Source: Antedon bifida
Lineage: Eukaryota; Echinodermata; Crinoidea; Comatulida; Antedonidae
Reading direction: 5' to 3'
DNA length: 64,000 nucleotides
NCBI GenBank assembly: GCA_963402885.1
Contig: OY727093.1
Span: 11,543,501-11,607,500, forward strand
The position numbers and the translations under genes were made by a program. A model generated the notes under the pieces. That model saw nothing but the letters and a program-made list of their open reading frames with translations, was not told the DNA's origin and did not search any database. Numbering within the stretch: the stretch's first letter is position 1; each line of letters starts with the position of its first letter. Below are positions 1 through 64,000 of the stretch, piece by piece.

Positions 1-3000
1 AAACAATACAGCCAGTATTGTATATACATACTTAAAGCCCCCTTCCCTACGTTTTTTAGATCTAATTTAAGATCACAAACTATATTTAATGTAAAAATAA
101 TACTATATGGTCCTATTGCGATAACTTTTTTTCGTCTTTAAACGGTTAAAATGTGAAAAATAAGTCGATTCTAACAATTATAGCGGCCCGCTATAAATCC
201 CAAAATGCATTGCGCGCGGATTGATATTTTTGTTTTTCACCTGTAATTCGCCCACTTTTCGATCGATCGTGAGGCCAAAACAAATGGAAGACTCCTAACT
301 TTTCAGCGAAAATACCGGGTTTTCCCCAATTTGTATCAACGGAGTCTGGCAAAAATAGAAAGACAATTAATGCAGCAACTATACAACGTCAGGCTAGGTA
401 TATAGCTAGCGTACGATGTTCGTACGTTACCGATGTTTACCAGCTAGGCCTACAAAACTAAGCCTAGCTAGGCTAGGCCTAAGACCGTCCACGAGAGGTC
501 AATCACCACAAGCTACTTAGGTAGTGCATTGTTTCTCACTTTTTATCATAATTTACCATAAAACGTACATTTAAGACAAGGAATGACATGGTTTAATGTT
601 TTTAAAGTGATATATATGTATTATTTTCCAAAAAACGTCCAAAATTGCAGGGAAGGGGTCTTTAACATTAAATGTAACATTTGAATATTATCCTTGTTTT
701 TAAATTTATAGTAGGTAGATCTTTTTCCTGTATTAAAGAATGCCTACTGTACAGTATAACATACAAAGGTCAGTTTAATTAGATAAGTTAAATCATAGGA
801 TTTAAGTAAATAGTACTTTGAACTCCAATCAAGTCAGTTTGTGTACAGTACACTTTTTGGTCCTCTTGCAAATTGATATGCTCTACTAAACCATTATGAC
901 ACATCCTTGAGGTATGTCAATTTTTCAGGCTGAAAAATTTTAATTGAAATTACATCCTGACAAAGAATGAAAAACAACCAATGAAGAAGACAATTTCTAA
1001 CACATCTGTGTGAGAGAGACTAAGATTATTAATGTTACGTAAAATTGTATGTTTTAATATTACTATGGTAAACTCCTATTCAGGGGACACCCCTATTGAG
1101 AGGACTCACTCTGCTGATCACCAAACCTTAGTATATGTATATTATAATATGTGAACACTGTATACTAATTGATTTAAAAAAATAAACTATACAGTATTTT
1201 TTATTAGAAAATATTTTGGAATGTCATTATTATGTAAAATTTTGTTGACAGTAAACATGTGATAACATTACAGTCATGTTGACAACAATATAATAGGATA
1301 TGGTCAGTAGAATTTAATTAATTAAGCTATAAATTTAATATTTTAATTATTTTTTTTTATAGCTGCTTAATGATTTAATCAATTTTACGTGTGAATAACA
1401 TTATGTCACATGGTAAATTAATTATAATTTACAATGTCAGTAACATAAAAGGTAGAATTATATAATAATAAATATAAATACAATTCTACTACTACTATTT
1501 CATATTGTGACAATACACATTGGCACAATACAAGGATATGGATACTGGTTTACCAATAAATGTATGACTAATACAGTAGATAGTGGTAGTATTAGTCAAA
1601 ACTATACCAGTATATCAATATTAATGGAGTAAGCAACAGGTAAGTAGGTGACTAATACATATATCTACATTCACTGTCTTACCAAACATCCTACCACTAT
1701 GATGACACCAGAAAGAACAGCCAACATTTCTGAATATATCATCAACAATACTAGTAAATTTATCTTCAGTTATAATACAACATCTTACCTTATTTCTTAG
1801 ATTCCAAAATGGTTGAAATAATTCCTATGCTATCATTTATTGAAAAGTAACTGGTATTAACTGCAAACTGCACACGCCTAACGCATTCCAGTGACTAGGT
1901 ATATCTCACAATTGGACTAAAGAATGCTGGCCAACCACAGCAGTTGTTTTCGCATTATTCTATGAATATTCATGAATGGGGTCATTCCCACACAATACCA
2001 AACCACTGAATCAAGAGCCTGGTATTAAAATTGCACAATTATTTATTGTCTATAGAGACTGTACCATTATTAAAAATAGGGGGTTTGCTACAAGTGAAAT
2101 TACCTGTTATGTTATCATAGACTAAAAATAGAATTTATATAGGTGATCTGTACACTATTCACTACCTATCTATTAAATATAATTGTATCCCAATTCTATT
2201 GTAGTATTAGATACAATATCGGTCAATTACTGCAATTTGAATAATTCATAAATAAGAATTTTTAATGTATATTGCAGGTATATGTGAACTGTTTTGGGAA
2301 CGAATTTTACTTTTTTAATTAATTTTTATTTAAACAAAACCTCACCATAAAACCACAAATATAATAGTACTACTAGAGAAATTGTTTTATATTGATAATA
2401 TATACAATAGAAAAAAACATAATAAATAGATAAGCCATTTCATTTTTTTGGATCACCATACTGGAGGAGTTTATTATTTGTAAACAAAACATAAACAGTG
2501 CCAAAGTGATAATTTCTATAGTATGTTGAGTCAGATTAATTGTTTGGTTAGATTATTCAACAGTTATTTTCTTCCCACTCAATTACTCTATTCAGAATTA
2601 ATCATGGTTTTTGGCAATGATCAAGATTTTGGATTATGATGTCATCGATCTCAATAAGTAAAAACCTACACACAAGGCCCACTGTGTTAATAGAAAAACG
2701 GTTTAAACCGACAATAAGTAACTTTAAAAAGATAGCATCAACTTGATTTAAAGCTGGAATTTCTTCAACAAAGAAGTAAAGTACTATATCCTAAATTAGT
2801 TATACAATTGGGTAATCTGTGGTTACCCTTAAACCTCACATAAACAAACATAGAAGTACTGTACAGTGTGGACTCTCCCAATATCAGACTATCTGAAAAC
2901 CAAACTCACTTCCAAAACCAGAGGTCTGAAGGTGCTAAATTAATTGTTAAAAACACATTTTGAATACCAAAACTTCTGGAAAATCAGATTAGAAGCTGAG

Positions 3001-3741
3001 ATATAGTAGTACTGTATGTTTTTATAATTATGAGCAGGAATAATAATTTACAAAAAATCTTCTATTCACTGTCATTTTTTCAAACAATTTAAAAACTAAA
3101 GGAAAGGGGTTTTTACAGTAGGATACCATTTGAACCAGACAATCCAAGTTTTAATACTCAAAATACAATACAGATTGGATCAGATGATCAGCCAACATTC
3201 CTGACCCATATTCTTTAATATAATAAGTATTTTTAAGTATTTATGAAGAAGAATCAGTAAGTACTCATATTGACTAATTCACCAAGAATTTTTGAAGAAG
3301 GATCAAACTCGCTTGACAGTAATTTACACAAAATCTGCGGGATTATTCCCTACTGACATGAATCACATCCTAACAGGAAGCACTCAATAGTTTAATAAGT
3401 TCCTGAATTACCTATTTCAAACTACCGGAGAAAATAGAAACTATTGATTTTAAAAAGTACACAACATTATTAATAGTTGAAAATACTAGAATGATATTGT
3501 TTGTGTATTTAAGTATGAATACATGTGTGTAATTGCGATGTACTTACTTAGCTGTTTATTATTATTATTATTCTGTATCTGTATTTAAAATGTAATTGTT
3601 CTTGTATGTTTTTCTATAATCTAAAACAAAAAAAAAAAAGGTTTTGTAACTTATGAATATTCACTTTTATGCATACATTTCTTTTATCATGGACCATTTG
3701 TAAGAACATTATTTTTAATGAAAATGTCATCCATGTAAAAT

Positions 3742-3775
3742 AAGTTTATAAATAAATAAATAAATAAATACATAG
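3742..3775. repeat. (AAAT)n microsatellite
   Basis: A short run of AAAT units sits just before a GTGTCCC-type mobile-repeat copy. It is simple sequence with no coding signal. Confidence 0.75.
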
Positions 3776-3779
3776 TAAT

Positions 3780-3895
3780 ACAGTGGAATCTGTGTAAAAG
3801 GGACACCTTCCATTTTCCACAACCCAACAAAGTGTCCCTTTATTAGGACTGTCCCCTCAATAGGGGTTGGTTGTAGTGTTAAAACCTATATTTCT
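3780..3895. mobile_element. GTGTCCC-type MITE-like repeat, copy 1
   Basis: This 110-bp stretch contains GGGACACC, AGTGTCCCTTTATTAGGA and TGTCCCCTCAATAGGGGTTGG. It belongs to the family seen more completely at 11,010-11,165, 22,430-22,612, 23,712-23,885, 42,965-43,115 and 56,060-56,215. Fragments lie near 1,080-1,115 and 4,983-5,045. In the better copies the ends are imperfect inverted repeats (ACCTCTATTAAGGAGA type). This suggests a short non-autonomous DNA element, with no coding capacity. Confidence 0.5.
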
Positions 3896-6800
3896 TATAG
3901 TGTTTCACAGGAAAGTTTCACAATTAGGAGACAGCGATTACTAGATTACTGTAACATAAATAAGGATGATTAGAAAAAGCCAAATTACTCATTAATAATA
4001 ATAAACACAAAAGGAGTATAAATATAAATTGATACAAACTGAAGGTCCTGACACTCTTAGACATTCAAATGAATGAGAGATAATTCTAGAGATTAGCACT
4101 TAACTCAACATCTCAGTATTGTCATATTGTCCATTGTAGTTTTTATTGATTTCTCAAACAGTATGTTAAAAAGAACTGAATTAAGGACCACTCAAATTTA
4201 TTAGTTGCACTAAAAACCAAGGCCGGGCTCGTTCAACATTGGATATATACATGATTTTTACCTTGTATAAGTAACTATTCTTTACCAAAATCCATAACAC
4301 TCTCCAGGGTCCTCAAAAATCTTATTACTTTGTATCATATATTTGAAATAAAATAGTTTAGGCCAGCATGGAATCAGACCATACCATACCAGTATAGCAG
4401 TAAGCATGAACCTACCCATGGCACACTAGGCCTGTTACTATTTCTTTTAAGAATACTTAAAGAGCACTTTAACAATACTTACTGTTAGGTAAGACCATAA
4501 AATGGCGACTAAGCAAATATCTCCGGCAGCAATATAAGTATAATAGTTGTGAGTTCAGTTTATCTCATTGAATTGATGCTTTTCGCCAGTGTTTGTATTA
4601 CATCTCTTTGAATTTAAAAATACTCCACATTCTTTGAGCATGCTTCAGTGATTCTCTAAGAAGGATTCTCAACAGTTAGGCTTAGTAAACAAGAATTAGT
4701 TAGTCAATCATAATTCTTTTCAAACTTTATACCAAAGACTACAGGCAAAAAACAACATGGCAGTCAAAAAGTTCAAACGGAGAAAATTTAAATAGTTTGA
4801 AATTGTTGTTCAACTGCTTTATTACATCCTCAAATTGAAATTAGTTTTATACTTCTTATATATATACTTCTTAAAATATGGTGGTACTAGTAATTGATTG
4901 TTTAAACTATTTAGTAAATTCTAATTATCACAACCCACATATGCCCATGCCAACGCAACAAATACTTTGTTTAGTTTCATAGGAAAGTGTCCCCTTAACA
5001 GGGCCGTCTCCTGAACAGGGATGTCACAATGGATGGGGTCTACTGTAAGCATACTCCAATGGAGTTACATGGTTTTACTGCGGCAAGATTCAAAATCAAT
5101 TTACTTTTTGAATTAACAATATATTAGTGTCTGTGGGACAGAAAGGCAATTGTGTATGGACTTAAAATATTAATAAATAATAACAATCTAGCTTATTTAT
5201 AAGACCAAACTAAATCCAATTGAAATCCAATGAACTAAATGACATACTTTTGAATGGTAACCAATAAAATAACATGAATTCATTGATTGAGCCATCAAAA
5301 ATAGGTTATATGAGAATGCAACATTCCGTATTTTTTTAAACAGCAACATAAATTTGGAACCTCTGGGACCTCAAGAAAATTCTCATACTGGAAGACTTTC
5401 TGGTTTTCAGATAGCTTGGTATTGGGAGATTGAATTGACTAGTTGGCATAGAGGTGAGGTAGCTTAAATACATGTTTAGTCTTTCTTTCACCATAAAAAG
5501 TTATATCATGGTAAATATACAGTATTATATACTTTTATTGCCATGAAAAAATAAATAGACAAAAACAGATAACATCAATACATTAAATTAAGAAATCCAG
5601 CAAAAATGTTATACATTCTTTTGAAATTACAAGTTATACTCTTCAAGTAAATTAGATGTCATCAATCTAACAAGTTTGATGTCATATCACTACCATATTT
5701 ATTTGGGAATATCACTATCATATTTGGGCTCATCAAACTTTTTGTGTCAAACTAGTTTGATATTGTAGACAGAGCTTTAGATTTTGAATCTACAAACAAT
5801 ATATTTTTAACTTTTCAGTATTTTCCCCAAAAAACCTACTTACTTTACAGTGATTTCGACCAAGTTACAAAATCCTATTTGTTCAATAATCCAACAATCA
5901 CAGTTGTTATTCCTACCTGCTTAATATTAATATGCAAGTTCAAATATCAAATATTTTGAATGTTGTTATTAGACCACGTGCTGAGTGAAGCAAAAGAATT
6001 ATACCCCTGGAAAATGCTGCAGCGCTAAATGCACCCCTGGACATACATCAGTGGACATGTTGAACAAGTTCCATTATAAAAAGACCAATCAGAAACCTTA
6101 TAGAATAGAATTGAGGCTTGAAACTATGGTAACAATCAAGTGGTTATTGGTTATTGAATTGCAATAATTGATAATAATTAATTGATTATCTTTACAAGAA
6201 ACATGCCCTTTGACATGTTATCTGTGAATTCACAATGAATGGAAAACGTCATTAGAATAACGTGACAAGCACACAGAAATGCTTACCAGTATTTCCGCTC
6301 GCAATTAATTCTTTCAAAAAGAATGTAGAGAAAGGAATAAGATACATTTCACACTCACTGCTTTAGGGAAAATCAAAATGAAAGGAAAATGTACTCATTC
6401 CATGTCTTTGAAATGTTAAAGAACGCAGAGGACATATCACTGAAACCAAACACCGTCACATGATGTAATGTTATACCAACCATCCCAACATGTATCCTTC
6501 CTCCTCATAATAATATCTATCAGATGCATACATTTGTCCATTTCCATAAATTAAAAGATTTTTTAATGTGATTTTTCCTTTTTTTCTGATACAGTATTTG
6601 TTGTTTTTTTTTAAAGATCAAAGTCAAGTCATCATACTACTGATGGGTTCCACAAAAGTCATATTTGATATTTGAAATAAAATGGACATATTTATCTTAC
6701 CACTCGGCAATATCTCCAAGACATTGTAGAAAAAATACAGCAGTAATCCTAAAAGTGAATACGCAAACAAATATATATACTTTGCCTTGTTACATGCAAT

Positions 6801-7384
6801 ATAAATAGTTTAATTGTTTGGTTATGATTTTATTGCAAACCCAACAAACTGTGTAATTATATGATATCTAAATAAACTTTTGACCCAACACCATGTACCT
6901 ACACCAAGTTATAAATAACAGTAGCTACATTTCTAAATTATCTGTTAAAAATAAACCAAATTATCAGATGTAATGAGATAGAGTAGTAGAAGCCTAACTG
7001 TATATCACAGTACAAAAACTGAAGCGAACGCTTCTCAATAGCAGTTATAGATTTTCTTTTGAATCAAATTTACTTTAAACTCTTCCTGTTGAATTGATTA
7101 CATATAATAACCGTACCACCATACATGCAATCCAGGTGAATTTGACAATACAGTATGTCAAAGGTCAAGTCTGACAAGTTAGTAGTATCACAAATGAATA
7201 TCAGAATCTTGGAGCGATATAACCAGGGCATTTTCTCAACTACTGTAAATACTATGAAACGTCAATCCATGGAAATTTTACCCAATTAAATTGCCGGTAA
7301 ACGGACGCAGTGATGTGGATTCGATTGGTCTGCTTTTTCCGTCTTTTTTCCAAAATGTTTTTGTTGTTTTTAGTTTCAATGTTT

Positions 7385-7476
7385 ATATTTTTCATGGTTT
7401 TCACAAGCACCTTGAGCCCTTTGTGGATATGTGCACTTTATAAATCTTATTATCTTATCTTATCTTTATCTTATAT
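7385..7476 (+). mobile_element. LINE or SINE 3' end with (TTATC)n tail
   Basis: The stretch CACAAGCACCTTGAGCCCTT, then GTGCACTTTATAAATCTTAT and a short TTATC repeat, has the layout of a CR1/L2-like retroelement 3' end: a conserved stem near a 'GCRCTTTATAAA' word, then a microsatellite tail. Only the 3' end is present. The overlapping 94-residue frame (7,310-7,594) is hydrophobic because of its T-rich composition and is not a gene. Confidence 0.4.
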
Positions 7477-8019
7477 GGAAATTAGTTATGGAAACATACA
7501 TACGAACTATGCAAACATTTTAGGGAGTCTAAATTTACTAGAAACCTCCTCTAACACAGATAATAATGGTCAAAACGATGATGCCAACTTATGAAAACCC
7601 TAGCTTGAACTATACATTAATTGATAGAGTAGGCATTGGTGATTTAAGATACAGTAAACAAATGTTCAATTACTGTAATTAATTCCCTGGGAGAGGATAT
7701 TTATAGCGAGAAATGAAGAAACTCTTGAAAACATGAAACTCTTTGAAAGGCAGAGCAAACCAGAATAAAGTAGTCAACAAACATTTAAATATAGCACATA
7801 CAAGAAGAATAAACTATTGGAAAAGTTTTTAAGTTAGTTGTTATTGACGGAATCCAAATTTTCTCATATGCATTTGAACAACAATTGACATCTCCAAGTG
7901 AATATTCCATTGTTATATCCAGGTCAAACAAAAATAATAAAAGGAAAGGGATTCAGTTTATTAGTAAATTTCAATCCCATTCATTGTTGTAGAGCTCAAA
8001 CCTTAGGAAGTATAATTTG

Positions 8020-8839
8020 GAAATCATTATAATAGATTAGGATTGCCAGCCAGCGCATCATCCTTTTGTTAATATATTCAAAAGAAATTTTAAAAAACTA
8101 CCTATGAGCAAGTTCATAGTCAGTCTACCATCCGATTATTTGACCTCTTTTAAACCATACATGAGTCAAGGTACGTCATATTATATTTCATTTGAAAACT
8201 CAGGCCCTGTTCAGACCCATAATGGCATTAGAGCGTACGCTATGGGTCTGAACACCTCATTTTTTTTCTCTGCGGTTTGTAATGTGACCTTGCTAGTAAC
8301 GTTGTACGCTAAAATGGTCTAATGCCATGGGTCTGAACATAGCCTCAGTCATATTGTCAGTCTTGTACAATGGAGGAGATTAATTAATTAATTCTCTCCA
8401 TGCTTGGATGTAACACAGAGAAGCTCTTAAATAATTGCATTTAGTTTTTTAAAAATCAGGGTGGTCACCAAAAAGGGCCTTAGACAGAATTTTTCAGGAA
8501 AAAAAAGTCATTAATTTATTTTAAAAAGACATTGCTGTTAAATTTTAGTAGGTGCTAAAGCCTGTTTAGCCCCTGCCTGACAGTAGGTTCACATCATTAG
8601 TTTGTATACACCTCAATCAAGTCTTGTACATCCGATGTAATGCAATTATGGCACACACTAAAGTACATGAAAACTTCAAATATATCGTTTACCACCCTGA
8701 ACCTAAGATCCTGTAGTAAAATCCTAAGTAAAATGGACATGGATGGAGTAGTCTGTCCAAAAGTGGACCGAAACATCCTGAAATTTGACCCTTTAGATTT
8801 ATTGGGGTTGGTTACATTTATTATACTCTCACCTACTAC
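8020..8839. repeat. Left part of CARD-unit repeat, copy 1
   Basis: This segment recurs at 41,050-41,690 and 54,130-54,770. It includes TATGAGCAAGTTCATAGTCA, TTTGTATACACCTCAATCAA and a run ending TACACTCTCACCTACTAC. Copy 1 differs by a small element at 8,204-8,343 and a larger one at 8,840-9,620. The overlapping frames at 8,597-8,938 do not stay open in the other two copies, so I do not call a gene. Confidence 0.75.
8204..8343. mobile_element. 140-bp MITE with CTCAG target duplication
   Basis: The ends form a long imperfect inverted repeat: GCCCTGTTCAGACCCAT at the left, and ATGGGTCTGAACATAGC at the right. Both ends also share GGCATTAGA and GCGTAC inward. The element is flanked by the direct repeat CTCAG (8,199-8,203 and 8,344-8,348). 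The sister copies of the unit at about 41,195 and 54,280 lack it. The 72-residue frame across it is a shadow. Confidence 0.7.
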
Positions 8840-9620
8840 CAAAGAATATATATCACAAGAATGAGTAATCCGCAATTTTTGCATGAGAAATTTGTAACAG
8901 AGAGTGATGCCCGCCCTCATAAGGGCGGATGTATACAAACTAAATAAGACTTGATTTAATAGATGTTATACATGTCACATTAAATAGAATTATAATATAT
9001 TTTGCAATTGTAAAACATTTTATATAACATATTTAATAACAAACTAATGTACATTCACTTCTACAAAAAATTATTTACTACCATGCTAAATTACTTCACA
9101 AAGAAATGCCGAACAGCAACACCAAAAATCAACTAAGAATTACTCAGCACGGCCTATTCTTTGCCATTGCCGCGTACTAATCTACGCCCGGTAAATTAAG
9201 TATTGTTTTTATGATATAACTTAGTATAAAATACATGTTATTAATAGGATACAATGTTAAATTTCATTAACATTTATTTGTTTTACCAGAAACAAGTTAA
9301 ATATAGAAATATTATAAAAAACTATCCTTCGTGAAAACAACAACACGCCCGGTAGATGAAGCGAACTGTTTATTCGGCAGTTTTTAGTAAATAAATTAAA
9401 AGAAACGAACAATTAAATATCCATTTAACATGATGCTAGCATGTAGGTGATAACGTCATTTTTTATCATGAAAATACTACCGGTGGTCCAGGCTTAGATT
9501 AGTGTAACCGTCACAAAAAGTTGTATACATCATCACTTATGGTGGCGCCCTACCACATGGACAATATTACTGTTACAGGGAAAATCGCGGATTACTCATT
9601 CTTGTGATATATATTCTTTG
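8840..9620. mobile_element. 781-bp non-autonomous DNA transposon
   Basis: The left end CAAAGAATATATATCACAAG continues as AATGAGTAATCCGC. The right end is its near-perfect inverse, ending CTTGTGATATATATTCTTTG. The flanking direct repeat is CTACTAC (8,833-8,839 and 9,621-9,627). The sister copies at about 41,672 and 54,753 show one uninterrupted CTACTAC, the expected empty site. The interior has no open frame of note. A 7-8 bp duplication would suit the hAT or P superfamilies, but I cannot assign it. Confidence 0.8.
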
Positions 9621-10087
9621 CTACTACGAACTAATCTAGGTGTAAAACCACAGCAGCGCCTTCCACTCTACTAGACTCTATTAATATATTATAATGATCT
9701 ACCTATACATTTTTATGAATAATGATTGTTAAATAACACAAACATAAACAATGTTCCCAAATTGCTTATTCATTTTTTCTTCAGCTGCTTCAATTTAAGC
9801 TCTTCAATACATTCAATCGATAATTAAAGAACTATTTGTTTATTTCTTTAGGCCGCCTACTTTTTAAATCATCATATACGCCACCCTTTACTGAATACTG
9901 ATGAGAGTCAGGTCAGGACTCTCTCTCAGATGAAGCAACTGCAGGCTAGCCTCCTCCATTTGGTCGCCTATTGATTCAAATAGGTGAAGACGGAAAAAAA
10001 GTCGTTTAAAAGATATGATGTAATAAATCAAATATACGTCAAATAATCATGTTCATAATAGTTATTTCGAAGTAAGTACTTACTTAC
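9621..10087. repeat. CARD-unit repeat, first-intron side, copy 1
   Basis: This sequence recurs at about 41,670-42,140 and 54,750-55,232 (for example CCTTCCACTCTA and ATTGCTTATTCATTTTTCTT). On the minus strand it lies downstream of the CARD exon donor, so it would be intron. I found no partner exon in it. Confidence 0.6.
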
Positions 10088-10367
10088 CTGTACAATCTAC
10101 CACGAATTCCGTTAGGATATGAGGGTAATGTGTTTCGAGGGACGAACAAAATGTTTTTAGAACACCTGTGCTTTTTTGCGAAAGTAATCGCAGGAATATT
10201 TCTGTACAATCGATAGTTGTCTTTCCGCCCTGTATTTCTGTCTGTTCAGCTTTAGAAAAAACACCTTGATGTACTAATGAAGGTAATATTAAGGATACAT
10301 CAAGTTCATTCAACAGAGTGGCTTTGTGCTTATTTATTAATCTTGAAGCAAAATTAGCTTCAGCCAT
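10088..10367 (-). CDS. CARD-like death-fold exon, intact copy
   Basis: The exon reads from ATG (10,365-10,367) for 93 codons to a consensus donor, TGTACAG|GTAAGTAAG, at 10,088, ending in phase 1. The protein starts MAEANFASRLINKHKATLLN and continues with LVHQGVF, IFLRLLSQK and LETHYPHILTEF. This gives six amphipathic helical stretches in the order seen in caspase-recruitment domains (R-x2-L then helix 1, 'L..KGV', 'LL..L..KG..AF..F...L....P.L'). No acceptor precedes the ATG, and a conserved GGGCGCCCCCTGTATG lies upstream, so it is probably a first coding exon. I could not find the exons it joins to. CARDs recruit partners by homotypic contact, usually in apoptosis or innate immune signalling. 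The other three copies are broken. The CARD assignment is by eye and other death folds are possible. Confidence 0.6.
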
Positions 10368-10379
10368 ATTGTACGTTTA

Positions 10380-10640
10380 CGTACGAATGCGATACTACAT
10401 ACAGGGGGCGCCCTACATATTTTCCAAACCAACCCTCTCAAGTTTCGCCGTTTCAATAATACAAACTTGAAATTTTACCATTAGCCGTAAATAAACCAGA
10501 ATCTCTTTCAATATGAATGAAAGAATCATAAAATATCACCAGTTCTCGATTTTAGGCGGAATGTGCACATTCTTTTTATTCTAGGCATATTAGACGGGGT
10601 CTAATGAATAGAGAATAATAAAAGAGTTTTATTTGAGACA
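10380..10640 (-). promoter_or_regulatory. Conserved upstream region of CARD exon
   Basis: The region contains AGGGGGCGCCCTACATA and, further up, GGCATATTAGACGGGGTCTA. It is well conserved at all four CARD copies (10.4, 21.8, 42.45 and 55.55 kb), beyond the exon itself. It also holds the AATAAAA-type polyadenylation words of the gene upstream (plus-strand TTTTATT near 10,622-10,650). Use as a promoter is inference from its position directly upstream of the first ATG. Confidence 0.4.
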
Positions 10641-10823
10641 TTTTATTGTATACATCCATGATCTAAATTACAATTAATCTTATTTGTTATATCACAGTTC
10701 AACTAATTATTTACCCGAAAAAATTGAAGACAAAAATTACATCCGGAAAACGTAGGCCTACATACATACTAAATAATCTATTTCTATAATCTATTTTCTA
10801 CTTTTTCGCAACGTCTATTTTTA

Positions 10824-12131
10824 TTATCCGTTAGCCCTGTTATGGTCTTGCATGCCGGCAAACAATGAACCTGTAATAAGAACAGAATCAATGTATTCAC
10901 TTGGCAGTCCAGTATGTTACAGATACATTTTTCTACAAGAAATTCAATCTATTATCACAAATCACCAACTCCATGCCACTCAGGTTGCTAAACAGGGCTA
11001 TTTTATGCAGAACCTCTATTAAGGAGACTTCGGGACTAAAAAAAAAATGCTCCTTTAATGAGGAATGTCCCCTGAATTGTGGTTGGTCGTGTTAGTGTTT
11101 TGTGAAATAACAACCATAAAGTGTCCCTTTTCTCCTTAATAGAGGTGTTTAAAAGAGAGGTTCTTTATGATGGTTAAAATCAATGAAACAAAATTATTGA
11201 GTCCGTGATGATTGCCTAAATCTATATCTCAGTCATATGAACAACTTACTTCCATGTGACTCAATACAGATATAAAATCCATCTTCGGAAATACATGGGT
11301 GATGCCCACATGGGTCGCCCTCACATGGATCTCCTATGAAAAAAAAGTTGGCATCAATGAAGCTAGAACTATCGAAAAAATATCAACGTTATATAAGAAT
11401 ACGACAATTTGTGTTTCCTGTCATTGATAGGGGACTATTGATGGTGGCTATATTATTATATAGACCTATTCATTACCATTGTAACGACTTACTTCGCATA
11501 ATCGATTTACATCCAATACTATTATATATGAACATACATTCTGTGCCACTAAATGCCAAACACTTGTCCCCTTCATCACATGGATTGACTAATAAGAATA
11601 AAAACATAGATACAAATCATAATAACAGAACTTTTATTATCAAGATAATAAAAGATATGATTAATGCTGGTCCATCCTTTATTAGGCCCCTACATGATTA
11701 GCGAAAAGCAAGGTTTGCTCCCATCAAGGTCGAAAAAGAAAAATTGACGTAGTGCGTCGACGGCCGTGGATGGGTTACACAATATGACAACACGATTAAT
11801 CATTGTAAAAACTTACTACATTTAACTTTTCCGTCTTCCACATGTACCGTAATCACATGGATTGGCTAGCGATACAAAGGTAACATTTTAAATGTGAAAT
11901 ATTAATCGATCCAACTACAAATTAATATTATTATTATTATTAATATACTAAACAGTAGTTGGACCAGGTAGGCCAAATACTTATATAGGTATAATAATAT
12001 CAGTAAAATCAGCTTTTGGTAGGTTTTGTCTAAATTGCCAGAATACGATTTAACTCTCACTAACCTGCACTAGACAAATCGACGGTTACATACAAAAACA
12101 TGAATATAAGAATAATTGACAATCGAAACAT
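10824..12131 (-). CDS. Gene a: secreted multi-module cysteine peptide, one module frameshifted
   Basis: Coding exons on the minus strand are 12,065-12,131 (leader, 22 residues), 11,817-11,865, 11,493-11,588, 11,250-11,333 and 10,824-10,870 (tail GSLFAGMQDHNRANG, stop). Exon 2 should resemble gene h's NPCDYSAC module, but about 20 bases are missing, so it frameshifts into a TAA. The other modules are intact: NPCDEGDKC..C..C, and DPCEGDPCGHHPC..C, each with four cysteines. All remaining exons are phase 1-1, so skipping exon 2 gives an open 97-residue secreted peptide. Donors are consensus GTAAGT or GTTAGTGAG. The stop overlaps an AATAAA word. A signal peptide and exported product are inferred from the hydrophobic leader. 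Function is unknown. It may be a pseudogene if exon 2 is included. Confidence 0.6.
11010..11165. mobile_element. GTGTCCC-type MITE-like repeat, copy 2
   Basis: The left end is AACCTCTATTAAGGAGACTT and the right end is CCTTAATAGAGGTGTTTAAAAGAGAGGTT, imperfect inverses of each other. Inside are GGAATGTCCCCTGAATTGTG and AAAGTGTCCC. It lies in the last intron of gene a. The 64-residue frame across it is a shadow. Confidence 0.6.
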
Positions 12132-12294
12132 CTTGCAGAAAGAAGTCTATATTAAGAGGAGTAAGTGAAGAAAACCAAATATTTTAAAAGTTAAGAATGA
12201 TGACAATATGGATCACAAATACAACAATATTGAAAACATGGAATAATGTAAAAATGTAAACTGTTAATTAGATCTGAATAGAATGTTTACTCAC

Positions 12295-12380
12295 CTTAAT
12301 CGTTAATACAGGTAATTTGTATCGTTACGCAAGCTCTCCGTAGACTAAAAGGTGTGGACATGTAAACTGGTATTTTATTA
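12295..12380 (-). promoter_or_regulatory. 5' leader exon and TATA-like box of gene a
   Basis: A conserved non-coding exon ends at the donor TTAAG|GTGAGT (exon edge 12,295). Its inner part (AGACTAAAAGGTGTGGACAT on the plus strand) is shared with genes b, e, h, i, m and n. About 75 bp upstream of the donor, minus-strand AATAAAATA (12,371-12,379) is also conserved and could be a TATA box. Start site and exon length are inference. Confidence 0.45.
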
Positions 12381-12539
12381 TCTCATCACGCATAAGTTTA
12401 CATATATTAACACTAACGCTTATAATAGAAATATTAGCAATACAAAAATATAGGCCTACATACATCTGTTTTACAATTTGAATAATAAAACGCTAAATAA
12501 ATTACAAACCAGTTCTTCTTTTTTTTTTATTTATTTTTT

Positions 12540-12688
12540 ATTTAACCTTCTTAACTATAAACAGCATATGCTGACAATAAAAATAAAGTGGTTTAAAAGA
12601 ATGCATGATGAGTAATAAATACAATATACGTCAAATACTTTATTTGTTTATAATAGTTAAAATTATTCCGAAGTAAGTACGTACTTAC
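12540..12688. repeat. CARD2 intron side
   Basis: This is the counterpart of 9,950-10,087 downstream of CARD exon copy 2, with the shared GTTTAAAAGA and AAATATACGTCAAATA words. No exon is visible. Confidence 0.5.
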
Positions 12689-12936
12689 CTGAACAATCTA
12701 CCACGAATTCCGTTAGGATGTGAGGATAATGTGTTTCGAGGGACGAACAATTAACATTTTTTTTTTTTAGAATACCTGTGATTTTTTGCGAAAGTAATCG
12801 CAGGAATATTTCTGTACAATTGATAGTTGTCTTTCCATCCTGTAATTTCAGTCTGTTCAGCTTTCGAAAAAACACCTTGATGTACTAATGAAGGTATTAT
12901 TAGGATACATCAGGCTTTGTGCTTATTTATTAATCT
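12689..12936 (-). pseudogene. CARD-like exon copy 2, 3' part (split by transposon)
   Basis: This is the 3' two-thirds of a second CARD-like exon, with the same donor (GTAAGTACGTACTTCGG context). It has an expanded T run near 12,757-12,768, and a deletion of about 18 bases near 12,910 relative to copy 1. The exon is cut at 12,936 by the 8.8 kb element, and its 5' end resumes at 21,754. The combination of frameshifts, lost start and insertion makes it dead. Confidence 0.85.
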
Positions 12937-13179
12937 CCCAGCAAACACATAACGTTATGACAACATTCGCGAACGTTATAGTTTGGTTTCCGATAATAAC
13001 GTTACAAAAGTACATTGTCACAACGTCATTAAAACGTTACATAATGTGAATAAAATTACGTTAATACAAAAACGTTTTCACAACGTTTTATTTACGTAAT
13101 TGAGAAGCGTTTGATTATTGTTGTATAGTAACGTAACATATTAACGTTTTAATAACGTTTACATGTGACAATTATATTA

Positions 13180-14645
13180 CGTTCAGACCTAACGTTTGAA
13201 AAATACGTTAAAAAAACGTAAAATACAAACTATAAAATAACGTTAATTTAAGATGTAATAATAATGTTATAAAAACGTATTATAATAACGTAGTTTTTAT
13301 GTTATTCATTTACGTAACATTCTGACGTCTTGACAACGTACCAATATAACATTTATACAACGTTCAAGACAAACGTTCAGAAATACGTTATACAAACGTA
13401 AAATACAAACTATAAACTAACGTTAATTTAAGATGTAATAATAATGTTATAAAAACGTATTATAATAACGTAGTTTTTATGTTATTCATTTACGTAACAT
13501 TCTGACGTCTTGACAACGTACCAATATAACATTTATACAACGTTCAAGACAAACGTTCAGAAATACGTTATACAAACGTAAAATACAAATTATAAACTAA
13601 CGTTAATTTAAGATGTAATAATAATGTTATAAAAACGTATTATAATAACGTAGTTTTTATGTTATTCAATAACGTAACATTTTGACGTCTTGACAACGTA
13701 CCAATATAACATTTATACAACGTTCAAGACAAACGTTCAGAAATACGTTATACAAACGTAAAATACAAACTATAAACTAACGTTAATTTAACATGTAATA
13801 ATAATGTTATAAAAACGTATTATAATAACGTAGTTTATATGTTATTCAATAACGTAACATTTTGACGTCTTGATAACGTACCAATATAACATTTATACAA
13901 CGTTCAAGACAAACGTTCAGAAATACTTTATACAAACGTAAAATACAAACTATAAACTAACGTTAATTTAAGATGTAATAATAATGTTATAAAAACGTAT
14001 TATAATAACGTAGTTTATATGTTATTCATTAACGTAATATTTTGACGTCTTGATAACGTACCAATATAACATTTATACAACGTTCAAGACAAACGTTCAG
14101 AAATACGTTATACAAACGCAAAATACAAACTATAAACTAACGTTAATTTAAGATGTAATAACAATGTTATAAAAACGTATTATAATAACGTAGTTTATGT
14201 GTTATTCAATAATGTAACATGTTGACGTCTTGATAACGTACCAATATAACATTTATACAACGTTCAAGACAAACTTTCAGAAATACGTTATACAAACGTA
14301 AAATACAAACTATAAACTAACGTTAATTTAAGATGTAATAATAATGTTATAAAAACGTATTATAATAACGTAGTTTAGATGTGATTTTTTAATGTAACAT
14401 TTTGACGTCTTGATAACGTACCAATATAACATTTATACAACGTTCAAGACAAACGTTCAGAAATACGTTATACAAACGTAAAATACAAACTATAAACTAA
14501 CGTTAATTTAAGATGTAATAATAATGTTATAGAAACGTTTTTTAATAACTTAGTTTTTATGTTATTTATTAATGTAACATTTTAACGTCTTGATAACGTA
14601 CCAAAGTAACATTTATAAAACGTTCAAGACAAACGTTCAGATAAT
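13180..14645. repeat. Tandem array, exact 180-bp period, ACGTT-rich
   Basis: About eight copies of a 180-bp unit run without length change. Each contains TATAACGTTAATTTAAGATG-like sequence, ATAATGTTATAAAAACGTAT, TTGACGTCTTGA and AACGTTCAAGACAAACGTTC. Copies differ by a few substitutions, and the first and last are diverged. The ACGT core recurs many times per unit. It forms the left subterminal region of the transposon. Confidence 0.9.
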
Positions 14646-14649
14646 TTTA

Positions 14650-17600
14650 GATGTAGCCTAATGCAAATGTATAATATTATCATCACATAGTGTTTATGTT
14701 ATTTAGTAACGTAACATATTATGTTTTGATGACGTACATAACATTTAAAAACGTTCAAAAATAATGAAAATATTTAAAGGCTGGTGTCGTTTTAAAATAA
14801 TGGTTCATTAAATACAGTCACATTTATTTTATATTTTCAACGTACAGTACTGTAGATCAATGTTATCGCAGTTAAAAAAAGTGAATTATATTCATTATTT
14901 TGATCACTGATTATTAACATATAAACACAAATTATCATTCTGTCTAATTATAATGTATATATGACAATATTATTGTGGTCGTTGGCCGGAATGTAGTAGG
15001 GGCAACTGTCCATGGAAAATCCGATACGGTACACGGTAATTCCACCCGATTCTCTTGTACGGTTCATGTCTAACAACAAGAAACGGCTGTTCTGTATCTG
15101 GCAAGATATGTCCTTTTTCAGATAACACGCATATATTTATTGAAAGATCATGAAGTTGCTGCCCATATCTATGCTATCCATTTGAAATAATGTGATACTC
15201 ATTTGAAAGAATGTGCTACCCGATAATCCGCATCATAATCCATATAGAATAATGTACAGTTACTATCCATTTGATTGTGCTACCCAATGTGCTATCCATT
15301 TCAAATAATGTGCTACCGGAAATAATGTGCTACCCAATGTGCTATCCATTTGATTGTGCTACCCAATCCATGCTATCCATTTGAAAGAATGTGCTACCCG
15401 ATAATCCGCATCATAATCCATAGAATAATGTACATACTATATCCATTTGATAAATCATTTAATACAAATAAAAAAAGTAGAACCACCAGAACTTTTCCCG
15501 CTATAGTAGGCCTAAATGGACTGGTCTAACTTAACCTTCTACCTACTAGGGAACGTAGGTTGGCCGAGGCACTCTGCTTGACTTGCTAGGCCCCCACACT
15601 ACAACTTCCTAGGCCTACCAGTTAGGCCAACTTCTCTCGCGGAGTGGTAATAAAGATACGCAGCTAAAGTGAATTTCCTCCGCTACACTGAACCACGAGC
15701 AAGCCTACATATTTACCGAGACTCGTCAATTTATTTTTTATGGCATCAATGCTACATATTTTGCCCATTGATAATACATTTTCTCGTACTAAAAGTACTT
15801 ATTAATTTAATTCATGATGTCTATACTTTATTTATTTAGATATTTAATTTCCGTTTCTTGTTGAATAAACTGCAAATAAATAAAGCTATTGTATTTCTAA
15901 AGGTTCCTTTAGCAAAATGGATTCACCTTTCCTATAGTATAAGAATACAAAAATATTTAGGATCTCGCTATCTGGACGATGTAGTCTGTTGGGGTTAAAG
16001 AATATTCGAGCGGAAGAATAGAACACACAATAACCATATCTATTACCAGTAAAACAGCGTCCTCTCATATTATTTCGCGTAGGTTTCAAATAACGGGGAA
16101 AAAAGTCAAATAATATCTAATTTATGACTAATAATTACATTACATTTAATATTTAATATCGTAAGTGTGTTCCACTCATAAAATAGTATTTAATTCCAAA
16201 ATTGTAATACAGTATATCGGAAAGTTAGATTTTTATTAGTAATAGAAATTTAGTATGATTTGGATAAAATAAAACTGTAAAAACATCATTCAAAAACCAT
16301 CGCGGAAAAATACTTAACCAACTTCAATTTTGTTCAAATTTGGTACAATAATTGTATATGTATTTATTTATCTTTAGTATAAAAATTGGGTAATTTACTA
16401 GAATTTTAGATGATCTGGACATTTTTAATTTTTCAAAATATGATGCCTATGGTTCTAGAATACAATTACAACACTTTTTTACTAAAAGTGCGCCTAAGTT
16501 AATTTTAAAAAAACTTGACACTAGTATTTTTCTTTTACATTATAACATTTGTGTAGTAAATACAAATTTAAAAAAGTAGGCGCGCCTATGATATTTTCTT
16601 GGGTTTGACAGTAATTTTCATTGGTGAAACGTTGGCTGCTAATTAAATTCTCTTAATCAAGAGATCAATTATTGTTCATTTTGGTATATTAGGGGAGAGT
16701 GAGATCAAAGCAGATCAAAGATTAAAGGAATTAATTGTAATTCCCCCATGCCTTTGGCAATTCGCATTAATGAATACAACAACAGGAAACAACATATCAT
16801 TGCATATTTACTTATATGTATCTAATGTCTAATGAAGGAAATAATATTGATCAAAGTATTTAAATCTACACTCAATAAACAATCGGATTCTATAAAGCAA
16901 AATTGTTTATCTAAATTAGGATTACATTACAATTACATAATTTGTCATCAGTGTAGCTCATTTCCTTTAACCAACGTTGGTTCTTACAGTGTATTTTTAC
17001 TTTTTCATTAAATTGTGTATTCAAAATAAGTATAATTATAAAATAAAACATAGTCATAGTCATACACTCATTAAAGAGCGTTATTAAACACAAACGATTG
17101 TATTGTATTTAAAAATTTGAATGTTAACATTTAAAAAGTATACGGCCGAAGTACATTGTCATTATAATATTTAACCCGAGTTCTCTGAAACTTGTACTAT
17201 ATCCTATTACAAGAGGGTACGTCGTTAATTACCATGGTAACTTATATAAATCAACCTTGTTGTAGGATGGAATTTAAGATATAGGTCAACATTAACGCAT
17301 TGGCGACCAGATCTTAAAATACCATTTAAAACAGTATTGACCGATATATATGTTTGTTTTTTTTCCTTCTGATTACATTTTTATTCACCAACTATCATAC
17401 TTTTCTGCTTAACTGTGTTTTTATATTATATAGCTACATTTATTCATTCATATTTTGTATTTCACCTTATAATGTGACTTGTATGACACATATGTCACAT
17501 ATCAAATTTAATTCCGTTCTTTAAATAAAAAGTTTGCAAATGTAACGAGGTTGAAATGAATATCACTTTGTTTGAGTATGTCCAAACTACAAAGAAATTA

Positions 17601-18780
17601 GTCACTCCTTTTTGAAAAATGAAAAAAGTTTATATTTTTATTAATGAATAACAAAAATAAAAAAGTAATCAATAACCTGGTATAATTTGCCTTTTTCGCA
17701 TATAAAAAGAGAACTAATTATTATGCTTTTACTGCTACTTAAATTTAATTTTATGTAGGCCTATTATTTTCTATTTTTGTACTTGGGCCATGAGTGCCCT
17801 TACATACTGTTGAATAATGTATAGTTAACATGTTGATTAGCTTATTGCTAATTTCTGTAACTTGATCATACATTACAAGAATGTAAGGTCGTTAATTTCC
17901 AGGGTAACTGGTCTAAAACCAACAATTACAGAATTACAGAATAAAGTATATGGTCAACATTATTAACTTGTATAAGTAAATCTAAAGGTAAAATCTCTTT
18001 ATGTGATGTTCTATCCAATAAATAAATAAATTTAAATTTACGAATAAAAAGAAATTCAATTATTAGGCTCTAGGAATCTAAAAGCAGTATTATTATCTTA
18101 TTGTATTTAAGTTCATATTTACTAGTAGCGTGTATATCCTCAATGATCATATCTTAGTTTGATTTTACACATTCCACACTCTGAATTAATTAAGACTGTA
18201 CCTCCTTTATCTAGGTTTCCATAACAACTGGTCCATTTTGTGGGTTTTGTGGTGGGGAATAAGAAAGTTTTATAGCCTGTGTTATCATGGAGGAAAAATT
18301 CCTCCATGGTGTTATCTAGGAATATTGTGAAATTGGATAGATGAGTCAGATCTGTGTAGTTAGTATTGAGTTTTAAAAGTAAGCAGTTCTGTGTTATAAT
18401 TAATAAAAGCATTTTCTATTGGAATTCTGTGTTTCATCGATTTTGTAGCTGAAATTGAGAACCTGGGTATAAGTTATTATTGTTATTATTTTGTGAAGAG
18501 CTACATATTCAGTATAGACTAAAGTTTCACATATAAAATCTACTAACAAAGGGTTGTATATGATAGTCATAAATGAAGCGCAATAATGCTAAATAGGGAA
18601 TCATGCTAAATAGGGCTACAATAATAGTCTACAATAATACTGGGTTGATCAAACCATGGATGTTTATGATCAAACTATGAAATTTGTTTTAGAGCTGCAA
18701 ACATTATTCGTTCAAAATAAATAATTGTATTCGTGGAGGTGAAACGGTCGCCATTTAAAAAGCTTGCTTGAGTCATCGGC
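14650..18780. other. Transposon interior, no gene recognised
   Basis: The stretch is AT-rich and has no long frame. Within it, 15,175-15,450 holds irregular repeats of GTGCTACCCAATGTGCTATC and CCATTTGAAAGAATGTGC. A patch at 15,480-15,720 is G+C-richer with TAGGCCTA words and might once have been an exon or promoter. The short frames at 15,886-16,089, 16,911-17,093 and 18,140-18,412 lack recognisable features. Confidence 0.5.
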
Positions 18781-18850
18781 AACCAATCACAGGCGGAGCT
18801 CAGAATAATAAATTCGACACGGCGCGGGATTTAAATACATAGTGTCACTT
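18780..18850 (+). promoter_or_regulatory. Promoter of the cargo gene
   Basis: A CCAAT box (18,783-18,787) lies about 45 bp before a TATA-like TTTAAATA (18,830-18,837), set in a G+C-rich patch (GGCGCGGGAT). A start site about 30 bp further on would begin the exon that ends at the donor GCG|GTGAGT (18,943). Confidence 0.55.
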
Positions 18851-20625
18851 GCGTTCTGCTGCGGAAAAAGAGAAGCTCGTTCAAAAGTCAAGTAAAGTAT
18901 CCTAATTATTATCAACAACTTCTATCAAGCCAATATATTTGCGGTGAGTTATTGTTTCATTAGGCCTAATCCTTATATATTGAGGTTTTTTAATTTTTTG
19001 TTAATCGATGCTTTGTATCTTTTCCTACAGAAAACAATGCAATGTAGGTTGCTTATGTAATTAGTACAGTAATTGTTACTAGATATTAAAAAAGCCGTGA
19101 ATATTTATTTAACATAACATGGTTTATTTATTGTTTGGAATACATTATCAAGTTGAATTTAGTTTCATTTAATACAAATAAATGTATTAATATTATTGTA
19201 CTGTACGTATTATAATTGTGTATAATAATAAAATGTTGCGATGTTACATTTATACTGTACTACCTTTTTACAAAACCAAATCTAATTAGGCTTAATATTT
19301 CGTGTTACATAATTAATCTATTATTATGTGATGTACTGAGACTTTTTTGTACTATGTTCTTTAGTATTCCTTTACAATGTGTGTTATATACATATTAATA
19401 ATCATTATTTATTATTTATACTCCAAAAAGGTAAATTATTTAAGCACCTTGACGGGACACAGGGCAGGTGATACTGTTCGTCGTATTATGAGGAAGGTGG
19501 CCACCAACAAGGTGCTGTCACTTACAGTTATAGGGCCGAAAAGGCAAAGCTGCATTTTGCAAGACGCAGCTGTGCAGTGTAATAATAAGTAAGTCTAGCA
19601 TTAGCCTAATAGGTTTAGTCATTGGCTACATGTTGATTACTAGTCTTGTTGAAATTTCATAGCAGTTTTTATGGTTGTACTAAATGTTACTAGAGGCTTA
19701 AAACCAAATGTGCTCATGCACAATTTAGTACTTATGTGTTTGGCGCGCGCATAATGTAAAGTACTGAACTTTCTAAATTATAGGCCTAAGTCGTTTATTT
19801 ACTAAAAACAAAAAAAAACATAATGGCATTAATGTTTACTGCTAATACAGGATTTTGAAGTTTTAAATGTGTACATTGTGACTAAACACTCCCATTCAAA
19901 TTGTTCATCTTTAGAATCGTGTATGCGAGCTCACCCACAAACGAAGCAATGTGTTGTGGAGATAGATATTGCTGAAACACTGAAGCACGCTCCCAACAGA
20001 CTAGGTGGCTCAAGATACAAGGTAAGAATAAATTAAATTTGATTTATCATTTATTTTTTACCATGGCGAAATAACTTAATCATCCATGCTTTTACGTATC
20101 ACTCATATTGTAATGATGAAGTTTACTATAGTCCGCATCAGTTTAAGACTAAATAGTTTACAAACTAAAAGATACTAGTCATTGTTGTACAGTTTCACCA
20201 AGTGGTAAATAAAGCAATACAACACATTCGTACAATCGCACTCAAACGAATAATTAATGTAAAGTTACGGGATACAAATGTTGGAATAAAGTAAATTACA
20301 ACTAACGTCTGGTACTGATAGGGCTTAGTATTTAGACCCAACAACACTATCCAATACGAAATAAACATAACAACTGCATACTGTTATGTAAATTTAATAG
20401 GGAATGGGCAACCACATAAAAAACACCAAATAGTCAATAGCCAAAATCATTTAGAAAAAAAATCCGATTAGAATGACAATAATTTAATTTTGTAAACTAA
20501 TAACACTTAAAAAAAATTATTTAAGATTTACTGCTAAGAGATCATTTTATTTACCTAGTTTTACATTTTTTTTCTCTTTTCAGGAACGGGATGTGCCAGA
20601 CAGCAGAGATGAGGACGACTTATAG
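18850..20625 (+). pseudogene. DUF4806-like cargo gene with one frameshift
   Basis: Four exons are visible: a non-coding exon ending 18,943, then about 19,445-19,588, 19,915-20,021 and 20,584-20,625. The coding parts read GDTVRRIMRKVATNKVLS, then (one frame on) RKGKAAFCKTQLCSVII, then CMRAHPQTKQ..IAETLKHAPNRLGG, and end SRDEDDL before TAG. The order 'RRIM.K.ATN.VLS..IG.KGK..F', 'MR.HP', 'ETLKHAP.RLGG' resembles C-terminal DUF4806 domains of invertebrate proteins. I am moderately sure of that from memory. An extra G in GGG (19,533-19,535) breaks the frame inside exon 2; splice phases agree once that base is discounted. No ATG exists in exon 1, so upstream coding exons seem lost. AATAAA occurs near 20,812. 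It sits inside the transposon and may be passenger or element-encoded. Confidence 0.55.
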
Positions 20626-20929
20626 GCAAATTTGCTCATTCTCGTTTAAAAGAACAATGTTTCTCATTATCGATCTCCGTATTATCAAGAATGGGTAATT
20701 ACTGCTGGTTCTCGTTCCTGATCAAAATAGCGAAAGCTCTCTAATAATAATCAAGTTCCTTCATCTTAAGCTAATTGCAATAGTGTATGTCTTTTTTTAA
20801 TCAGATAATAGAATAAAACAAAAACAATATTTCATTTTAAATTGCTTGTTTTTATATGTCTTATACTAACTACATGTTTTAACGAATAATGAGCTATGTA
20901 ACACGTATATCTGCAGAACACATATAATA

Positions 20930-21753
20930 TGTGGTAACGTTACCCAAATCGTTGTATATAACTAAGTATTAACTTTTCAAGACGTCAAATATGGACGTTA
21001 TAAATTCGTCAGTGGTAAAAAGTTTATGATGTAACATTATCAAACTACGATTTGAAAATGTATCTGGTACGTTATAATGAACGTTACTAATTCGTATGTG
21101 CGAAAGTCATAATTACGCTTTACATACGTTATTTAAAAACATCATTGAGAACGTTAAAAACACGTAGCAAATACGTCATTTACAAACGTTGCTGTTAACG
21201 TAGAAGGCACGTTCCTAACACGTTATTTGTGAACATTTTTTAGGACGTTATAAAAACGCGTTGCATACGTTATGTTTGAATGTTATTTTGGACGTTAAAA
21301 ACATGTTGCGAATACGTCATTTACAAACATTACATAAAACGTTAAAAAAACGTCTCGGACACGTTTTTTATCAACGTTATTGCAAAAAGTTGTAAATACG
21401 TTTTGAATACGTTATTTATGAACATTATTTAGGACGTTCAAAAGACGTTATAAACACGTTATTTTGAATGTTATTTTGGACGTTATAAAGTCGTATAAAA
21501 AGGTCGACATTTTCTCGTTCGTGCAACGTTATTGTAGAAGTTATAAATACGTATTTAACACGTTATTTCTGAACATTATTGAGGACGTTCAAAAAACGTT
21601 ATAAACACGTTATTTTGAACGTTATTTTGAACGTTAAAAAGTCGTATAAAAAGGTCGACATTTTTGCGTTCGTGCAACGTTATTAGAAAACGTTTTTATA
21701 ACCAAAAAATAACGTAATTATAACGTTACCAAAACGTAAAATTGTTTGCTGGG
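20930..21753. repeat. Right subterminal ACGTT-rich array of the transposon
   Basis: Irregular short repeats built on ACGTTAT, GAACGTTA and GAACATTATTTAGGACGTT run up to the terminal GTTTGCTGGG. There is a pair of near-identical blocks at about 21,440-21,545 and 21,590-21,690. Unlike the left array it has no fixed long period. Confidence 0.8.
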
Positions 21754-21785
21754 CTTGAAGCAAAATTAGCCTCAGCCAGAATTAT
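21754..21785 (-). pseudogene. CARD-like exon copy 2, 5' part
   Basis: This is the remaining 5' end of CARD copy 2 (plus-strand CTTGAAGCAAAATTAGCCTC). The start codon has become CTG (minus-strand TTCTGGCTGAGG against ATGGCTGAAG in copy 1). The conserved upstream sequence with GGGGGCGCC follows. Confidence 0.8.
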
Positions 21786-22232
21786 TGTATGTTTACGAAT
21801 GCGATACTACATACAGGGGGCGCCATACATATTTTCTAGACCAACCCTCTTAAGGTTCGCCGTTTCAATAATACAAACTTGAAATTTTACCATTAGCAGT
21901 AAATAAACCAGAATCTCTTTCAATATGAATAAAAGAATCATAAAATATCACCAGTTCTCGATTTTAGGCGGCATGTGCACATTCTTTTTATTCTTGGCAT
22001 ATTAGACGGGGTCTAATAAATAGAAAATAATAAAAGAGTTTTATTTGAGACATTTTTATTGTATACATCCATGATTTAAATTACAATTAATCTTATTTGT
22101 TATATCACAGTTCAACTAATTATTTGCCCGAACAAAATTGAAGACAAAATTACATCCGGAAAACGTAGGCATACATACTAAATAATCTATTTTTATAATC
22201 TATTTTATACTTCTTCGCATCGTCTCTTTTTA

Positions 22233-23606
22233 TTATCCATTAGCCCTGTTATGGTCTTGCATGCCGGCAAAGAATGTATCTGTAACTAAGAACAGAATCA
22301 ATGTATTTACTTGGCAGTCCATTATGTACAGATAACTATTTCTACAAGAAATTCAATCTATCATCACCAATCACCAACTCCATGCCACTCAGGTTGCTGG
22401 ATTTACCTTTAAAAGCTTATTAGGTTATTTCAGTAGAGCCACTGTTAAGGAGACTTATCTTAGGGACTAAAAAAAACTGCCCCTCTTAATGAGGAATGTC
22501 CCCTGAATTGTGGGGGTTGGTCGTGTTAGTGTTTTGTGACATAACAACCATAAAGTGTCCCCTTTCTCCTAAATAGGGGTGTTCAAAAGAGGGGTTCCAC
22601 TTTATGATGGTTAAAATCACACTTACTTCCACGTGACTCAATACAGATATAAAATCCATCTTCGGAATCACAATGGTGATGCCTACATGGGTCGCCCTCA
22701 CATGGATGTTCTATGAAAAAAAAAGGCGGCATCAATGAAGCTAGAACTATCGAAAAAATATCAACGTTATATAAGAGTGTGACAATTTGTGTCTCCTGTC
22801 ATTGATAGGGGACTATTGATGGTGGCTATATTATTATATAGGCCTATTCATTAACATTATAGCGACTTACCACCATCACTTCGTCGCCTAATCGATTGAC
22901 ATCCAATGCTACTAATACTATCTATGAACAGATATTCTGTGTCACTAAATTCCAAACATTCTTCACATTGATTGACTAATAAGAATAAAAACATAGATAG
23001 ATTAAAATCATAATAACAGAACTTTAATTATCAAGATAATCAAAGATATGATTAATGCTGGTCCATCCTTTTTATAGGCCCCTACATTATTAGCGAAAAG
23101 TAATGTTTGCTCCCATCAAGGTCGAAAAAGAAAATTTGACGTAGTGCGTCGACGGCCGCGGATGGATTACAAAATATGACAACACGATTAGTCATTGTAA
23201 AAACTTACTACATTTAACTTTTCCATCTTCGAACAGACACATGTCATCTCCGCATGCACTGTTATCACATGGATTGGCTAGCGATACAAAGGTAAAATTA
23301 TTATTATTATTTTGATGAAATAAAATAAAAATAAAATAAATAAATAAATAAATAAATAAAGTAACATTTTAAATGTGAAATATTAATCGATCCAAATACA
23401 AATTATTATTATTGTTATTGCTATTGTTGTTGTTATTGTTGTTGTTATTTTTATTGTTGTTGTTATATTTATTGTTGTTGTTATATTTATTGTTGTTATT
23501 ATATTTTTATTGTTATTATCATCATCATGATCATCATCATGATCATCATCATGATCATCATCATGATCATCATGGTCATCATCATCATCATCATCATCAT
23601 CATCAA

Positions 23607-23688
<82 letters not shown>

Positions 23689-24871
23689 TTTAAAAGCTTA
23701 TTAGGCTATTTTATGCGGTAGAGCCACTGTTAAGGAGACTTATCTTCGGGAATAAAACAATCTGCTCCCTTATTGAGGAATGTCCCCTGAATTATGGTTG
23801 ATCGTTTTATTGTTTTGTGACATAACAACCATAAACTGTCCCCTTCTTCCTTATTAGGGGTGTTCAAAAGAGAGGTTCCACTTTAGGATAGTTAAAATCA
23901 ATTAAACAAAAGTATCGAGTCCGTGATGATTGTATAAATCTATATCACAGTCATATGAACAACTTACTTCCAAGTGACTCAATACAGATATAAAATCCAT
24001 CTTCGGAAAGACATCGGTGTTGCCCACATGGGTTGTTCTCACATGGATCTTCTATGAAAAAAAAAAGTCGGCATCAATGAAGCTAGAACTATCGAAAAAA
24101 TATCTATATTATTATATTGTCTCCTGTCATTGATAGGGGACTATTGATGGTGGCTATATTATTATATAGGCCTATTCATTACCATTATAACGACTTACCA
24201 CCATCACTTCGTCGCCTAATCGATTGACATCCAATGCTACTAATACTATATATGAAAATACATTCCGTGTCACTAAATTTCAAACATTTGTCCCCTTCAT
24301 CACATGGATTGACTAATAGAATAAAAACATAGATAAAAATCATAATAACAGAACTTTTATCATCAAGATAATCAAAGATACGATTAATGCTGGTCCATCC
24401 TTTATTAGGCACCTACATGATTGCGAAAAGCAATGTTTGCTCCCATCAAGGTCGAAAAAGAAAAATTGACGTAGTGCGTCGACGGCCGCGGATGGGTTAC
24501 AAAATATGACTGCACGATTAATCATTGTAAAGACTTACTACATTTAACATTTCCATCTTCCTCATCACTGTAATCACATGGATTGGCTAGCGATACAAAG
24601 GTAACATTTTAAATTTGAAATATTAATCGATTTAACTACAAATTAATATTATTATTATTATACCAAACCTTCGGTTTATACAGTAGTTGGAACAGGTAGG
24701 CCAAATACGCATATAGGTATAATAATATTAGTAAATCATCGTGATTAAAGCTCAGCTTTTGGTAGGTTATGTCTAAATTGCCAGATTTAAATGTAACTCT
24801 AACTAACCTGCGCTAGACAACTCGACGGTTACATACAAAAACATGAATAGAATAACTGACAATCGAAACAT
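22233..24871 (-). CDS. Gene b: secreted six-module cysteine protein, fully in frame
   Basis: Eight coding exons join to 615 bases, 204 residues: 24,808-24,871 (leader MFRLSVILFMFLYVTVE..), 24,539-24,586, 24,199-24,312, 23,968-24,051, 23,209-23,277, 22,871-22,975, 22,627-22,710, 22,233-22,279 (tail ending HNRANG, stop overlapping AATAAA). All internal boundaries are phase 1. Modules are NPCDYS (shortened, two Cys), NPCDEGDKC (four), EDPCENNPC (four), NPCDNSAC (four), NQCEEC (three) and EHPCEGDPC (four). Modules 4-6 repeat the order of 1-3, so a three-exon cassette was duplicated inside the gene. The intron between the cassettes carries a large ATC microsatellite. The four-Cys modules match C1-C4 of EGF spacing. 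It is likely exported, with unknown function. It is the longest intact member of the family here. Confidence 0.7.
22430..22612. mobile_element. GTGTCCC-type MITE-like repeat, copy 3
   Basis: This copy lies in the last intron of gene b. It contains GAGGAATGTCCCCTGAATTG and ATAAAGTGTCCCCTTTCTCC, with the right end GTTCAAAAGAGGGGTTCCAC. It has no coding capacity. Confidence 0.55.
23310..23362. repeat. (AAAT)n microsatellite in gene b intron
   Basis: A run of AAAT and AAATAAAAT units lies just upstream (minus strand) of the NPCDNSAC module exon. Confidence 0.8.
23401..23690. repeat. TTG/TTA then ATC microsatellite
   Basis: A TTGTTG/TTATTG-type repeat (to about 23,515) changes into ATC units, first as ATGATCATCATC four-triplet groups, then as a long uninterrupted ATC run to 23,688. 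It lies in the gene b intron separating the two module cassettes. The frames across it are simple-sequence artefacts. Confidence 0.95.
23712..23885. mobile_element. GTGTCCC-type MITE-like repeat, copy 4
   Basis: This copy directly follows the microsatellite and is preceded by TTTAAAAGCTTATTAGGCTA, as is the copy near 22,400. That fits the cassette duplication having carried the element with it. Confidence 0.55.
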
Positions 24872-25021
24872 CTTGCAGAAAGAAGTCTATATTAAGAGGA
24901 GTAAGTAAGTAAGAAAAACAAATATGAGGACAATATGGATCACAAATACAACAATATTGAAAACATGGAATAATGTAAATATGTAAACTGTTAATTAGAT
25001 CTGAATAGAATGTTTACTCAC

Positions 25022-25098
25022 CTTAGTCGGTAATCTGTATCGTTACGCGAGCTCTCCGTAGACTAAAAGGTGTGGACCATGTAAACTGGTATTTTATT
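25022..25098 (-). promoter_or_regulatory. 5' leader exon and TATA-like box of gene b
   Basis: The conserved non-coding exon ends at the GTGAGT donor (exon edge 25,022). The AATAAAATA-type box lies at 25,090-25,098. Layout is as in gene a. Confidence 0.45.
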
Positions 25099-25099
25099 A

Positions 25100-25800
25100 T
25101 CTCATCACGCATAAGTTTAAATATATTAATATTAACTGTTATAATAGAAATATTAGCAATAAAAATATACATACATCTGTTTTACAATGAGAATAATGAA
25201 ACGCCAAATAAATTACATCCCGTTCTTTTTTTTCTTTTATTTTTTGTTTAATCTTCTTTATAGAGGTTGACTCTAAACAGGATATGCTGACAATCAATTT
25301 ATCGATGATGTTTGCGCTTCCCACTTTAATTCGATTGAGGTAATTTAAAAAAAAATATTTTTAAAAACAAGAGTGACTCTGTAGTACACAGTTCAAACTA
25401 CAATTAAGTTGACTCAAGTCGTATTTTGTAATAAGTTTATGAATTTCTAATAGAAATATAAGAAAAAAAGCCACATATAGTTGTGATCTTTATTTATTAG
25501 ATTTATTATATACAATTTATATGTCAGAGATTAGAATCAGTGAGTTCTGCCTGAAATCCCAACTCAATTTGCTACGGTACGGTAATAGTTCCTACATCCG
25601 GGAAATGCGAATGATGTTCAAAACTGACTATGTAGGCTTTATAGAATCTTTAAATTTCTGTTAATGTTTGTAAATTTTGAATTGAAAAATATTGTTTGTA
25701 TTAAAATGAAATGAAATAAAAAAAAGGTAGCCTATAAGCAGCTAATTAACCCCAAAAAATCACACTCATAGGTATATCACTCTTCCCTGGGTATAATGAA
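25100..25800. other. Array spacer between genes b and c
   Basis: This spacer resembles 46,385-46,935 and 58,865-59,420. Relative to those it lacks the tail-exon segment: the words CTATGTAGGC and TTTATAGAATC are joined directly near 25,640, deleting what is 46,930-47,165 in repeat 3. The 61-residue frame at 25,139-25,324 is a shadow. Confidence 0.5.
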
Positions 25801-25811
25801 CAACGACTTAC

Positions 25812-26092
25812 ATGTAACATACTTCTGACGTCTCACATGTATTGGAATGGGGAGGACATCGCACTGTATTTAGTAATACAAATATACCACGTTTGTAACT
25901 TGTCTTCTGTCAGTAATTGTGATTATTATACTAATTGATTAGTAATTAACAGAATATGAAAAGTTGAAAACTCTTTAATACCTGTAAACACAGCATTTTT
26001 AAAGAAATTACGATATTCTTACCTGCTGCGCCAGAAAATTCGACGTTTTCATACAAAAACATGAATATTAGAATAGTTGACAATCGAAACAT
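25812..26092 (-). pseudogene. Gene c: B-leader peptide gene, truncated
   Basis: The leader exon (26,023-26,092, MFRLSTILIFMFLYENVE..) is open and ends at a consensus donor. The cysteine exon (25,812-25,863) keeps the first half of the HSNTCETSEVC module, but a deletion leaves only 52 bases and a phase-2 end. The B-type tail exon is missing. The inversion next door also removed the B-type 5' leader exon. Compare genes f, j and o for complete members. I consider it dead. Confidence 0.75.
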
Positions 26093-26657
26093 CGCAGAGA
26101 GAAATCTAAGAAATGTAATTATAAGACATTATACAAACGGAATTGTCTGTAGGCCTACTGTATAAAAACAGTTTATCTCCAACCGTTAAAAATAAGTTAC
26201 AGGCAATATATTTCATGACTCAATATCATCTTCGAAAATTACCTCTCTAATTGTGTAATCCTTGATCAAAGTAACAAAAATGTGAACGCGCAAAAAACCC
26301 TTAGAATTTCAACGAAAATGTGTATACCATTCTCCAGATTTGCAATAAAGTCATAGATCCATATTCATTTACGGACCAAATATTTGGAACGCGCTCTATA
26401 AAACCAATAAATTAAAATCCCAATACGCTGTTAAAAAAAGAAACTAAAGAAATGATATTTAGTACATACTTAAAAAAAGGGAGATAATATATATATATCT
26501 TCATTATATTTAGTTATTTTAAACAATTATAAATATATTGTTTTCAAAAGAACACCATTTTTGTATTACTTTTTGTGTACATTATTTTGAACTTTTACAT
26601 TTTGTTTTTCTTCACTTAGTGACTACTCATTATTAGTGTTAGATTTCTTTCTGCAAG

Positions 26658-27010
26658 ATGTTTCGATTGTCAATTATTCCATTCATGTTTTTGTATGTAA
26701 CCGTTGAGTTTTCTAGCGCGAGTTAGTGAGAGACCGATACCTAATTTACTCTAACTTTTCTTTCAAAACCATATTGGAGTGACCATCCAAAGAGTACCGT
26801 AACATATTGAAACGTTAATGTAGTCGTATATCAATATTGTAGTCGTAACCCACGATTAGTCTGCATGAGTAACAGAGAAATAAAGACACACGGGTTTTGA
26901 TATTTCGATATTATGCTTTATTAATGCTGATTTTATCTTTTTTTATTCGTAGCCGATCCATGTGGTGATTCAAATTCATGTTAAGAAATCGAAAAATGTT
27001 ATCCCTATGG
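26658..27010 (+). pseudogene. Gene d: inverted C-type peptide gene, broken
   Basis: Leader exon 26,658-26,721 (MFRLSIIPFMFLYVTVE..) ends at GTTAGTGAG. The module exon begins after TTCGTAG at 26,953 and reads ADPCGDSNSC, then TAA (26,982-26,984) where gene e has AAA. The rest is fused to intron sequence and the donor is lost. The acidic-tail exon is absent. A distal tail exon survives at 30,565-30,644, beyond the LINE. Its 5' leader exon was removed at the inversion joint. Confidence 0.8.
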
Positions 27011-27526
27011 TAAAAAGTTGCCGTTGTCACCATTAACAGGGAACAAAGTTGTCACACATTTACATTTAATATTCGATGGATATTTTTAATGTAAGCTTCT
27101 ACATCGATTGACAGTGGTTTTGTTTTGTTTATTATTTATTTTCCACACACAAAATATATAACATAATATTGGTAATAAACATCATTTAGGTAAAAGAAAA
27201 AACAGACAAACTAGTTAAATGTCTTATAATAAACCAAGTCAAGTATAGTGTGTGTGGATGGAGACCAAAATAAGTTTGAAAACAAACTTTAAGGCATGGT
27301 CACCATTTAAAAAATCAGAGTCACAAAGAACAATATGTGATACAAATGATAATAATAATAAGCACCAAATAAGAAAAATAGAGAAATGCAAAGCAAATGT
27401 AGTCTGGTTTAAGCAATATAGATATAAATAAGTTGAAGGTAGATAATAAATTATCATCCAGGTAATTGGCTATACATGATTAAATTAGAAGAAAAAAAAA
27501 AAAAAAAAAGAAGAAGAACGGGAGAC

Positions 27527-29140
27527 TTACCTGCCATACATTGAAACCAGAGAGTTTTTAAGATTTGATTTAAAAATGTTAACATTTGGTAGAGATTTAA
27601 GTGATGTATCTAAGGAATTCCATAAATTAGGGCCATTAAAAAAAATAGATTTTTTCCTAAGAAAAGATATATATTTTTCAGATGAAACATTACTTTTTGC
27701 AAATCTAGTTCTGTGATCATGAATCTCAGATGGTTGCTTAGGAAATAGTGAGGAAATATGTGCAGGTAATATGTTATTCTTAAAACGGTACATAAAAGTA
27801 AAAGTTTGTAATTTATTTATGTCAAAGACGTTAAGAACATTAAATTTATAAAATAATGGTTTGGTGTGGGCTATACGGGTTGATCCTGCACAGATCCTGA
27901 GAGCACGTTTTTGAAGTTTAAATATATTATCAATATGTGTTGTTTCAGGACCTGTCCAGGGACACAAGTATACAAATTTGTCAATTGTAGTAGCCCATGC
28001 GATATTGCAATAATTAATATAAGGTAAGACTAAAGTATTATATAACGATAAAAGAATATGTTGGGGAAAATAAAATTTTAATTTGTTCATAACGCCAATG
28101 TTTCTAGAAATAATATTAGACATTTTGTTAAGGTGAGGTTGCCATGTCAATTTAGAGTCTATCGTAACTCCTAGAAATTTAGTATTATTTACTTGATTAA
28201 TAATGTTGTTATCAATTTCAATAACAAAAGAATCAGTATTTTTAATTTTATAATTGAAAAGAATAAAGTTAGTTTTGGAAGTATTAAGAGACAGTTTATT
28301 TGATTTGAACCAATTAGAGACCTTGATTAATTCAGTGTTAATAATTTGAAATAGATTATTTACGTTTTTATTTGAATAAAAAATGTTGGTATCATCTGCA
28401 AAAAGAACAAATTTTAACAAAAAAGAAGAGTTGGGAAGATCATTAACGTAAATTAAAAATAATAGAGGGCCGAGTATAGACCCCTGGGGGACGCCGCATT
28501 TAATTTGGGAGAAATGTGAATTATAAGAGTTAAATGAAATAAATTGATGTCTATTGGCAAGGTAGCTACTAAATAAATTTAGAGCAAGACCTCTGATACC
28601 GTATCGTTCAAGTTTGCTTAAGAGAATATCATGGTCAATAGTATCAAAGGCCTTGCTCAAATCAAGAAAGATGCCAGCCGTAAAGTGATTAGTGCTTATA
28701 GCTTTGGTGATTTGATCATATATATCGATAAGTGCAAAATCAGTAGAATAAGATTTTCTGAAACCATACTGACGATTATAAAGAATATTGTGTTTAGATA
28801 GATAATTAAATAACTTGTTATAGATGAGACGCTCAAGAATCTTGGAAAAACAGGTTAATAAAGAAATAGGCCTATAATTAGTAAACAAATGAGGGTCACC
28901 CTTTTTAAAAATAGGATCTACCTTAGCAATTTTAAGAAGATCAGGAAATATCCCATGTGAAAAGCATAGGTTGAAAATGTGGGATAGTGGTTTCGAAATT
29001 AGATTACAAATAGATTTGACAACATTATTTGAGATGTCATCACAGCCTGGACTCTTGTTGTTTTTTAGACCTTTAATAATGTTAATAATTTCATTTTCTG
29101 AGGTCGGAGAGAGAAAAAAAGAATTTATTAGAGGTTGCAT
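27527..29140 (-). CDS. LINE 1 reverse transcriptase, 537 residues
   Basis: This is the reverse transcriptase part of ORF2 of a non-LTR element. Visible motifs in order: SPGCDDI (about residue 30), NYRPISLL (88), YGFRKSYST (124), LDLSKAFDTIDH (159), GVPQGSILGPLLFLIYVNDL (216), the catalytic FADD (247-250), LSLNTSKT and TKFLGVTID. A C-terminal region without ribonuclease H follows, ending MYGR. The enzyme copies element RNA at a nicked chromosomal target. The frame is open across the whole domain, though upstream endonuclease parts are in other frames (break near 29,110). It is a recent insertion judged by its intact domain and clear target duplication. Confidence 0.9.
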   Translation of the reverse strand: MQPLINSFFLSPTSENEIINIIKGLKNNKSPGCDDISNNVVKSICNLISKPLSHIFNLCFSHGIFPDLLKIAKVDPIFKKGDPHLFTNYRPISLLTCFSKILERLIYNKLFNYLSKHNILYNRQYGFRKSYSTDFALIDIYDQITKAISTNHFTAGIFLDLSKAFDTIDHDILLSKLERYGIRGLALNLFSSYLANRHQFISFNSYNSHFSQIKCGVPQGSILGPLLFLIYVNDLPNSSFLLKFVLFADDTNIFYSNKNVNNLFQIINTELIKVSNWFKSNKLSLNTSKTNFILFNYKIKNTDSFVIEIDNNIINQVNNTKFLGVTIDSKLTWQPHLNKMSNIISRNIGVMNKLKFYFPQHILLSLYNTLVLPYINYCNIAWATTIDKFVYLCPWTGPETTHIDNIFKLQKRALRICAGSTRIAHTKPLFYKFNVLNVFDINKLQTFTFMYRFKNNILPAHISSLFPKQPSEIHDHRTRFAKSNVSSEKYISFLRKKSIFFNGPNLWNSLDTSLKSLPNVNIFKSNLKNSLVSMYGR

Positions 29141-30441
29141 TAAGATAAGATGAAAATTGGTTTAAGGGTTCATTAATAGTCTTTGCTAGATTAGGTCCGA
29201 TGTTCACAAAATAATCATTAAAGTTGTTAGCAATGTCAAGTGGACTAGTAATTTTGGTTCCTTTGTGAAGAAAAAATGATGGGGGACATTTTCGTTTGTT
29301 ACGACCTAAAACAGTATTAATAGTTTGCCAGGTCTTATGTATATTATCTCTATACAAGTTAAATTTATCATTGAAATGTTGTTTACGAGAAACTTTTAAT
29401 AAATTAGTTAATTTGTTTCTATATTTAATGTATTTATCTTTGTCTAATTGCTTTTTGGATTTAATATACTTTTTGTAAAGTTTGTTTCTTATATCTATAG
29501 ATTTAATAATACCTGAAGTTATCCATGGTTTATTTTCCTTACGAATGTTTCGTTTAGATCTAACGTGTTTAATGTGAGTATCATATATTTTAGAAAATTT
29601 GTTTTAAAATAAATTATATGCATCATTGGGATTATTGATGTTGTAAACATCAGACCAATCAGTGGAAAGAAGATTATTAGAAAGAGATGAAATAGTACGG
29701 TCATTAATTTAAAAAAAAAAATGTTTCAAATTATTATTTGGTTGAAAAAGAACAGAGGAATGAATAATAGAATAAACAGAAAAATGATCTGAAATATCGG
29801 AATACAATATTCCAGGTGAAATTTTGTCTTGAATATTATTAGTAAAAATGTTATCGATAAGGGTAGCGGTTTTGGTTGTTATTCTAGTGGGTCTGTGCAC
29901 TAAAGGATACAAATTAAATTTAAACATATTACTTAAAAACTCGGAGGATTGTTTATGAGTGTTACATTTCAGCAAATCAATATTAAAGTCTCCAGCAACA
30001 TAAGTCATTTTGTCTTCGTTGTTTATTGTATCTAGAAGTAATGTAATGGAATGATTGAAAGAAACTAAAGATAATTCAGGTAAACGATAAATTACACCTA
30101 AAATAATATTCTTAGGTTCAGAATTAATTTCAATGAAGAGAGATTCAGAATTAGGAGAAATAATACTAGAAAGGTCATTACGTAGGGTATACTGAAAACT
30201 CTGGTTCAAATATATGGCAACACCACCTCCCGCTCTGCTGGTTCTTGAGGAATGCAAAAGAGTATATCCTGCAATATCATAAAACATAAAATCAGTTTTG
30301 TTATTGTTAAAAAAAGTTTCAGTAAAACAAATTTAAAACACTTAATAGATCAGTAATGTCATTAAAGTGATTGGCAAGACTACGTGAATTCATGCTAAAA
30401 ATGCTAAATGAAGGGGTTATATTGGTAATTTTAGAATTAAA
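29141..30441 (-). pseudogene. LINE 1 endonuclease and linker, frameshifted
   Basis: Minus-strand pieces give an apurinic-type endonuclease: SIFSMNSRSLANHFNDI (about 30,400), AGGGVAIYLN and AGDFNIDLL and SDHFSVYS (30,287-29,709), then linker pieces RNIRKEN-like and WQTINTVLGR (29,091-29,357). Breaks lie near 30,320, at the A run near 29,708-29,720, near 29,605 and near 29,110. The catalytic-type GDFN and SDH motifs are present, but no single product could be made. Confidence 0.85.
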
Positions 30442-30564
30442 AGTGGTTGAAATGATAAGCCACAGGCAATCAATTGTCAGGCAGAAGAAATTGTTCTTCA
30501 TTGCTTTTATCTAAGCATTAAAATAGACACTAATACATAATATGATTTTTTTTTCGTTTTACAG

Positions 30565-30644
30565 CTAAATTTTATGCGAACAGAGCAGATGCTTGTAGGC
30601 TGAACAATAAACAGCTTGAAAAAGACGTTATGGAATATAAATAA
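30565..30644 (+). pseudogene. Distal tail exon of gene d
   Basis: After acceptor TTTTACAG the frame reads AKFYANRADACRLNNKQLEK and ends MEYK. The sister exon of gene k (49,643-49,689) stops earlier at TAA, because its frame differs by one base over the shared CAATAAACAG. The stop has thus been displaced. It is the only surviving 3' exon of the inverted gene. Confidence 0.6.
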
Positions 30645-30999
30645 TACACACTAAGTAGTGCACAAATCACTCGCAGTTCCCGGGTGTAAAATTCCTTTTA
30701 AATCAGAATATTTGTTCTAATAGGCCCTAATAGTCTTTTATTTAAAAACAAATCAGACCTATATAAAAGTACCATCACGTGGAATAGCTTCCAAATTACA
30801 TGTCAACTTACAAAATCGGCAAAACAGGAGGAGGAGGGTGGAGCACTGTCGTAAATAATGTAGAAACATCGAAGAGCTCAATATCAAATGGCATGGAACT
30901 ACCGCAGCAAATCACGTTGGGATGTCAAACAGAATAAAATTCTAAAATGACATAATGGACTACGGTATGTAAAGGATGCGTCGCGTTGTTAATTTTATT

Positions 31000-32205
31000 T
31001 GATTGGATACCGGCGGCGGGCAAATAAACTTACTAGTTAAAACAGTTGATCAATTATTTTTAATTTATTCAGATAAGACCTATGTTGCCGTTTTGTTTGT
31101 TTGTTTTGCAATTTATATTGTTTTTTTTGCTTTGAATCATCATTTGTCTTTTGTGGAGTTGTCCCACTTTTTTATTTCATCCAAATTAATGAACACGGTA
31201 CAAGACAATAAATGCATAGCAGACAGACGATAATAATGTACCGTATTGTACTGAAGCTTACAATTAATTTGGTTTAATTACATGATAATATACAGTGATG
31301 TTTCCCTCTGACGATCCTTAACATTTGTAAACTATTGGGTTATTTGTTTTCCGTTTTTCATTTTTTTTATGTTTTCTTGCAAGTGACTAAATCAAATAAA
31401 ATCATATTTTACCATACGACACTACAGTCTTTTTAGATTTACAATACAATCTGACAATTCATGGTGGCTATAAAAATAACATTTTGTTTTCAATTACAGA
31501 AACGAATTAATAGTAATCATAGTCTAATTAACATTAAAATATGTTGACGATGATGATGATGATGATAACGATGATGACGTAGATCTTTAATTTTCTGAAC
31601 GAAGGCTGGCATCCTAGTGATAATACCATGGATAGGCTATAACCTGTAGGCCTATTATTAATAAAATCTTTATTTAAAATAGCCAATAAAAATCAATAAT
31701 TCACAGTTTGCAATATAAGTTTACTGAAGTTCACTTTACTTCATTCAGAAAATCATCGCGATATCATTATTCGAAATAATTTTGGTAAACTTTGGCAGTG
31801 TTATGACGTCATACGTCCACTCGTAATGCATTGAACAAGTGCTCGATTGCCAGTCGACACTTATATTCTTAAAATGTAATATAAAACAAGTAATTACTGA
31901 AAATGACAATGCTGTGGGTATCAGTAGCTGGAACTCAATGGAGATACAAATAAAATATGCAAAACACTAAATTGTATGTTAAAACAGTCAGAATGTACTA
32001 AGCTTGTGGATTAATTTATTTATGGTATTTAATGTTTCTATGAGAAATCTTTCATCAGATCAAATTATGTTAAATATGGTATAACCAATTATTATGTTTT
32101 TGATTAGTTAATTTTGATTATGACAAATGAATGTACCAATAGGCCTACTTTCTATCTACATGGTGTTATAGCATAAGCTAAAATATTAAATTTCTCTTTA
32201 GAACT
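31000..32205. repeat. Array spacer with copy at 51,220-52,910
   Basis: Shared words include GGATACCGGCGGCGGGCAAA, TTTTGTTTGTTTTG and GTGTTATGACGTCAT. A (GAT)n tract lies at 31,546-31,580. The 76-residue frame at 31,003-31,233 does not stay open in the sister copy, so no gene is called. Confidence 0.7.
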
Positions 32206-32420
32206 TCAGGTAACTAAACTTGCATGCTGTTGACTACGGCAATGTACAATCTTGCAGTGAAAAGAAAATGTGTGATCCTATGTGTGATCCTTTTAACTAA
32301 TATTATCTGACTCCTCGTTTTATGTAAATGTGGAGTGAACATAATTATGGGAGGGACATGAATGTGTATATTTTGCATTGGATAACTTTTCGAGCAAGTT
32401 AAACAGCCCAATGTCTTGAC
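32206..32420. repeat. Conserved array block, copy 1
   Basis: This block recurs at about 40,185-40,390, 52,905-53,110 and 62,960-63,100. It includes TTATGTAAATGTGGAGTGAA, CATAATTATGGGAGGGAC and TTTTGCATTGG. A minus-strand frame (GCLTCSKS..) is shared by some copies, but it has no ATG and its C-terminal half differs. The conservation may reflect recent duplication or a regulatory role. Confidence 0.6.
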
Positions 32421-33055
32421 ATCTAAGAGCAGTCTTTTATAATAATATTATAGTCATGGTATTCATATTTTTAACCTCAAAAGTGTACTTCTAATCTATG
32501 TTGTAAATTACTTACGAAGCACATTTTAAAAGGTATTCGTTTGTTCTTTGTTATGTTTTAAAGTTTTGCTTAACTCTTGGTACGATATAAATAATTACCG
32601 TATTTATTCGGATTAACGTTTGCAGAACAATCAGTAATAAATCTAGGTGTGGTCTACCATGGTCTATTAATAGGCCTATAATCGTTTTATGTATAAATCT
32701 AAATTATTTAATTATTGTATGTGCTGAAATTTTATTGATACCGTAAGCAAAAATTACAATACAAACAAAAATTGATTTAATGAGAAAATAACCATATAGG
32801 CCTAAGCATTAACAAAACTGAACATTGTTTTTCAAATTCATATATAGATAATAAAAAAACATTTAAACAGTTCACCATATGTCTATTTTGTAAATAAAAC
32901 AGATGGCCATATTATTAACATATAGTACACTATTCAATATTTATGATAATTATTATGCACCTTTGACAAACTGTTTTTGAGCGCCGTAACAAATAAAAAT
33001 ATGATTATGAAATAAAGTTTAAACTGAATAACTCTGAATAATTAATTGTTTTAGA
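32421..33055. other. Array spacer, non-coding
   Basis: The matching spacer is at 53,110-53,810 and in part 63,100-63,375. Shared words are TTCGGATTAACGTTTGCA and GGTCTATTAATAGGCC. No exon is visible. Confidence 0.5.
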
Positions 33056-33059
33056 GTGT

Positions 33060-33360
33060 TTCATGACAACACTGCAACGACGCATCACTCGCAGTTAAAG
33101 ACACATTTATTAAGATACACCTGTCATACACCTGTCCTTTTATCAGGTATGTAAAACTTTATATTTACTCTTTCATATTCAAATCATTTTTGTTAATGTA
33201 GACAACATCATAGGCCATATCTTCTACCAATTTATATATAGATGCTTACGGCACTGGACAAATTACGGCATTATGTGGAGATACAGTCCAGAGAATCGAG
33301 TAACGCGATGGTGACGGAGAAACGAAAAACTGTATTATGATATGATGATGACGACGACAG
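33060..33360 (+). CDS. Conserved plus-strand exon pair, copy 1 (tentative)
   Basis: Three nearly identical copies exist (33,060, 40,730 and 53,810). On the plus strand a donor TTTATCAG|GTATGT (near 33,147) and an acceptor CAATTTATATATAG (before 33,241) bracket a small intron. Exon 2 opens with ATG CTT ACG and encodes MLTALDKLRHYVEIQSRESS and 12 more residues ending KTVL before TGA. A phase-1 reading gives AYGTGQITALCGDTVQRIE before TAA. Copies 2 and 3 change a few residues in both frames. I do not recognise either product. It runs opposite to the surrounding genes and could be a small gene or a non-coding RNA. Confidence 0.3.
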
Positions 33361-33684
33361 TCAAGGCGACAACGATTTGGAACAACCATTAAGTTGACTC
33401 AGGTTTTCAAGTCGTACCTTGTAATAATCGTTTATAATGATAATGATATAGCTAATAGAAATTTAAGAAAGAAAACCCACATATAGTGTTGATCTTGTTA
33501 TTTTATTAGATTTATTATATATTATTTATATGTCAGAAATTAGAATCATTGAGTTTTGCTTAAAATCCCAACACGATTTGCTATACGGTAATAGTCCCTA
33601 CTATCCGGGAAATGATGTTCACAACTATCTATGTAGGCCTACTAAATATCTTAAACTTATAAATAATTCACATCGTCTGTTTTA

Positions 33685-33731
33685 TTATTCCTTAGCCCTG
33701 TTAACGTCGTGTATGTTGCGATTCAATGAAG
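33685..33731 (-). CDS. Distal tail exon of gene e
   Basis: After acceptor TTATTACAG this phase-1 exon reads ASLNRNIHDVNRAKE and stops at TAA within AATAATAAA, so the stop overlaps a polyadenylation word. It lies about 560 bp past gene e's acidic-tail exon and is related to the tails of genes f, j and o. It may be an alternative last exon of gene e, or 3' untranslated sequence. Confidence 0.45.
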
Positions 33732-34286
33732 CTGTAATAAGAACAAAATCAGTGTAATTCTTAAGATCAGTGCGTTATCATCAAATCAATGACAATGATT
33801 TTAATTTTTAAAACTTACATTACTCACTAAATATTATGTAATTACACATAACATTTAGGTTTATAGAATCTTTACATTTCTGTTAATAATTGAAGCACAT
33901 TGTTTGTATTAAAATGAAATGAAATATAAAAAATGTACTAGCCTAGAAACAGCTCATTAATCCCCGAACAAGTTATCACACTCATGTATATCAGGGAAGA
34001 GTGAAATTCACTCTTACCTGTAAGCAATGACAACTTCTTCTGTTTGACAATTAATTATGACCTATGGCTTGTCATAATCATTTGAACCACTGTCAGTCGA
34101 TGTAGAGGCTTACATTAAAAATATCCATCGAACGAACATGTGTTTTACACTGTAAAAAAATTGTACAGTACAGTTTTTCGACCGTGTAAAACAATACATC
34201 CAGCAACCGTTTTACTAAATATGCGCGACAACTATTATCTGCAGGCTGACTGTATGACCTAAATTGATCATTATTATAATAATTAA

Positions 34287-35064
34287 TTATGAACTGTCAA
34301 TTCTCGGTGCTTCTTCCGCCTCATAATATGGCACAGGTTCTGGTTCTGTGGTTAAAAAAAAGATGAAATCAACATCAATGAATCTTAGAACTAGATATTA
34401 TCAACGTATGGTAAGTGTGGGACAACTTTGACGACTTACCAATCGGATTACGAATACATTTAACACTTTTACCATAGGGAAAACATGTTTCGTTTTCTTT
34501 ACATGAATTTGAATCATCACATGGATCGGCTACGGATAAAAAAAGATAAAATCAGCATTAATAAAACATAATATTGAAATATCAAAATGTTTGTCTATAT
34601 TTCTCTGTTACTGCATACTAATCATGGGTTACAATTGTAATTACAATGCATCATTGTAAAACGTCGCATTATTTGAGATATACGACTATATTAAAGTTTC
34701 AATACTGTAGGCCTATGTTATTCCATAGATGGTCACTCCAACATGGTTTTAAAAGAAAAGTTAGAGTAAATGTGAAATAAAATTTCATCAATCCAAATGC
34801 AATTGACAAAATATGGGTATTTAGTATAATGAATGGCTACAGAGCCACAAATTGTGATACGTCGTCGACTGTGTATAACATCTTGAGAATGTCATGAAAT
34901 TAGTTGACATTTAGGATAGTGCACATATTCAATTTAAAAAACATTAAAATAGACACTAATATTCATTGGACTATAAGTAGGTATCGGTCTCACTAACCTG
35001 CGCTAGACAACTCGACAGTTACAAACAAAAACATGAATATAAGAATAATTGACAATCGAAACAT
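34287..35064 (-). CDS. Gene e: secreted half-EGF peptide with acidic tail, 71 aa
   Basis: Three coding exons on the minus strand join in phase 1: 34,998-35,064 (leader MFRLSIILIFMFLFVTVE.., 22 residues), 34,440-34,529 (module) and 34,287-34,345 (tail). The module ADPCDDSNSCKENETC..C has spacing C-x5-C-x5-C-x8-C, matching the first four cysteines of EGF domains, with no fifth or sixth. The tail EPEPVPYYEAEEAPRIDSS is acidic and proline-rich. Donors are GTTAGTGAG and GTAAGTC; acceptors are TCCGTAG and ACCACAG. The product is 71 residues, likely secreted, about 49 after leader removal. Role unknown. No AATAAA lies close to the acidic-tail stop. The distal exon at 33,685-33,731 has one. Confidence 0.75.
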
Positions 35065-35232
35065 CTTGCAGAAAGAAGTCTATATTAAGAGGAGTACGGT
35101 AAGTGAAGAAAAACAAATATTTTAAAAGTTAAGAATGATGACAATATAGATCACAAATACAACAATATTGAAAACATGAAATAATGTAAATATGTAAACT
35201 GTTAATTAGATCTGAATAGAATGTTTACTCAC

Positions 35233-35317
35233 CTTAATCGTTAATACAGGTAATTTGTATCGTTACGCAAGCTCTCCGTAGACTAAAAGGTGTGGACATG
35301 TAAACTGGTATTTTATT
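35233..35317 (-). promoter_or_regulatory. 5' leader exon and TATA-like box of gene e
   Basis: The conserved non-coding exon ends at the GTGAGT donor (exon edge 35,233). AATAAAATA lies at 35,309-35,317, as upstream of genes a, b, h and m. Confidence 0.45.
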
Positions 35318-35871
35318 ATCTCATCACGCATAAGTTTAAATATATTAACACTAACGCTTATAATAGAAATATTAGCAATACAAATATACATACGCATACA
35401 TATACATCTGTTTTACAATTAGAATAATAAAACGCTAAATAAGTTACATACCAGTTCTTCTCGACCTTTTTTACCTTTATAGAGAGGATTGCTCTAATCA
35501 GCATATGCTGACAATCAATTTATCGATGATGTTTGCGCTTCCCCCACTTTAATTCGATTGTAGGCAATTTAAAAAAAAATATATTTTAAAAAACAAGAGT
35601 GACTATGTAGTACACAGTTCAAACAATTAAGTTGACTTAAGTCGTATTTTTTAATATTCGTTTACGATGATGATGATGATAGAACTAACAGACATTGAAG
35701 AAATAAAAACGAAATATAGTTTTGATATCGTTATTTTATTAGATTTATTATATATTATTTATATGTCAGTAATTAAATCCCGATTTGCTACGGTATATTA
35801 GTCCCTACTATACGGGAAATGTGAGTGATGTGCACAAAGTAGTCTATGTAGGCCTACTAAATATCTTAAAC

Positions 35872-37675
35872 TTATGAACTGTTTCCTAACTTCTTATTCA
35901 CACCGTTATCCGTTAGCTCTGTTAGATTCAATGAATCTGTAATAAAAACAAAACCAGTGTAATACTTTGCGATTGCATTATCATCAACTCAATGACACTG
36001 ATTTTCCTTTAAAAAAATTAAATTACTCACTAAATGTTCTGTAATTACACATAACATTTAGGTTTATAGAGTCTTTAAATTTCTGTTAATGTTTGTAAAT
36101 TTTGAATTGAAACATATTGTTTGTATTAAAATGAAATTAAATATAAAAAAAGTAGCCTATAAACAGCTCATTAACCCCCCCAAAAGTTATCACATTCATA
36201 GGTATATCACTCTTCCCTGGGTATATGAACGATTTTGAGAAGACATTCAAAAACACTAATATACAAAATCAAATGTAAATTTGGTCTAACATATTTACTA
36301 TCACTCGTCACTGGCACAGATACCGCGGGGGAGGTGTACCTCCTACTTTTTTAGATCATTATTAGATGATCCCCCTTAACCCATTCGGCGACAAACGCAC
36401 ACACTTATAACAACCATAGGTTTTTCTTAAAATCCTGGTACAGATCCCCAATAATCAAAACGGATCCGCGCCCTTGTCATCAGTATTCCTTAAATAATAA
36501 ATTGTCTATTTTCTGTCATTGTCGTCATCATCATTGTCACCGTTTCGTCACTGAACTGGTAGCAATTACCGTATCGTAAACAAATTGCAAAGGGACTTGA
36601 ATATCAATGACGTTTTATTCAACTGTGTATTAGCATTACACTAGCGCCGAGTAAATCAGTAAGTGAATGATGTATAGACGTATTGTAATTACGGTTATAT
36701 TACTTACTAATAATTAATAACCAAGGTAAGTGTTTATAGTTATAATGTAGTCATTGTTACACGAAATATATTAATCCCTGACAACAAATTTAAAAATGGA
36801 CATGCAAAAATGTCTCGGGCCATTTATTGTGGTTTCGCAGGGTCGCGGCGATTTCGTCAACCTTAACAATAATCCTCGCCAAGGACTTACCAATATACGT
36901 ACTGGTAACACATACGGCACTTCCATTCAATAACATGTAGCATACTTCCGACGTCTCACATGTATTGGAATGGGAAGGACATCGCACTGTATATAGTAAT
37001 ACAAATATATCAAGGTATCGTTTGTAACTTTGTCTTATATCAGCAATGGTAAATATCAATACCTTAGTATCACATTAATCAGAACGACGACTTGGGACAA
37101 GAAATTCGATTAATCTAAGATAGCCTAATCATTGTAAATATATTCTTAATTGTAGTCGTACATTCAAATTGTCCATCTTTGAACTAACACATGTCATCAT
37201 TCCAACATGGGTCGTAACAAGATTAAATGTGAAATACACTAATTTACATCGATCCAAATACAAATTAACTAAATATTTGTATAATTGGTAAGATTTGACA
37301 AATTTAATTTTCAAGAAAACCTAAAACGACGTTATCAAACCACTTTTTATTTCTATTTTCGACAGACTAATATTAGGCCTAGGCTATATATGCGCTCTAC
37401 GTTTACAAACAATCTCTGGATCCGCCTCTGACGCACTGGTGCACCTTCAGTCAGACCATGTAGGAAAAATAATCTGTAATTTTATTCTGTAACTTTTCTT
37501 GTAATTTTTGCAAATTATCCCAAAATATAAGAAGTTGACAACTCTTTAATACCTGTAGGCCTAAATACAGTCATTTTAAAAGAAATTACGATATGCTTAC
37601 TTATATACATGCGCCAGATAATTCGATGTTTACATGCAAAAACATGAATATTAGAATAGTTGACAATCGAAACAT
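35872..37675 (-). CDS. Gene f: B-leader secreted cysteine peptide, 75 aa
   Basis: Coding exons are 37,609-37,675 (leader MFRLSTILIFMFLHVNIE..), 36,891-36,986 (module) and 35,872-35,936 (tail). The module RCPSHSNTCETSEVC..C has spacing C-x6-C-x5-C-x9-C. The tail DSLNLTELTDNGVNKKLGNS ends in TAA; it reads differently from the tails of j and o because about 13 bases are missing. The total is 228 bases, 75 residues, all phase 1. The leader donor is GCAT|GTATAT, weaker than in j. The nearby GTAAGC would put TAA in frame, so the donor choice is uncertain. An intermediate NPC-type exon near 37,155-37,210 has a stop and no acceptor, and is presumably skipped. A 650-bp insertion (36,235-36,885) separates module and tail. 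Confidence 0.6.
36235..36885. other. Insertion in gene f intron
   Basis: This block is absent from the equivalent introns of genes j and o, where GGGTATATGAACGAC runs straight into GACTTACC. It holds no open frame. One end starts TTTTGAGAAGACATTC and the other ends TCGCCAAG. I see no clear terminal repeats, so its type is unknown. Confidence 0.6.
37155..37215 (-). pseudogene. Degenerate NPC-type module exon in gene f
   Basis: The minus strand reads PCWNDDMC, a stop (TAG), then FKDGQFEC. It is related to the NPCDNSACGDDMC module of gene b with four codons missing. The acceptor AG is lost. The same relic is at about 47,640-47,695 (gene j) and, shorter, at 60,045-60,105 (gene o). Confidence 0.7.
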
Positions 37676-38104
37676 CGCAGAGAGAAATCTAAGAAATGTG
37701 AATATAAGACATTATTTTTAAAGTACACAAATGAAATTGTCTGTAGTGTATACAAACAGTTTATCTCCAACCGTTAACAATAAGTTACATGCAATATGTT
37801 TCATGACTCAATATCATCTTCGACAATTACCCCCTCCTTAATTGTGTGAAATCCTTGATCAAAGTAAAAAAAAGTGAACGCGCAAAAAAAACCCCTCAGA
37901 ATTTCAACGAAAATGTGCATACCATTCTCCAGACTTGTAATAAAGTCATAGATCCATATTCATTTACGGACCAAATATTTGGAACGCGCTCTATAAAACC
38001 AATGAATTAAAATCCCAATACTCTGTTAAAAAAAGAAACTAAAGAAATGATATTGAGTACATACTAAAAAAAAGGTGGAAAAATAAACATAAATATTATG
38101 CATA

Positions 38105-38300
38105 TTATAGGCCTACTGAGTCGCTCATAATCGGTATAGTGCCTCCGGGGAACAAACAGTCTCGTGTCCTTTTATGCCTAACCTGTGGTGGTCACTTAGA
38201 TTGTGGTCGCGCTTATGTGCGTCACTATTAAAGTAGATGTGAATTTCCCTCTTTTCCCCACAGGGAGGTGCTAAACGGTCGTGGGCGACCTATGTTGTTT
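38105..38300. repeat. Conserved array block upstream of B genes, copy 1
   Basis: This block recurs at 48,550-48,760. Its first half recurs at 60,985-61,075, where LINE 2 cuts it. It has higher G+C (AGGTGCTAAACGGTCGTGGG) than its surroundings. The 79-residue frame of the 48.6 kb copy is not maintained here, so it is not called as coding. Confidence 0.55.
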
Positions 38301-38488
38301 TTGTTTTTTTGTACATCATTTTTTTTAATGTTGGCAATGGCATGAATGTACCGTACATTTAAATGGTTACCAAACTGATACTATAAATATTGTAAATGTA
38401 ATTGTGAATTGTGAATAAATGTGTAGCTTTAAAAAAAATGGAATAAAGTTATCTAAATATAGATATGAATTTTTAAAAAATTACTTAC

Positions 38489-38570
38489 CTTGTCGACAAT
38501 ATATAGATTTGTTGTACCGTTATGCAACTCCACTAAAATGTGGCCCAATGTAATCTGTGTTTTAATATAT
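38489..38570 (-). promoter_or_regulatory. B-type 5' leader exon and TATA-like box of gene f
   Basis: A non-coding exon ends TGTCGACAAG|GTAAGT (edge 38,489) and is shared with gene j but not with the A or C promoter types. Minus-strand ATATATTAAAA (38,561-38,570) is a likely TATA box. Confidence 0.45.
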
Positions 38571-38975
38571 CTCATTAAGCATACATTTTAATATATTAAT
38601 ACTAACGGTTATATGTTAGAAAGGTTAGAAAATAAAATATGCATGCATTTGTGTTAACATTTGAATGAATAAAACCTATCGAAAGACAATGAATTTGCAT
38701 AATTGAAAAACGTTACGGTATTGCACTAATAATAAATTACATTAACGTTTCAATATGTCCCATGGAAAAATAAGTTATTTCTCCATTCCAACATGATTTT
38801 GATCAGAAGAAAAGTTAGAGTAGGTCTAAATGATTATTAAGTTCAGTTTTTCGACCGTAAAAAATTACATCCAGCAACCATTTTACTAAATATGCGCAAC
38901 AACTATTATCTGCAGGCTTGTTTGGTACTGACTGTATGGCCTAAATTGATCATTATTATAACAATTAATTATGAA

Positions 38976-39494
38976 CTAACTGTCAGTTATCTTTTCTTCT
39001 TCCGCCTCACGTATTGGCTCAGGTTCTTGTTCTGCGATTAACTAAAACATGAAATCAACATCAATGAATTATCGTAAGTTTGGGACAACTTTGTCCTCTA
39101 TTAATAGTGATAACGATAACTTATCGACCGGAATACGAATACGTTTAGCCTTTTTACCATAGGGATAACATGTTTCGTTTTCTTTACATGAATTTGAATC
39201 AGCACATGGATCAAAAAAGATAAAATCAGCATTAATAAAGCATAATTTCGAAATATCTAAACCCGTGTGTATTTCTCTGTTACTCATGCAGACTAATCGT
39301 GAGTTACGACAACATTATAGATATACGACTACATTAACGTTTCGTTATGTTACGGTACTCCTTGGATGGTAACTCCAACAGGGTTTTGAAAGAAAAGTTA
39401 GATTAACGTAGGTATCGGTCTCTCACTAACCTGCGCTAGACAACTAGACGGTTACACTAAAAAACATGAATAGAATAATTGACAATCGAAGCAT
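38976..39494 (-). pseudogene. Gene g: C-type peptide gene with several lesions
   Basis: The leader exon (39,431-39,494) has ATG but contains an in-frame TAG (GTC TAG where others have GTC GAG). The module (about 39,125-39,205) reads DPCADSNSCKENETC, but its fourth cysteine codon is CGT. The acceptor TAG is deleted, and the donor GT is changed to AT. The tail exon 38,976-39,031 (EQEPEPIREAEEEKITDS) is intact. These independent losses mark a dead gene. Confidence 0.85.
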
Positions 39495-39859
39495 CTTGCA
39501 GAAAGAAATCTAACACTAATAATGAGTAGTCACTAAGTGAAGAAAAACAAAATGTAAAAGTTCAAAATAATGTACACAAAAAGTAATACAAAAATAGTGT
39601 TCTTTTGAAAACAATATATTTATAATTGTTTAAAAATAACTAAATATAATGAAGATCTCAACCGATTCTCTGTACTGTGTCTAGATTTGCCTATTATAGG
39701 AAAATTTGGTAATATTATACTGCGTTTCACATGTTTCTCCTTCTTAGTAACCTTACAAGATACAGGCACAACATGCAATACAAATGAGATGAAGTATTAT
39801 CAAATATTCCCAATAGGGCAAATATTGATAGATTTTAGAAATTATTAGAATGATTACCT

Positions 39860-39905
39860 GAGAGAAGTGTACTGTTACGTACATAATCTCAAAACATATG
39901 TTTTA
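39860..39905 (-). promoter_or_regulatory. C-type 5' leader exon of gene g
   Basis: The minus-strand sequence ACACTTCTCTCAG|GTAATC matches the non-coding exon at gene k (donor edge 51,073). This third promoter type is shared only by genes d, g and k, and gene d has lost it. Confidence 0.35.
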
Positions 39906-40184
39906 TTGTCTCATTAGGCTGAATTTTTATCGGTTATGAGTAGAAATAAATATACATGCATTTGACCTTTCGAAAAACAATTAAAACATATAACAAAAGA
40001 CATTGATTGGATAACGGTGGGTAAATAAAATAAAAACAATTCTCACTACTTGTCTTTTGTGGGTTTGTCCCACAAAAAGAAACTTCAGGTAACTAAACGT
40101 ATATGCTATAGACATGTCAATGATTATATTCAAGACCATTAACTTTAAAATCAAGTATTCAAACAATTTGTTTCCAGACAAAAC

Positions 40185-40395
40185 GAAACTTCAGGTAACT
40201 AAACTGATATGCTGTTGACTACGACAACGTATAATCTTGCAGTGAAAAGAAAATGTGTGATCCAACATAAAAGCCCTTTAACTAATATTAGCTGTCTCCT
40301 CGTTTTATGTAAATGTGGAGTGAACATAATTATGGGAGGGACGTGAATGTGCATATTTTGCATTGGGTAACTTTTCGAACAGCCCAATGTATAAA
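40185..40395. repeat. Conserved array block, copy 2
   Basis: This is the copy of 32,206-32,420. The spacer before it is much shorter than in repeats 1 and 3, because GTGGGTTTGTCCCAC is joined straight to AAACTTCAGGTAACTAAAC near 40,075. Confidence 0.6.
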
Positions 40396-40399
40396 CAAA

Positions 40400-40725
40400 A
40401 ATTGATTTATAATGAGATAATAATCATATAAGCATTAGCAAAATTGAACATTGTTTTTCAAATTCATATATAGATAATAAAAAGAACTTTTAAACAGTTC
40501 ACCATATGCCTATTTTGTCAATAAAACAGATGGTCATATTAACATATAACAAACTATTCAATATTTATGATAATTATAGGCCTTACATGATAATTATTAT
40601 GCACCTTTGACAAACATGTTTATTTTTTGACTGTTTTTGAACGCCGTAACAAATACAAATGTGATTATGAAATAAAGTTTAAACTGAATAATTTTGAATA
40701 ATTAATTGTTTTAGAGTGTTTCATG
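40400..40725. other. Array spacer, non-coding
   Basis: This matches 32,740-33,055 and 53,465-53,805. I see no exon. Confidence 0.5.
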
Positions 40726-40729
40726 ACAA

Positions 40730-41040
40730 CACTGCAACGACGCATCAATCGCAGTTAAAGACACATTTATTAACATACACCTGTCATACACCTGTCCTTT
40801 TATCAGGTATGTAAAACTTTATATTTACTCTTTCATATTCAAATCATTTTTGTTAATGAAGACACCATCATAGGCCATATCTTCTACCAATTTATATATA
40901 GATGCTTACGATACTGGACAAATTAAAGCATTATGTGGAGATACAGTCCAGAGAATCGAGTAACGCGATGGTGACGGAGAAACGAAAAACTGTATTATGA
41001 TATGATGATGACGACGACAGTCAAGGCGACAACGATTTGG
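40730..41040 (+). CDS. Conserved plus-strand exon pair, copy 2 (tentative)
   Basis: Same layout as at 33,060: donor TTTATCAG|GTATGT, acceptor ATATATAG, then exon 2 with either MLTILDKLKHYVEIQSRESS or (phase 1) AYDTGQIKALCGDTVQRIE. Its product and coding status are unresolved. Confidence 0.3.
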
Positions 41041-41049
41041 AGGGAGTAT

Positions 41050-42140
41050 TATTTGGAATGAATTATAATAGATTAGGATTGCCAGGCAGCGTATTATCCT
41101 TTTGGAATTTTATAGAACTACCCTCTATGAGCAAATTCATAGTCAGTCTACCATCCGATTATTTGACCTCTTTTAAACCATACATGAGTCAAGTAGGGTA
41201 GACAGAATTGGACAGTCAGTGGAGGATCCATCATTATAGATTAGGGGGAGGGAGGAGAGTTAAATATTTTATAAATGATAAAAATGATCTGTCAGGTTGC
41301 AGGATAAAAAAGTCATTAATTTATTTTAAAAAGACATTGCTGTTAAATTTTAGTGGGTGCTAAAGCCTGTTTAGCCCCCGCCTGACAGTAGTTTCATGTC
41401 ATCAGTTTGTATACACCTCAATCAAGTCTTGTACATCTGACGTAATATTTACGGCACACACTAAAGTACTTGAAAACTTCAAATTTATCATTTACCACCC
41501 TGAACCTACGATCCTGTAGTAAAATCCCGAGTGAAATGGACATGGATGGAGTAGTCTGTCCAAAAGTGGACCGAAACTTCCTGATCTGACCGGAGATCTG
41601 ACGAGGCCAAAACTTTGACCCTTTAGATTTATTGGGGTTGGTTACATCTATTACACTCTCACCTACTACTAACTAATCTAGGTGTAAAGCCTCAGCAGCG
41701 CCTTCCACTCTAGACTCTATAATAATGATCTATCTATACATTTTTATGAATAAGAATTGTTAAATAACACAAACATAACAAGGTTCTCAAATTGCTTATT
41801 CATTTTTCTTCAGCTGCTTCAATTTAAGCTCTTCAATACATTCAATCGATAATTGAAGAACTGTTTCTTTATTTCTTTAGGCCGCCTACTTTTTAAATCA
41901 TACGCCACCCTTTACCAAATACTGATGAGAGTCGGGACTCTGAGATCAAGCAACTATGTGCTAGCCTCCTCCATTTGTTGTCAAAATAATCGTTTCGGTC
42001 TCTTCATCGAAAAAAGTTAATATTGATTCAAATAGGTGAATACGAAAAAAAGTGGTTTAAAAGATATGATGAGTAATAAATCAAATATACGTCAAATACT
42101 TATGTTCATAATAGTGATTCCGAAGTAAGTACTTACTTAC
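41050..42140. repeat. CARD-unit repeat, copy 3
   Basis: This matches 8,020-10,087 without the two DNA elements, and is nearly identical to 54,130-55,232. It provides the empty site for the 781-bp element (CACCTACTACTAACTAATCT). Confidence 0.8.
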
Positions 42141-42412
42141 CTGAACAATCTACCACGAATTCTGTTGTGAGGGTAATGTGTTTCGAGGGACGAACAAAAT
42201 GTTTTTAGAACACCTGTGCTTTTTTTGCGAAAGTAATCGCAGGAATATGTCTGTACAATCGATAGTTGTCTTTCCACCCTGTATTTCTGTCTGTTCAGCT
42301 TTAGAAAAAACACCTTGATGTACTAATGAAGGTATTAGGATACATCAAGTTCATTCAACAGAGTGGCTTTGTGCTTATTTATTAATCTTGAAGCAAAATT
42401 AGCTTCAGCCAT
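42141..42412 (-). pseudogene. CARD-like exon copy 3, frameshifted
   Basis: The ATG (42,410-42,412) and first 20 or so codons match copy 1. A 5-base deletion near 42,332, an extra T in the T run near 42,225, and another 5-base deletion near 42,163 then break the frame. The donor is kept. It is inactive as a CARD unless the transcripts differ. Confidence 0.8.
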
Positions 42413-42801
42413 ATTGTACGTTTAAGATACGAATGCGATACTTTACATACAGGGGGCGCCCTATATATTGTCCAAACCAACCCTCTCAACCAATCTCTTT
42501 CAATATGAATGAAAGAATTATAAAGTATCACCAGTTCTCGATTTTAGGCGGCATGTACACATTCTTTTTATTCTAGGCATATTAGACGGGGTCTAGTGAA
42601 AATAATAAAAGAGTTTTATTTGAGACATTTTTATTGTAGACATCCATGTATCTAAATTACATTTAATCAATGTTATAAAGCAAATTATTTGGCCAAAAAT
42701 TGAAGCCAAAAATTACATCCGGAAAACTTAAGCCAACATGCTAAATAATAATCTATTTTCTACTTCTTAGCATCGTCTATTGTTATGATCCATCAGCCCT
42801 G

Positions 42802-44138
42802 TTATGGTCCGGCAAACACTGTAATAAGAACCGAATCAATGTATTCACTTGGCAGTCCATATGCTACAGATAACTCTTTCTACAAGTTTCAATCTATCAT
42901 CCACCAATAAACTCGATGCCACTCAGGTTGCTGAACTTACCTTTAAAAGCTTATTAGACTATTTTATGCAGTCGCCACGGGTAAATAGACTTATCTTTGG
43001 GACTAAAAAACTGCACCCTTAATGAGGAATGTCCCCTGAATTGTTGTTGGTGTTAGTGTTTTGTGACATGACAACCATAAAATGTTCCCTGTCCCTTAAT
43101 GGAGATGTTCCACTTTATGATGGCTAAAATCAATGAAACAAAATTATCGAGTCCGTGATGGTTGCCTAAATCAATATCTCAATCATATGAACAACTTACT
43201 TCCAAGTGCCCGACAGATATAAGATCTAGTAACTTCGTAATAACAACAATAACACATTTGCCCACATGGGTCTTTCTTACATGGAACTCCTATGAAAAAA
43301 AAGTCGGCACAATTAAGCTAGAACTATCCAAAAAATATCAACGTTATAAGAGTGCGACAATCTGTGTCTCCTGTCATTGACGAGGGGACTATTGATGGTG
43401 GCTATATTATTAGATAGGCCTATTCATTACCATTATAACGACTTACCATCAGGCATAATCGATTGACATCGAGTTCTATCATTTATGAACAGACATACTC
43501 CTGAGCCCCCTCTTAATTCAATACAACCGTCCCCATCACATGGATTGTCGACTAATAAGAATAAAACATAGATAAAAATCATAATAACAGAACTTTTATT
43601 AACAAGATAATCAAAGATATGATTAATGCTGGTTCATCCTTTATTAGGCCCCTACATGATTAGCGAAAAGCAATGTTTGCTCCCATCAAGGTCGAAAAAG
43701 AAAAATTGACGTAGTGCGTTTACGGCCGGCCGCGGATGGGTTACAAGATATGACTACACGATTAATCATTGTAAAGACTTACTACATTTAGCTTTTCCAT
43801 CTTCAGACAGACACATGGTACCTCCACATGCACTGTAATCACATGGATTGGCTAGAGATACAAAGGTATAATTTAAAATGTGAAATATTACTTGATCCAA
43901 ATACAAATTAATATTATTATTATTATACCAAACCTTCGGTTTATACAGTAGTTGGACCAGGTAGGCCAAATATATAGGTATAATAATATCAGTAAATCAT
44001 CTTGACTGAAGCTCAGCTTTTGGTAGATTATGTCTAAATTGCCAGAATACGATTTAAATGTAACTCTCACTAACCTGCGCTAGACAACTCGACGGTTACA
44101 TACAAAAACATGAATAGAATAATTGACAATCGAAACAT
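42802..44138 (-). CDS. Gene h: secreted three-module cysteine peptide, 114 aa
   Basis: Five coding exons total 345 bases, all phase 1: 44,075-44,138 (leader MFRLSIILFMFLYVTVE..), 43,783-43,851, 43,447-43,551, 43,200-43,289 and 42,802-42,818 (tail MFAGP, stop). Module 1 is ANPCDYSACGGTMC..C (C-x4-C-x4-C-x8-C). Module 2 is DNPCDGDGC..GVC..C with longer loops. Module 3 is VPCKKDPCGQMCYCC..C, with six cysteines. All donors are GTAAGT or GTTAGT. A polyadenylation word lies near 42,629. The tail is short because about 30 bases present in gene a are gone. It is probably a secreted disulfide-rich peptide of about 93 residues after leader removal. It is the best-preserved multi-module member after gene b. 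Function unknown. Confidence 0.75.
42965..43115. mobile_element. GTGTCCC-type MITE-like repeat, copy 5
   Basis: A degraded copy in gene h's last intron, with GAGGAATGTCCCCTGAATTG and CCTTAATGGAGATGTTCCAC. Confidence 0.5.
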
Positions 44139-44285
44139 CTTGCATAAAGAAGTCTATATTAAGAGGAGTAAGTGAAGAAAAACAAATATGATGACAATAT
44201 GGATCACAAATACAACAATATTGAAAACATTAAGTAATGGAAATATGTATAGTGTTAATTAGATCTGAAAAGAATGTTTACTCAC

Positions 44286-44369
44286 CTTAATCGTTAATGC
44301 AGGTAATTTGTATCGTTGTGTAAGCTCTACGTAGACTAAAAGGTGTGGAACATAAACTGGTATTTTATT
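44286..44369 (-). promoter_or_regulatory. 5' leader exon and TATA-like box of gene h
   Basis: GTGAGT donor with exon edge at 44,286, and AATAAAATA at 44,361-44,369. Confidence 0.45.
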
Positions 44370-44902
44370 ATCTCATCACGCATAAGTTTAAATATATTAA
44401 CACTAACTGTTATAATAGAAAGATTAGCAATACATACATGCATCTGTTTTACAATGAGAATATTACAACGCTTTTCAAATTAATTACACTAGTTCTTCTT
44501 GACTTTTTAAAAATGTATTTAGTATTTTGGCCTAAATTAAGCATTATCATAATAGTTAATTACGAACTGTAGGACACAGTTTAAACTGTTAAGTTGACTC
44601 AGGTTTTCAAAATGTATTATTTTGTAATAATCGTTTATGATGAATAATAGAGCTAATAGAAATTTAAAAAAGAAAAACCACATAGTATTGATCTTGTTAT
44701 TGTATTAGACCAGGTCAATATGTCAGAAATTAGAATCAGTGATTTCTGCTTAAAATCCCAATCCGATTGGCTACGGTACGGTAATACTGTAGTTCCTACA
44801 TCCGGGAAATGCGAGTGATGTTCACAACTGTCTATGTAGGCCTACTAAATATCTTAAACTTATGACATATTTCATAACTTCTTATTCACAACGTCTGTTT
44901 TA

Positions 44903-44949
44903 TTATCCGTTAGCCCTGTTAACGTCGTGTATGTTGCGATTAAATGAAG
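44903..44949 (-). CDS. Distal tail exon of gene i
   Basis: After acceptor TTATTACAG the phase-1 exon reads ASFNRNIHDVNRANG and stops in TAATAAAA. It lies 104 bp past gene i's acidic-tail exon and could be an alternative ending or the 3' untranslated exon that supplies the polyadenylation word. Confidence 0.45.
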
Positions 44950-45052
44950 CTGTAATAAAAAAAAAATCAGTGTAACACTTGATATCAGTGCGTTATCATC
45001 AAATCAATGACAATGGCCTAAATTGATCATTATCATAATAATTAATTACATA

Positions 45053-45794
45053 CTAACGGGCAGTTCTCGGTTCTTCTTCCGCCTCACGTATTGGCTCAGG
45101 TTCTGGTTCTGCGATTAACAAAAAGATGAAATCAACATCAATGAATTTAGAACTAGAATATTCCATTAGCAACATATCGTAAATGTGGAACAACTTTGAC
45201 AACTTACCGACCGGAAAATAAATACATGTAATATATCCAGCGAATGCACATATTCCGTTTTCTTTACATGGATTGGGATGACATGGATCGTCTGCGAATA
45301 AAAAAGATAAAATCAGCATTAATAAAGCATAATATTGAAATATCAAAACTGTGTGTCTTTATATCCTTGTTACTGTAGACTAATCGTGGGTTACAATTGT
45401 AATTAAAATGCATCATAAAACATCGCATTATTCGAGATCTACGACTATAGTAAAGTTTCAATACTGTATGTTATTCCATGGTCACTCCAAAATGGTTTTA
45501 AAAGAAAAGTAAATGTGAAATACAATTTCATCAATCCAAATGCAATTGGCAAAACTTAGGTATTTAGTATAATGAATGGCTACAGAGCCACTAATTGTGA
45601 TACGTCGTCAACTGTGTATAACATCCTGAGAATGTCATGGAATTAGTAGACATTTAGGATAGTGCACATATTAAATTTAAAAAAGATAATAATATTCATT
45701 GGACTAAAATTAGGTATCGGTCTCACTAACCTGCGCTAGACAACTCGACGGTTACATACAAAAACATGAATAGAATAATTGACAATCGAAACAT
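45053..45794 (-). CDS. Gene i: secreted half-EGF peptide with acidic tail, 67 aa
   Basis: Exons 45,731-45,794 (leader), 45,208-45,291 (module) and 45,053-45,108 (tail) join in phase 1 to 204 bases. The module is DDPCHPNPCKENGIC..C, spacing C-x4-C-x5-C-x7-C, which reads like the first half of a standard EGF domain (compare 'PCxNGGxC..GYxC'). The tail is EPEPEPIREAEEEPRTAR. Acceptors are TTCGCAG and AATCGCAG. Upstream, the leader's acceptor region and first codons are repeated five times (45,772-46,200), so correct splicing must pick the last copy. It is secreted by inference, and is the paralogue of gene n. Confidence 0.75.
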
Positions 45795-46200
45795 CTTGCA
45801 GAAAAAAGTCTATATTAAGAGGAGTAAGTGAAGAAAAACAAATATTTTAAAAGTTATGAATAATTGACAATCGAAACATCTTGCAGAAAGAAGTCTATAT
45901 TAAGAGGAGTAAGTGAAGAAAAACAAATATTTTAAAAGTTAAGAATAATTGACAATCGAAACATCTTGAAGAAAGAAGTCTATATTAAGAGGAGTAAGTG
46001 AAGAAAAAAAAATATTTTAAAAGTTATGAATAATTGACAATCGAAACATCTTGCTGAAAAAAGTCTATATTAAGAGGAGTAAGTGAAGAAAAACAAATAT
46101 TTTAAAAGTTAAAAATAATTGACAATCGAAATATCTTGCAGAAAGAAGTCTATATTAATAGGAGTAAGTAAAGAAAAACAAATATTTTAAAAGTTAAGTA
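45772..46200. repeat. About 86-bp tandem repeat of the leader exon's 5' edge
   Basis: Five copies of a unit include GAATAATTGACAATCGAAAC, ATCTTGCAGAAAGAAGTC, TATATTAAGAGGAGTAAGTG and AACAAATATTTTAAAAGTTA. On the minus strand each carries an acceptor-like CTCTTAATATAG and an ATG followed by FRLSII, ending soon after in TAA except in the true leader. The same five-copy array is in gene n (58,258-58,690), but other family genes have one copy. Confidence 0.85.
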
Positions 46201-46297
46201 TGATGACAATATGGATCACAAATACAACAATATTGAAAACATGGAATAATGTAAATATGTAAACTGTTAATTAGATCTGAATAGAATGTTTACTCAC

Positions 46298-46382
46298 CTT
46301 AGTCGGTAATCTGTATCGTTACGCGAGCTCTCCGTAGACTAAAAGGTGTGGACCATGTAAACTGGTATTTATTATCTCATCA
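46298..46382 (-). promoter_or_regulatory. 5' leader exon and TATA-like box of gene i
   Basis: GTGAGT donor with exon edge at 46,298. The TATA-like word is AATAAATA here, one base shorter than in genes a, e and h. Confidence 0.4.
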
Positions 46383-46389
46383 CGCATAA

Positions 46390-46990
46390 GTTTAAATATA
46401 TTAATATTAACTGTTATAATAGAAATATTAGCAATAAAAATATACATACATCTGTTTTACAATGAGAATAATGAAACGCCAAATAAATTACATCCCGTTC
46501 TTTTTTTTTCTTTTACTTTTAGTTTAATCTTCTTTATAGAGGGTGACTCTAAACAGGATATGCTGACAATCAATTTCTCGATGATGTTTGCGCTTCCCAC
46601 TTTAATTCGATTGTAGGTAATTAAAAAAACATATTTTAAAAAACAAGAGTGCCTCTGTAGTACGCAGTTCAAACAATTAAGTTGACTCAGGTTTTCAAGT
46701 CGTATTTTGTAATAATCGTTTATGATGATGATGATGATGAGAGCTAATAGAAATTTAAGAAAGAAAAACCATGACATATAGTTTTGATATTGTTATTTTA
46801 TTAGATTTATTATATATTATTTATATGTCAGTAATTAAAATCAGTGAGTTCTGCTTGAAATCCCGATTTGCTACGGTATTAGTCCCTACTATCCGGGAAA
46901 TGTGAGGGATGTGCACAACTTAGGCTATGTAGGCCTACTAAATATCTTAAACTTATGACATATTTCATAACTTCTTATTCACAACGTCTG
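46390..46990. other. Array spacer between genes i and j
   Basis: This is nearly identical to 58,870-59,470. It contains a (GAT)n tract at 46,724-46,742. No exon is seen. Confidence 0.5.
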
Positions 46991-46995
46991 TTTTA

Positions 46996-48140
46996 TTATC
47001 CGTTAGCCCTGTTAACGTCGTGTATGTTGCGATTAAATGAATCTGTAATAAAAACAAAACCAGTGAAATACTCTGCGAGTGCATTATCATCAACTCAATG
47101 ACAATTTTCAATTTTCCTTTTTAAAAATTACATTACTCACTAATTGTTATGTAATTACACATAGCATTTAGGTTAATAGAATCTTTCAATTTCTGTTAAT
47201 GTTTGTAAATTTGGAATTGAAACATATTGTTTGTATTAAAATGAAATTAAATATGAAAAAGGTAGCTTATAAACAGCTCATTAACCCAAAAAGTTATCAA
47301 ACTCATAGGTATATCACTCCTCCCTGGGTATATGAACGACGACTTACCAATATACACACTGGTAACAGGTTCACATACGACAATTCCATTCGACATGTAA
47401 CATACTTCCGACGTCTCACATGTATTGGAATGGGGAGGACATGGCTCTGTATTACAAAAATATCAATGTATCGTTTGTAACTTGTCTTCTGTCAGCAATG
47501 GTGAATATTAATGGGGTAAGAGGCCTTAGTATCACATTAATCAGAACGACGACTTGAGACAAGAAATGCATACCAAACTTTAGACGATTAATCTAAGATA
47601 GCCTAATCATTGTAAATAAATTCTTACTTATAGCCGTACATTCAACTTGTCCATCTTTGAACTAACACATGTCATCATTCCAACATGGGTCGTAACAAAG
47701 ATAAGATTAAATGTGAAATACACTAATTTACATCGATCCAAATACAAATTAACTAAATATTTGTATAATTGGTAAGATTTGACAAATTTAATTTTCAAGG
47801 AAACCTAAAACGACGTTATCAAACCACTTTTTATTTGTATTTTCGACAGACTATTATTAGGCCTAGGCTATATATGCGCTCTCCGTTTACAAAAAATCTT
47901 TGGATCCGCCTCTGACGCACTGGTGCACCTTCAGTCAGACCATGGAGGAAAAATAATCTGTAATTGTAATCTGTAACTTATCTTGAAATGTTTGCAAATT
48001 GTCCCTGAATATAAGAAGTTGACAGCTCTTTAATACCTGTAAATCATTTGTAAAGAAATTACGATATGCTTACGTGCGCCAGATAATTCGACGTTTACAT
48101 ACAAAAATATGAATATTAGAATAGTTGACAATCGAAACAT
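46996..48140 (-). CDS. Gene j: B-leader secreted cysteine peptide, 70 aa
   Basis: Exons 48,074-48,140 (leader MFRLSTILIFIFLYVNVE..), 47,348-47,446 (module) and 46,996-47,042 (tail) join in phase 1 to 213 bases. The module QPCPPHSNTCETSEVC..C has spacing C-x6-C-x5-C-x8-C. The tail DSFNRNIHDVNRANG ends in TAA overlapping AATAAA (46,992-46,997 on the plus strand). Donors are GTAAGC and GTAAGT; acceptors are TAATACAG and TTATTACAG. A dead NPC-type exon (47,640-47,695) lies in the first intron. It is probably secreted; the role is unknown. The paralogues are gene o (near identical), gene f, and broken gene c. Confidence 0.75.
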
Positions 48141-48549
48141 CGCAGAGAGAAATCTAAGAAATGTGAATATAAGACATTATTTTTAAAGTACACAAATGAA
48201 ATTTTCTGTACTGTATACAAACAGTTTATCTCCAACCGTTAAAAATAAGTTACATGCAATATGTTTCATGACTCAATATCATCTTCGACAATTACCCCCT
48301 CCCTAATTGTGTGAATTCCTTGATCAAAGTAAAAAAAAGTGAACGCGCAAAAACCCCTCAGAATTTCAACGAAAATGTGCATACCATTCTCCAGACTAGA
48401 TCCATTCACGGACCAAATATTTGGAACGCGCTCTATAAAACCAATGAATTAAAATTCCAATACTCTGTTAAAAAAAGAAACTAAGGAAATGATATTGAGT
48501 ACATACTAAAAAAAAGTGGGAAAATAAACATAAATATTATGCATATTAT

Positions 48550-48760
48550 AGGCCTACTGAGTCGCTCATAATCAGTATAGTTCCTCCGAGGGACAAACAG
48601 TCTCATGTCCTTTTATACCTAACCTGTGGTGGTCACTTAGATTGTTGGTCGCGCTTATGTGCGTCACTATTAAAGTAGATCGGAATTTCCCTCTTTTCCC
48701 CAAACGAGAGTGCCCCACCGGAGGTGCTAAACGGTCGTGGGCGACGTTTTTTTGTACATA
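48550..48760. repeat. Conserved array block upstream of B genes, copy 2
   Basis: This is the copy of 38,105-38,300. It holds a minus-strand frame of 79 codons that is not conserved in the other copies. Confidence 0.55.
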
Positions 48761-48952
48761 AATTTTTGTTGAATGTTGTCTGGCATGTATGTACATTACA
48801 TTTAAATGCATTTAAATGGTTACCAAACTGACAAGCACTCGCTTGTTGGTATACTATTAAATATTGTAAATGTAATTATGAATTGTGAATAAAATGTGTA
48901 ACTTTAAAAAAAAATGTAAATATAGATATGAATTTAAAAAAAAATTACTTAC

Positions 48953-49034
48953 CTTGTCGACAATATATAGATATGTTGTACCGTTATGCAATTCCACTAA
49001 AATGTGACCCAATGTAATCTGTGTTTTAATATAT
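48953..49034 (-). promoter_or_regulatory. B-type 5' leader exon and TATA-like box of gene j
   Basis: The exon ends TCGACAAG|GTAAGT (edge 48,953). The ATATATTAAAA-type word is at about 49,024-49,034. Confidence 0.45.
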
Positions 49035-49642
49035 CTCATTAAGCATACCTTTTAATATATTAACACTAACGGTTATAGGTTAGAAAGGTTAGAAAATAAA
49101 ATATGTATGCATTTGTGTTAAAATTCGAATAAATAAAACCTATCGAAAACAATGAATTTGTATAATTGATCAGCGTCACCAATTGTAATCTCAAGTCTAT
49201 GAAAAACGTACCGGTATTGCACTAACAATAAATTAAACCATGAACAACGCGACGCATCCTTTACATACCGTAGTCCAATGTACCATTTTATATCATTCTA
49301 GAAATTTAGAATTTTATTTGAGTTATGTTTGACATCCCAACGCGATTTGCTGCGGTAGTTCCATGCCATTTGATGTTGAGCTCCTCGATGTTTCTACCTT
49401 ATTTACAGTGCTCCATCCTCATCCTCCTGTTTTGCCGCTTTTGTAAGTCGACATGTAATTTGGCAGCTATTCCACGTGATGGTACTTTTATATAGGTCTG
49501 ATTTGTTTTTTTTTAAATAAAACACTATTAGGGCCTATTATAACAAATATTCTGATTTAAAAGGAATTTTACACCCGGAAAGTGCGAGTGATTTGTACAC
49601 AACTTAGTGTGTATTATTTCCATACCGTCTTTTTCAAGCTGT

Positions 49643-49689
49643 TTATTGTTTAACCCTATAAGCATCTGCTCTGTTCGCATAAAATTTAG
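49643..49689 (-). CDS. Distal tail exon of gene k
   Basis: After CGTTTTACAG the exon reads AKFYANRADAYRVKQ and stops in CAATAAAC, where TAA overlaps an AATAAA word. It is specific to the C type (compare 30,565 in inverted gene d), and sits about 300 bp past gene k's acidic tail. Confidence 0.45.
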
Positions 49690-49992
49690 CTGTAAAACGA
49701 AAAAAATCAGTGTATTAGAGTCTATTTTAATACTTAGATAAAAGCAATGAAGAACAATTTCTTCTGCCTGTCTGACAATTGATTATGGCCTGTGGTTATC
49801 ATAATCATTTCAACCACTGTCAATCGATGTAGAGGCTTACATGTAAAATATCCATTAAATATTAGGTTTACAGTTTTACCGTAAATAATTACATTCACCA
49901 ACCGTTTTACAAAATATTGCGCGACAACTAATTGTCTGGCACTGACTGTATGGCCTAAATTGATTATTATTATAATAATAATTAATTACGAA

Positions 49993-50713
49993 CTAACGGT
50001 CAGTTCTCGGTTTTTCTTCCACCTCATAACATCGCACAGGTTCTGGTTCTGCGATTAACAAAAAGATGAAATCAACATCAATTAATTTAGAACTAGAATA
50101 TTCCATTACCAACGTATCGTAAATGTGGGACAACTTTGCCCCCTGTTAATGGTGACAACGACAACTTACCGACCGGAGTACATGGATTTAAATGACATGG
50201 ATCGTCTACGAATAAAAAAAGATAAAACCAGCATTAATAAAGCATAATATCGAAATATCAAAACTGTGTGTCTTTATATCCCTGTTACTGTAGACTAATC
50301 GTGGGTTACAATTGTAATTAAAATGCATCATAAAACATCGCATTATTCGAGGTCTACGACTATAGTAAAGTTTCAATACTGTATGTTATTCCATGGATGG
50401 TCACTCCAACATGGTTTTAAAAGAAAAGTTAGAGTAAATGTGAAATACTAATTCCATCGATTCAAATGCAATTGACAAAATATGGGTATAGTAATGAATG
50501 GCTACAGAGCCACTAATTGTGATACGTCGTCGACTGTGTATAACATCCTGAGAATGTCATGAAATTAGTTGACAGAATAGTGACACATTTAATTTACACC
50601 AATATTCATTGACTATAGGCCTAAGTAGGTATCGGTAACTCTCACTAACCTGCGCTAGACAACTCGACGGTTACATACAAAAACATGAATTGAATAATTG
50701 ACAATCGAATCAT
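49993..50713 (-). CDS. Gene k: C-type secreted peptide, shortened module, 51 aa
   Basis: Exons 50,650-50,713 (leader MIRLSIIQFMFLYVTVE..), 50,170-50,205 (module) and 49,993-50,048 (tail EPEPVRCYEVEEKPRTDR) join to 156 bases in phase 1. The module is only DDPCHLNPCTPV: the central part with two cysteines is deleted without loss of frame. With the tail's extra cysteine, three remain. The open frame survives, but the disulfide pattern of the family does not. It could be decaying or newly remodelled. Confidence 0.55.
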
Positions 50714-51072
50714 CTTGCAGAAAGAAATCTAACACTAATAATGAGTAGTCACTAAGTGAAGAAAAACAAAATGTAAAAGTTTAAAATAATGTACACAAAA
50801 AGTAATACAAACATAGTGTTCTTTTGAAAACAATATATTTATAATTGTTTAAAAATTACTAAATATAATAAAGATCTCAAACAATCCTCTGTACTGTGTC
50901 TAGATTTGCCTATTATAGGAATATTTGGTAATACGTTTCACATGTTTCTCCTTCCTAGTATCATATAACCTTACATGATACAGGCACCACATGTAATACA
51001 AATGAGATGCAGTATTACCAAATATTCCTAGGGCAAATATTGATAGATTTTAGGAATTATAAAAATGATTAC

Positions 51073-51120
51073 CTGAGAGAAGCTGTATCGGTACGTAATC
51101 TCAAAACAAATGTGTTATTG
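51073..51120 (-). promoter_or_regulatory. C-type 5' leader exon of gene k
   Basis: The minus-strand exon end AGCTTCTCTCAG|GTAATC is shared with gene g. The exon start is not defined. Confidence 0.35.
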
Positions 51121-51124
51121 TCTC

Positions 51125-52900
51125 ATTATAGGTTGAAGTTTTATCGGTTATCAGTTAAAAATAAATATACATGCATTTGACCTTTCAAAAAAAAAATTAA
51201 AACAAATAACAAAAGACATTGATTGGATACCGGCGGCGGGCAAATAAAAAAAAAACAATTTTTACTAGTTAAAAAAGTTGATTTTCAATTATTTTTGTTG
51301 CCGTTTTGTTTGTTTTGAAATTTGTATTGTTTTTTTTGTTTTCAATCATCATTTGTCTTTTGTGGGTTTGTCCCACTTGTTTATTTCTTCCAAATTAATG
51401 AACATTACAAGAAAATAAATACATAGCAGACAGACGGTAACAATTACTGTATTGCACTGAAGCTTACAATTAATGTTGTTTAATTAAATGATAATATACA
51501 GTGATGTTTCCCTCTGACAATCCTTAACATATGTGAACTATTCGGTTATTTTTTTCCGTTTTTGATTTTTTTTATGTTCTCTTGTAAGTGAATAAGTCAA
51601 ATAAAATCATATTTTACCATACGATACTCCGTCTTTTTAGATTTACAATCTGACATTTCATGTGGTAGCTATAAAAATAAAATTTTGTTTTCAATTACAG
51701 AAACTAATTAATAGTAATCATAGTCTAATTAATAACGATGATGACTTAGATCTTTAATTTTCTGAACGAAGGCTGGTATCCTACTGATAATACCATGGAT
51801 AGGCCATAACCTGTATTATTAATAAATTCTTTATTTAAAATAGCCAATAAAAAAAGTTTACTGAAGTTCACTTTACTTCATTCAGAAAATCATCGCGATA
51901 TCATTCTTCTTTTGGTAAACTTTTGCAGTGTTATGACGTCATGCGTTCAATCGTAATGCACTGAACAAGTGCTCAATTGCCAGTCGACACTGACAGTCGC
52001 CTATCGCACGTAATAGGAATGACGTTATAGGGTAGCAGTCGATTGTCGACGTAAAAATCTAAAAGTCCCTACAAACTTCCGCTAGACAATTCGACGTCGA
52101 TAGTTACATACGAGAACATGAATAGAATAATTGACAATCGAGGGATTGTGCAGAAAGTTTATAAAGATAAGAATATTGACGGCAATAAGGAACACAATAG
52201 GCATATATAAATTGTCTTCTTATGAAAGAAGTTTATTTTTCGTTGAATATGTGAAATAAACTCATCTAGGCCTAAATTTATTTTAAACCAGATCTGAAAT
52301 AAAAATGTACAGTACTTCGTAAATTTTACAACGGATATAAGTTTTTTATCAATTCGAAATTATTATGATGGACTAATAATAATACTAATTTTTGTTCTTT
52401 TATCTATAATTATCTTATATTGATAATTATCTTAATTATCCCTTGACATAGGCCTATCAATGGTTATATTCAAGTCCATTAACATTACAATCATGTATTC
52501 AAACACAGAAATCAATTATAGGTCTACGAAGAAATAAAACAATTTAATTCTATACATATGTATCTATGTATATGATGGTCTTATATTTAAGTAATAAAAA
52601 TGGCAATGCTGTGCGTATCAGTAGCTGGATCTCAATTGAGATACAAATAAAATAAGCAAAACCCTAAATTGTATGTTATAACAGTCAGAATGTACTAAGC
52701 TTGTTGGATTAATTTATTGTTGGTATTTAATGTTTCTATGAGAAATGAAATATCCTCTTTCATCAGATAAAATTATGTTAAATATGTTATAACCAATTAT
52801 GTTTCTGATTAGTTAATTTTGATAATGACAAATGAATGTACCAATACTTTCTATCTACATGGTGTTATAGCATAAGCTAAAATATTAAATTTCACTTCAA
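51125..52900. repeat. Array spacer with copy at 31,000-32,205
   Basis: It shares GGATACCGGCGGCGGGCAAA and the downstream AT-rich spacer with repeat 1. A block from about 51,990 to 52,600, not found at 31.9 kb, carries a decayed leader exon (gene l). Confidence 0.6.
52081..52150 (-). pseudogene. Gene l: leader-exon relic
   Basis: The minus strand resembles the A leader (TTGTCAATTATTCTATTCAT), but ATGTTTCGA has become ATCCCTCGA, removing the start. The donor is altered to GGAAGTTTGT. No module exon follows before 51.1 kb. Confidence 0.7.
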
Positions 52901-52904
52901 AACT

Positions 52905-53110
52905 TCAGGTAACTAAACTTATATGCTGCTAACTACGGCAACGTACACTCTTGCAGTGAAATAAGATCCACCATAAAAGCCCTTTAACTAAAATTAGCTG
53001 TCTCCTCGTTTTATGTAAATGTGGAGTGAACATAATTATGGGAGGGACGTGAATGTGCATATTTTGCATTGGGTGACTTTTCGACTCAGTTAAACAGCCC
53101 AATGTCTTGA
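52905..53110. repeat. Conserved array block, copy 3
   Basis: This is the copy of 32,206-32,420, containing CATAATTATGGGAGGGACGT. Confidence 0.6.
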
Positions 53111-53805
53111 CATCTAAGATTAATCTTTTATAATAATATTATAGTCATGGTATTCATATTTTCAACCCAAAAAGTATGTTTCTAATCGATGTTGTAAATT
53201 ACTTCCGAAATACATTTAATCGTTTGTTCTTTGTTATGTCTTACAGTTTTGCCTCACTCATGGTATGACATATATAATTACCGTATTTATTCGGATTAAC
53301 GTTTGCAGAACAATCAGTAATAAATCTATGCATGCTGCAGCAGACACTGGGTGTGGGCTACCATGGTCTATTAATAGGCATATAATCATTTTATGTATAA
53401 ATCTAAATTTTTAATTATTGTATGTGTTGAAATTTTATTGATACCGTAAGCAACAATTACAATACAAACAAACATTGATTTAATGAGATAATAATCATAT
53501 AGGTCTAAACATTAGCAAAATTGTACATTGTTTTCCAAATTCATATATAGATAATAAAAAAACATTTAAACAGTTCACCATATGTCTATTTTGTCAATAA
53601 AATAGATGGCCATATTAACATATAACACACTATTCAATATTTATGATAATTAGGCCTTACATAATAATTATTATGCACCTTTGACAAACATGTTTTTTTT
53701 TTATGTAAACGCTTATTTTTAATGACTGTTGAGCGCCGTAACAAAGTGATTATGAAATAAAGTTTAAACTGAATAACTCTGAATAATTAATTGTTTTAAT
53801 TGGCG
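53111..53805. other. Array spacer, non-coding
   Basis: This matches 32,421-33,055. Nothing coding is visible. Confidence 0.5.
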
Positions 53806-53809
53806 TGTT

Positions 53810-54120
53810 ACATGACAACACTGCAACGACGCATCACTCGCAGTTAAAGACACATTTATTAACATACACCTGTCATACACCTATCCTTTTATCAGGTATG
53901 TACAACTTTATATTTACTCTTTCATATTCAAATCATTTTTGTTAATGAAGACAACATCATAGGCCATATCTTCTACCAATTTATATATAGATGCTTACGA
54001 TACTGGACAAATTAAGGCATTATGTGGAGATACAGTCCAGAGAATCGAGTAACGCGATGGTGACGGAGAAACGAAAAACTGTATTATGATATGATGATGA
54101 CGACGACAGTCAAGGCGACA
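53810..54120 (+). CDS. Conserved plus-strand exon pair, copy 3 (tentative)
   Basis: Layout and exon 2 are the same as copy 2 (MLTILDKLKHYVEIQ.. or AYDTGQIKALCGDTV..). The donor here is TTTATCAG|GTATGT. Confidence 0.3.
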
Positions 54121-54129
54121 ACGATTTGG

Positions 54130-55232
54130 AGGGAGTATTATTTGGAATGAATTATAATAGATTAGGATTGCCAGGCAGCGTATTATCCTTTTGGAATTTT
54201 ATAGAACTACCCTCTATGAGCAAATTCATAGTCAGTCTACCATCCGATTATTTGACCTCTTTTAAACCATACATGAGTCAAGTAGGGTAGACAGAATTAG
54301 ACAGTCAGTGGAGGATCCATCATTATAGATTAGGGGGAGGGGGGAGAGTTAAATATTTTATAAATGATAAAAATGATCTGTCAGGTTGCAGGATAAAAAA
54401 GTCATTAATTTATTTTAAAAAGACATTGCTGTTAAATTTTAGTGGGTGCTAAAGCCTGTTTAGCCCCCGCCTGACAGTAGGTTCATGTCATCAGTTTGTA
54501 TACACCTCAATCAAGTCTTGTACATCTGACGTAATATTTACGGCACACACTAAAGTACTTGAAAACTTCAAATTTATCGTTTACCACCCTGAACCTACGA
54601 TCCTGTAGTAAAATCCCGAGTGAAATGGACATGGATGGAGTAGTCTGTCCAAAAGTGGACCGAAACTTCCTGATCTGACCGGGGATCTGACGAGACCAAA
54701 ACTTTGACCCTTTAGATTTATTGGGGTTGGTTACATCTATTACACTCTCACCTACTACTAACTAATCTAGGTGTAAAGCCTCAGCAGCGCCTTCCACTCT
54801 AGACTCTATAATAATGATCTATCTATACATTTTTATGAATAAGAATTGTTAAATAACACAAACATAACAAGGTTCTCAAATTGCTTATTCATTAATTTTC
54901 TTCAGCTGCTTCAATTTAAGCTCTTCAATACATTCAATCGATAATTGAAGAACTGTTTCTTTATTTCTTTAGGCCGCCTACTTTTTAAATCATACGCCAC
55001 CCTTTACCAAACACTGATGAGAGTCGGGACTCTGAGATCAAGCAACTATGTGCTAGCCTCCTCCATTTGTTGTCAAAATAATCGTTTCGGTCTCTTCATC
55101 GAAAAAAGTTAATATTGATTCAAATAGGTGAATACGAAAAAAAGTGGTTTAAAAGATATGATGAGTAATAAATCAAATATACGTCAAATACTTATGTTCA
55201 TAATAGTGATTCCGAAGTAAGTACTTACTTAC
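54130..55232. repeat. CARD-unit repeat, copy 4
   Basis: This is nearly identical to 41,050-42,140 and marks the start of the segmental duplication of repeat 3. Confidence 0.85.
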
Positions 55233-55508
55233 CTGAACAATCTACCACGAATTCTGTTGTGAGGGTAATGTGTTTCGAGGGACGAACAAAATGTTTTTAG
55301 AACACCTGTGCTTTTTTTGCGAAAGTAATCGCAGGAATATGTCTGTACAATCGATAGTTGTCTTTCCACCCTGTATTTCTGTCTGTTCAGCTTTAGAAAA
55401 AACACCTTGATGTACTAATGAAGGTAATATTAAGGATACATCAAGTTCATTCAACAGAGTGGCTTTGTGCTTATTTATTAATCTTGAAGCAAAATTAGCT
55501 TCAGCCAT
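55233..55508 (-). pseudogene. CARD-like exon copy 4, frameshifted
   Basis: The first 65 or so codons match copy 1 (MAEANFASRLINKHK.., IFLRLLSQK). An extra T in the T run near 55,316 then shifts the frame, and a 5-base deletion near 55,256 does not restore it. Unlike copy 3, the central 5 bases near 55,425 are present. The donor is conserved. Confidence 0.8.
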
Positions 55509-55897
55509 ATTGTACGTTTAAGATACGAATGCGATACTTTACATACAGGGGGCGCCCTATATATTGTCCAAACCAACCCTCTCAACCAATCTCTTTCAAT
55601 ATGAATGAAAGAATTATAAAGTATCACCAGTTCTCGATTTTAGGCGGCATGTACACATTCTTTTTATTCTAGGCATATTAGACGGGGTCTAGTGAAATTA
55701 ATAAAAGAGTTTTATTTGAGACATTTTTATTGTAGACATCCATGTATCTAAATTACATTTAATCAATGTTATAAAGCAAATTATTTGGCCAAAAATTGAA
55801 GCCAAAAATTACATCCGGAAAACTTAAGCCTACATGCTAAATAATAATCTATTTTCTACTTCTTAGCATCGTCTATTGTTATGATCCATCAGCCCTG

Positions 55898-57236
55898 TTA
55901 TGGTCCGGCAAGCACTGTAATAAGAACCGAATCAATGTATTCACTTGGCAGTCCATATGCTACAGATAACTCTTTCTACAAGTTTCAATCTATCATCCAC
56001 CAATAAACTCCATGCCACTCAGGTTGCTGAACTTACCTTTAAAAGCTTATTAGACTATTTTATGCAGTCACCACGGGTAAATAGACTTATCTTTGGGACT
56101 AAAAAACTGCATCCTTAATGAGGAATGTCCCCTGAATTGTTGTTGGTGTTAGTGTTTTGTGACATGACAACCATAACATGTTCCCTGTCCCTTAATGGAG
56201 ATGTTCCACTTTATGATGGCTAAAATCAATGAAACAAAATTATCGAGTCCGTGATGGTTGCCTAAATCAATATCTCAATCATATGAACAACTTACTTCCA
56301 AGTGCCCGACAAATATAAGATCTAGTAACTTCGTAATAACAACAATAACACATTTGCCCACATGGGTCTTTCTTACATGGAGCTCCTATGAAAAAAAAGT
56401 CGGCACAATTAAGCTAGAACTATCCAAAAAATATCAACGTTATAAGAGTGCGACAATCTGTGTCTCCTGTCATTGACGAGGGGACTATTGATGGTGGCTA
56501 TATTATTAGATAGGCATATTCATTACCATTATAACGACTTACCATCAGGCATAATCGATTGACATCGAGTTCTATCATTTATGAACAGACATACTCTACT
56601 GAGCCCCCTCTTAATTCAATACAACCGTCCCCATCACATGGATTGTCGACTAATAAGAATAAAACATAGATAAAAATCATAATAACAGAACTTTTATTAA
56701 CAAGATAATCAAAGATATGATTAATGCTGGTTCATCCTTTATTAGGCCCCTACATGATTAGCGAAAAGCAATGTTTGCTCCCATCAAGGTCGAAAAAGAA
56801 AAATTGACGTAGTGCGTTTACGGCCGGCCGCGGATGGGTTACAAGATATGACTACACGATTAATCATTGTAAAGACTTACTACATTTAGCTTTTCCATCT
56901 TCAGACAGACACACGGTACCTCCACATGCACTGTAATCACATGGATTGGCTAGAGATACAAAGGTATAATTTAAAATGTGAAATATTACTTGATCCAAAT
57001 ACAAATTAATATTATTATTATTATACCAAACCTTCGGTTTATACAGTAGTTGGACCAGGTAGGCCAAATATATAGGTATAATAATATCAGTAAATCATCT
57101 TGACTGAAGCTCAGCTTTTGGTAGATTATGTCTAAATTGCCAGAATACGATTTAAATGTAACTCTCACTAACCTGCGCTAGACAACTCGACGGTTACATA
57201 CAAAAACATGAATAGAATAATTGACAATCGAAACAT
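55898..57236 (-). CDS. Gene m: duplicate of gene h, one module frameshifted
   Basis: Exons parallel gene h at an offset of about 13.1 kb: 57,173-57,236 (leader), 56,881-56,949 (ANPCDYSACGGTVC..C), 56,543-56,649, 56,296-56,385 (APCKKDPCGQMCYCC..C) and 55,898-55,914 (MLAGP). Two extra bases in exon 3 (107 against 105, at CTCTACTGAG against CTCCTGAG) bring in a stop. Because all boundaries are phase 1, a transcript skipping exon 3 would still encode a 79-residue peptide. It is either a pseudogene or a two-module variant. Confidence 0.55.
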
Positions 57237-57383
57237 CTTGCATAAAGAAGTCTATATTAAGAGGAGTAAGTGAAGAAAAACAAATATGATGACAATATGG
57301 ATCACAAATACAACAATATTGAAAACATTAAGTAATGGAAATATGTATACTGTTAATTAGATCTGAAAAGAATGTTTACTCAC

Positions 57384-57467
57384 CTTAATCGTTAATGCAG
57401 GTAATTTGTATCGTTGTGTAAGCTCTACGTAGACTAAAAGGTGTGGAACATAAACTGGTATTTTATT
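57384..57467 (-). promoter_or_regulatory. 5' leader exon and TATA-like box of gene m
   Basis: GTGAGT donor with exon edge at 57,384, and AATAAAATA at 57,459-57,467. Confidence 0.45.
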
Positions 57468-57546
57468 ATCTCATCACGCATAAGTTTAAATATATTAATA
57501 TTAACTGTTATAATAGAAAGATTAGCAATACATACATGCATCTGTT

Positions 57547-58283
57547 TTACAATGAGAATATTACAGGTTCTGGTTCTGCGATTAACAAAAAGATGAAATC
57601 AACATCAATGAATTTAGAACTAGAATATTCCATTATCAACATATCGTAAATGTGGGACAACTTTGTCCCCTGTTAATGGTGACAACGACAACTTACCGAC
57701 CGGAAAATAAATACATGTAATATTTCCAGCGAATACACACATTCCGTTTTCTTTACATGGATTGGGATGACATGGATCGTCTGCGAATAAAAAAGATAAA
57801 ATCAGCATTAATAAAGCATAATATTGAAATATCAAAACTGTGTGTCTGTATATCCTTGTTACTGTAGACTAATCGTGGGTTACAATTGTAATTAAAATGC
57901 ATCATAAAACATCGCATTATTCGAGATCTACGACTATAGTAAAGTTTCAATACTGTATGTTATTCCATGGTCACTCCAAAATGGTTTTAAAAGAAAAGTA
58001 AATGTGAAATACAATTTCATCAATCCAAATGCAATTGGCAAAACTTAGGTATTTAGTATAATGAATGGCTACAGAGCCACTAATTGTGATACGTCGTCAA
58101 CTGTGTATAACATCCTGAGAATGTCATGGAATTAGTAGACATTTAGGATAGTGCACATATTAAATTTAAAAAAGATAATAATATTCATTGGACTATAATT
58201 AGGTATCGGTCTCACTAACCTGCGCTAGACAACTCGACGGTTACATACAAAAACATGAATAGAATAATTGACAATCGAAACAT
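57547..58283 (-). CDS. Gene n: half-EGF peptide with new short tail, 58 aa
   Basis: Exons 58,220-58,283 (leader), 57,697-57,780 (module DDPCHPNPCKENGMC..C) and 57,547-57,575 (tail EPEPVIFSL, stop) join in phase 1 to 177 bases. The tail differs from gene i's because a deletion of about 625 bp (44,472-45,097 in repeat 3) joined the first codons of the tail to sequence upstream of gene m's promoter, which happens to supply a stop. The same deletion removed the distal tail exon, and leaves gene m's promoter about 80 bp past the stop. Confidence 0.65.
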
Positions 58284-58690
58284 CTTGCAGAAAAAAGTCT
58301 ATATTAAGAGGAGTAAGTGAAGAAAAACAAATATTTTAAAAGTTATGAATAATTGACAATCGAAACATCTTGCAGAAAGAAGTCTATATTAAGAGGAGTA
58401 AGTGAAGAAAAACAAATATTTTAAAAGTTAAGAATAATTGACAATCGAAACATCTTGAAGAAAGAAGTCTATATTAAGAGGAGTAAGTGAAGAAAAAAAA
58501 AATATTTTAAAAGTTATGAATAATTGACAATCGAAACATCTTGCTGAAAAAAGTCTATATTAAGAGGAGTAAGTGAAGAAAACAAATATTTTAAAAGTTA
58601 AAAATAATTGACAACGAAATATCTTGCAGAAAGAAGTCTATATTAAGAGGAGTAAGTGAAGAAAAACAAATATTTTAAAAGTTAAGAACG
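58258..58690. repeat. About 86-bp tandem repeat of the leader exon's 5' edge (gene n)
   Basis: This is the five-copy array homologous to 45,772-46,200, with small private indels (one copy lacks a T in GACAACGAAATATC). It predates the duplication of repeat 3 into repeat 4. Confidence 0.85.
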
Positions 58691-58785
58691 ATGACAATAT
58701 GGATCACAAATACAACAATATTGAAAACATGGAATAATGTAAATATGTAAACTGTTAATTAGATCTGAATAGAATGTTTACTCAC

Positions 58786-58865
58786 CTTAGTCGGTAATTT
58801 GTATCGTTACGCAAGCTCTCCGTAGACTAAAAGGTGTGGACCATGTAAACTGATATTTATTATCT
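58786..58865 (-). promoter_or_regulatory. 5' leader exon and TATA-like box of gene n
   Basis: GTGAGT donor with exon edge at 58,786. An AATAAATA word lies near 58,855, as at gene i. Confidence 0.4.
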
Positions 58866-59475
58866 CATCACGCATAAGTTTAAATATATTAATATTAACT
58901 GTTATAATAGAAATATTAGCAACACATACATGCATCTGTTTTACAATGAGAATAATGAAACGCCAAATAAATTACATCCCGTTCTTTTTATTTCTTTTAT
59001 TTTTTGTTTAATCTTCTTTATAGAGGTTGACTCTAAACAGGATATGCTGACAATCAATTTCTCGATGATGTTTGCGCTTCCCACTTTAATTCGATTGTAG
59101 GTAATTTAAAAAACATATTTTTAAAAACAAGAGTGCCTCTGTAGTACGCAGTTCAAACAATTAAGTTGACTCAGGTTTTCAAGTCGTACCTTGTAATAAT
59201 CGTTTATAATGATAATGATATAGCTAATAGAAATTTAAGAAAGAAAAACCATGACATATAGTTTTGATATTGTTATTTTATTAGATTTATTATATATTAT
59301 TTATATGTCAGTAATTAAAATCAGTGAGTTCTGCTTGAAATCCCGATTTGCTACGGTATTAGTCCCTACTATCCGGGAAATGTGAGTGATGTGCACAACT
59401 TAGTCTATGTAGGCCTACTAAATATCTTAAACTTATGACATATTTCATAACTTCTTATTCACAACGTCTGTTTTA

Positions 59476-60556
59476 TTATCCGTTAGCCCTGTTAACGTCG
59501 TGTATGTTGCGATTAAATGAATCTGTAATAAAAACAAAACCAGTGAAATACTCTGCGAGTGCATTATCATCAACTCAATGACAATTTTCAATTTTCCTTT
59601 TTAAAAATTACATTACTCACTAATTGTTCTGTAATTACACATAGCATTTAGGTTAATAGAATCTTTTAATTTCTGTTAATGTTTGTAAATTTGGAATTGA
59701 AACATATTGTTTGTATTAAAATGAAATTAAATATGAAAATCACTCCTCCCTGGGTATATGAACGACGACTTACCAATATACATACTGGTAACAGGTTCAC
59801 ATACGACAATTCCATTCGACATGTAACATACTTCCGACGTCTCACATGTATTGGAATGGGGAGGACATGGCTCTGTATATAGTAATACAAAAATATCAAT
59901 GTATCGTTTGTAACTTGTCTTCTGTCAGCAATGGTGAATATTAATGGGGTAAGAGGCCTTAGTATCACATTAATCAGAACGACGACTTGGGACAAGAAAT
60001 GCATACCAAACTTTAGACGATTAATCTAAGGAAATAAATTCTTACTTATAGCCGTACATTCAACTTGAACTAACACATGTCATCATTCCAACATGGGTCG
60101 TAACAAAGATAAGATTAAATGTGAAATACACTAATTTACATCGATCCAAATAAAAATTAACTAAATATTTGTATAATTGGTAAGATTTGACAAATTTAAT
60201 TTTCAAGGAAACCTAAAACTACGTTATCAAACCACTTTTTATTTCTATTTTCGACAGACTATTATTGGCCTAGGTAATATATGCGCTCTCCGTTTACAAA
60301 AAATCTCTGGATCCGCCTCTGACGCACTGGTGCACCTTCAGTCAGACCATAGAGGAAAAAATAATCTGTAATATTTGTAATCTGTAACTTATCTTGAAAT
60401 GTTTGCAAATTGTCCCTTATTGCCAGAATATAAAAAGTTGACAACTCTTTAATACCTGTAAATCATTTGTAAAGAAATTACGATATGCTTACGTGCGCCA
60501 GATAATTCGACGTTTACATACAAAAACATTAATATTATAGTTGACAATCGAAACAT
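59476..60556 (-). CDS. Gene o: B-leader secreted cysteine peptide, 69 aa
   Basis: Exons 60,493-60,556 (leader MFRLSTIILMFLYVNVE..), 59,774-59,872 (module QPCPPHSNTCETSEVC..C) and 59,476-59,522 (tail DSFNRNIHDVNRANG) join in phase 1 to 210 bases. It is a close copy of gene j. The leader lost one codon. The NPC-type relic in intron 1 is further shortened, and about 40 bp of the second intron is gone. LINE 2, with the deletion beside it, removed the sequence equivalent to 48,640-52,960, including the B-type 5' leader exon and promoter. It may therefore be unexpressed or use another start. Confidence 0.65.
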
Positions 60557-61163
60557 CGCAGAGAGAAATCTAAGAAATATGAATATAAGACATTATTTTT
60601 AAAGTACACAAATGAAATTGTCTGTACTGTATAAAACAGTTTATCTCCAACCGTTAACAATAAGTTACATGCAATATGTTTCATGACTCAATATCATCTT
60701 CGACAATTACCCCCTCCCTAATTGTGTGAACTCCTTGATCAAAGTAAAAAAAAGTGAACGCGCAAAAAACCCTCAGAATTTCAACGAAAATGTGCATACC
60801 ATTCTCCAGATTTGCAATAAAGTCATAGATCCATATTCATTAACAGACCAAATATTTGGAACGCGCTCTATAAAACCAATGAATTAAAATCCTAATACTC
60901 TGTTAAAAAAGAAACTAAAGAAATGATATTGAGTACATACTAAAAAAAGGGGTGGAAAATAAATAAATAAAATATTATGCATATTATAGGCCTACTGAGT
61001 CGCTCATAATCGGTATAGTTCCTCCGAGGGACAAACAGTCTCATGTCCTTTTATACCTAACCTGTGGTGGTCACTTAATAATAATAATAATAACTGGTAC
61101 TTGATATAGCGCATTATGCTGAAAGCCTCAATGCGCCTTACAAAGACAGAAAATTTAGAAAAA

Positions 61164-62315
61164 TTACAAATTAAAAAGGTGGGTTTTGAGGAGAGATTTG
61201 AAGACACTGGTGGAAGCAGCCTGACGGATTCCAATAGGCAACGCATTCCATAGAGAAACGGATGCCGAAGAAAATGAACGATTTCCATAAAACTTAGTGG
61301 AAGGATGAAATATATGGGCAAGAAGAGACTCAGATCTAGATCTCAGAGACCGCTTAGGAACATAAGGTTGAATAAGTTCAGAAATGAACTTAGATGAAGA
61401 ATTATGAAGAGCTTTGAAAACAAATAGCAGGATCTTGAAGGTAATTCTTTGTGTTACCGGAAGCCAATGAAGCTGTCTCAGCACAGGTGTGATATGTTGC
61501 CTTATGGGGCTTTGAACGACCAATCGGGCAGCTGTGTTCTGGAGTCGCTGAATTTTAGAGATATCTTTTGCTGGTAAGATATAAAGTAATGAGTTACAAC
61601 AGTCTAGCATTGATGTAACAAAGCCGTGAACAAGAATCTCAGTTGATCTTGAATCCAGGTACTTCTGAATGCTTCCAATTTTACGAATAGCGTGGAGCCC
61701 AGCTTTGTAGATGTTATGTACCTGATAGGACATGCTAAGCGTTGAATCCATGACAACTCCAAGGTTTCTACAGGATGACGAAGGTTGAATGAAAGAATTA
61801 CCAATCTTAACAGAGGCAGTCCAACACGCAGGCTTAAAACGAGAAGAAAAATGAATAAGTTCTGTTTTAGCATCATTCATAACCAGGTTGTTAGATTGAC
61901 ACCATGCTCTGACTTCGGCAATACAGGATTCAAGTTTACTGACAGCAGAATCACGCTGATTAGGGTTGAAAGTGACATAAAGCTGAGTGTCATCAGTATA
62001 CGCCATACACTTCACATTGTGAGATTCAATGAGGTCAAGTAGTGGGGCGGTAAATAAAATAAACAGAAGAGGACCAACCACAGACCCTTGTGGAACACCA
62101 ACTGTAAGCAGAGTCGGGTTCGACAAAACATCCTTGATGACAATGGACCGGGACCTATCATTTAGATATGATGCAAACCAATTAAAACCAATTCCAGAGA
62201 TACCGATGTAATAACTGCTTATGGTTGATGGTATCAAAAACAGCACTGAAGTCCAAAAGGACCATAAGAACCTCATTATGGTTGTCAAGTGCAATGCTAA
62301 TATCATTATGCACAA
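61164..62315 (-). pseudogene. LINE 2 reverse transcriptase, C-terminal 383 residues
   Basis: Motifs: GIGFNWFASYLNDRSR, GVPQGSVVGPLLFILFTAPL, catalytic box YTDDTQLY (YADD in most relatives), LVMNDAKTELIHF, NLGVVMD, and the C-terminal LHWLPVTQRITFKILL typical of CR1/L2 elements. It ends FKSLLKTHLFNL. The N-terminal fingers and palm motifs are deleted, and the first residues are read from a shifted frame, so it cannot be active. Confidence 0.85.
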
Positions 62316-62485
62316 GAAGAAGTGCAGATTCTACACTATGGTTTGCGTTGATCACATCCTAATACCTCATCTTTGTGATACTCCGTCTTGGCCTTGAAAA
62401 GATGTTCATTGTAGTTAGTGCACTGATTATGGTACAGTTGTTTGTCTACCATGAGACCAGATTTCAGCCACTTGCGCTCCAGACG

Positions 62486-62953
62486 TCAACGCTCCTGCTT
62501 CATTGAATGATGTTCACCTGTATACCAGGGTGCATGAGGGCGAAGCACAAGAGTGCGATGCATAGGTGGAGAATGAGAATCTAATATTTTCTGTAACGAC
62601 ACATTATACCCCTTCACCATAGAATCAATGTCAGAGGCCAGGGAACATTGTGAGAGAGAATCATGAACATCTGACTGGAATTTGACGATGTCTATGTTTT
62701 TGACATTTCGTGAAACTACTTGTGTTATGCTGGGCCCAGGACGATTGATGTCAACCTGACACTTAATGGCATGATGGTCCGAAGGCATACCATGTTGGAT
62801 GGGTATTTTGCTAAGCAGGCCAGATTCTTTGCGGGAGATAAGTAAATCTAATGTATGGTTGGCGATGTGAGTTGGGTCATGGATGTGCTGATATAAATCG
62901 AATGTCTCAAGAGTGTTGAGGAACAATACGGCAACGCTCTTGCATTGTAAATA
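62486..62953 (-). pseudogene. LINE 2 endonuclease C-terminal fragment
   Basis: Minus-strand FLNTLETFDLYQHI, PTHIANHTLDLLIS and MPSDHHAIKCQV are the last motifs of an apurinic-type endonuclease (the SDH box is catalytic in the family). A linker ending APWYTGEHHSMKQER follows. The first two-thirds of the domain is absent. The frame's first residues belong to flanking DNA. Confidence 0.8.
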
Positions 62954-62955
62954 AA

Positions 62956-63378
62956 TAAAATCCACCATAAAAGCCCTTTAACTAATATTAGCTGACTCCT
63001 CGTTTTATGTAAATGTGGTGTGAACATAATTATGGGAGGGACGTGAATGTGCATATTTTGCATTGGGTGACTTTTCGAGCAAGTTAAACAGCCCAATGTC
63101 TTGACATTTAAGATTAATCTTTTATAATAATATTATAGTCATGGTATTTATATTTTTAACCCCAAAAGTGTGCTTCTAATCTATGTTGTAAATTACTTAC
63201 GAAGCACATTTTAAAAGATATTCGTTTGTTCTTTGTTATGTCTTAAAGTTTTGCTTAACTCATGGTATGACATATATAATTACCGTATTTATTCGGATTA
63301 ACGTTTGCAAAACAATCAGTAATAAATCTATACATGCTGCAGCAGACACTGGGTGTGGGCTACCATGGTCTATTAATA
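62956..63378. repeat. Conserved array block, copy 4, and spacer
   Basis: This matches 52,965-53,370: CATAATTATGGGAGGGACGT, then GCAGCAGACACTGGGTGTGG. It is cut at about 63,380 by LINE 3. Confidence 0.7.
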
Positions 63379-63379
63379 G

Positions 63380-64000
63380 GCCTATTTCATTTCATTTATC
63401 TTTTTATTTCGGAATATCATGGTGACATAATATTATATCCATAGCAAAAAAGAGAAAAAAAAAATCTTAATCTAACAGCTCATAGAACAAAAACAAAGAT
63501 ATGTAAATATATAAAGTCAATGCAACAAAGCATTCCATTGTATGTGCATTCTTGACACATTAAGAACGTGGCGATTAATGGCCATGATCAAGGAATTACT
63601 ACTTGCGTTCACACTAAAACTAAAAACAGATTTTCTAATGAACTCATCAAAGGATGGGACGTCATTTAAGACAAACATCATGCTTGCACTACAATGTCTA
63701 GGCTGCTTCAGCAGAAAACGTAAGGCATTGTTATAACATGCTTTCAGTGATCTCAGAGTGCTCTTATTATATCTACACCATAAGGTTGAACAGTACATGC
63801 TGACACAGTAACTCTTAAATAGATAACATTTAGTGTTAGTAGAACATTTTCCAAACTTTCTATTTAGAGAGTTGGCCCTAATGCAAATAGATCGATATTG
63901 ACGTTTGATGTCACTTTCATCACTCAGATTATTACTGATCACATGACCAAGATAGGTTATTGAATTATCAACGATTAGAGGTGCCCCATTTAAGGTAATA
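63380..64000 (-). mobile_element. Non-LTR retrotransposon 3, 3' part, runs off window
   Basis: A short ATGAA-rich 3' tail (63,378-63,400) is followed on the minus strand by a frame open from the window edge to 63,517: TYLGHVISNNLSDESDIKRQ, CYLFKSYCVSMYCSTLW, LRFLLKQPRHCSASMMF. This is the C-terminal region after the reverse transcriptase core, in the style of 'YLGH.I...L.DD.DI.RQ.RSL..R.N'. The catalytic domain would lie beyond 64,000. The exact clade is not assigned. Confidence 0.75.

Follow-up and report, generated by a model that had tools for sequence, protein, structure and literature searches.

Exon-limited divergence within a tandem cluster of predicted secreted peptides with half-EGF-like modules

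Leader exons, gene layouts and damaged copies

The window, which is the whole stretch of 64,000 nucleotides that was analysed, contains 15 copies of a leader exon, 14 on the minus strand and one (copy d) on the plus strand, at positions 12131 (a), 24871 (b), 26092 (c), 26658 (d), 35064 (e), 37675 (f), 39494 (g), 44138 (h), 45794 (i), 48140 (j), 50713 (k), about 52146 (l), 57236 (m), 58283 (n) and 60556 (o). In thirteen of them an ATG and an uninterrupted signal sequence are present, the exceptions being g and l. The exon has signal-peptide character, as judged from its sequence, and exists in two variants, MFRLSIIL(I)FMFLYVTVELSSA and, in c, f, j and o, MFRLSTILIFMFLYVNVELSGA. The cluster contains repeats 250 nt to 4.1 kb long with 76–98% identity, which mark the copies of leaders and modules as products of duplication and not of chance. 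The blocks at 40.4–48.6 and 53.5–61.1 kb are probably duplicates of this kind, though they may be two haplotypes merged by the assembly.

Eight genes (b, e, f, h, i, j, n and o), with exon edges placed by splice signals, are predicted with GT/AG junctions, all in phase 1, and a single open frame each, and they have three layouts with a common leader. Type A, comprising one four-cysteine module and an acidic tail, is represented on the minus strand by gene e (34287..35064; leader 35064-34998, modA 34529-34440, acidic tail 34345-34287; open frame 71 aa), gene i (45053..45794; leader 45794-45731, modA 45291-45208, acidic tail 45108-45053; 67 aa) and, with an altered tail, gene n (57547..58283; leader 58283-58220, modA 57780-57697, tail 57575-57547; 58 aa). 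Type B has the modules M1-M2-M3, as in gene h (42802..44138, minus strand; leader 44138-44075, M1 43851-43783, M2 43551-43447, M3 43289-43200, tail 42818-42802; 114 aa). Gene b, also of type B (22233..24871, minus strand; 204 aa), has six module exons between its leader (24871-24808) and tail (22279-22233), at 24586-24539 (two cysteines left), 24312-24199, 24051-23968, 23277-23209, 22975-22871 (three cysteines) and 22710-22627. Type C combines the variant leader with one module and a different tail, again on the minus strand, in gene j (46996..48140; leader 48140-48074, modC 47446-47348, tail 47042-46996; 70 aa), gene o (59476..60556; leader 60556-60493, modC 59872-59774, tail 59522-59476; 69 aa) and gene f (35872..37675; leader 37675-37609 with a weak donor, GTATAT, modC 36986-36891, tail 35936-35872; 75 aa).

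The remaining copies, on the minus strand except for d, are damaged to different extents. Gene a (type B, 10824..12131; leader 12131-12065, M2 11588-11493, M3 11333-11250, tail 10870-10824) is open, with 97 aa, only if its frameshifted M1 at 11865 is skipped, and gene m (type B, 55898..57236; leader 57236-57173, M1 56949-56881, M3 56385-56296, tail 55914-55898) has a frameshift and a stop in M2, which begins at 56649. Copy c (type C, 25810..26092) consists of the leader at 26092 and a truncated modC at about 25870-25810, the inverted copy d (26658..27017, plus strand) of the leader at 26658 and a modA remnant with a stop, and copy k (type A, 49990..50713) of a leader, a modA with two cysteines left and a tail. 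Copy g (type A, 38970..39494) has an in-frame stop in its leader, a damaged modA and a tail, while copy l (52071..52157) is a leader remnant that has no ATG and for which no module was found. Among 25 module copies, 17 are open exons with four or more cysteines and eight are damaged (modA of d, g and k, M1 of a and b, the second M2 of b, M2 of m and modC of c). Hence the tandem family of 15 leader exons that an earlier note had reported is confirmed, and its picture of one leader joined to differing four-cysteine modules is supported by the phase-1 exons of the open models, although as genes only eight of the 15 copies are intact (nine if a skips M1).

The 5' exon block of gene a lies at 12288..12382 on the minus strand and similar blocks start at 25101, 35320, 44372, 46376, 57470 and 58864, which gives seven blastn copies, the start of the block being the edge of the query and not a mapped transcription start site. 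TATATTTA is found 24 nt ahead of the block in six of the seven. As a separate observation, TAGGCCTA is present 34 times where base composition predicts 0.5 occurrences; this sequence is a common one in the genomes of echinoderms and hemichordates. The Rfam search gave nothing at the gathering threshold.

Divergence of module exons and of their introns

A new observation is that divergence between paralogues is exon-limited, with some module exons lying far above the adjoining introns. ModA differs between e and i at 24/85 positions versus 68/763 in non-coding sequence (p = 1.8e-6) and between e and n at 23/85 versus 41/674 (p = 3e-8), while between a and h the differences are 30/83 in M2 (p = 9e-12) and 20/81 in M3 (p = 8e-6) versus 55/745 in non-coding sequence. 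The exons that are faster than introns are modA in e-i and e-n, and M2 and M3 between the a/b group and h/m; no acceleration at p < 0.05 was found for M1 (nine pairs), for modC (two pairs) or for M2 and M3 among a, b and the second set of b. Between i and n, which are close copies, the excess extends to the 5' exon (3/77, p = 0.037) and is not confined to modA (3/85, p = 0.047). When introns were divided into windows of 60 nt with 70% or more aligned, the largest value was 0.150 in e-i (modA 0.298), 0.226 in h-a (M2 0.344, M3 0.247) and 0.170 in h-b (M2 0.448, M3 0.222), and none attained the module value in these pairs. Some exon edges in the 14-pair comparison were 1–3 nt off, and three pairs were rerun with exact edges. 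The non-coding counts include poorly aligned ends in e-i (20/64), which counts against the claim of acceleration, and in f-j (21/35), which slightly favours a slow leader.

Pooled tests used comparisons selected from the 14 pairs (three for exon versus intron, four for dN/dS and three for the leader). The pooled nonsynonymous value of 0.273 per site exceeds the synonymous value of 0.142 (p = 0.034), with few sites and selected pairs, and the leader, with 10/200 differences versus 232/2964 in introns (p = 0.17), is not significantly slower than the introns. In the pattern of a constant leader with variable cores described in the earlier note, it is the accelerated cores of some modules, not a frozen leader, that are the striking part.

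A possible but rather unlikely origin of this exon-limited change is segment replacement, in which gene conversion or the switching of segments from other copies, and not point changes under positive selection, is mainly responsible; the peptides may still be real if this is so. Synonymous sites in M2 are raised in b-h (dS 0.575, with an intron difference of 0.069) and in bb-h (dS 0.618), so segment replacement may contribute in some pairs, and there are precedents in the segment switching described for snake toxins (PMC2711939) and in the mature exons of conotoxins, where Dn and Ds are both raised (PMC3862624). Nonsynonymous differences nevertheless outnumber synonymous ones in M3 among a, b and the second set of b (7, 6.5 and 10.5 versus 0, 0.5 and 0.5), in modA of e-i (19 versus 4) and in M3 of a-h (19.7 versus 2.3). 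Moreover, the introns flanking M2 and M3 are alike on both sides up to near the splice sites, which means that a swap would need two nearby breakpoints every time.

Resemblance of the modules to the first half of an EGF domain

The spacing of EGF C1-C4 (x4-6, x4-5, x7-10), which the earlier note had attributed to most modules, is present in 12 of the 17 intact ones (10 of 14 measured, together with M1 of m and modC of o; M3 of m does not fit). No EGF-like C5-C6 was found in the eight spliced chains, and modA, M1, M2 and modC have C1-C4 only. The description does not extend to M2 of a, b and h, where the middle loop of 7–9 is off the EGF spacing, or to M3 of h and m, where six cysteines have an arrangement unlike EGF. 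Module alignments comprised 14 of the 17 intact modules, M1 of m, M3 of m and modC of o (near copies) being left out together with the eight damaged modules, and this selection of rows accounts for part of the invariance of the four cysteines.

Pfam EGF (PF00008) matched four of 14 modules with a best E of 0.0016, and the top bit score among the matches listed (18.6, for the mature chain of n) falls short of the gathering cut-off of 21.5; none of 14 modules matched in one shuffled set. The module profile gave two matches in the PDB, both to Notch1 (E 0.061 and 0.15) and aligned over C1-C4, while of two shuffled profiles one gave a single match at E 6.2 and the other none. The hairpin models have mean pLDDT values of 77 and 78, and the structural matches of the predicted modA structure are EGF domains with low scores; for the M2 model nothing significant and no convincing EGF domain was retrieved. 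The activin-FSTL3 entry 3b4v_D was second in rank for M2 but with an E of 1.9, and was set aside. The models and spacing suggest that the N-terminal hairpin of the EGF-like domain is present and the six-cysteine form with its C5-C6 loop is not. Hence the EGF link survives as a set of weak signals that agree: the Pfam, PDB-profile and modA-model results, all weak or sub-threshold and the first two missing in the shuffled controls, point to modules that resemble EGF C1-C4 without C5-C6, M2 being a poor fit. No Kazal match was found in Pfam for six mature chains, which finish in short tails, and no follistatin-type family is listed among the Pfam matches of precursors, mature chains and modules.

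It is improbable that the modules are two-disulfide hairpins of some other fold, such as the boundless beta-hairpin of sea anemones or a defensin-like one, and are EGF-like in cysteine spacing only. The sub-threshold EGF scores and the M2 spacing would be consistent with this, as would the two-disulfide hairpin families that are included among sea anemone venoms (PMC6627431). One precursor also matched the late nodulin/NCR family (PF07127) at 3.8e-5 and 24.4 bits, under the cut-off of 30.4, but this match was rejected as leader-dependent, since removal of the leader lowers it to E 0.57 and 11 bits and the mature chain of e does not show it. Against another fold, the EGF signal is lost on shuffling modules with the same cysteines, and the eight predicted chains are acidic (net charge −2 to −22). 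We consider it still less probable that the cluster is a decaying array of duplicated genes with low or no expression, its open models being recent survivors, even though seven of the 15 copies are damaged or require an exon skip and transposon-like ORFs lie between the genes, because relaxed constraint alone cannot push exons past adjoining introns in rate and eight models are open with canonical splice sites. That the modules are pieces of an ordinary larger EGF-repeat protein with C5-C6 in unrecognised exons is very unlikely, for although EGF domain exons are usually phase 1, as are these, every gene layout closes with a stop-bearing tail exon and a scan between modules and tails for phase-1 exons with a pyrimidine-rich acceptor and a cysteine-rich frame gave no C5-C6 exon.

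Proposed reading and comparison with known systems

The reading that we favour on balance is a secreted family of disulfide-locked hairpin peptides under diversifying selection, evolving in the manner of conotoxins or immune effectors. The family is very probably a real protein-coding one and its modules quite probably have a half-EGF fold, while the case for a diversifying binder of an outside partner leans only slightly in its favour and an effector role is what we infer. By sequence, the leader exon can be joined across phase-1 introns with one, three or six short exons followed by a tail exon, and the signal peptide would be cleaved after SSA or SGA. Each module would then take the fold of an EGF domain's first half, with its hairpin locked by disulfides 1-3 and 2-4, and its surface may bind an outside partner that keeps changing, be it a microbe, parasite, predator, prey or mate, for which reason many module positions would be altered and the four cysteines retained. 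Gene number would have grown by tandem and segmental duplication, and because phase-1 exons are symmetrical, modules could be duplicated within a gene, as in gene b; type B chains would be multivalent. The acidity of the predicted chains favours a specific binder over a cationic membrane-breaking peptide.

More tentatively, a marine invertebrate, perhaps an echinoderm, may have at this locus a hypervariable system of secreted half-EGF hairpins with a conotoxin-like evolution, some module exons changing at about three to six times the intron rate and phase-1 exon duplication giving rise to one-, three- and six-module binders. To our knowledge no half-EGF scaffold evolves in this way, and no description of such a family was found in the open-licence PubMed Central literature searched. 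Homologues were found neither for the gene i precursor (E <= 10) nor for the eight-precursor alignment (E <= 1), but for animal genes this database provides a weak test (a control LINE protein of the window had 7,944 relatives, with no animal named among the 120 listed from ena, jgi, lgn and ncbi), so their absence is not evidence of novelty. If expressed, the cluster would clearly illustrate how evolution can be accelerated in exons alone on a minimal two-disulfide EGF-like scaffold, intact copies lying within 50 kb of decayed and multi-module ones and the similar introns next to each module serving as a built-in yardstick of neutral change. It would make testable whether half an EGF domain is an independent folding and binding unit and which outside partner drives the change.

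Among known systems, the SpTransformer (Sp185/333) genes of sea urchins have two exons and repeat mosaics and are not known to have cysteine modules. They resemble the cluster in layout, as clustered small genes with a conserved exon 1 and a highly variable exon 2 (PMC8634487). Bivalent spider ICK toxins have cysteine-rich relatives with one or several domains, in a history of gene expansion and loss of domains (PMC13172734), but their domain, of a different fold, is duplicated within one exon, whereas here there is one exon per module. Conotoxin superfamilies have a conserved signal exon, a first intron that is mostly phase 1, introns conserved within a superfamily and, in several superfamilies, a mature exon with the highest Dn and Ds (PMC3862624). 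A leader exon, a phase-1 intron and, for some modules, a mature exon more divergent than the introns are shared, a comparison by way of evolving and not by sequence; conotoxins have a pro-region ahead of the core and other cysteine frameworks, in contrast to the tail after the core and the multi-module genes of this cluster.

For the half-EGF unit itself, the FS-E of SPARC, a two-disulfide hairpin paired 1-3/2-4 that is active as an isolated synthetic peptide (PMC2895596), is a precedent for the proposed modules; it adjoins a Kazal module in a matrix protein, while the chains predicted here have no Kazal match. The modules lack the C5-C6 of the EGF-like domain (PF00008, Notch1 EGF) and score under its curated cut-off, and types A and C would be stand-alone chains of 37–53 residues. 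The N-terminal half is alike, with C-x4-6-C-x4-5-C-x7-9-C in most modules and a predicted hairpin, and C1-C4 spacing of the same type is found in the sea cucumber protein Sh-EGFl-1 (PMC9605497).

Divergence in the module exons

The main new result is an acceleration of sequence change that is limited to exons encoding the short cysteine modules. Between genes e and i, 24 of 85 aligned sites differ in modA, the four-cysteine module of type A genes, against 68 of 763 non-coding sites, while between a and h the counts for the type B modules M2 and M3 are 30/83 and 20/81, against 55/745 in non-coding DNA. Pooled, the three exon comparisons give 74/249 versus 123/1508 (odds ratio 4.8, p = 1e-18, sites treated as independent). 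With exact exon edges, modA of e-i stands at 0.298 against 0.150 for the largest 60-nt intron window, and M2 and M3 stand at 0.344 and 0.247 against 0.226 (h-a) and at 0.448 and 0.222 against 0.170 (h-b). In 15-nt bins, divergence in M2 and M3 climbs from the splice sites or close by; in modA of e-i the onset is more gradual, with the largest rise in the latter half of the exon. The tail exon shows a rise in e-i as well (12/59, p = 0.0098). A rise at p < 0.05 was seen in 0/9 pairs for M1 and 0/2 for modC, the type C module, and M2 and M3 showed none when a, b and b's second module set were compared with one another.

The earlier note had set variable cores behind a constant leader. The cores have indeed changed, but conservation of the leader beyond that of non-coding DNA does not reach significance (10/200 versus 232/2964 differing sites, p = 0.17, pooled a-b, e-i and f-j), and its constant look is probably owed largely to recent duplications, with the change sitting in the cores.

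A nonsynonymous excess in the pooled module comparisons is suggestive (per site, 0.273 versus 0.142 synonymous, p = 0.034; four comparisons, few sites and chosen pairs). There are 19 nonsynonymous and 4 synonymous differences in modA of e-i; for M3, comparisons between a, b and b's second module set give 7, 6.5 and 10.5 versus 0, 0.5 and 0.5. In M2 of b-h synonymous change is elevated too, and therefore segment replacement may contribute to module exon change. Two papers describe Dn and Ds both raised in exon 3 of several conotoxin superfamilies (PMC3862624) and segment switching in snake toxins (PMC2711939).

Leaders, modules and predicted genes

All fifteen leader exons reported earlier were found between 60556 and 10824, 14 on the minus strand and one on the plus strand (26658). 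An ATG and open signal sequence are present in 13/15; leader g has a stop and leader l has lost its ATG. A block lying 5' of leaders a, b, e, h, i, m and n (seven copies), which ends in a GTGAG donor in copies where read, is taken as a putative 5' untranslated exon. At 45772-46210 and 58261-58688, about five copies of an 85-bp unit each carry the acceptor and opening codons of the leader exon, so that a series of possible decoy acceptors and start codons lies ahead of genes i and n.

At least four cysteines are kept in 17/25 module copies. When 14 of the 17 intact modules are aligned, the four cysteines are the only invariant columns, partly because intact modules were chosen, and the proline before the first cysteine is nearly invariant. 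The proposed EGF C1-C4 spacing fits 12 of the 17; the exceptions are M2, whose middle loop is longer, and M3 of h and m, with extra cysteines. Since the EGF cut-off was not reached and C5-C6 are absent, the modules are named half-EGF-like and are not filed as EGF domains.

Eight gene models predicted from splice signals each read through as a single open frame, every junction being flanked by GT and AG: e, i and n (type A), h and b (type B), and f, j and o (type C), the first donor of f being weak. Every intron that separates two coding exons is in phase 1. Gene b joins six module exons in a single frame of 204 residues and keeps two cysteines in its first module and three in its fifth; a 57-copy ATC microsatellite (23518-23688) separates its two module sets. 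Both of its M2 modules (24199-24312 and 22871-22975, minus strand) have the basic stretch SIRRRSDG at their end, a possible site of processing between modules. Beyond the acidic tail, genes i (44903-44949) and e (33685-33731; both on the minus strand) have a second tail-like exon of type C character, possibly used as an alternative final exon. The frame of gene a is open only with its frameshifted M1 skipped, gene m has a frameshift in M2, and copies c, d, g, k and l are damaged.

Duplicated block and surrounding DNA

A large duplicated block occupies 40390-48639 (h-i-j) and 53463-61077 (m-n-o). Because its pieces are 93-98% identical, the pairs h/m, i/n and j/o may be either products of duplication or two haplotypes that the assembly has put together. 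The window is AT-rich (G+C 28.8-36.2% per 4 kb). LINE-like ORFs of reverse transcriptase type lie on the minus strand at 27530-30332, 61167-62977 and 63520-63999; ORF 27530-29161 matches PF00078 proteins (reverse transcriptases), and the remainder was assigned by eye. An AACGT/ACGTT-rich 180-bp satellite (8.4 copies, 94% match) lies at 13129-14641, with further ACGTT-rich tandem repeats at 21208-21684, and TAGGCCTA occurs 34 times in the whole window versus 0.5 expected from base composition.

Predicted action and related systems

Once the signal peptide is removed, the module would fold as a two-disulfide hairpin. Such a half-EGF module can be active in isolation, since SPARC FS-E is, being linked 1-3 and 2-4 and losing activity on reduction (PMC2895596). 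The eight predicted mature chains are all acidic (net charge -2 to -22), an argument against a cationic peptide that breaks membranes. Binding of a changing outside partner seems the most likely role, a reading we hold with moderate confidence; the partner may be immune, defensive, feeding or reproductive. In its way of evolving the family comes closest to the conotoxin type, and in scaffold to EGF and to the follistatin EGF-like module; in layout, the SpTransformer family of sea urchins (PMC8634487) is also close.
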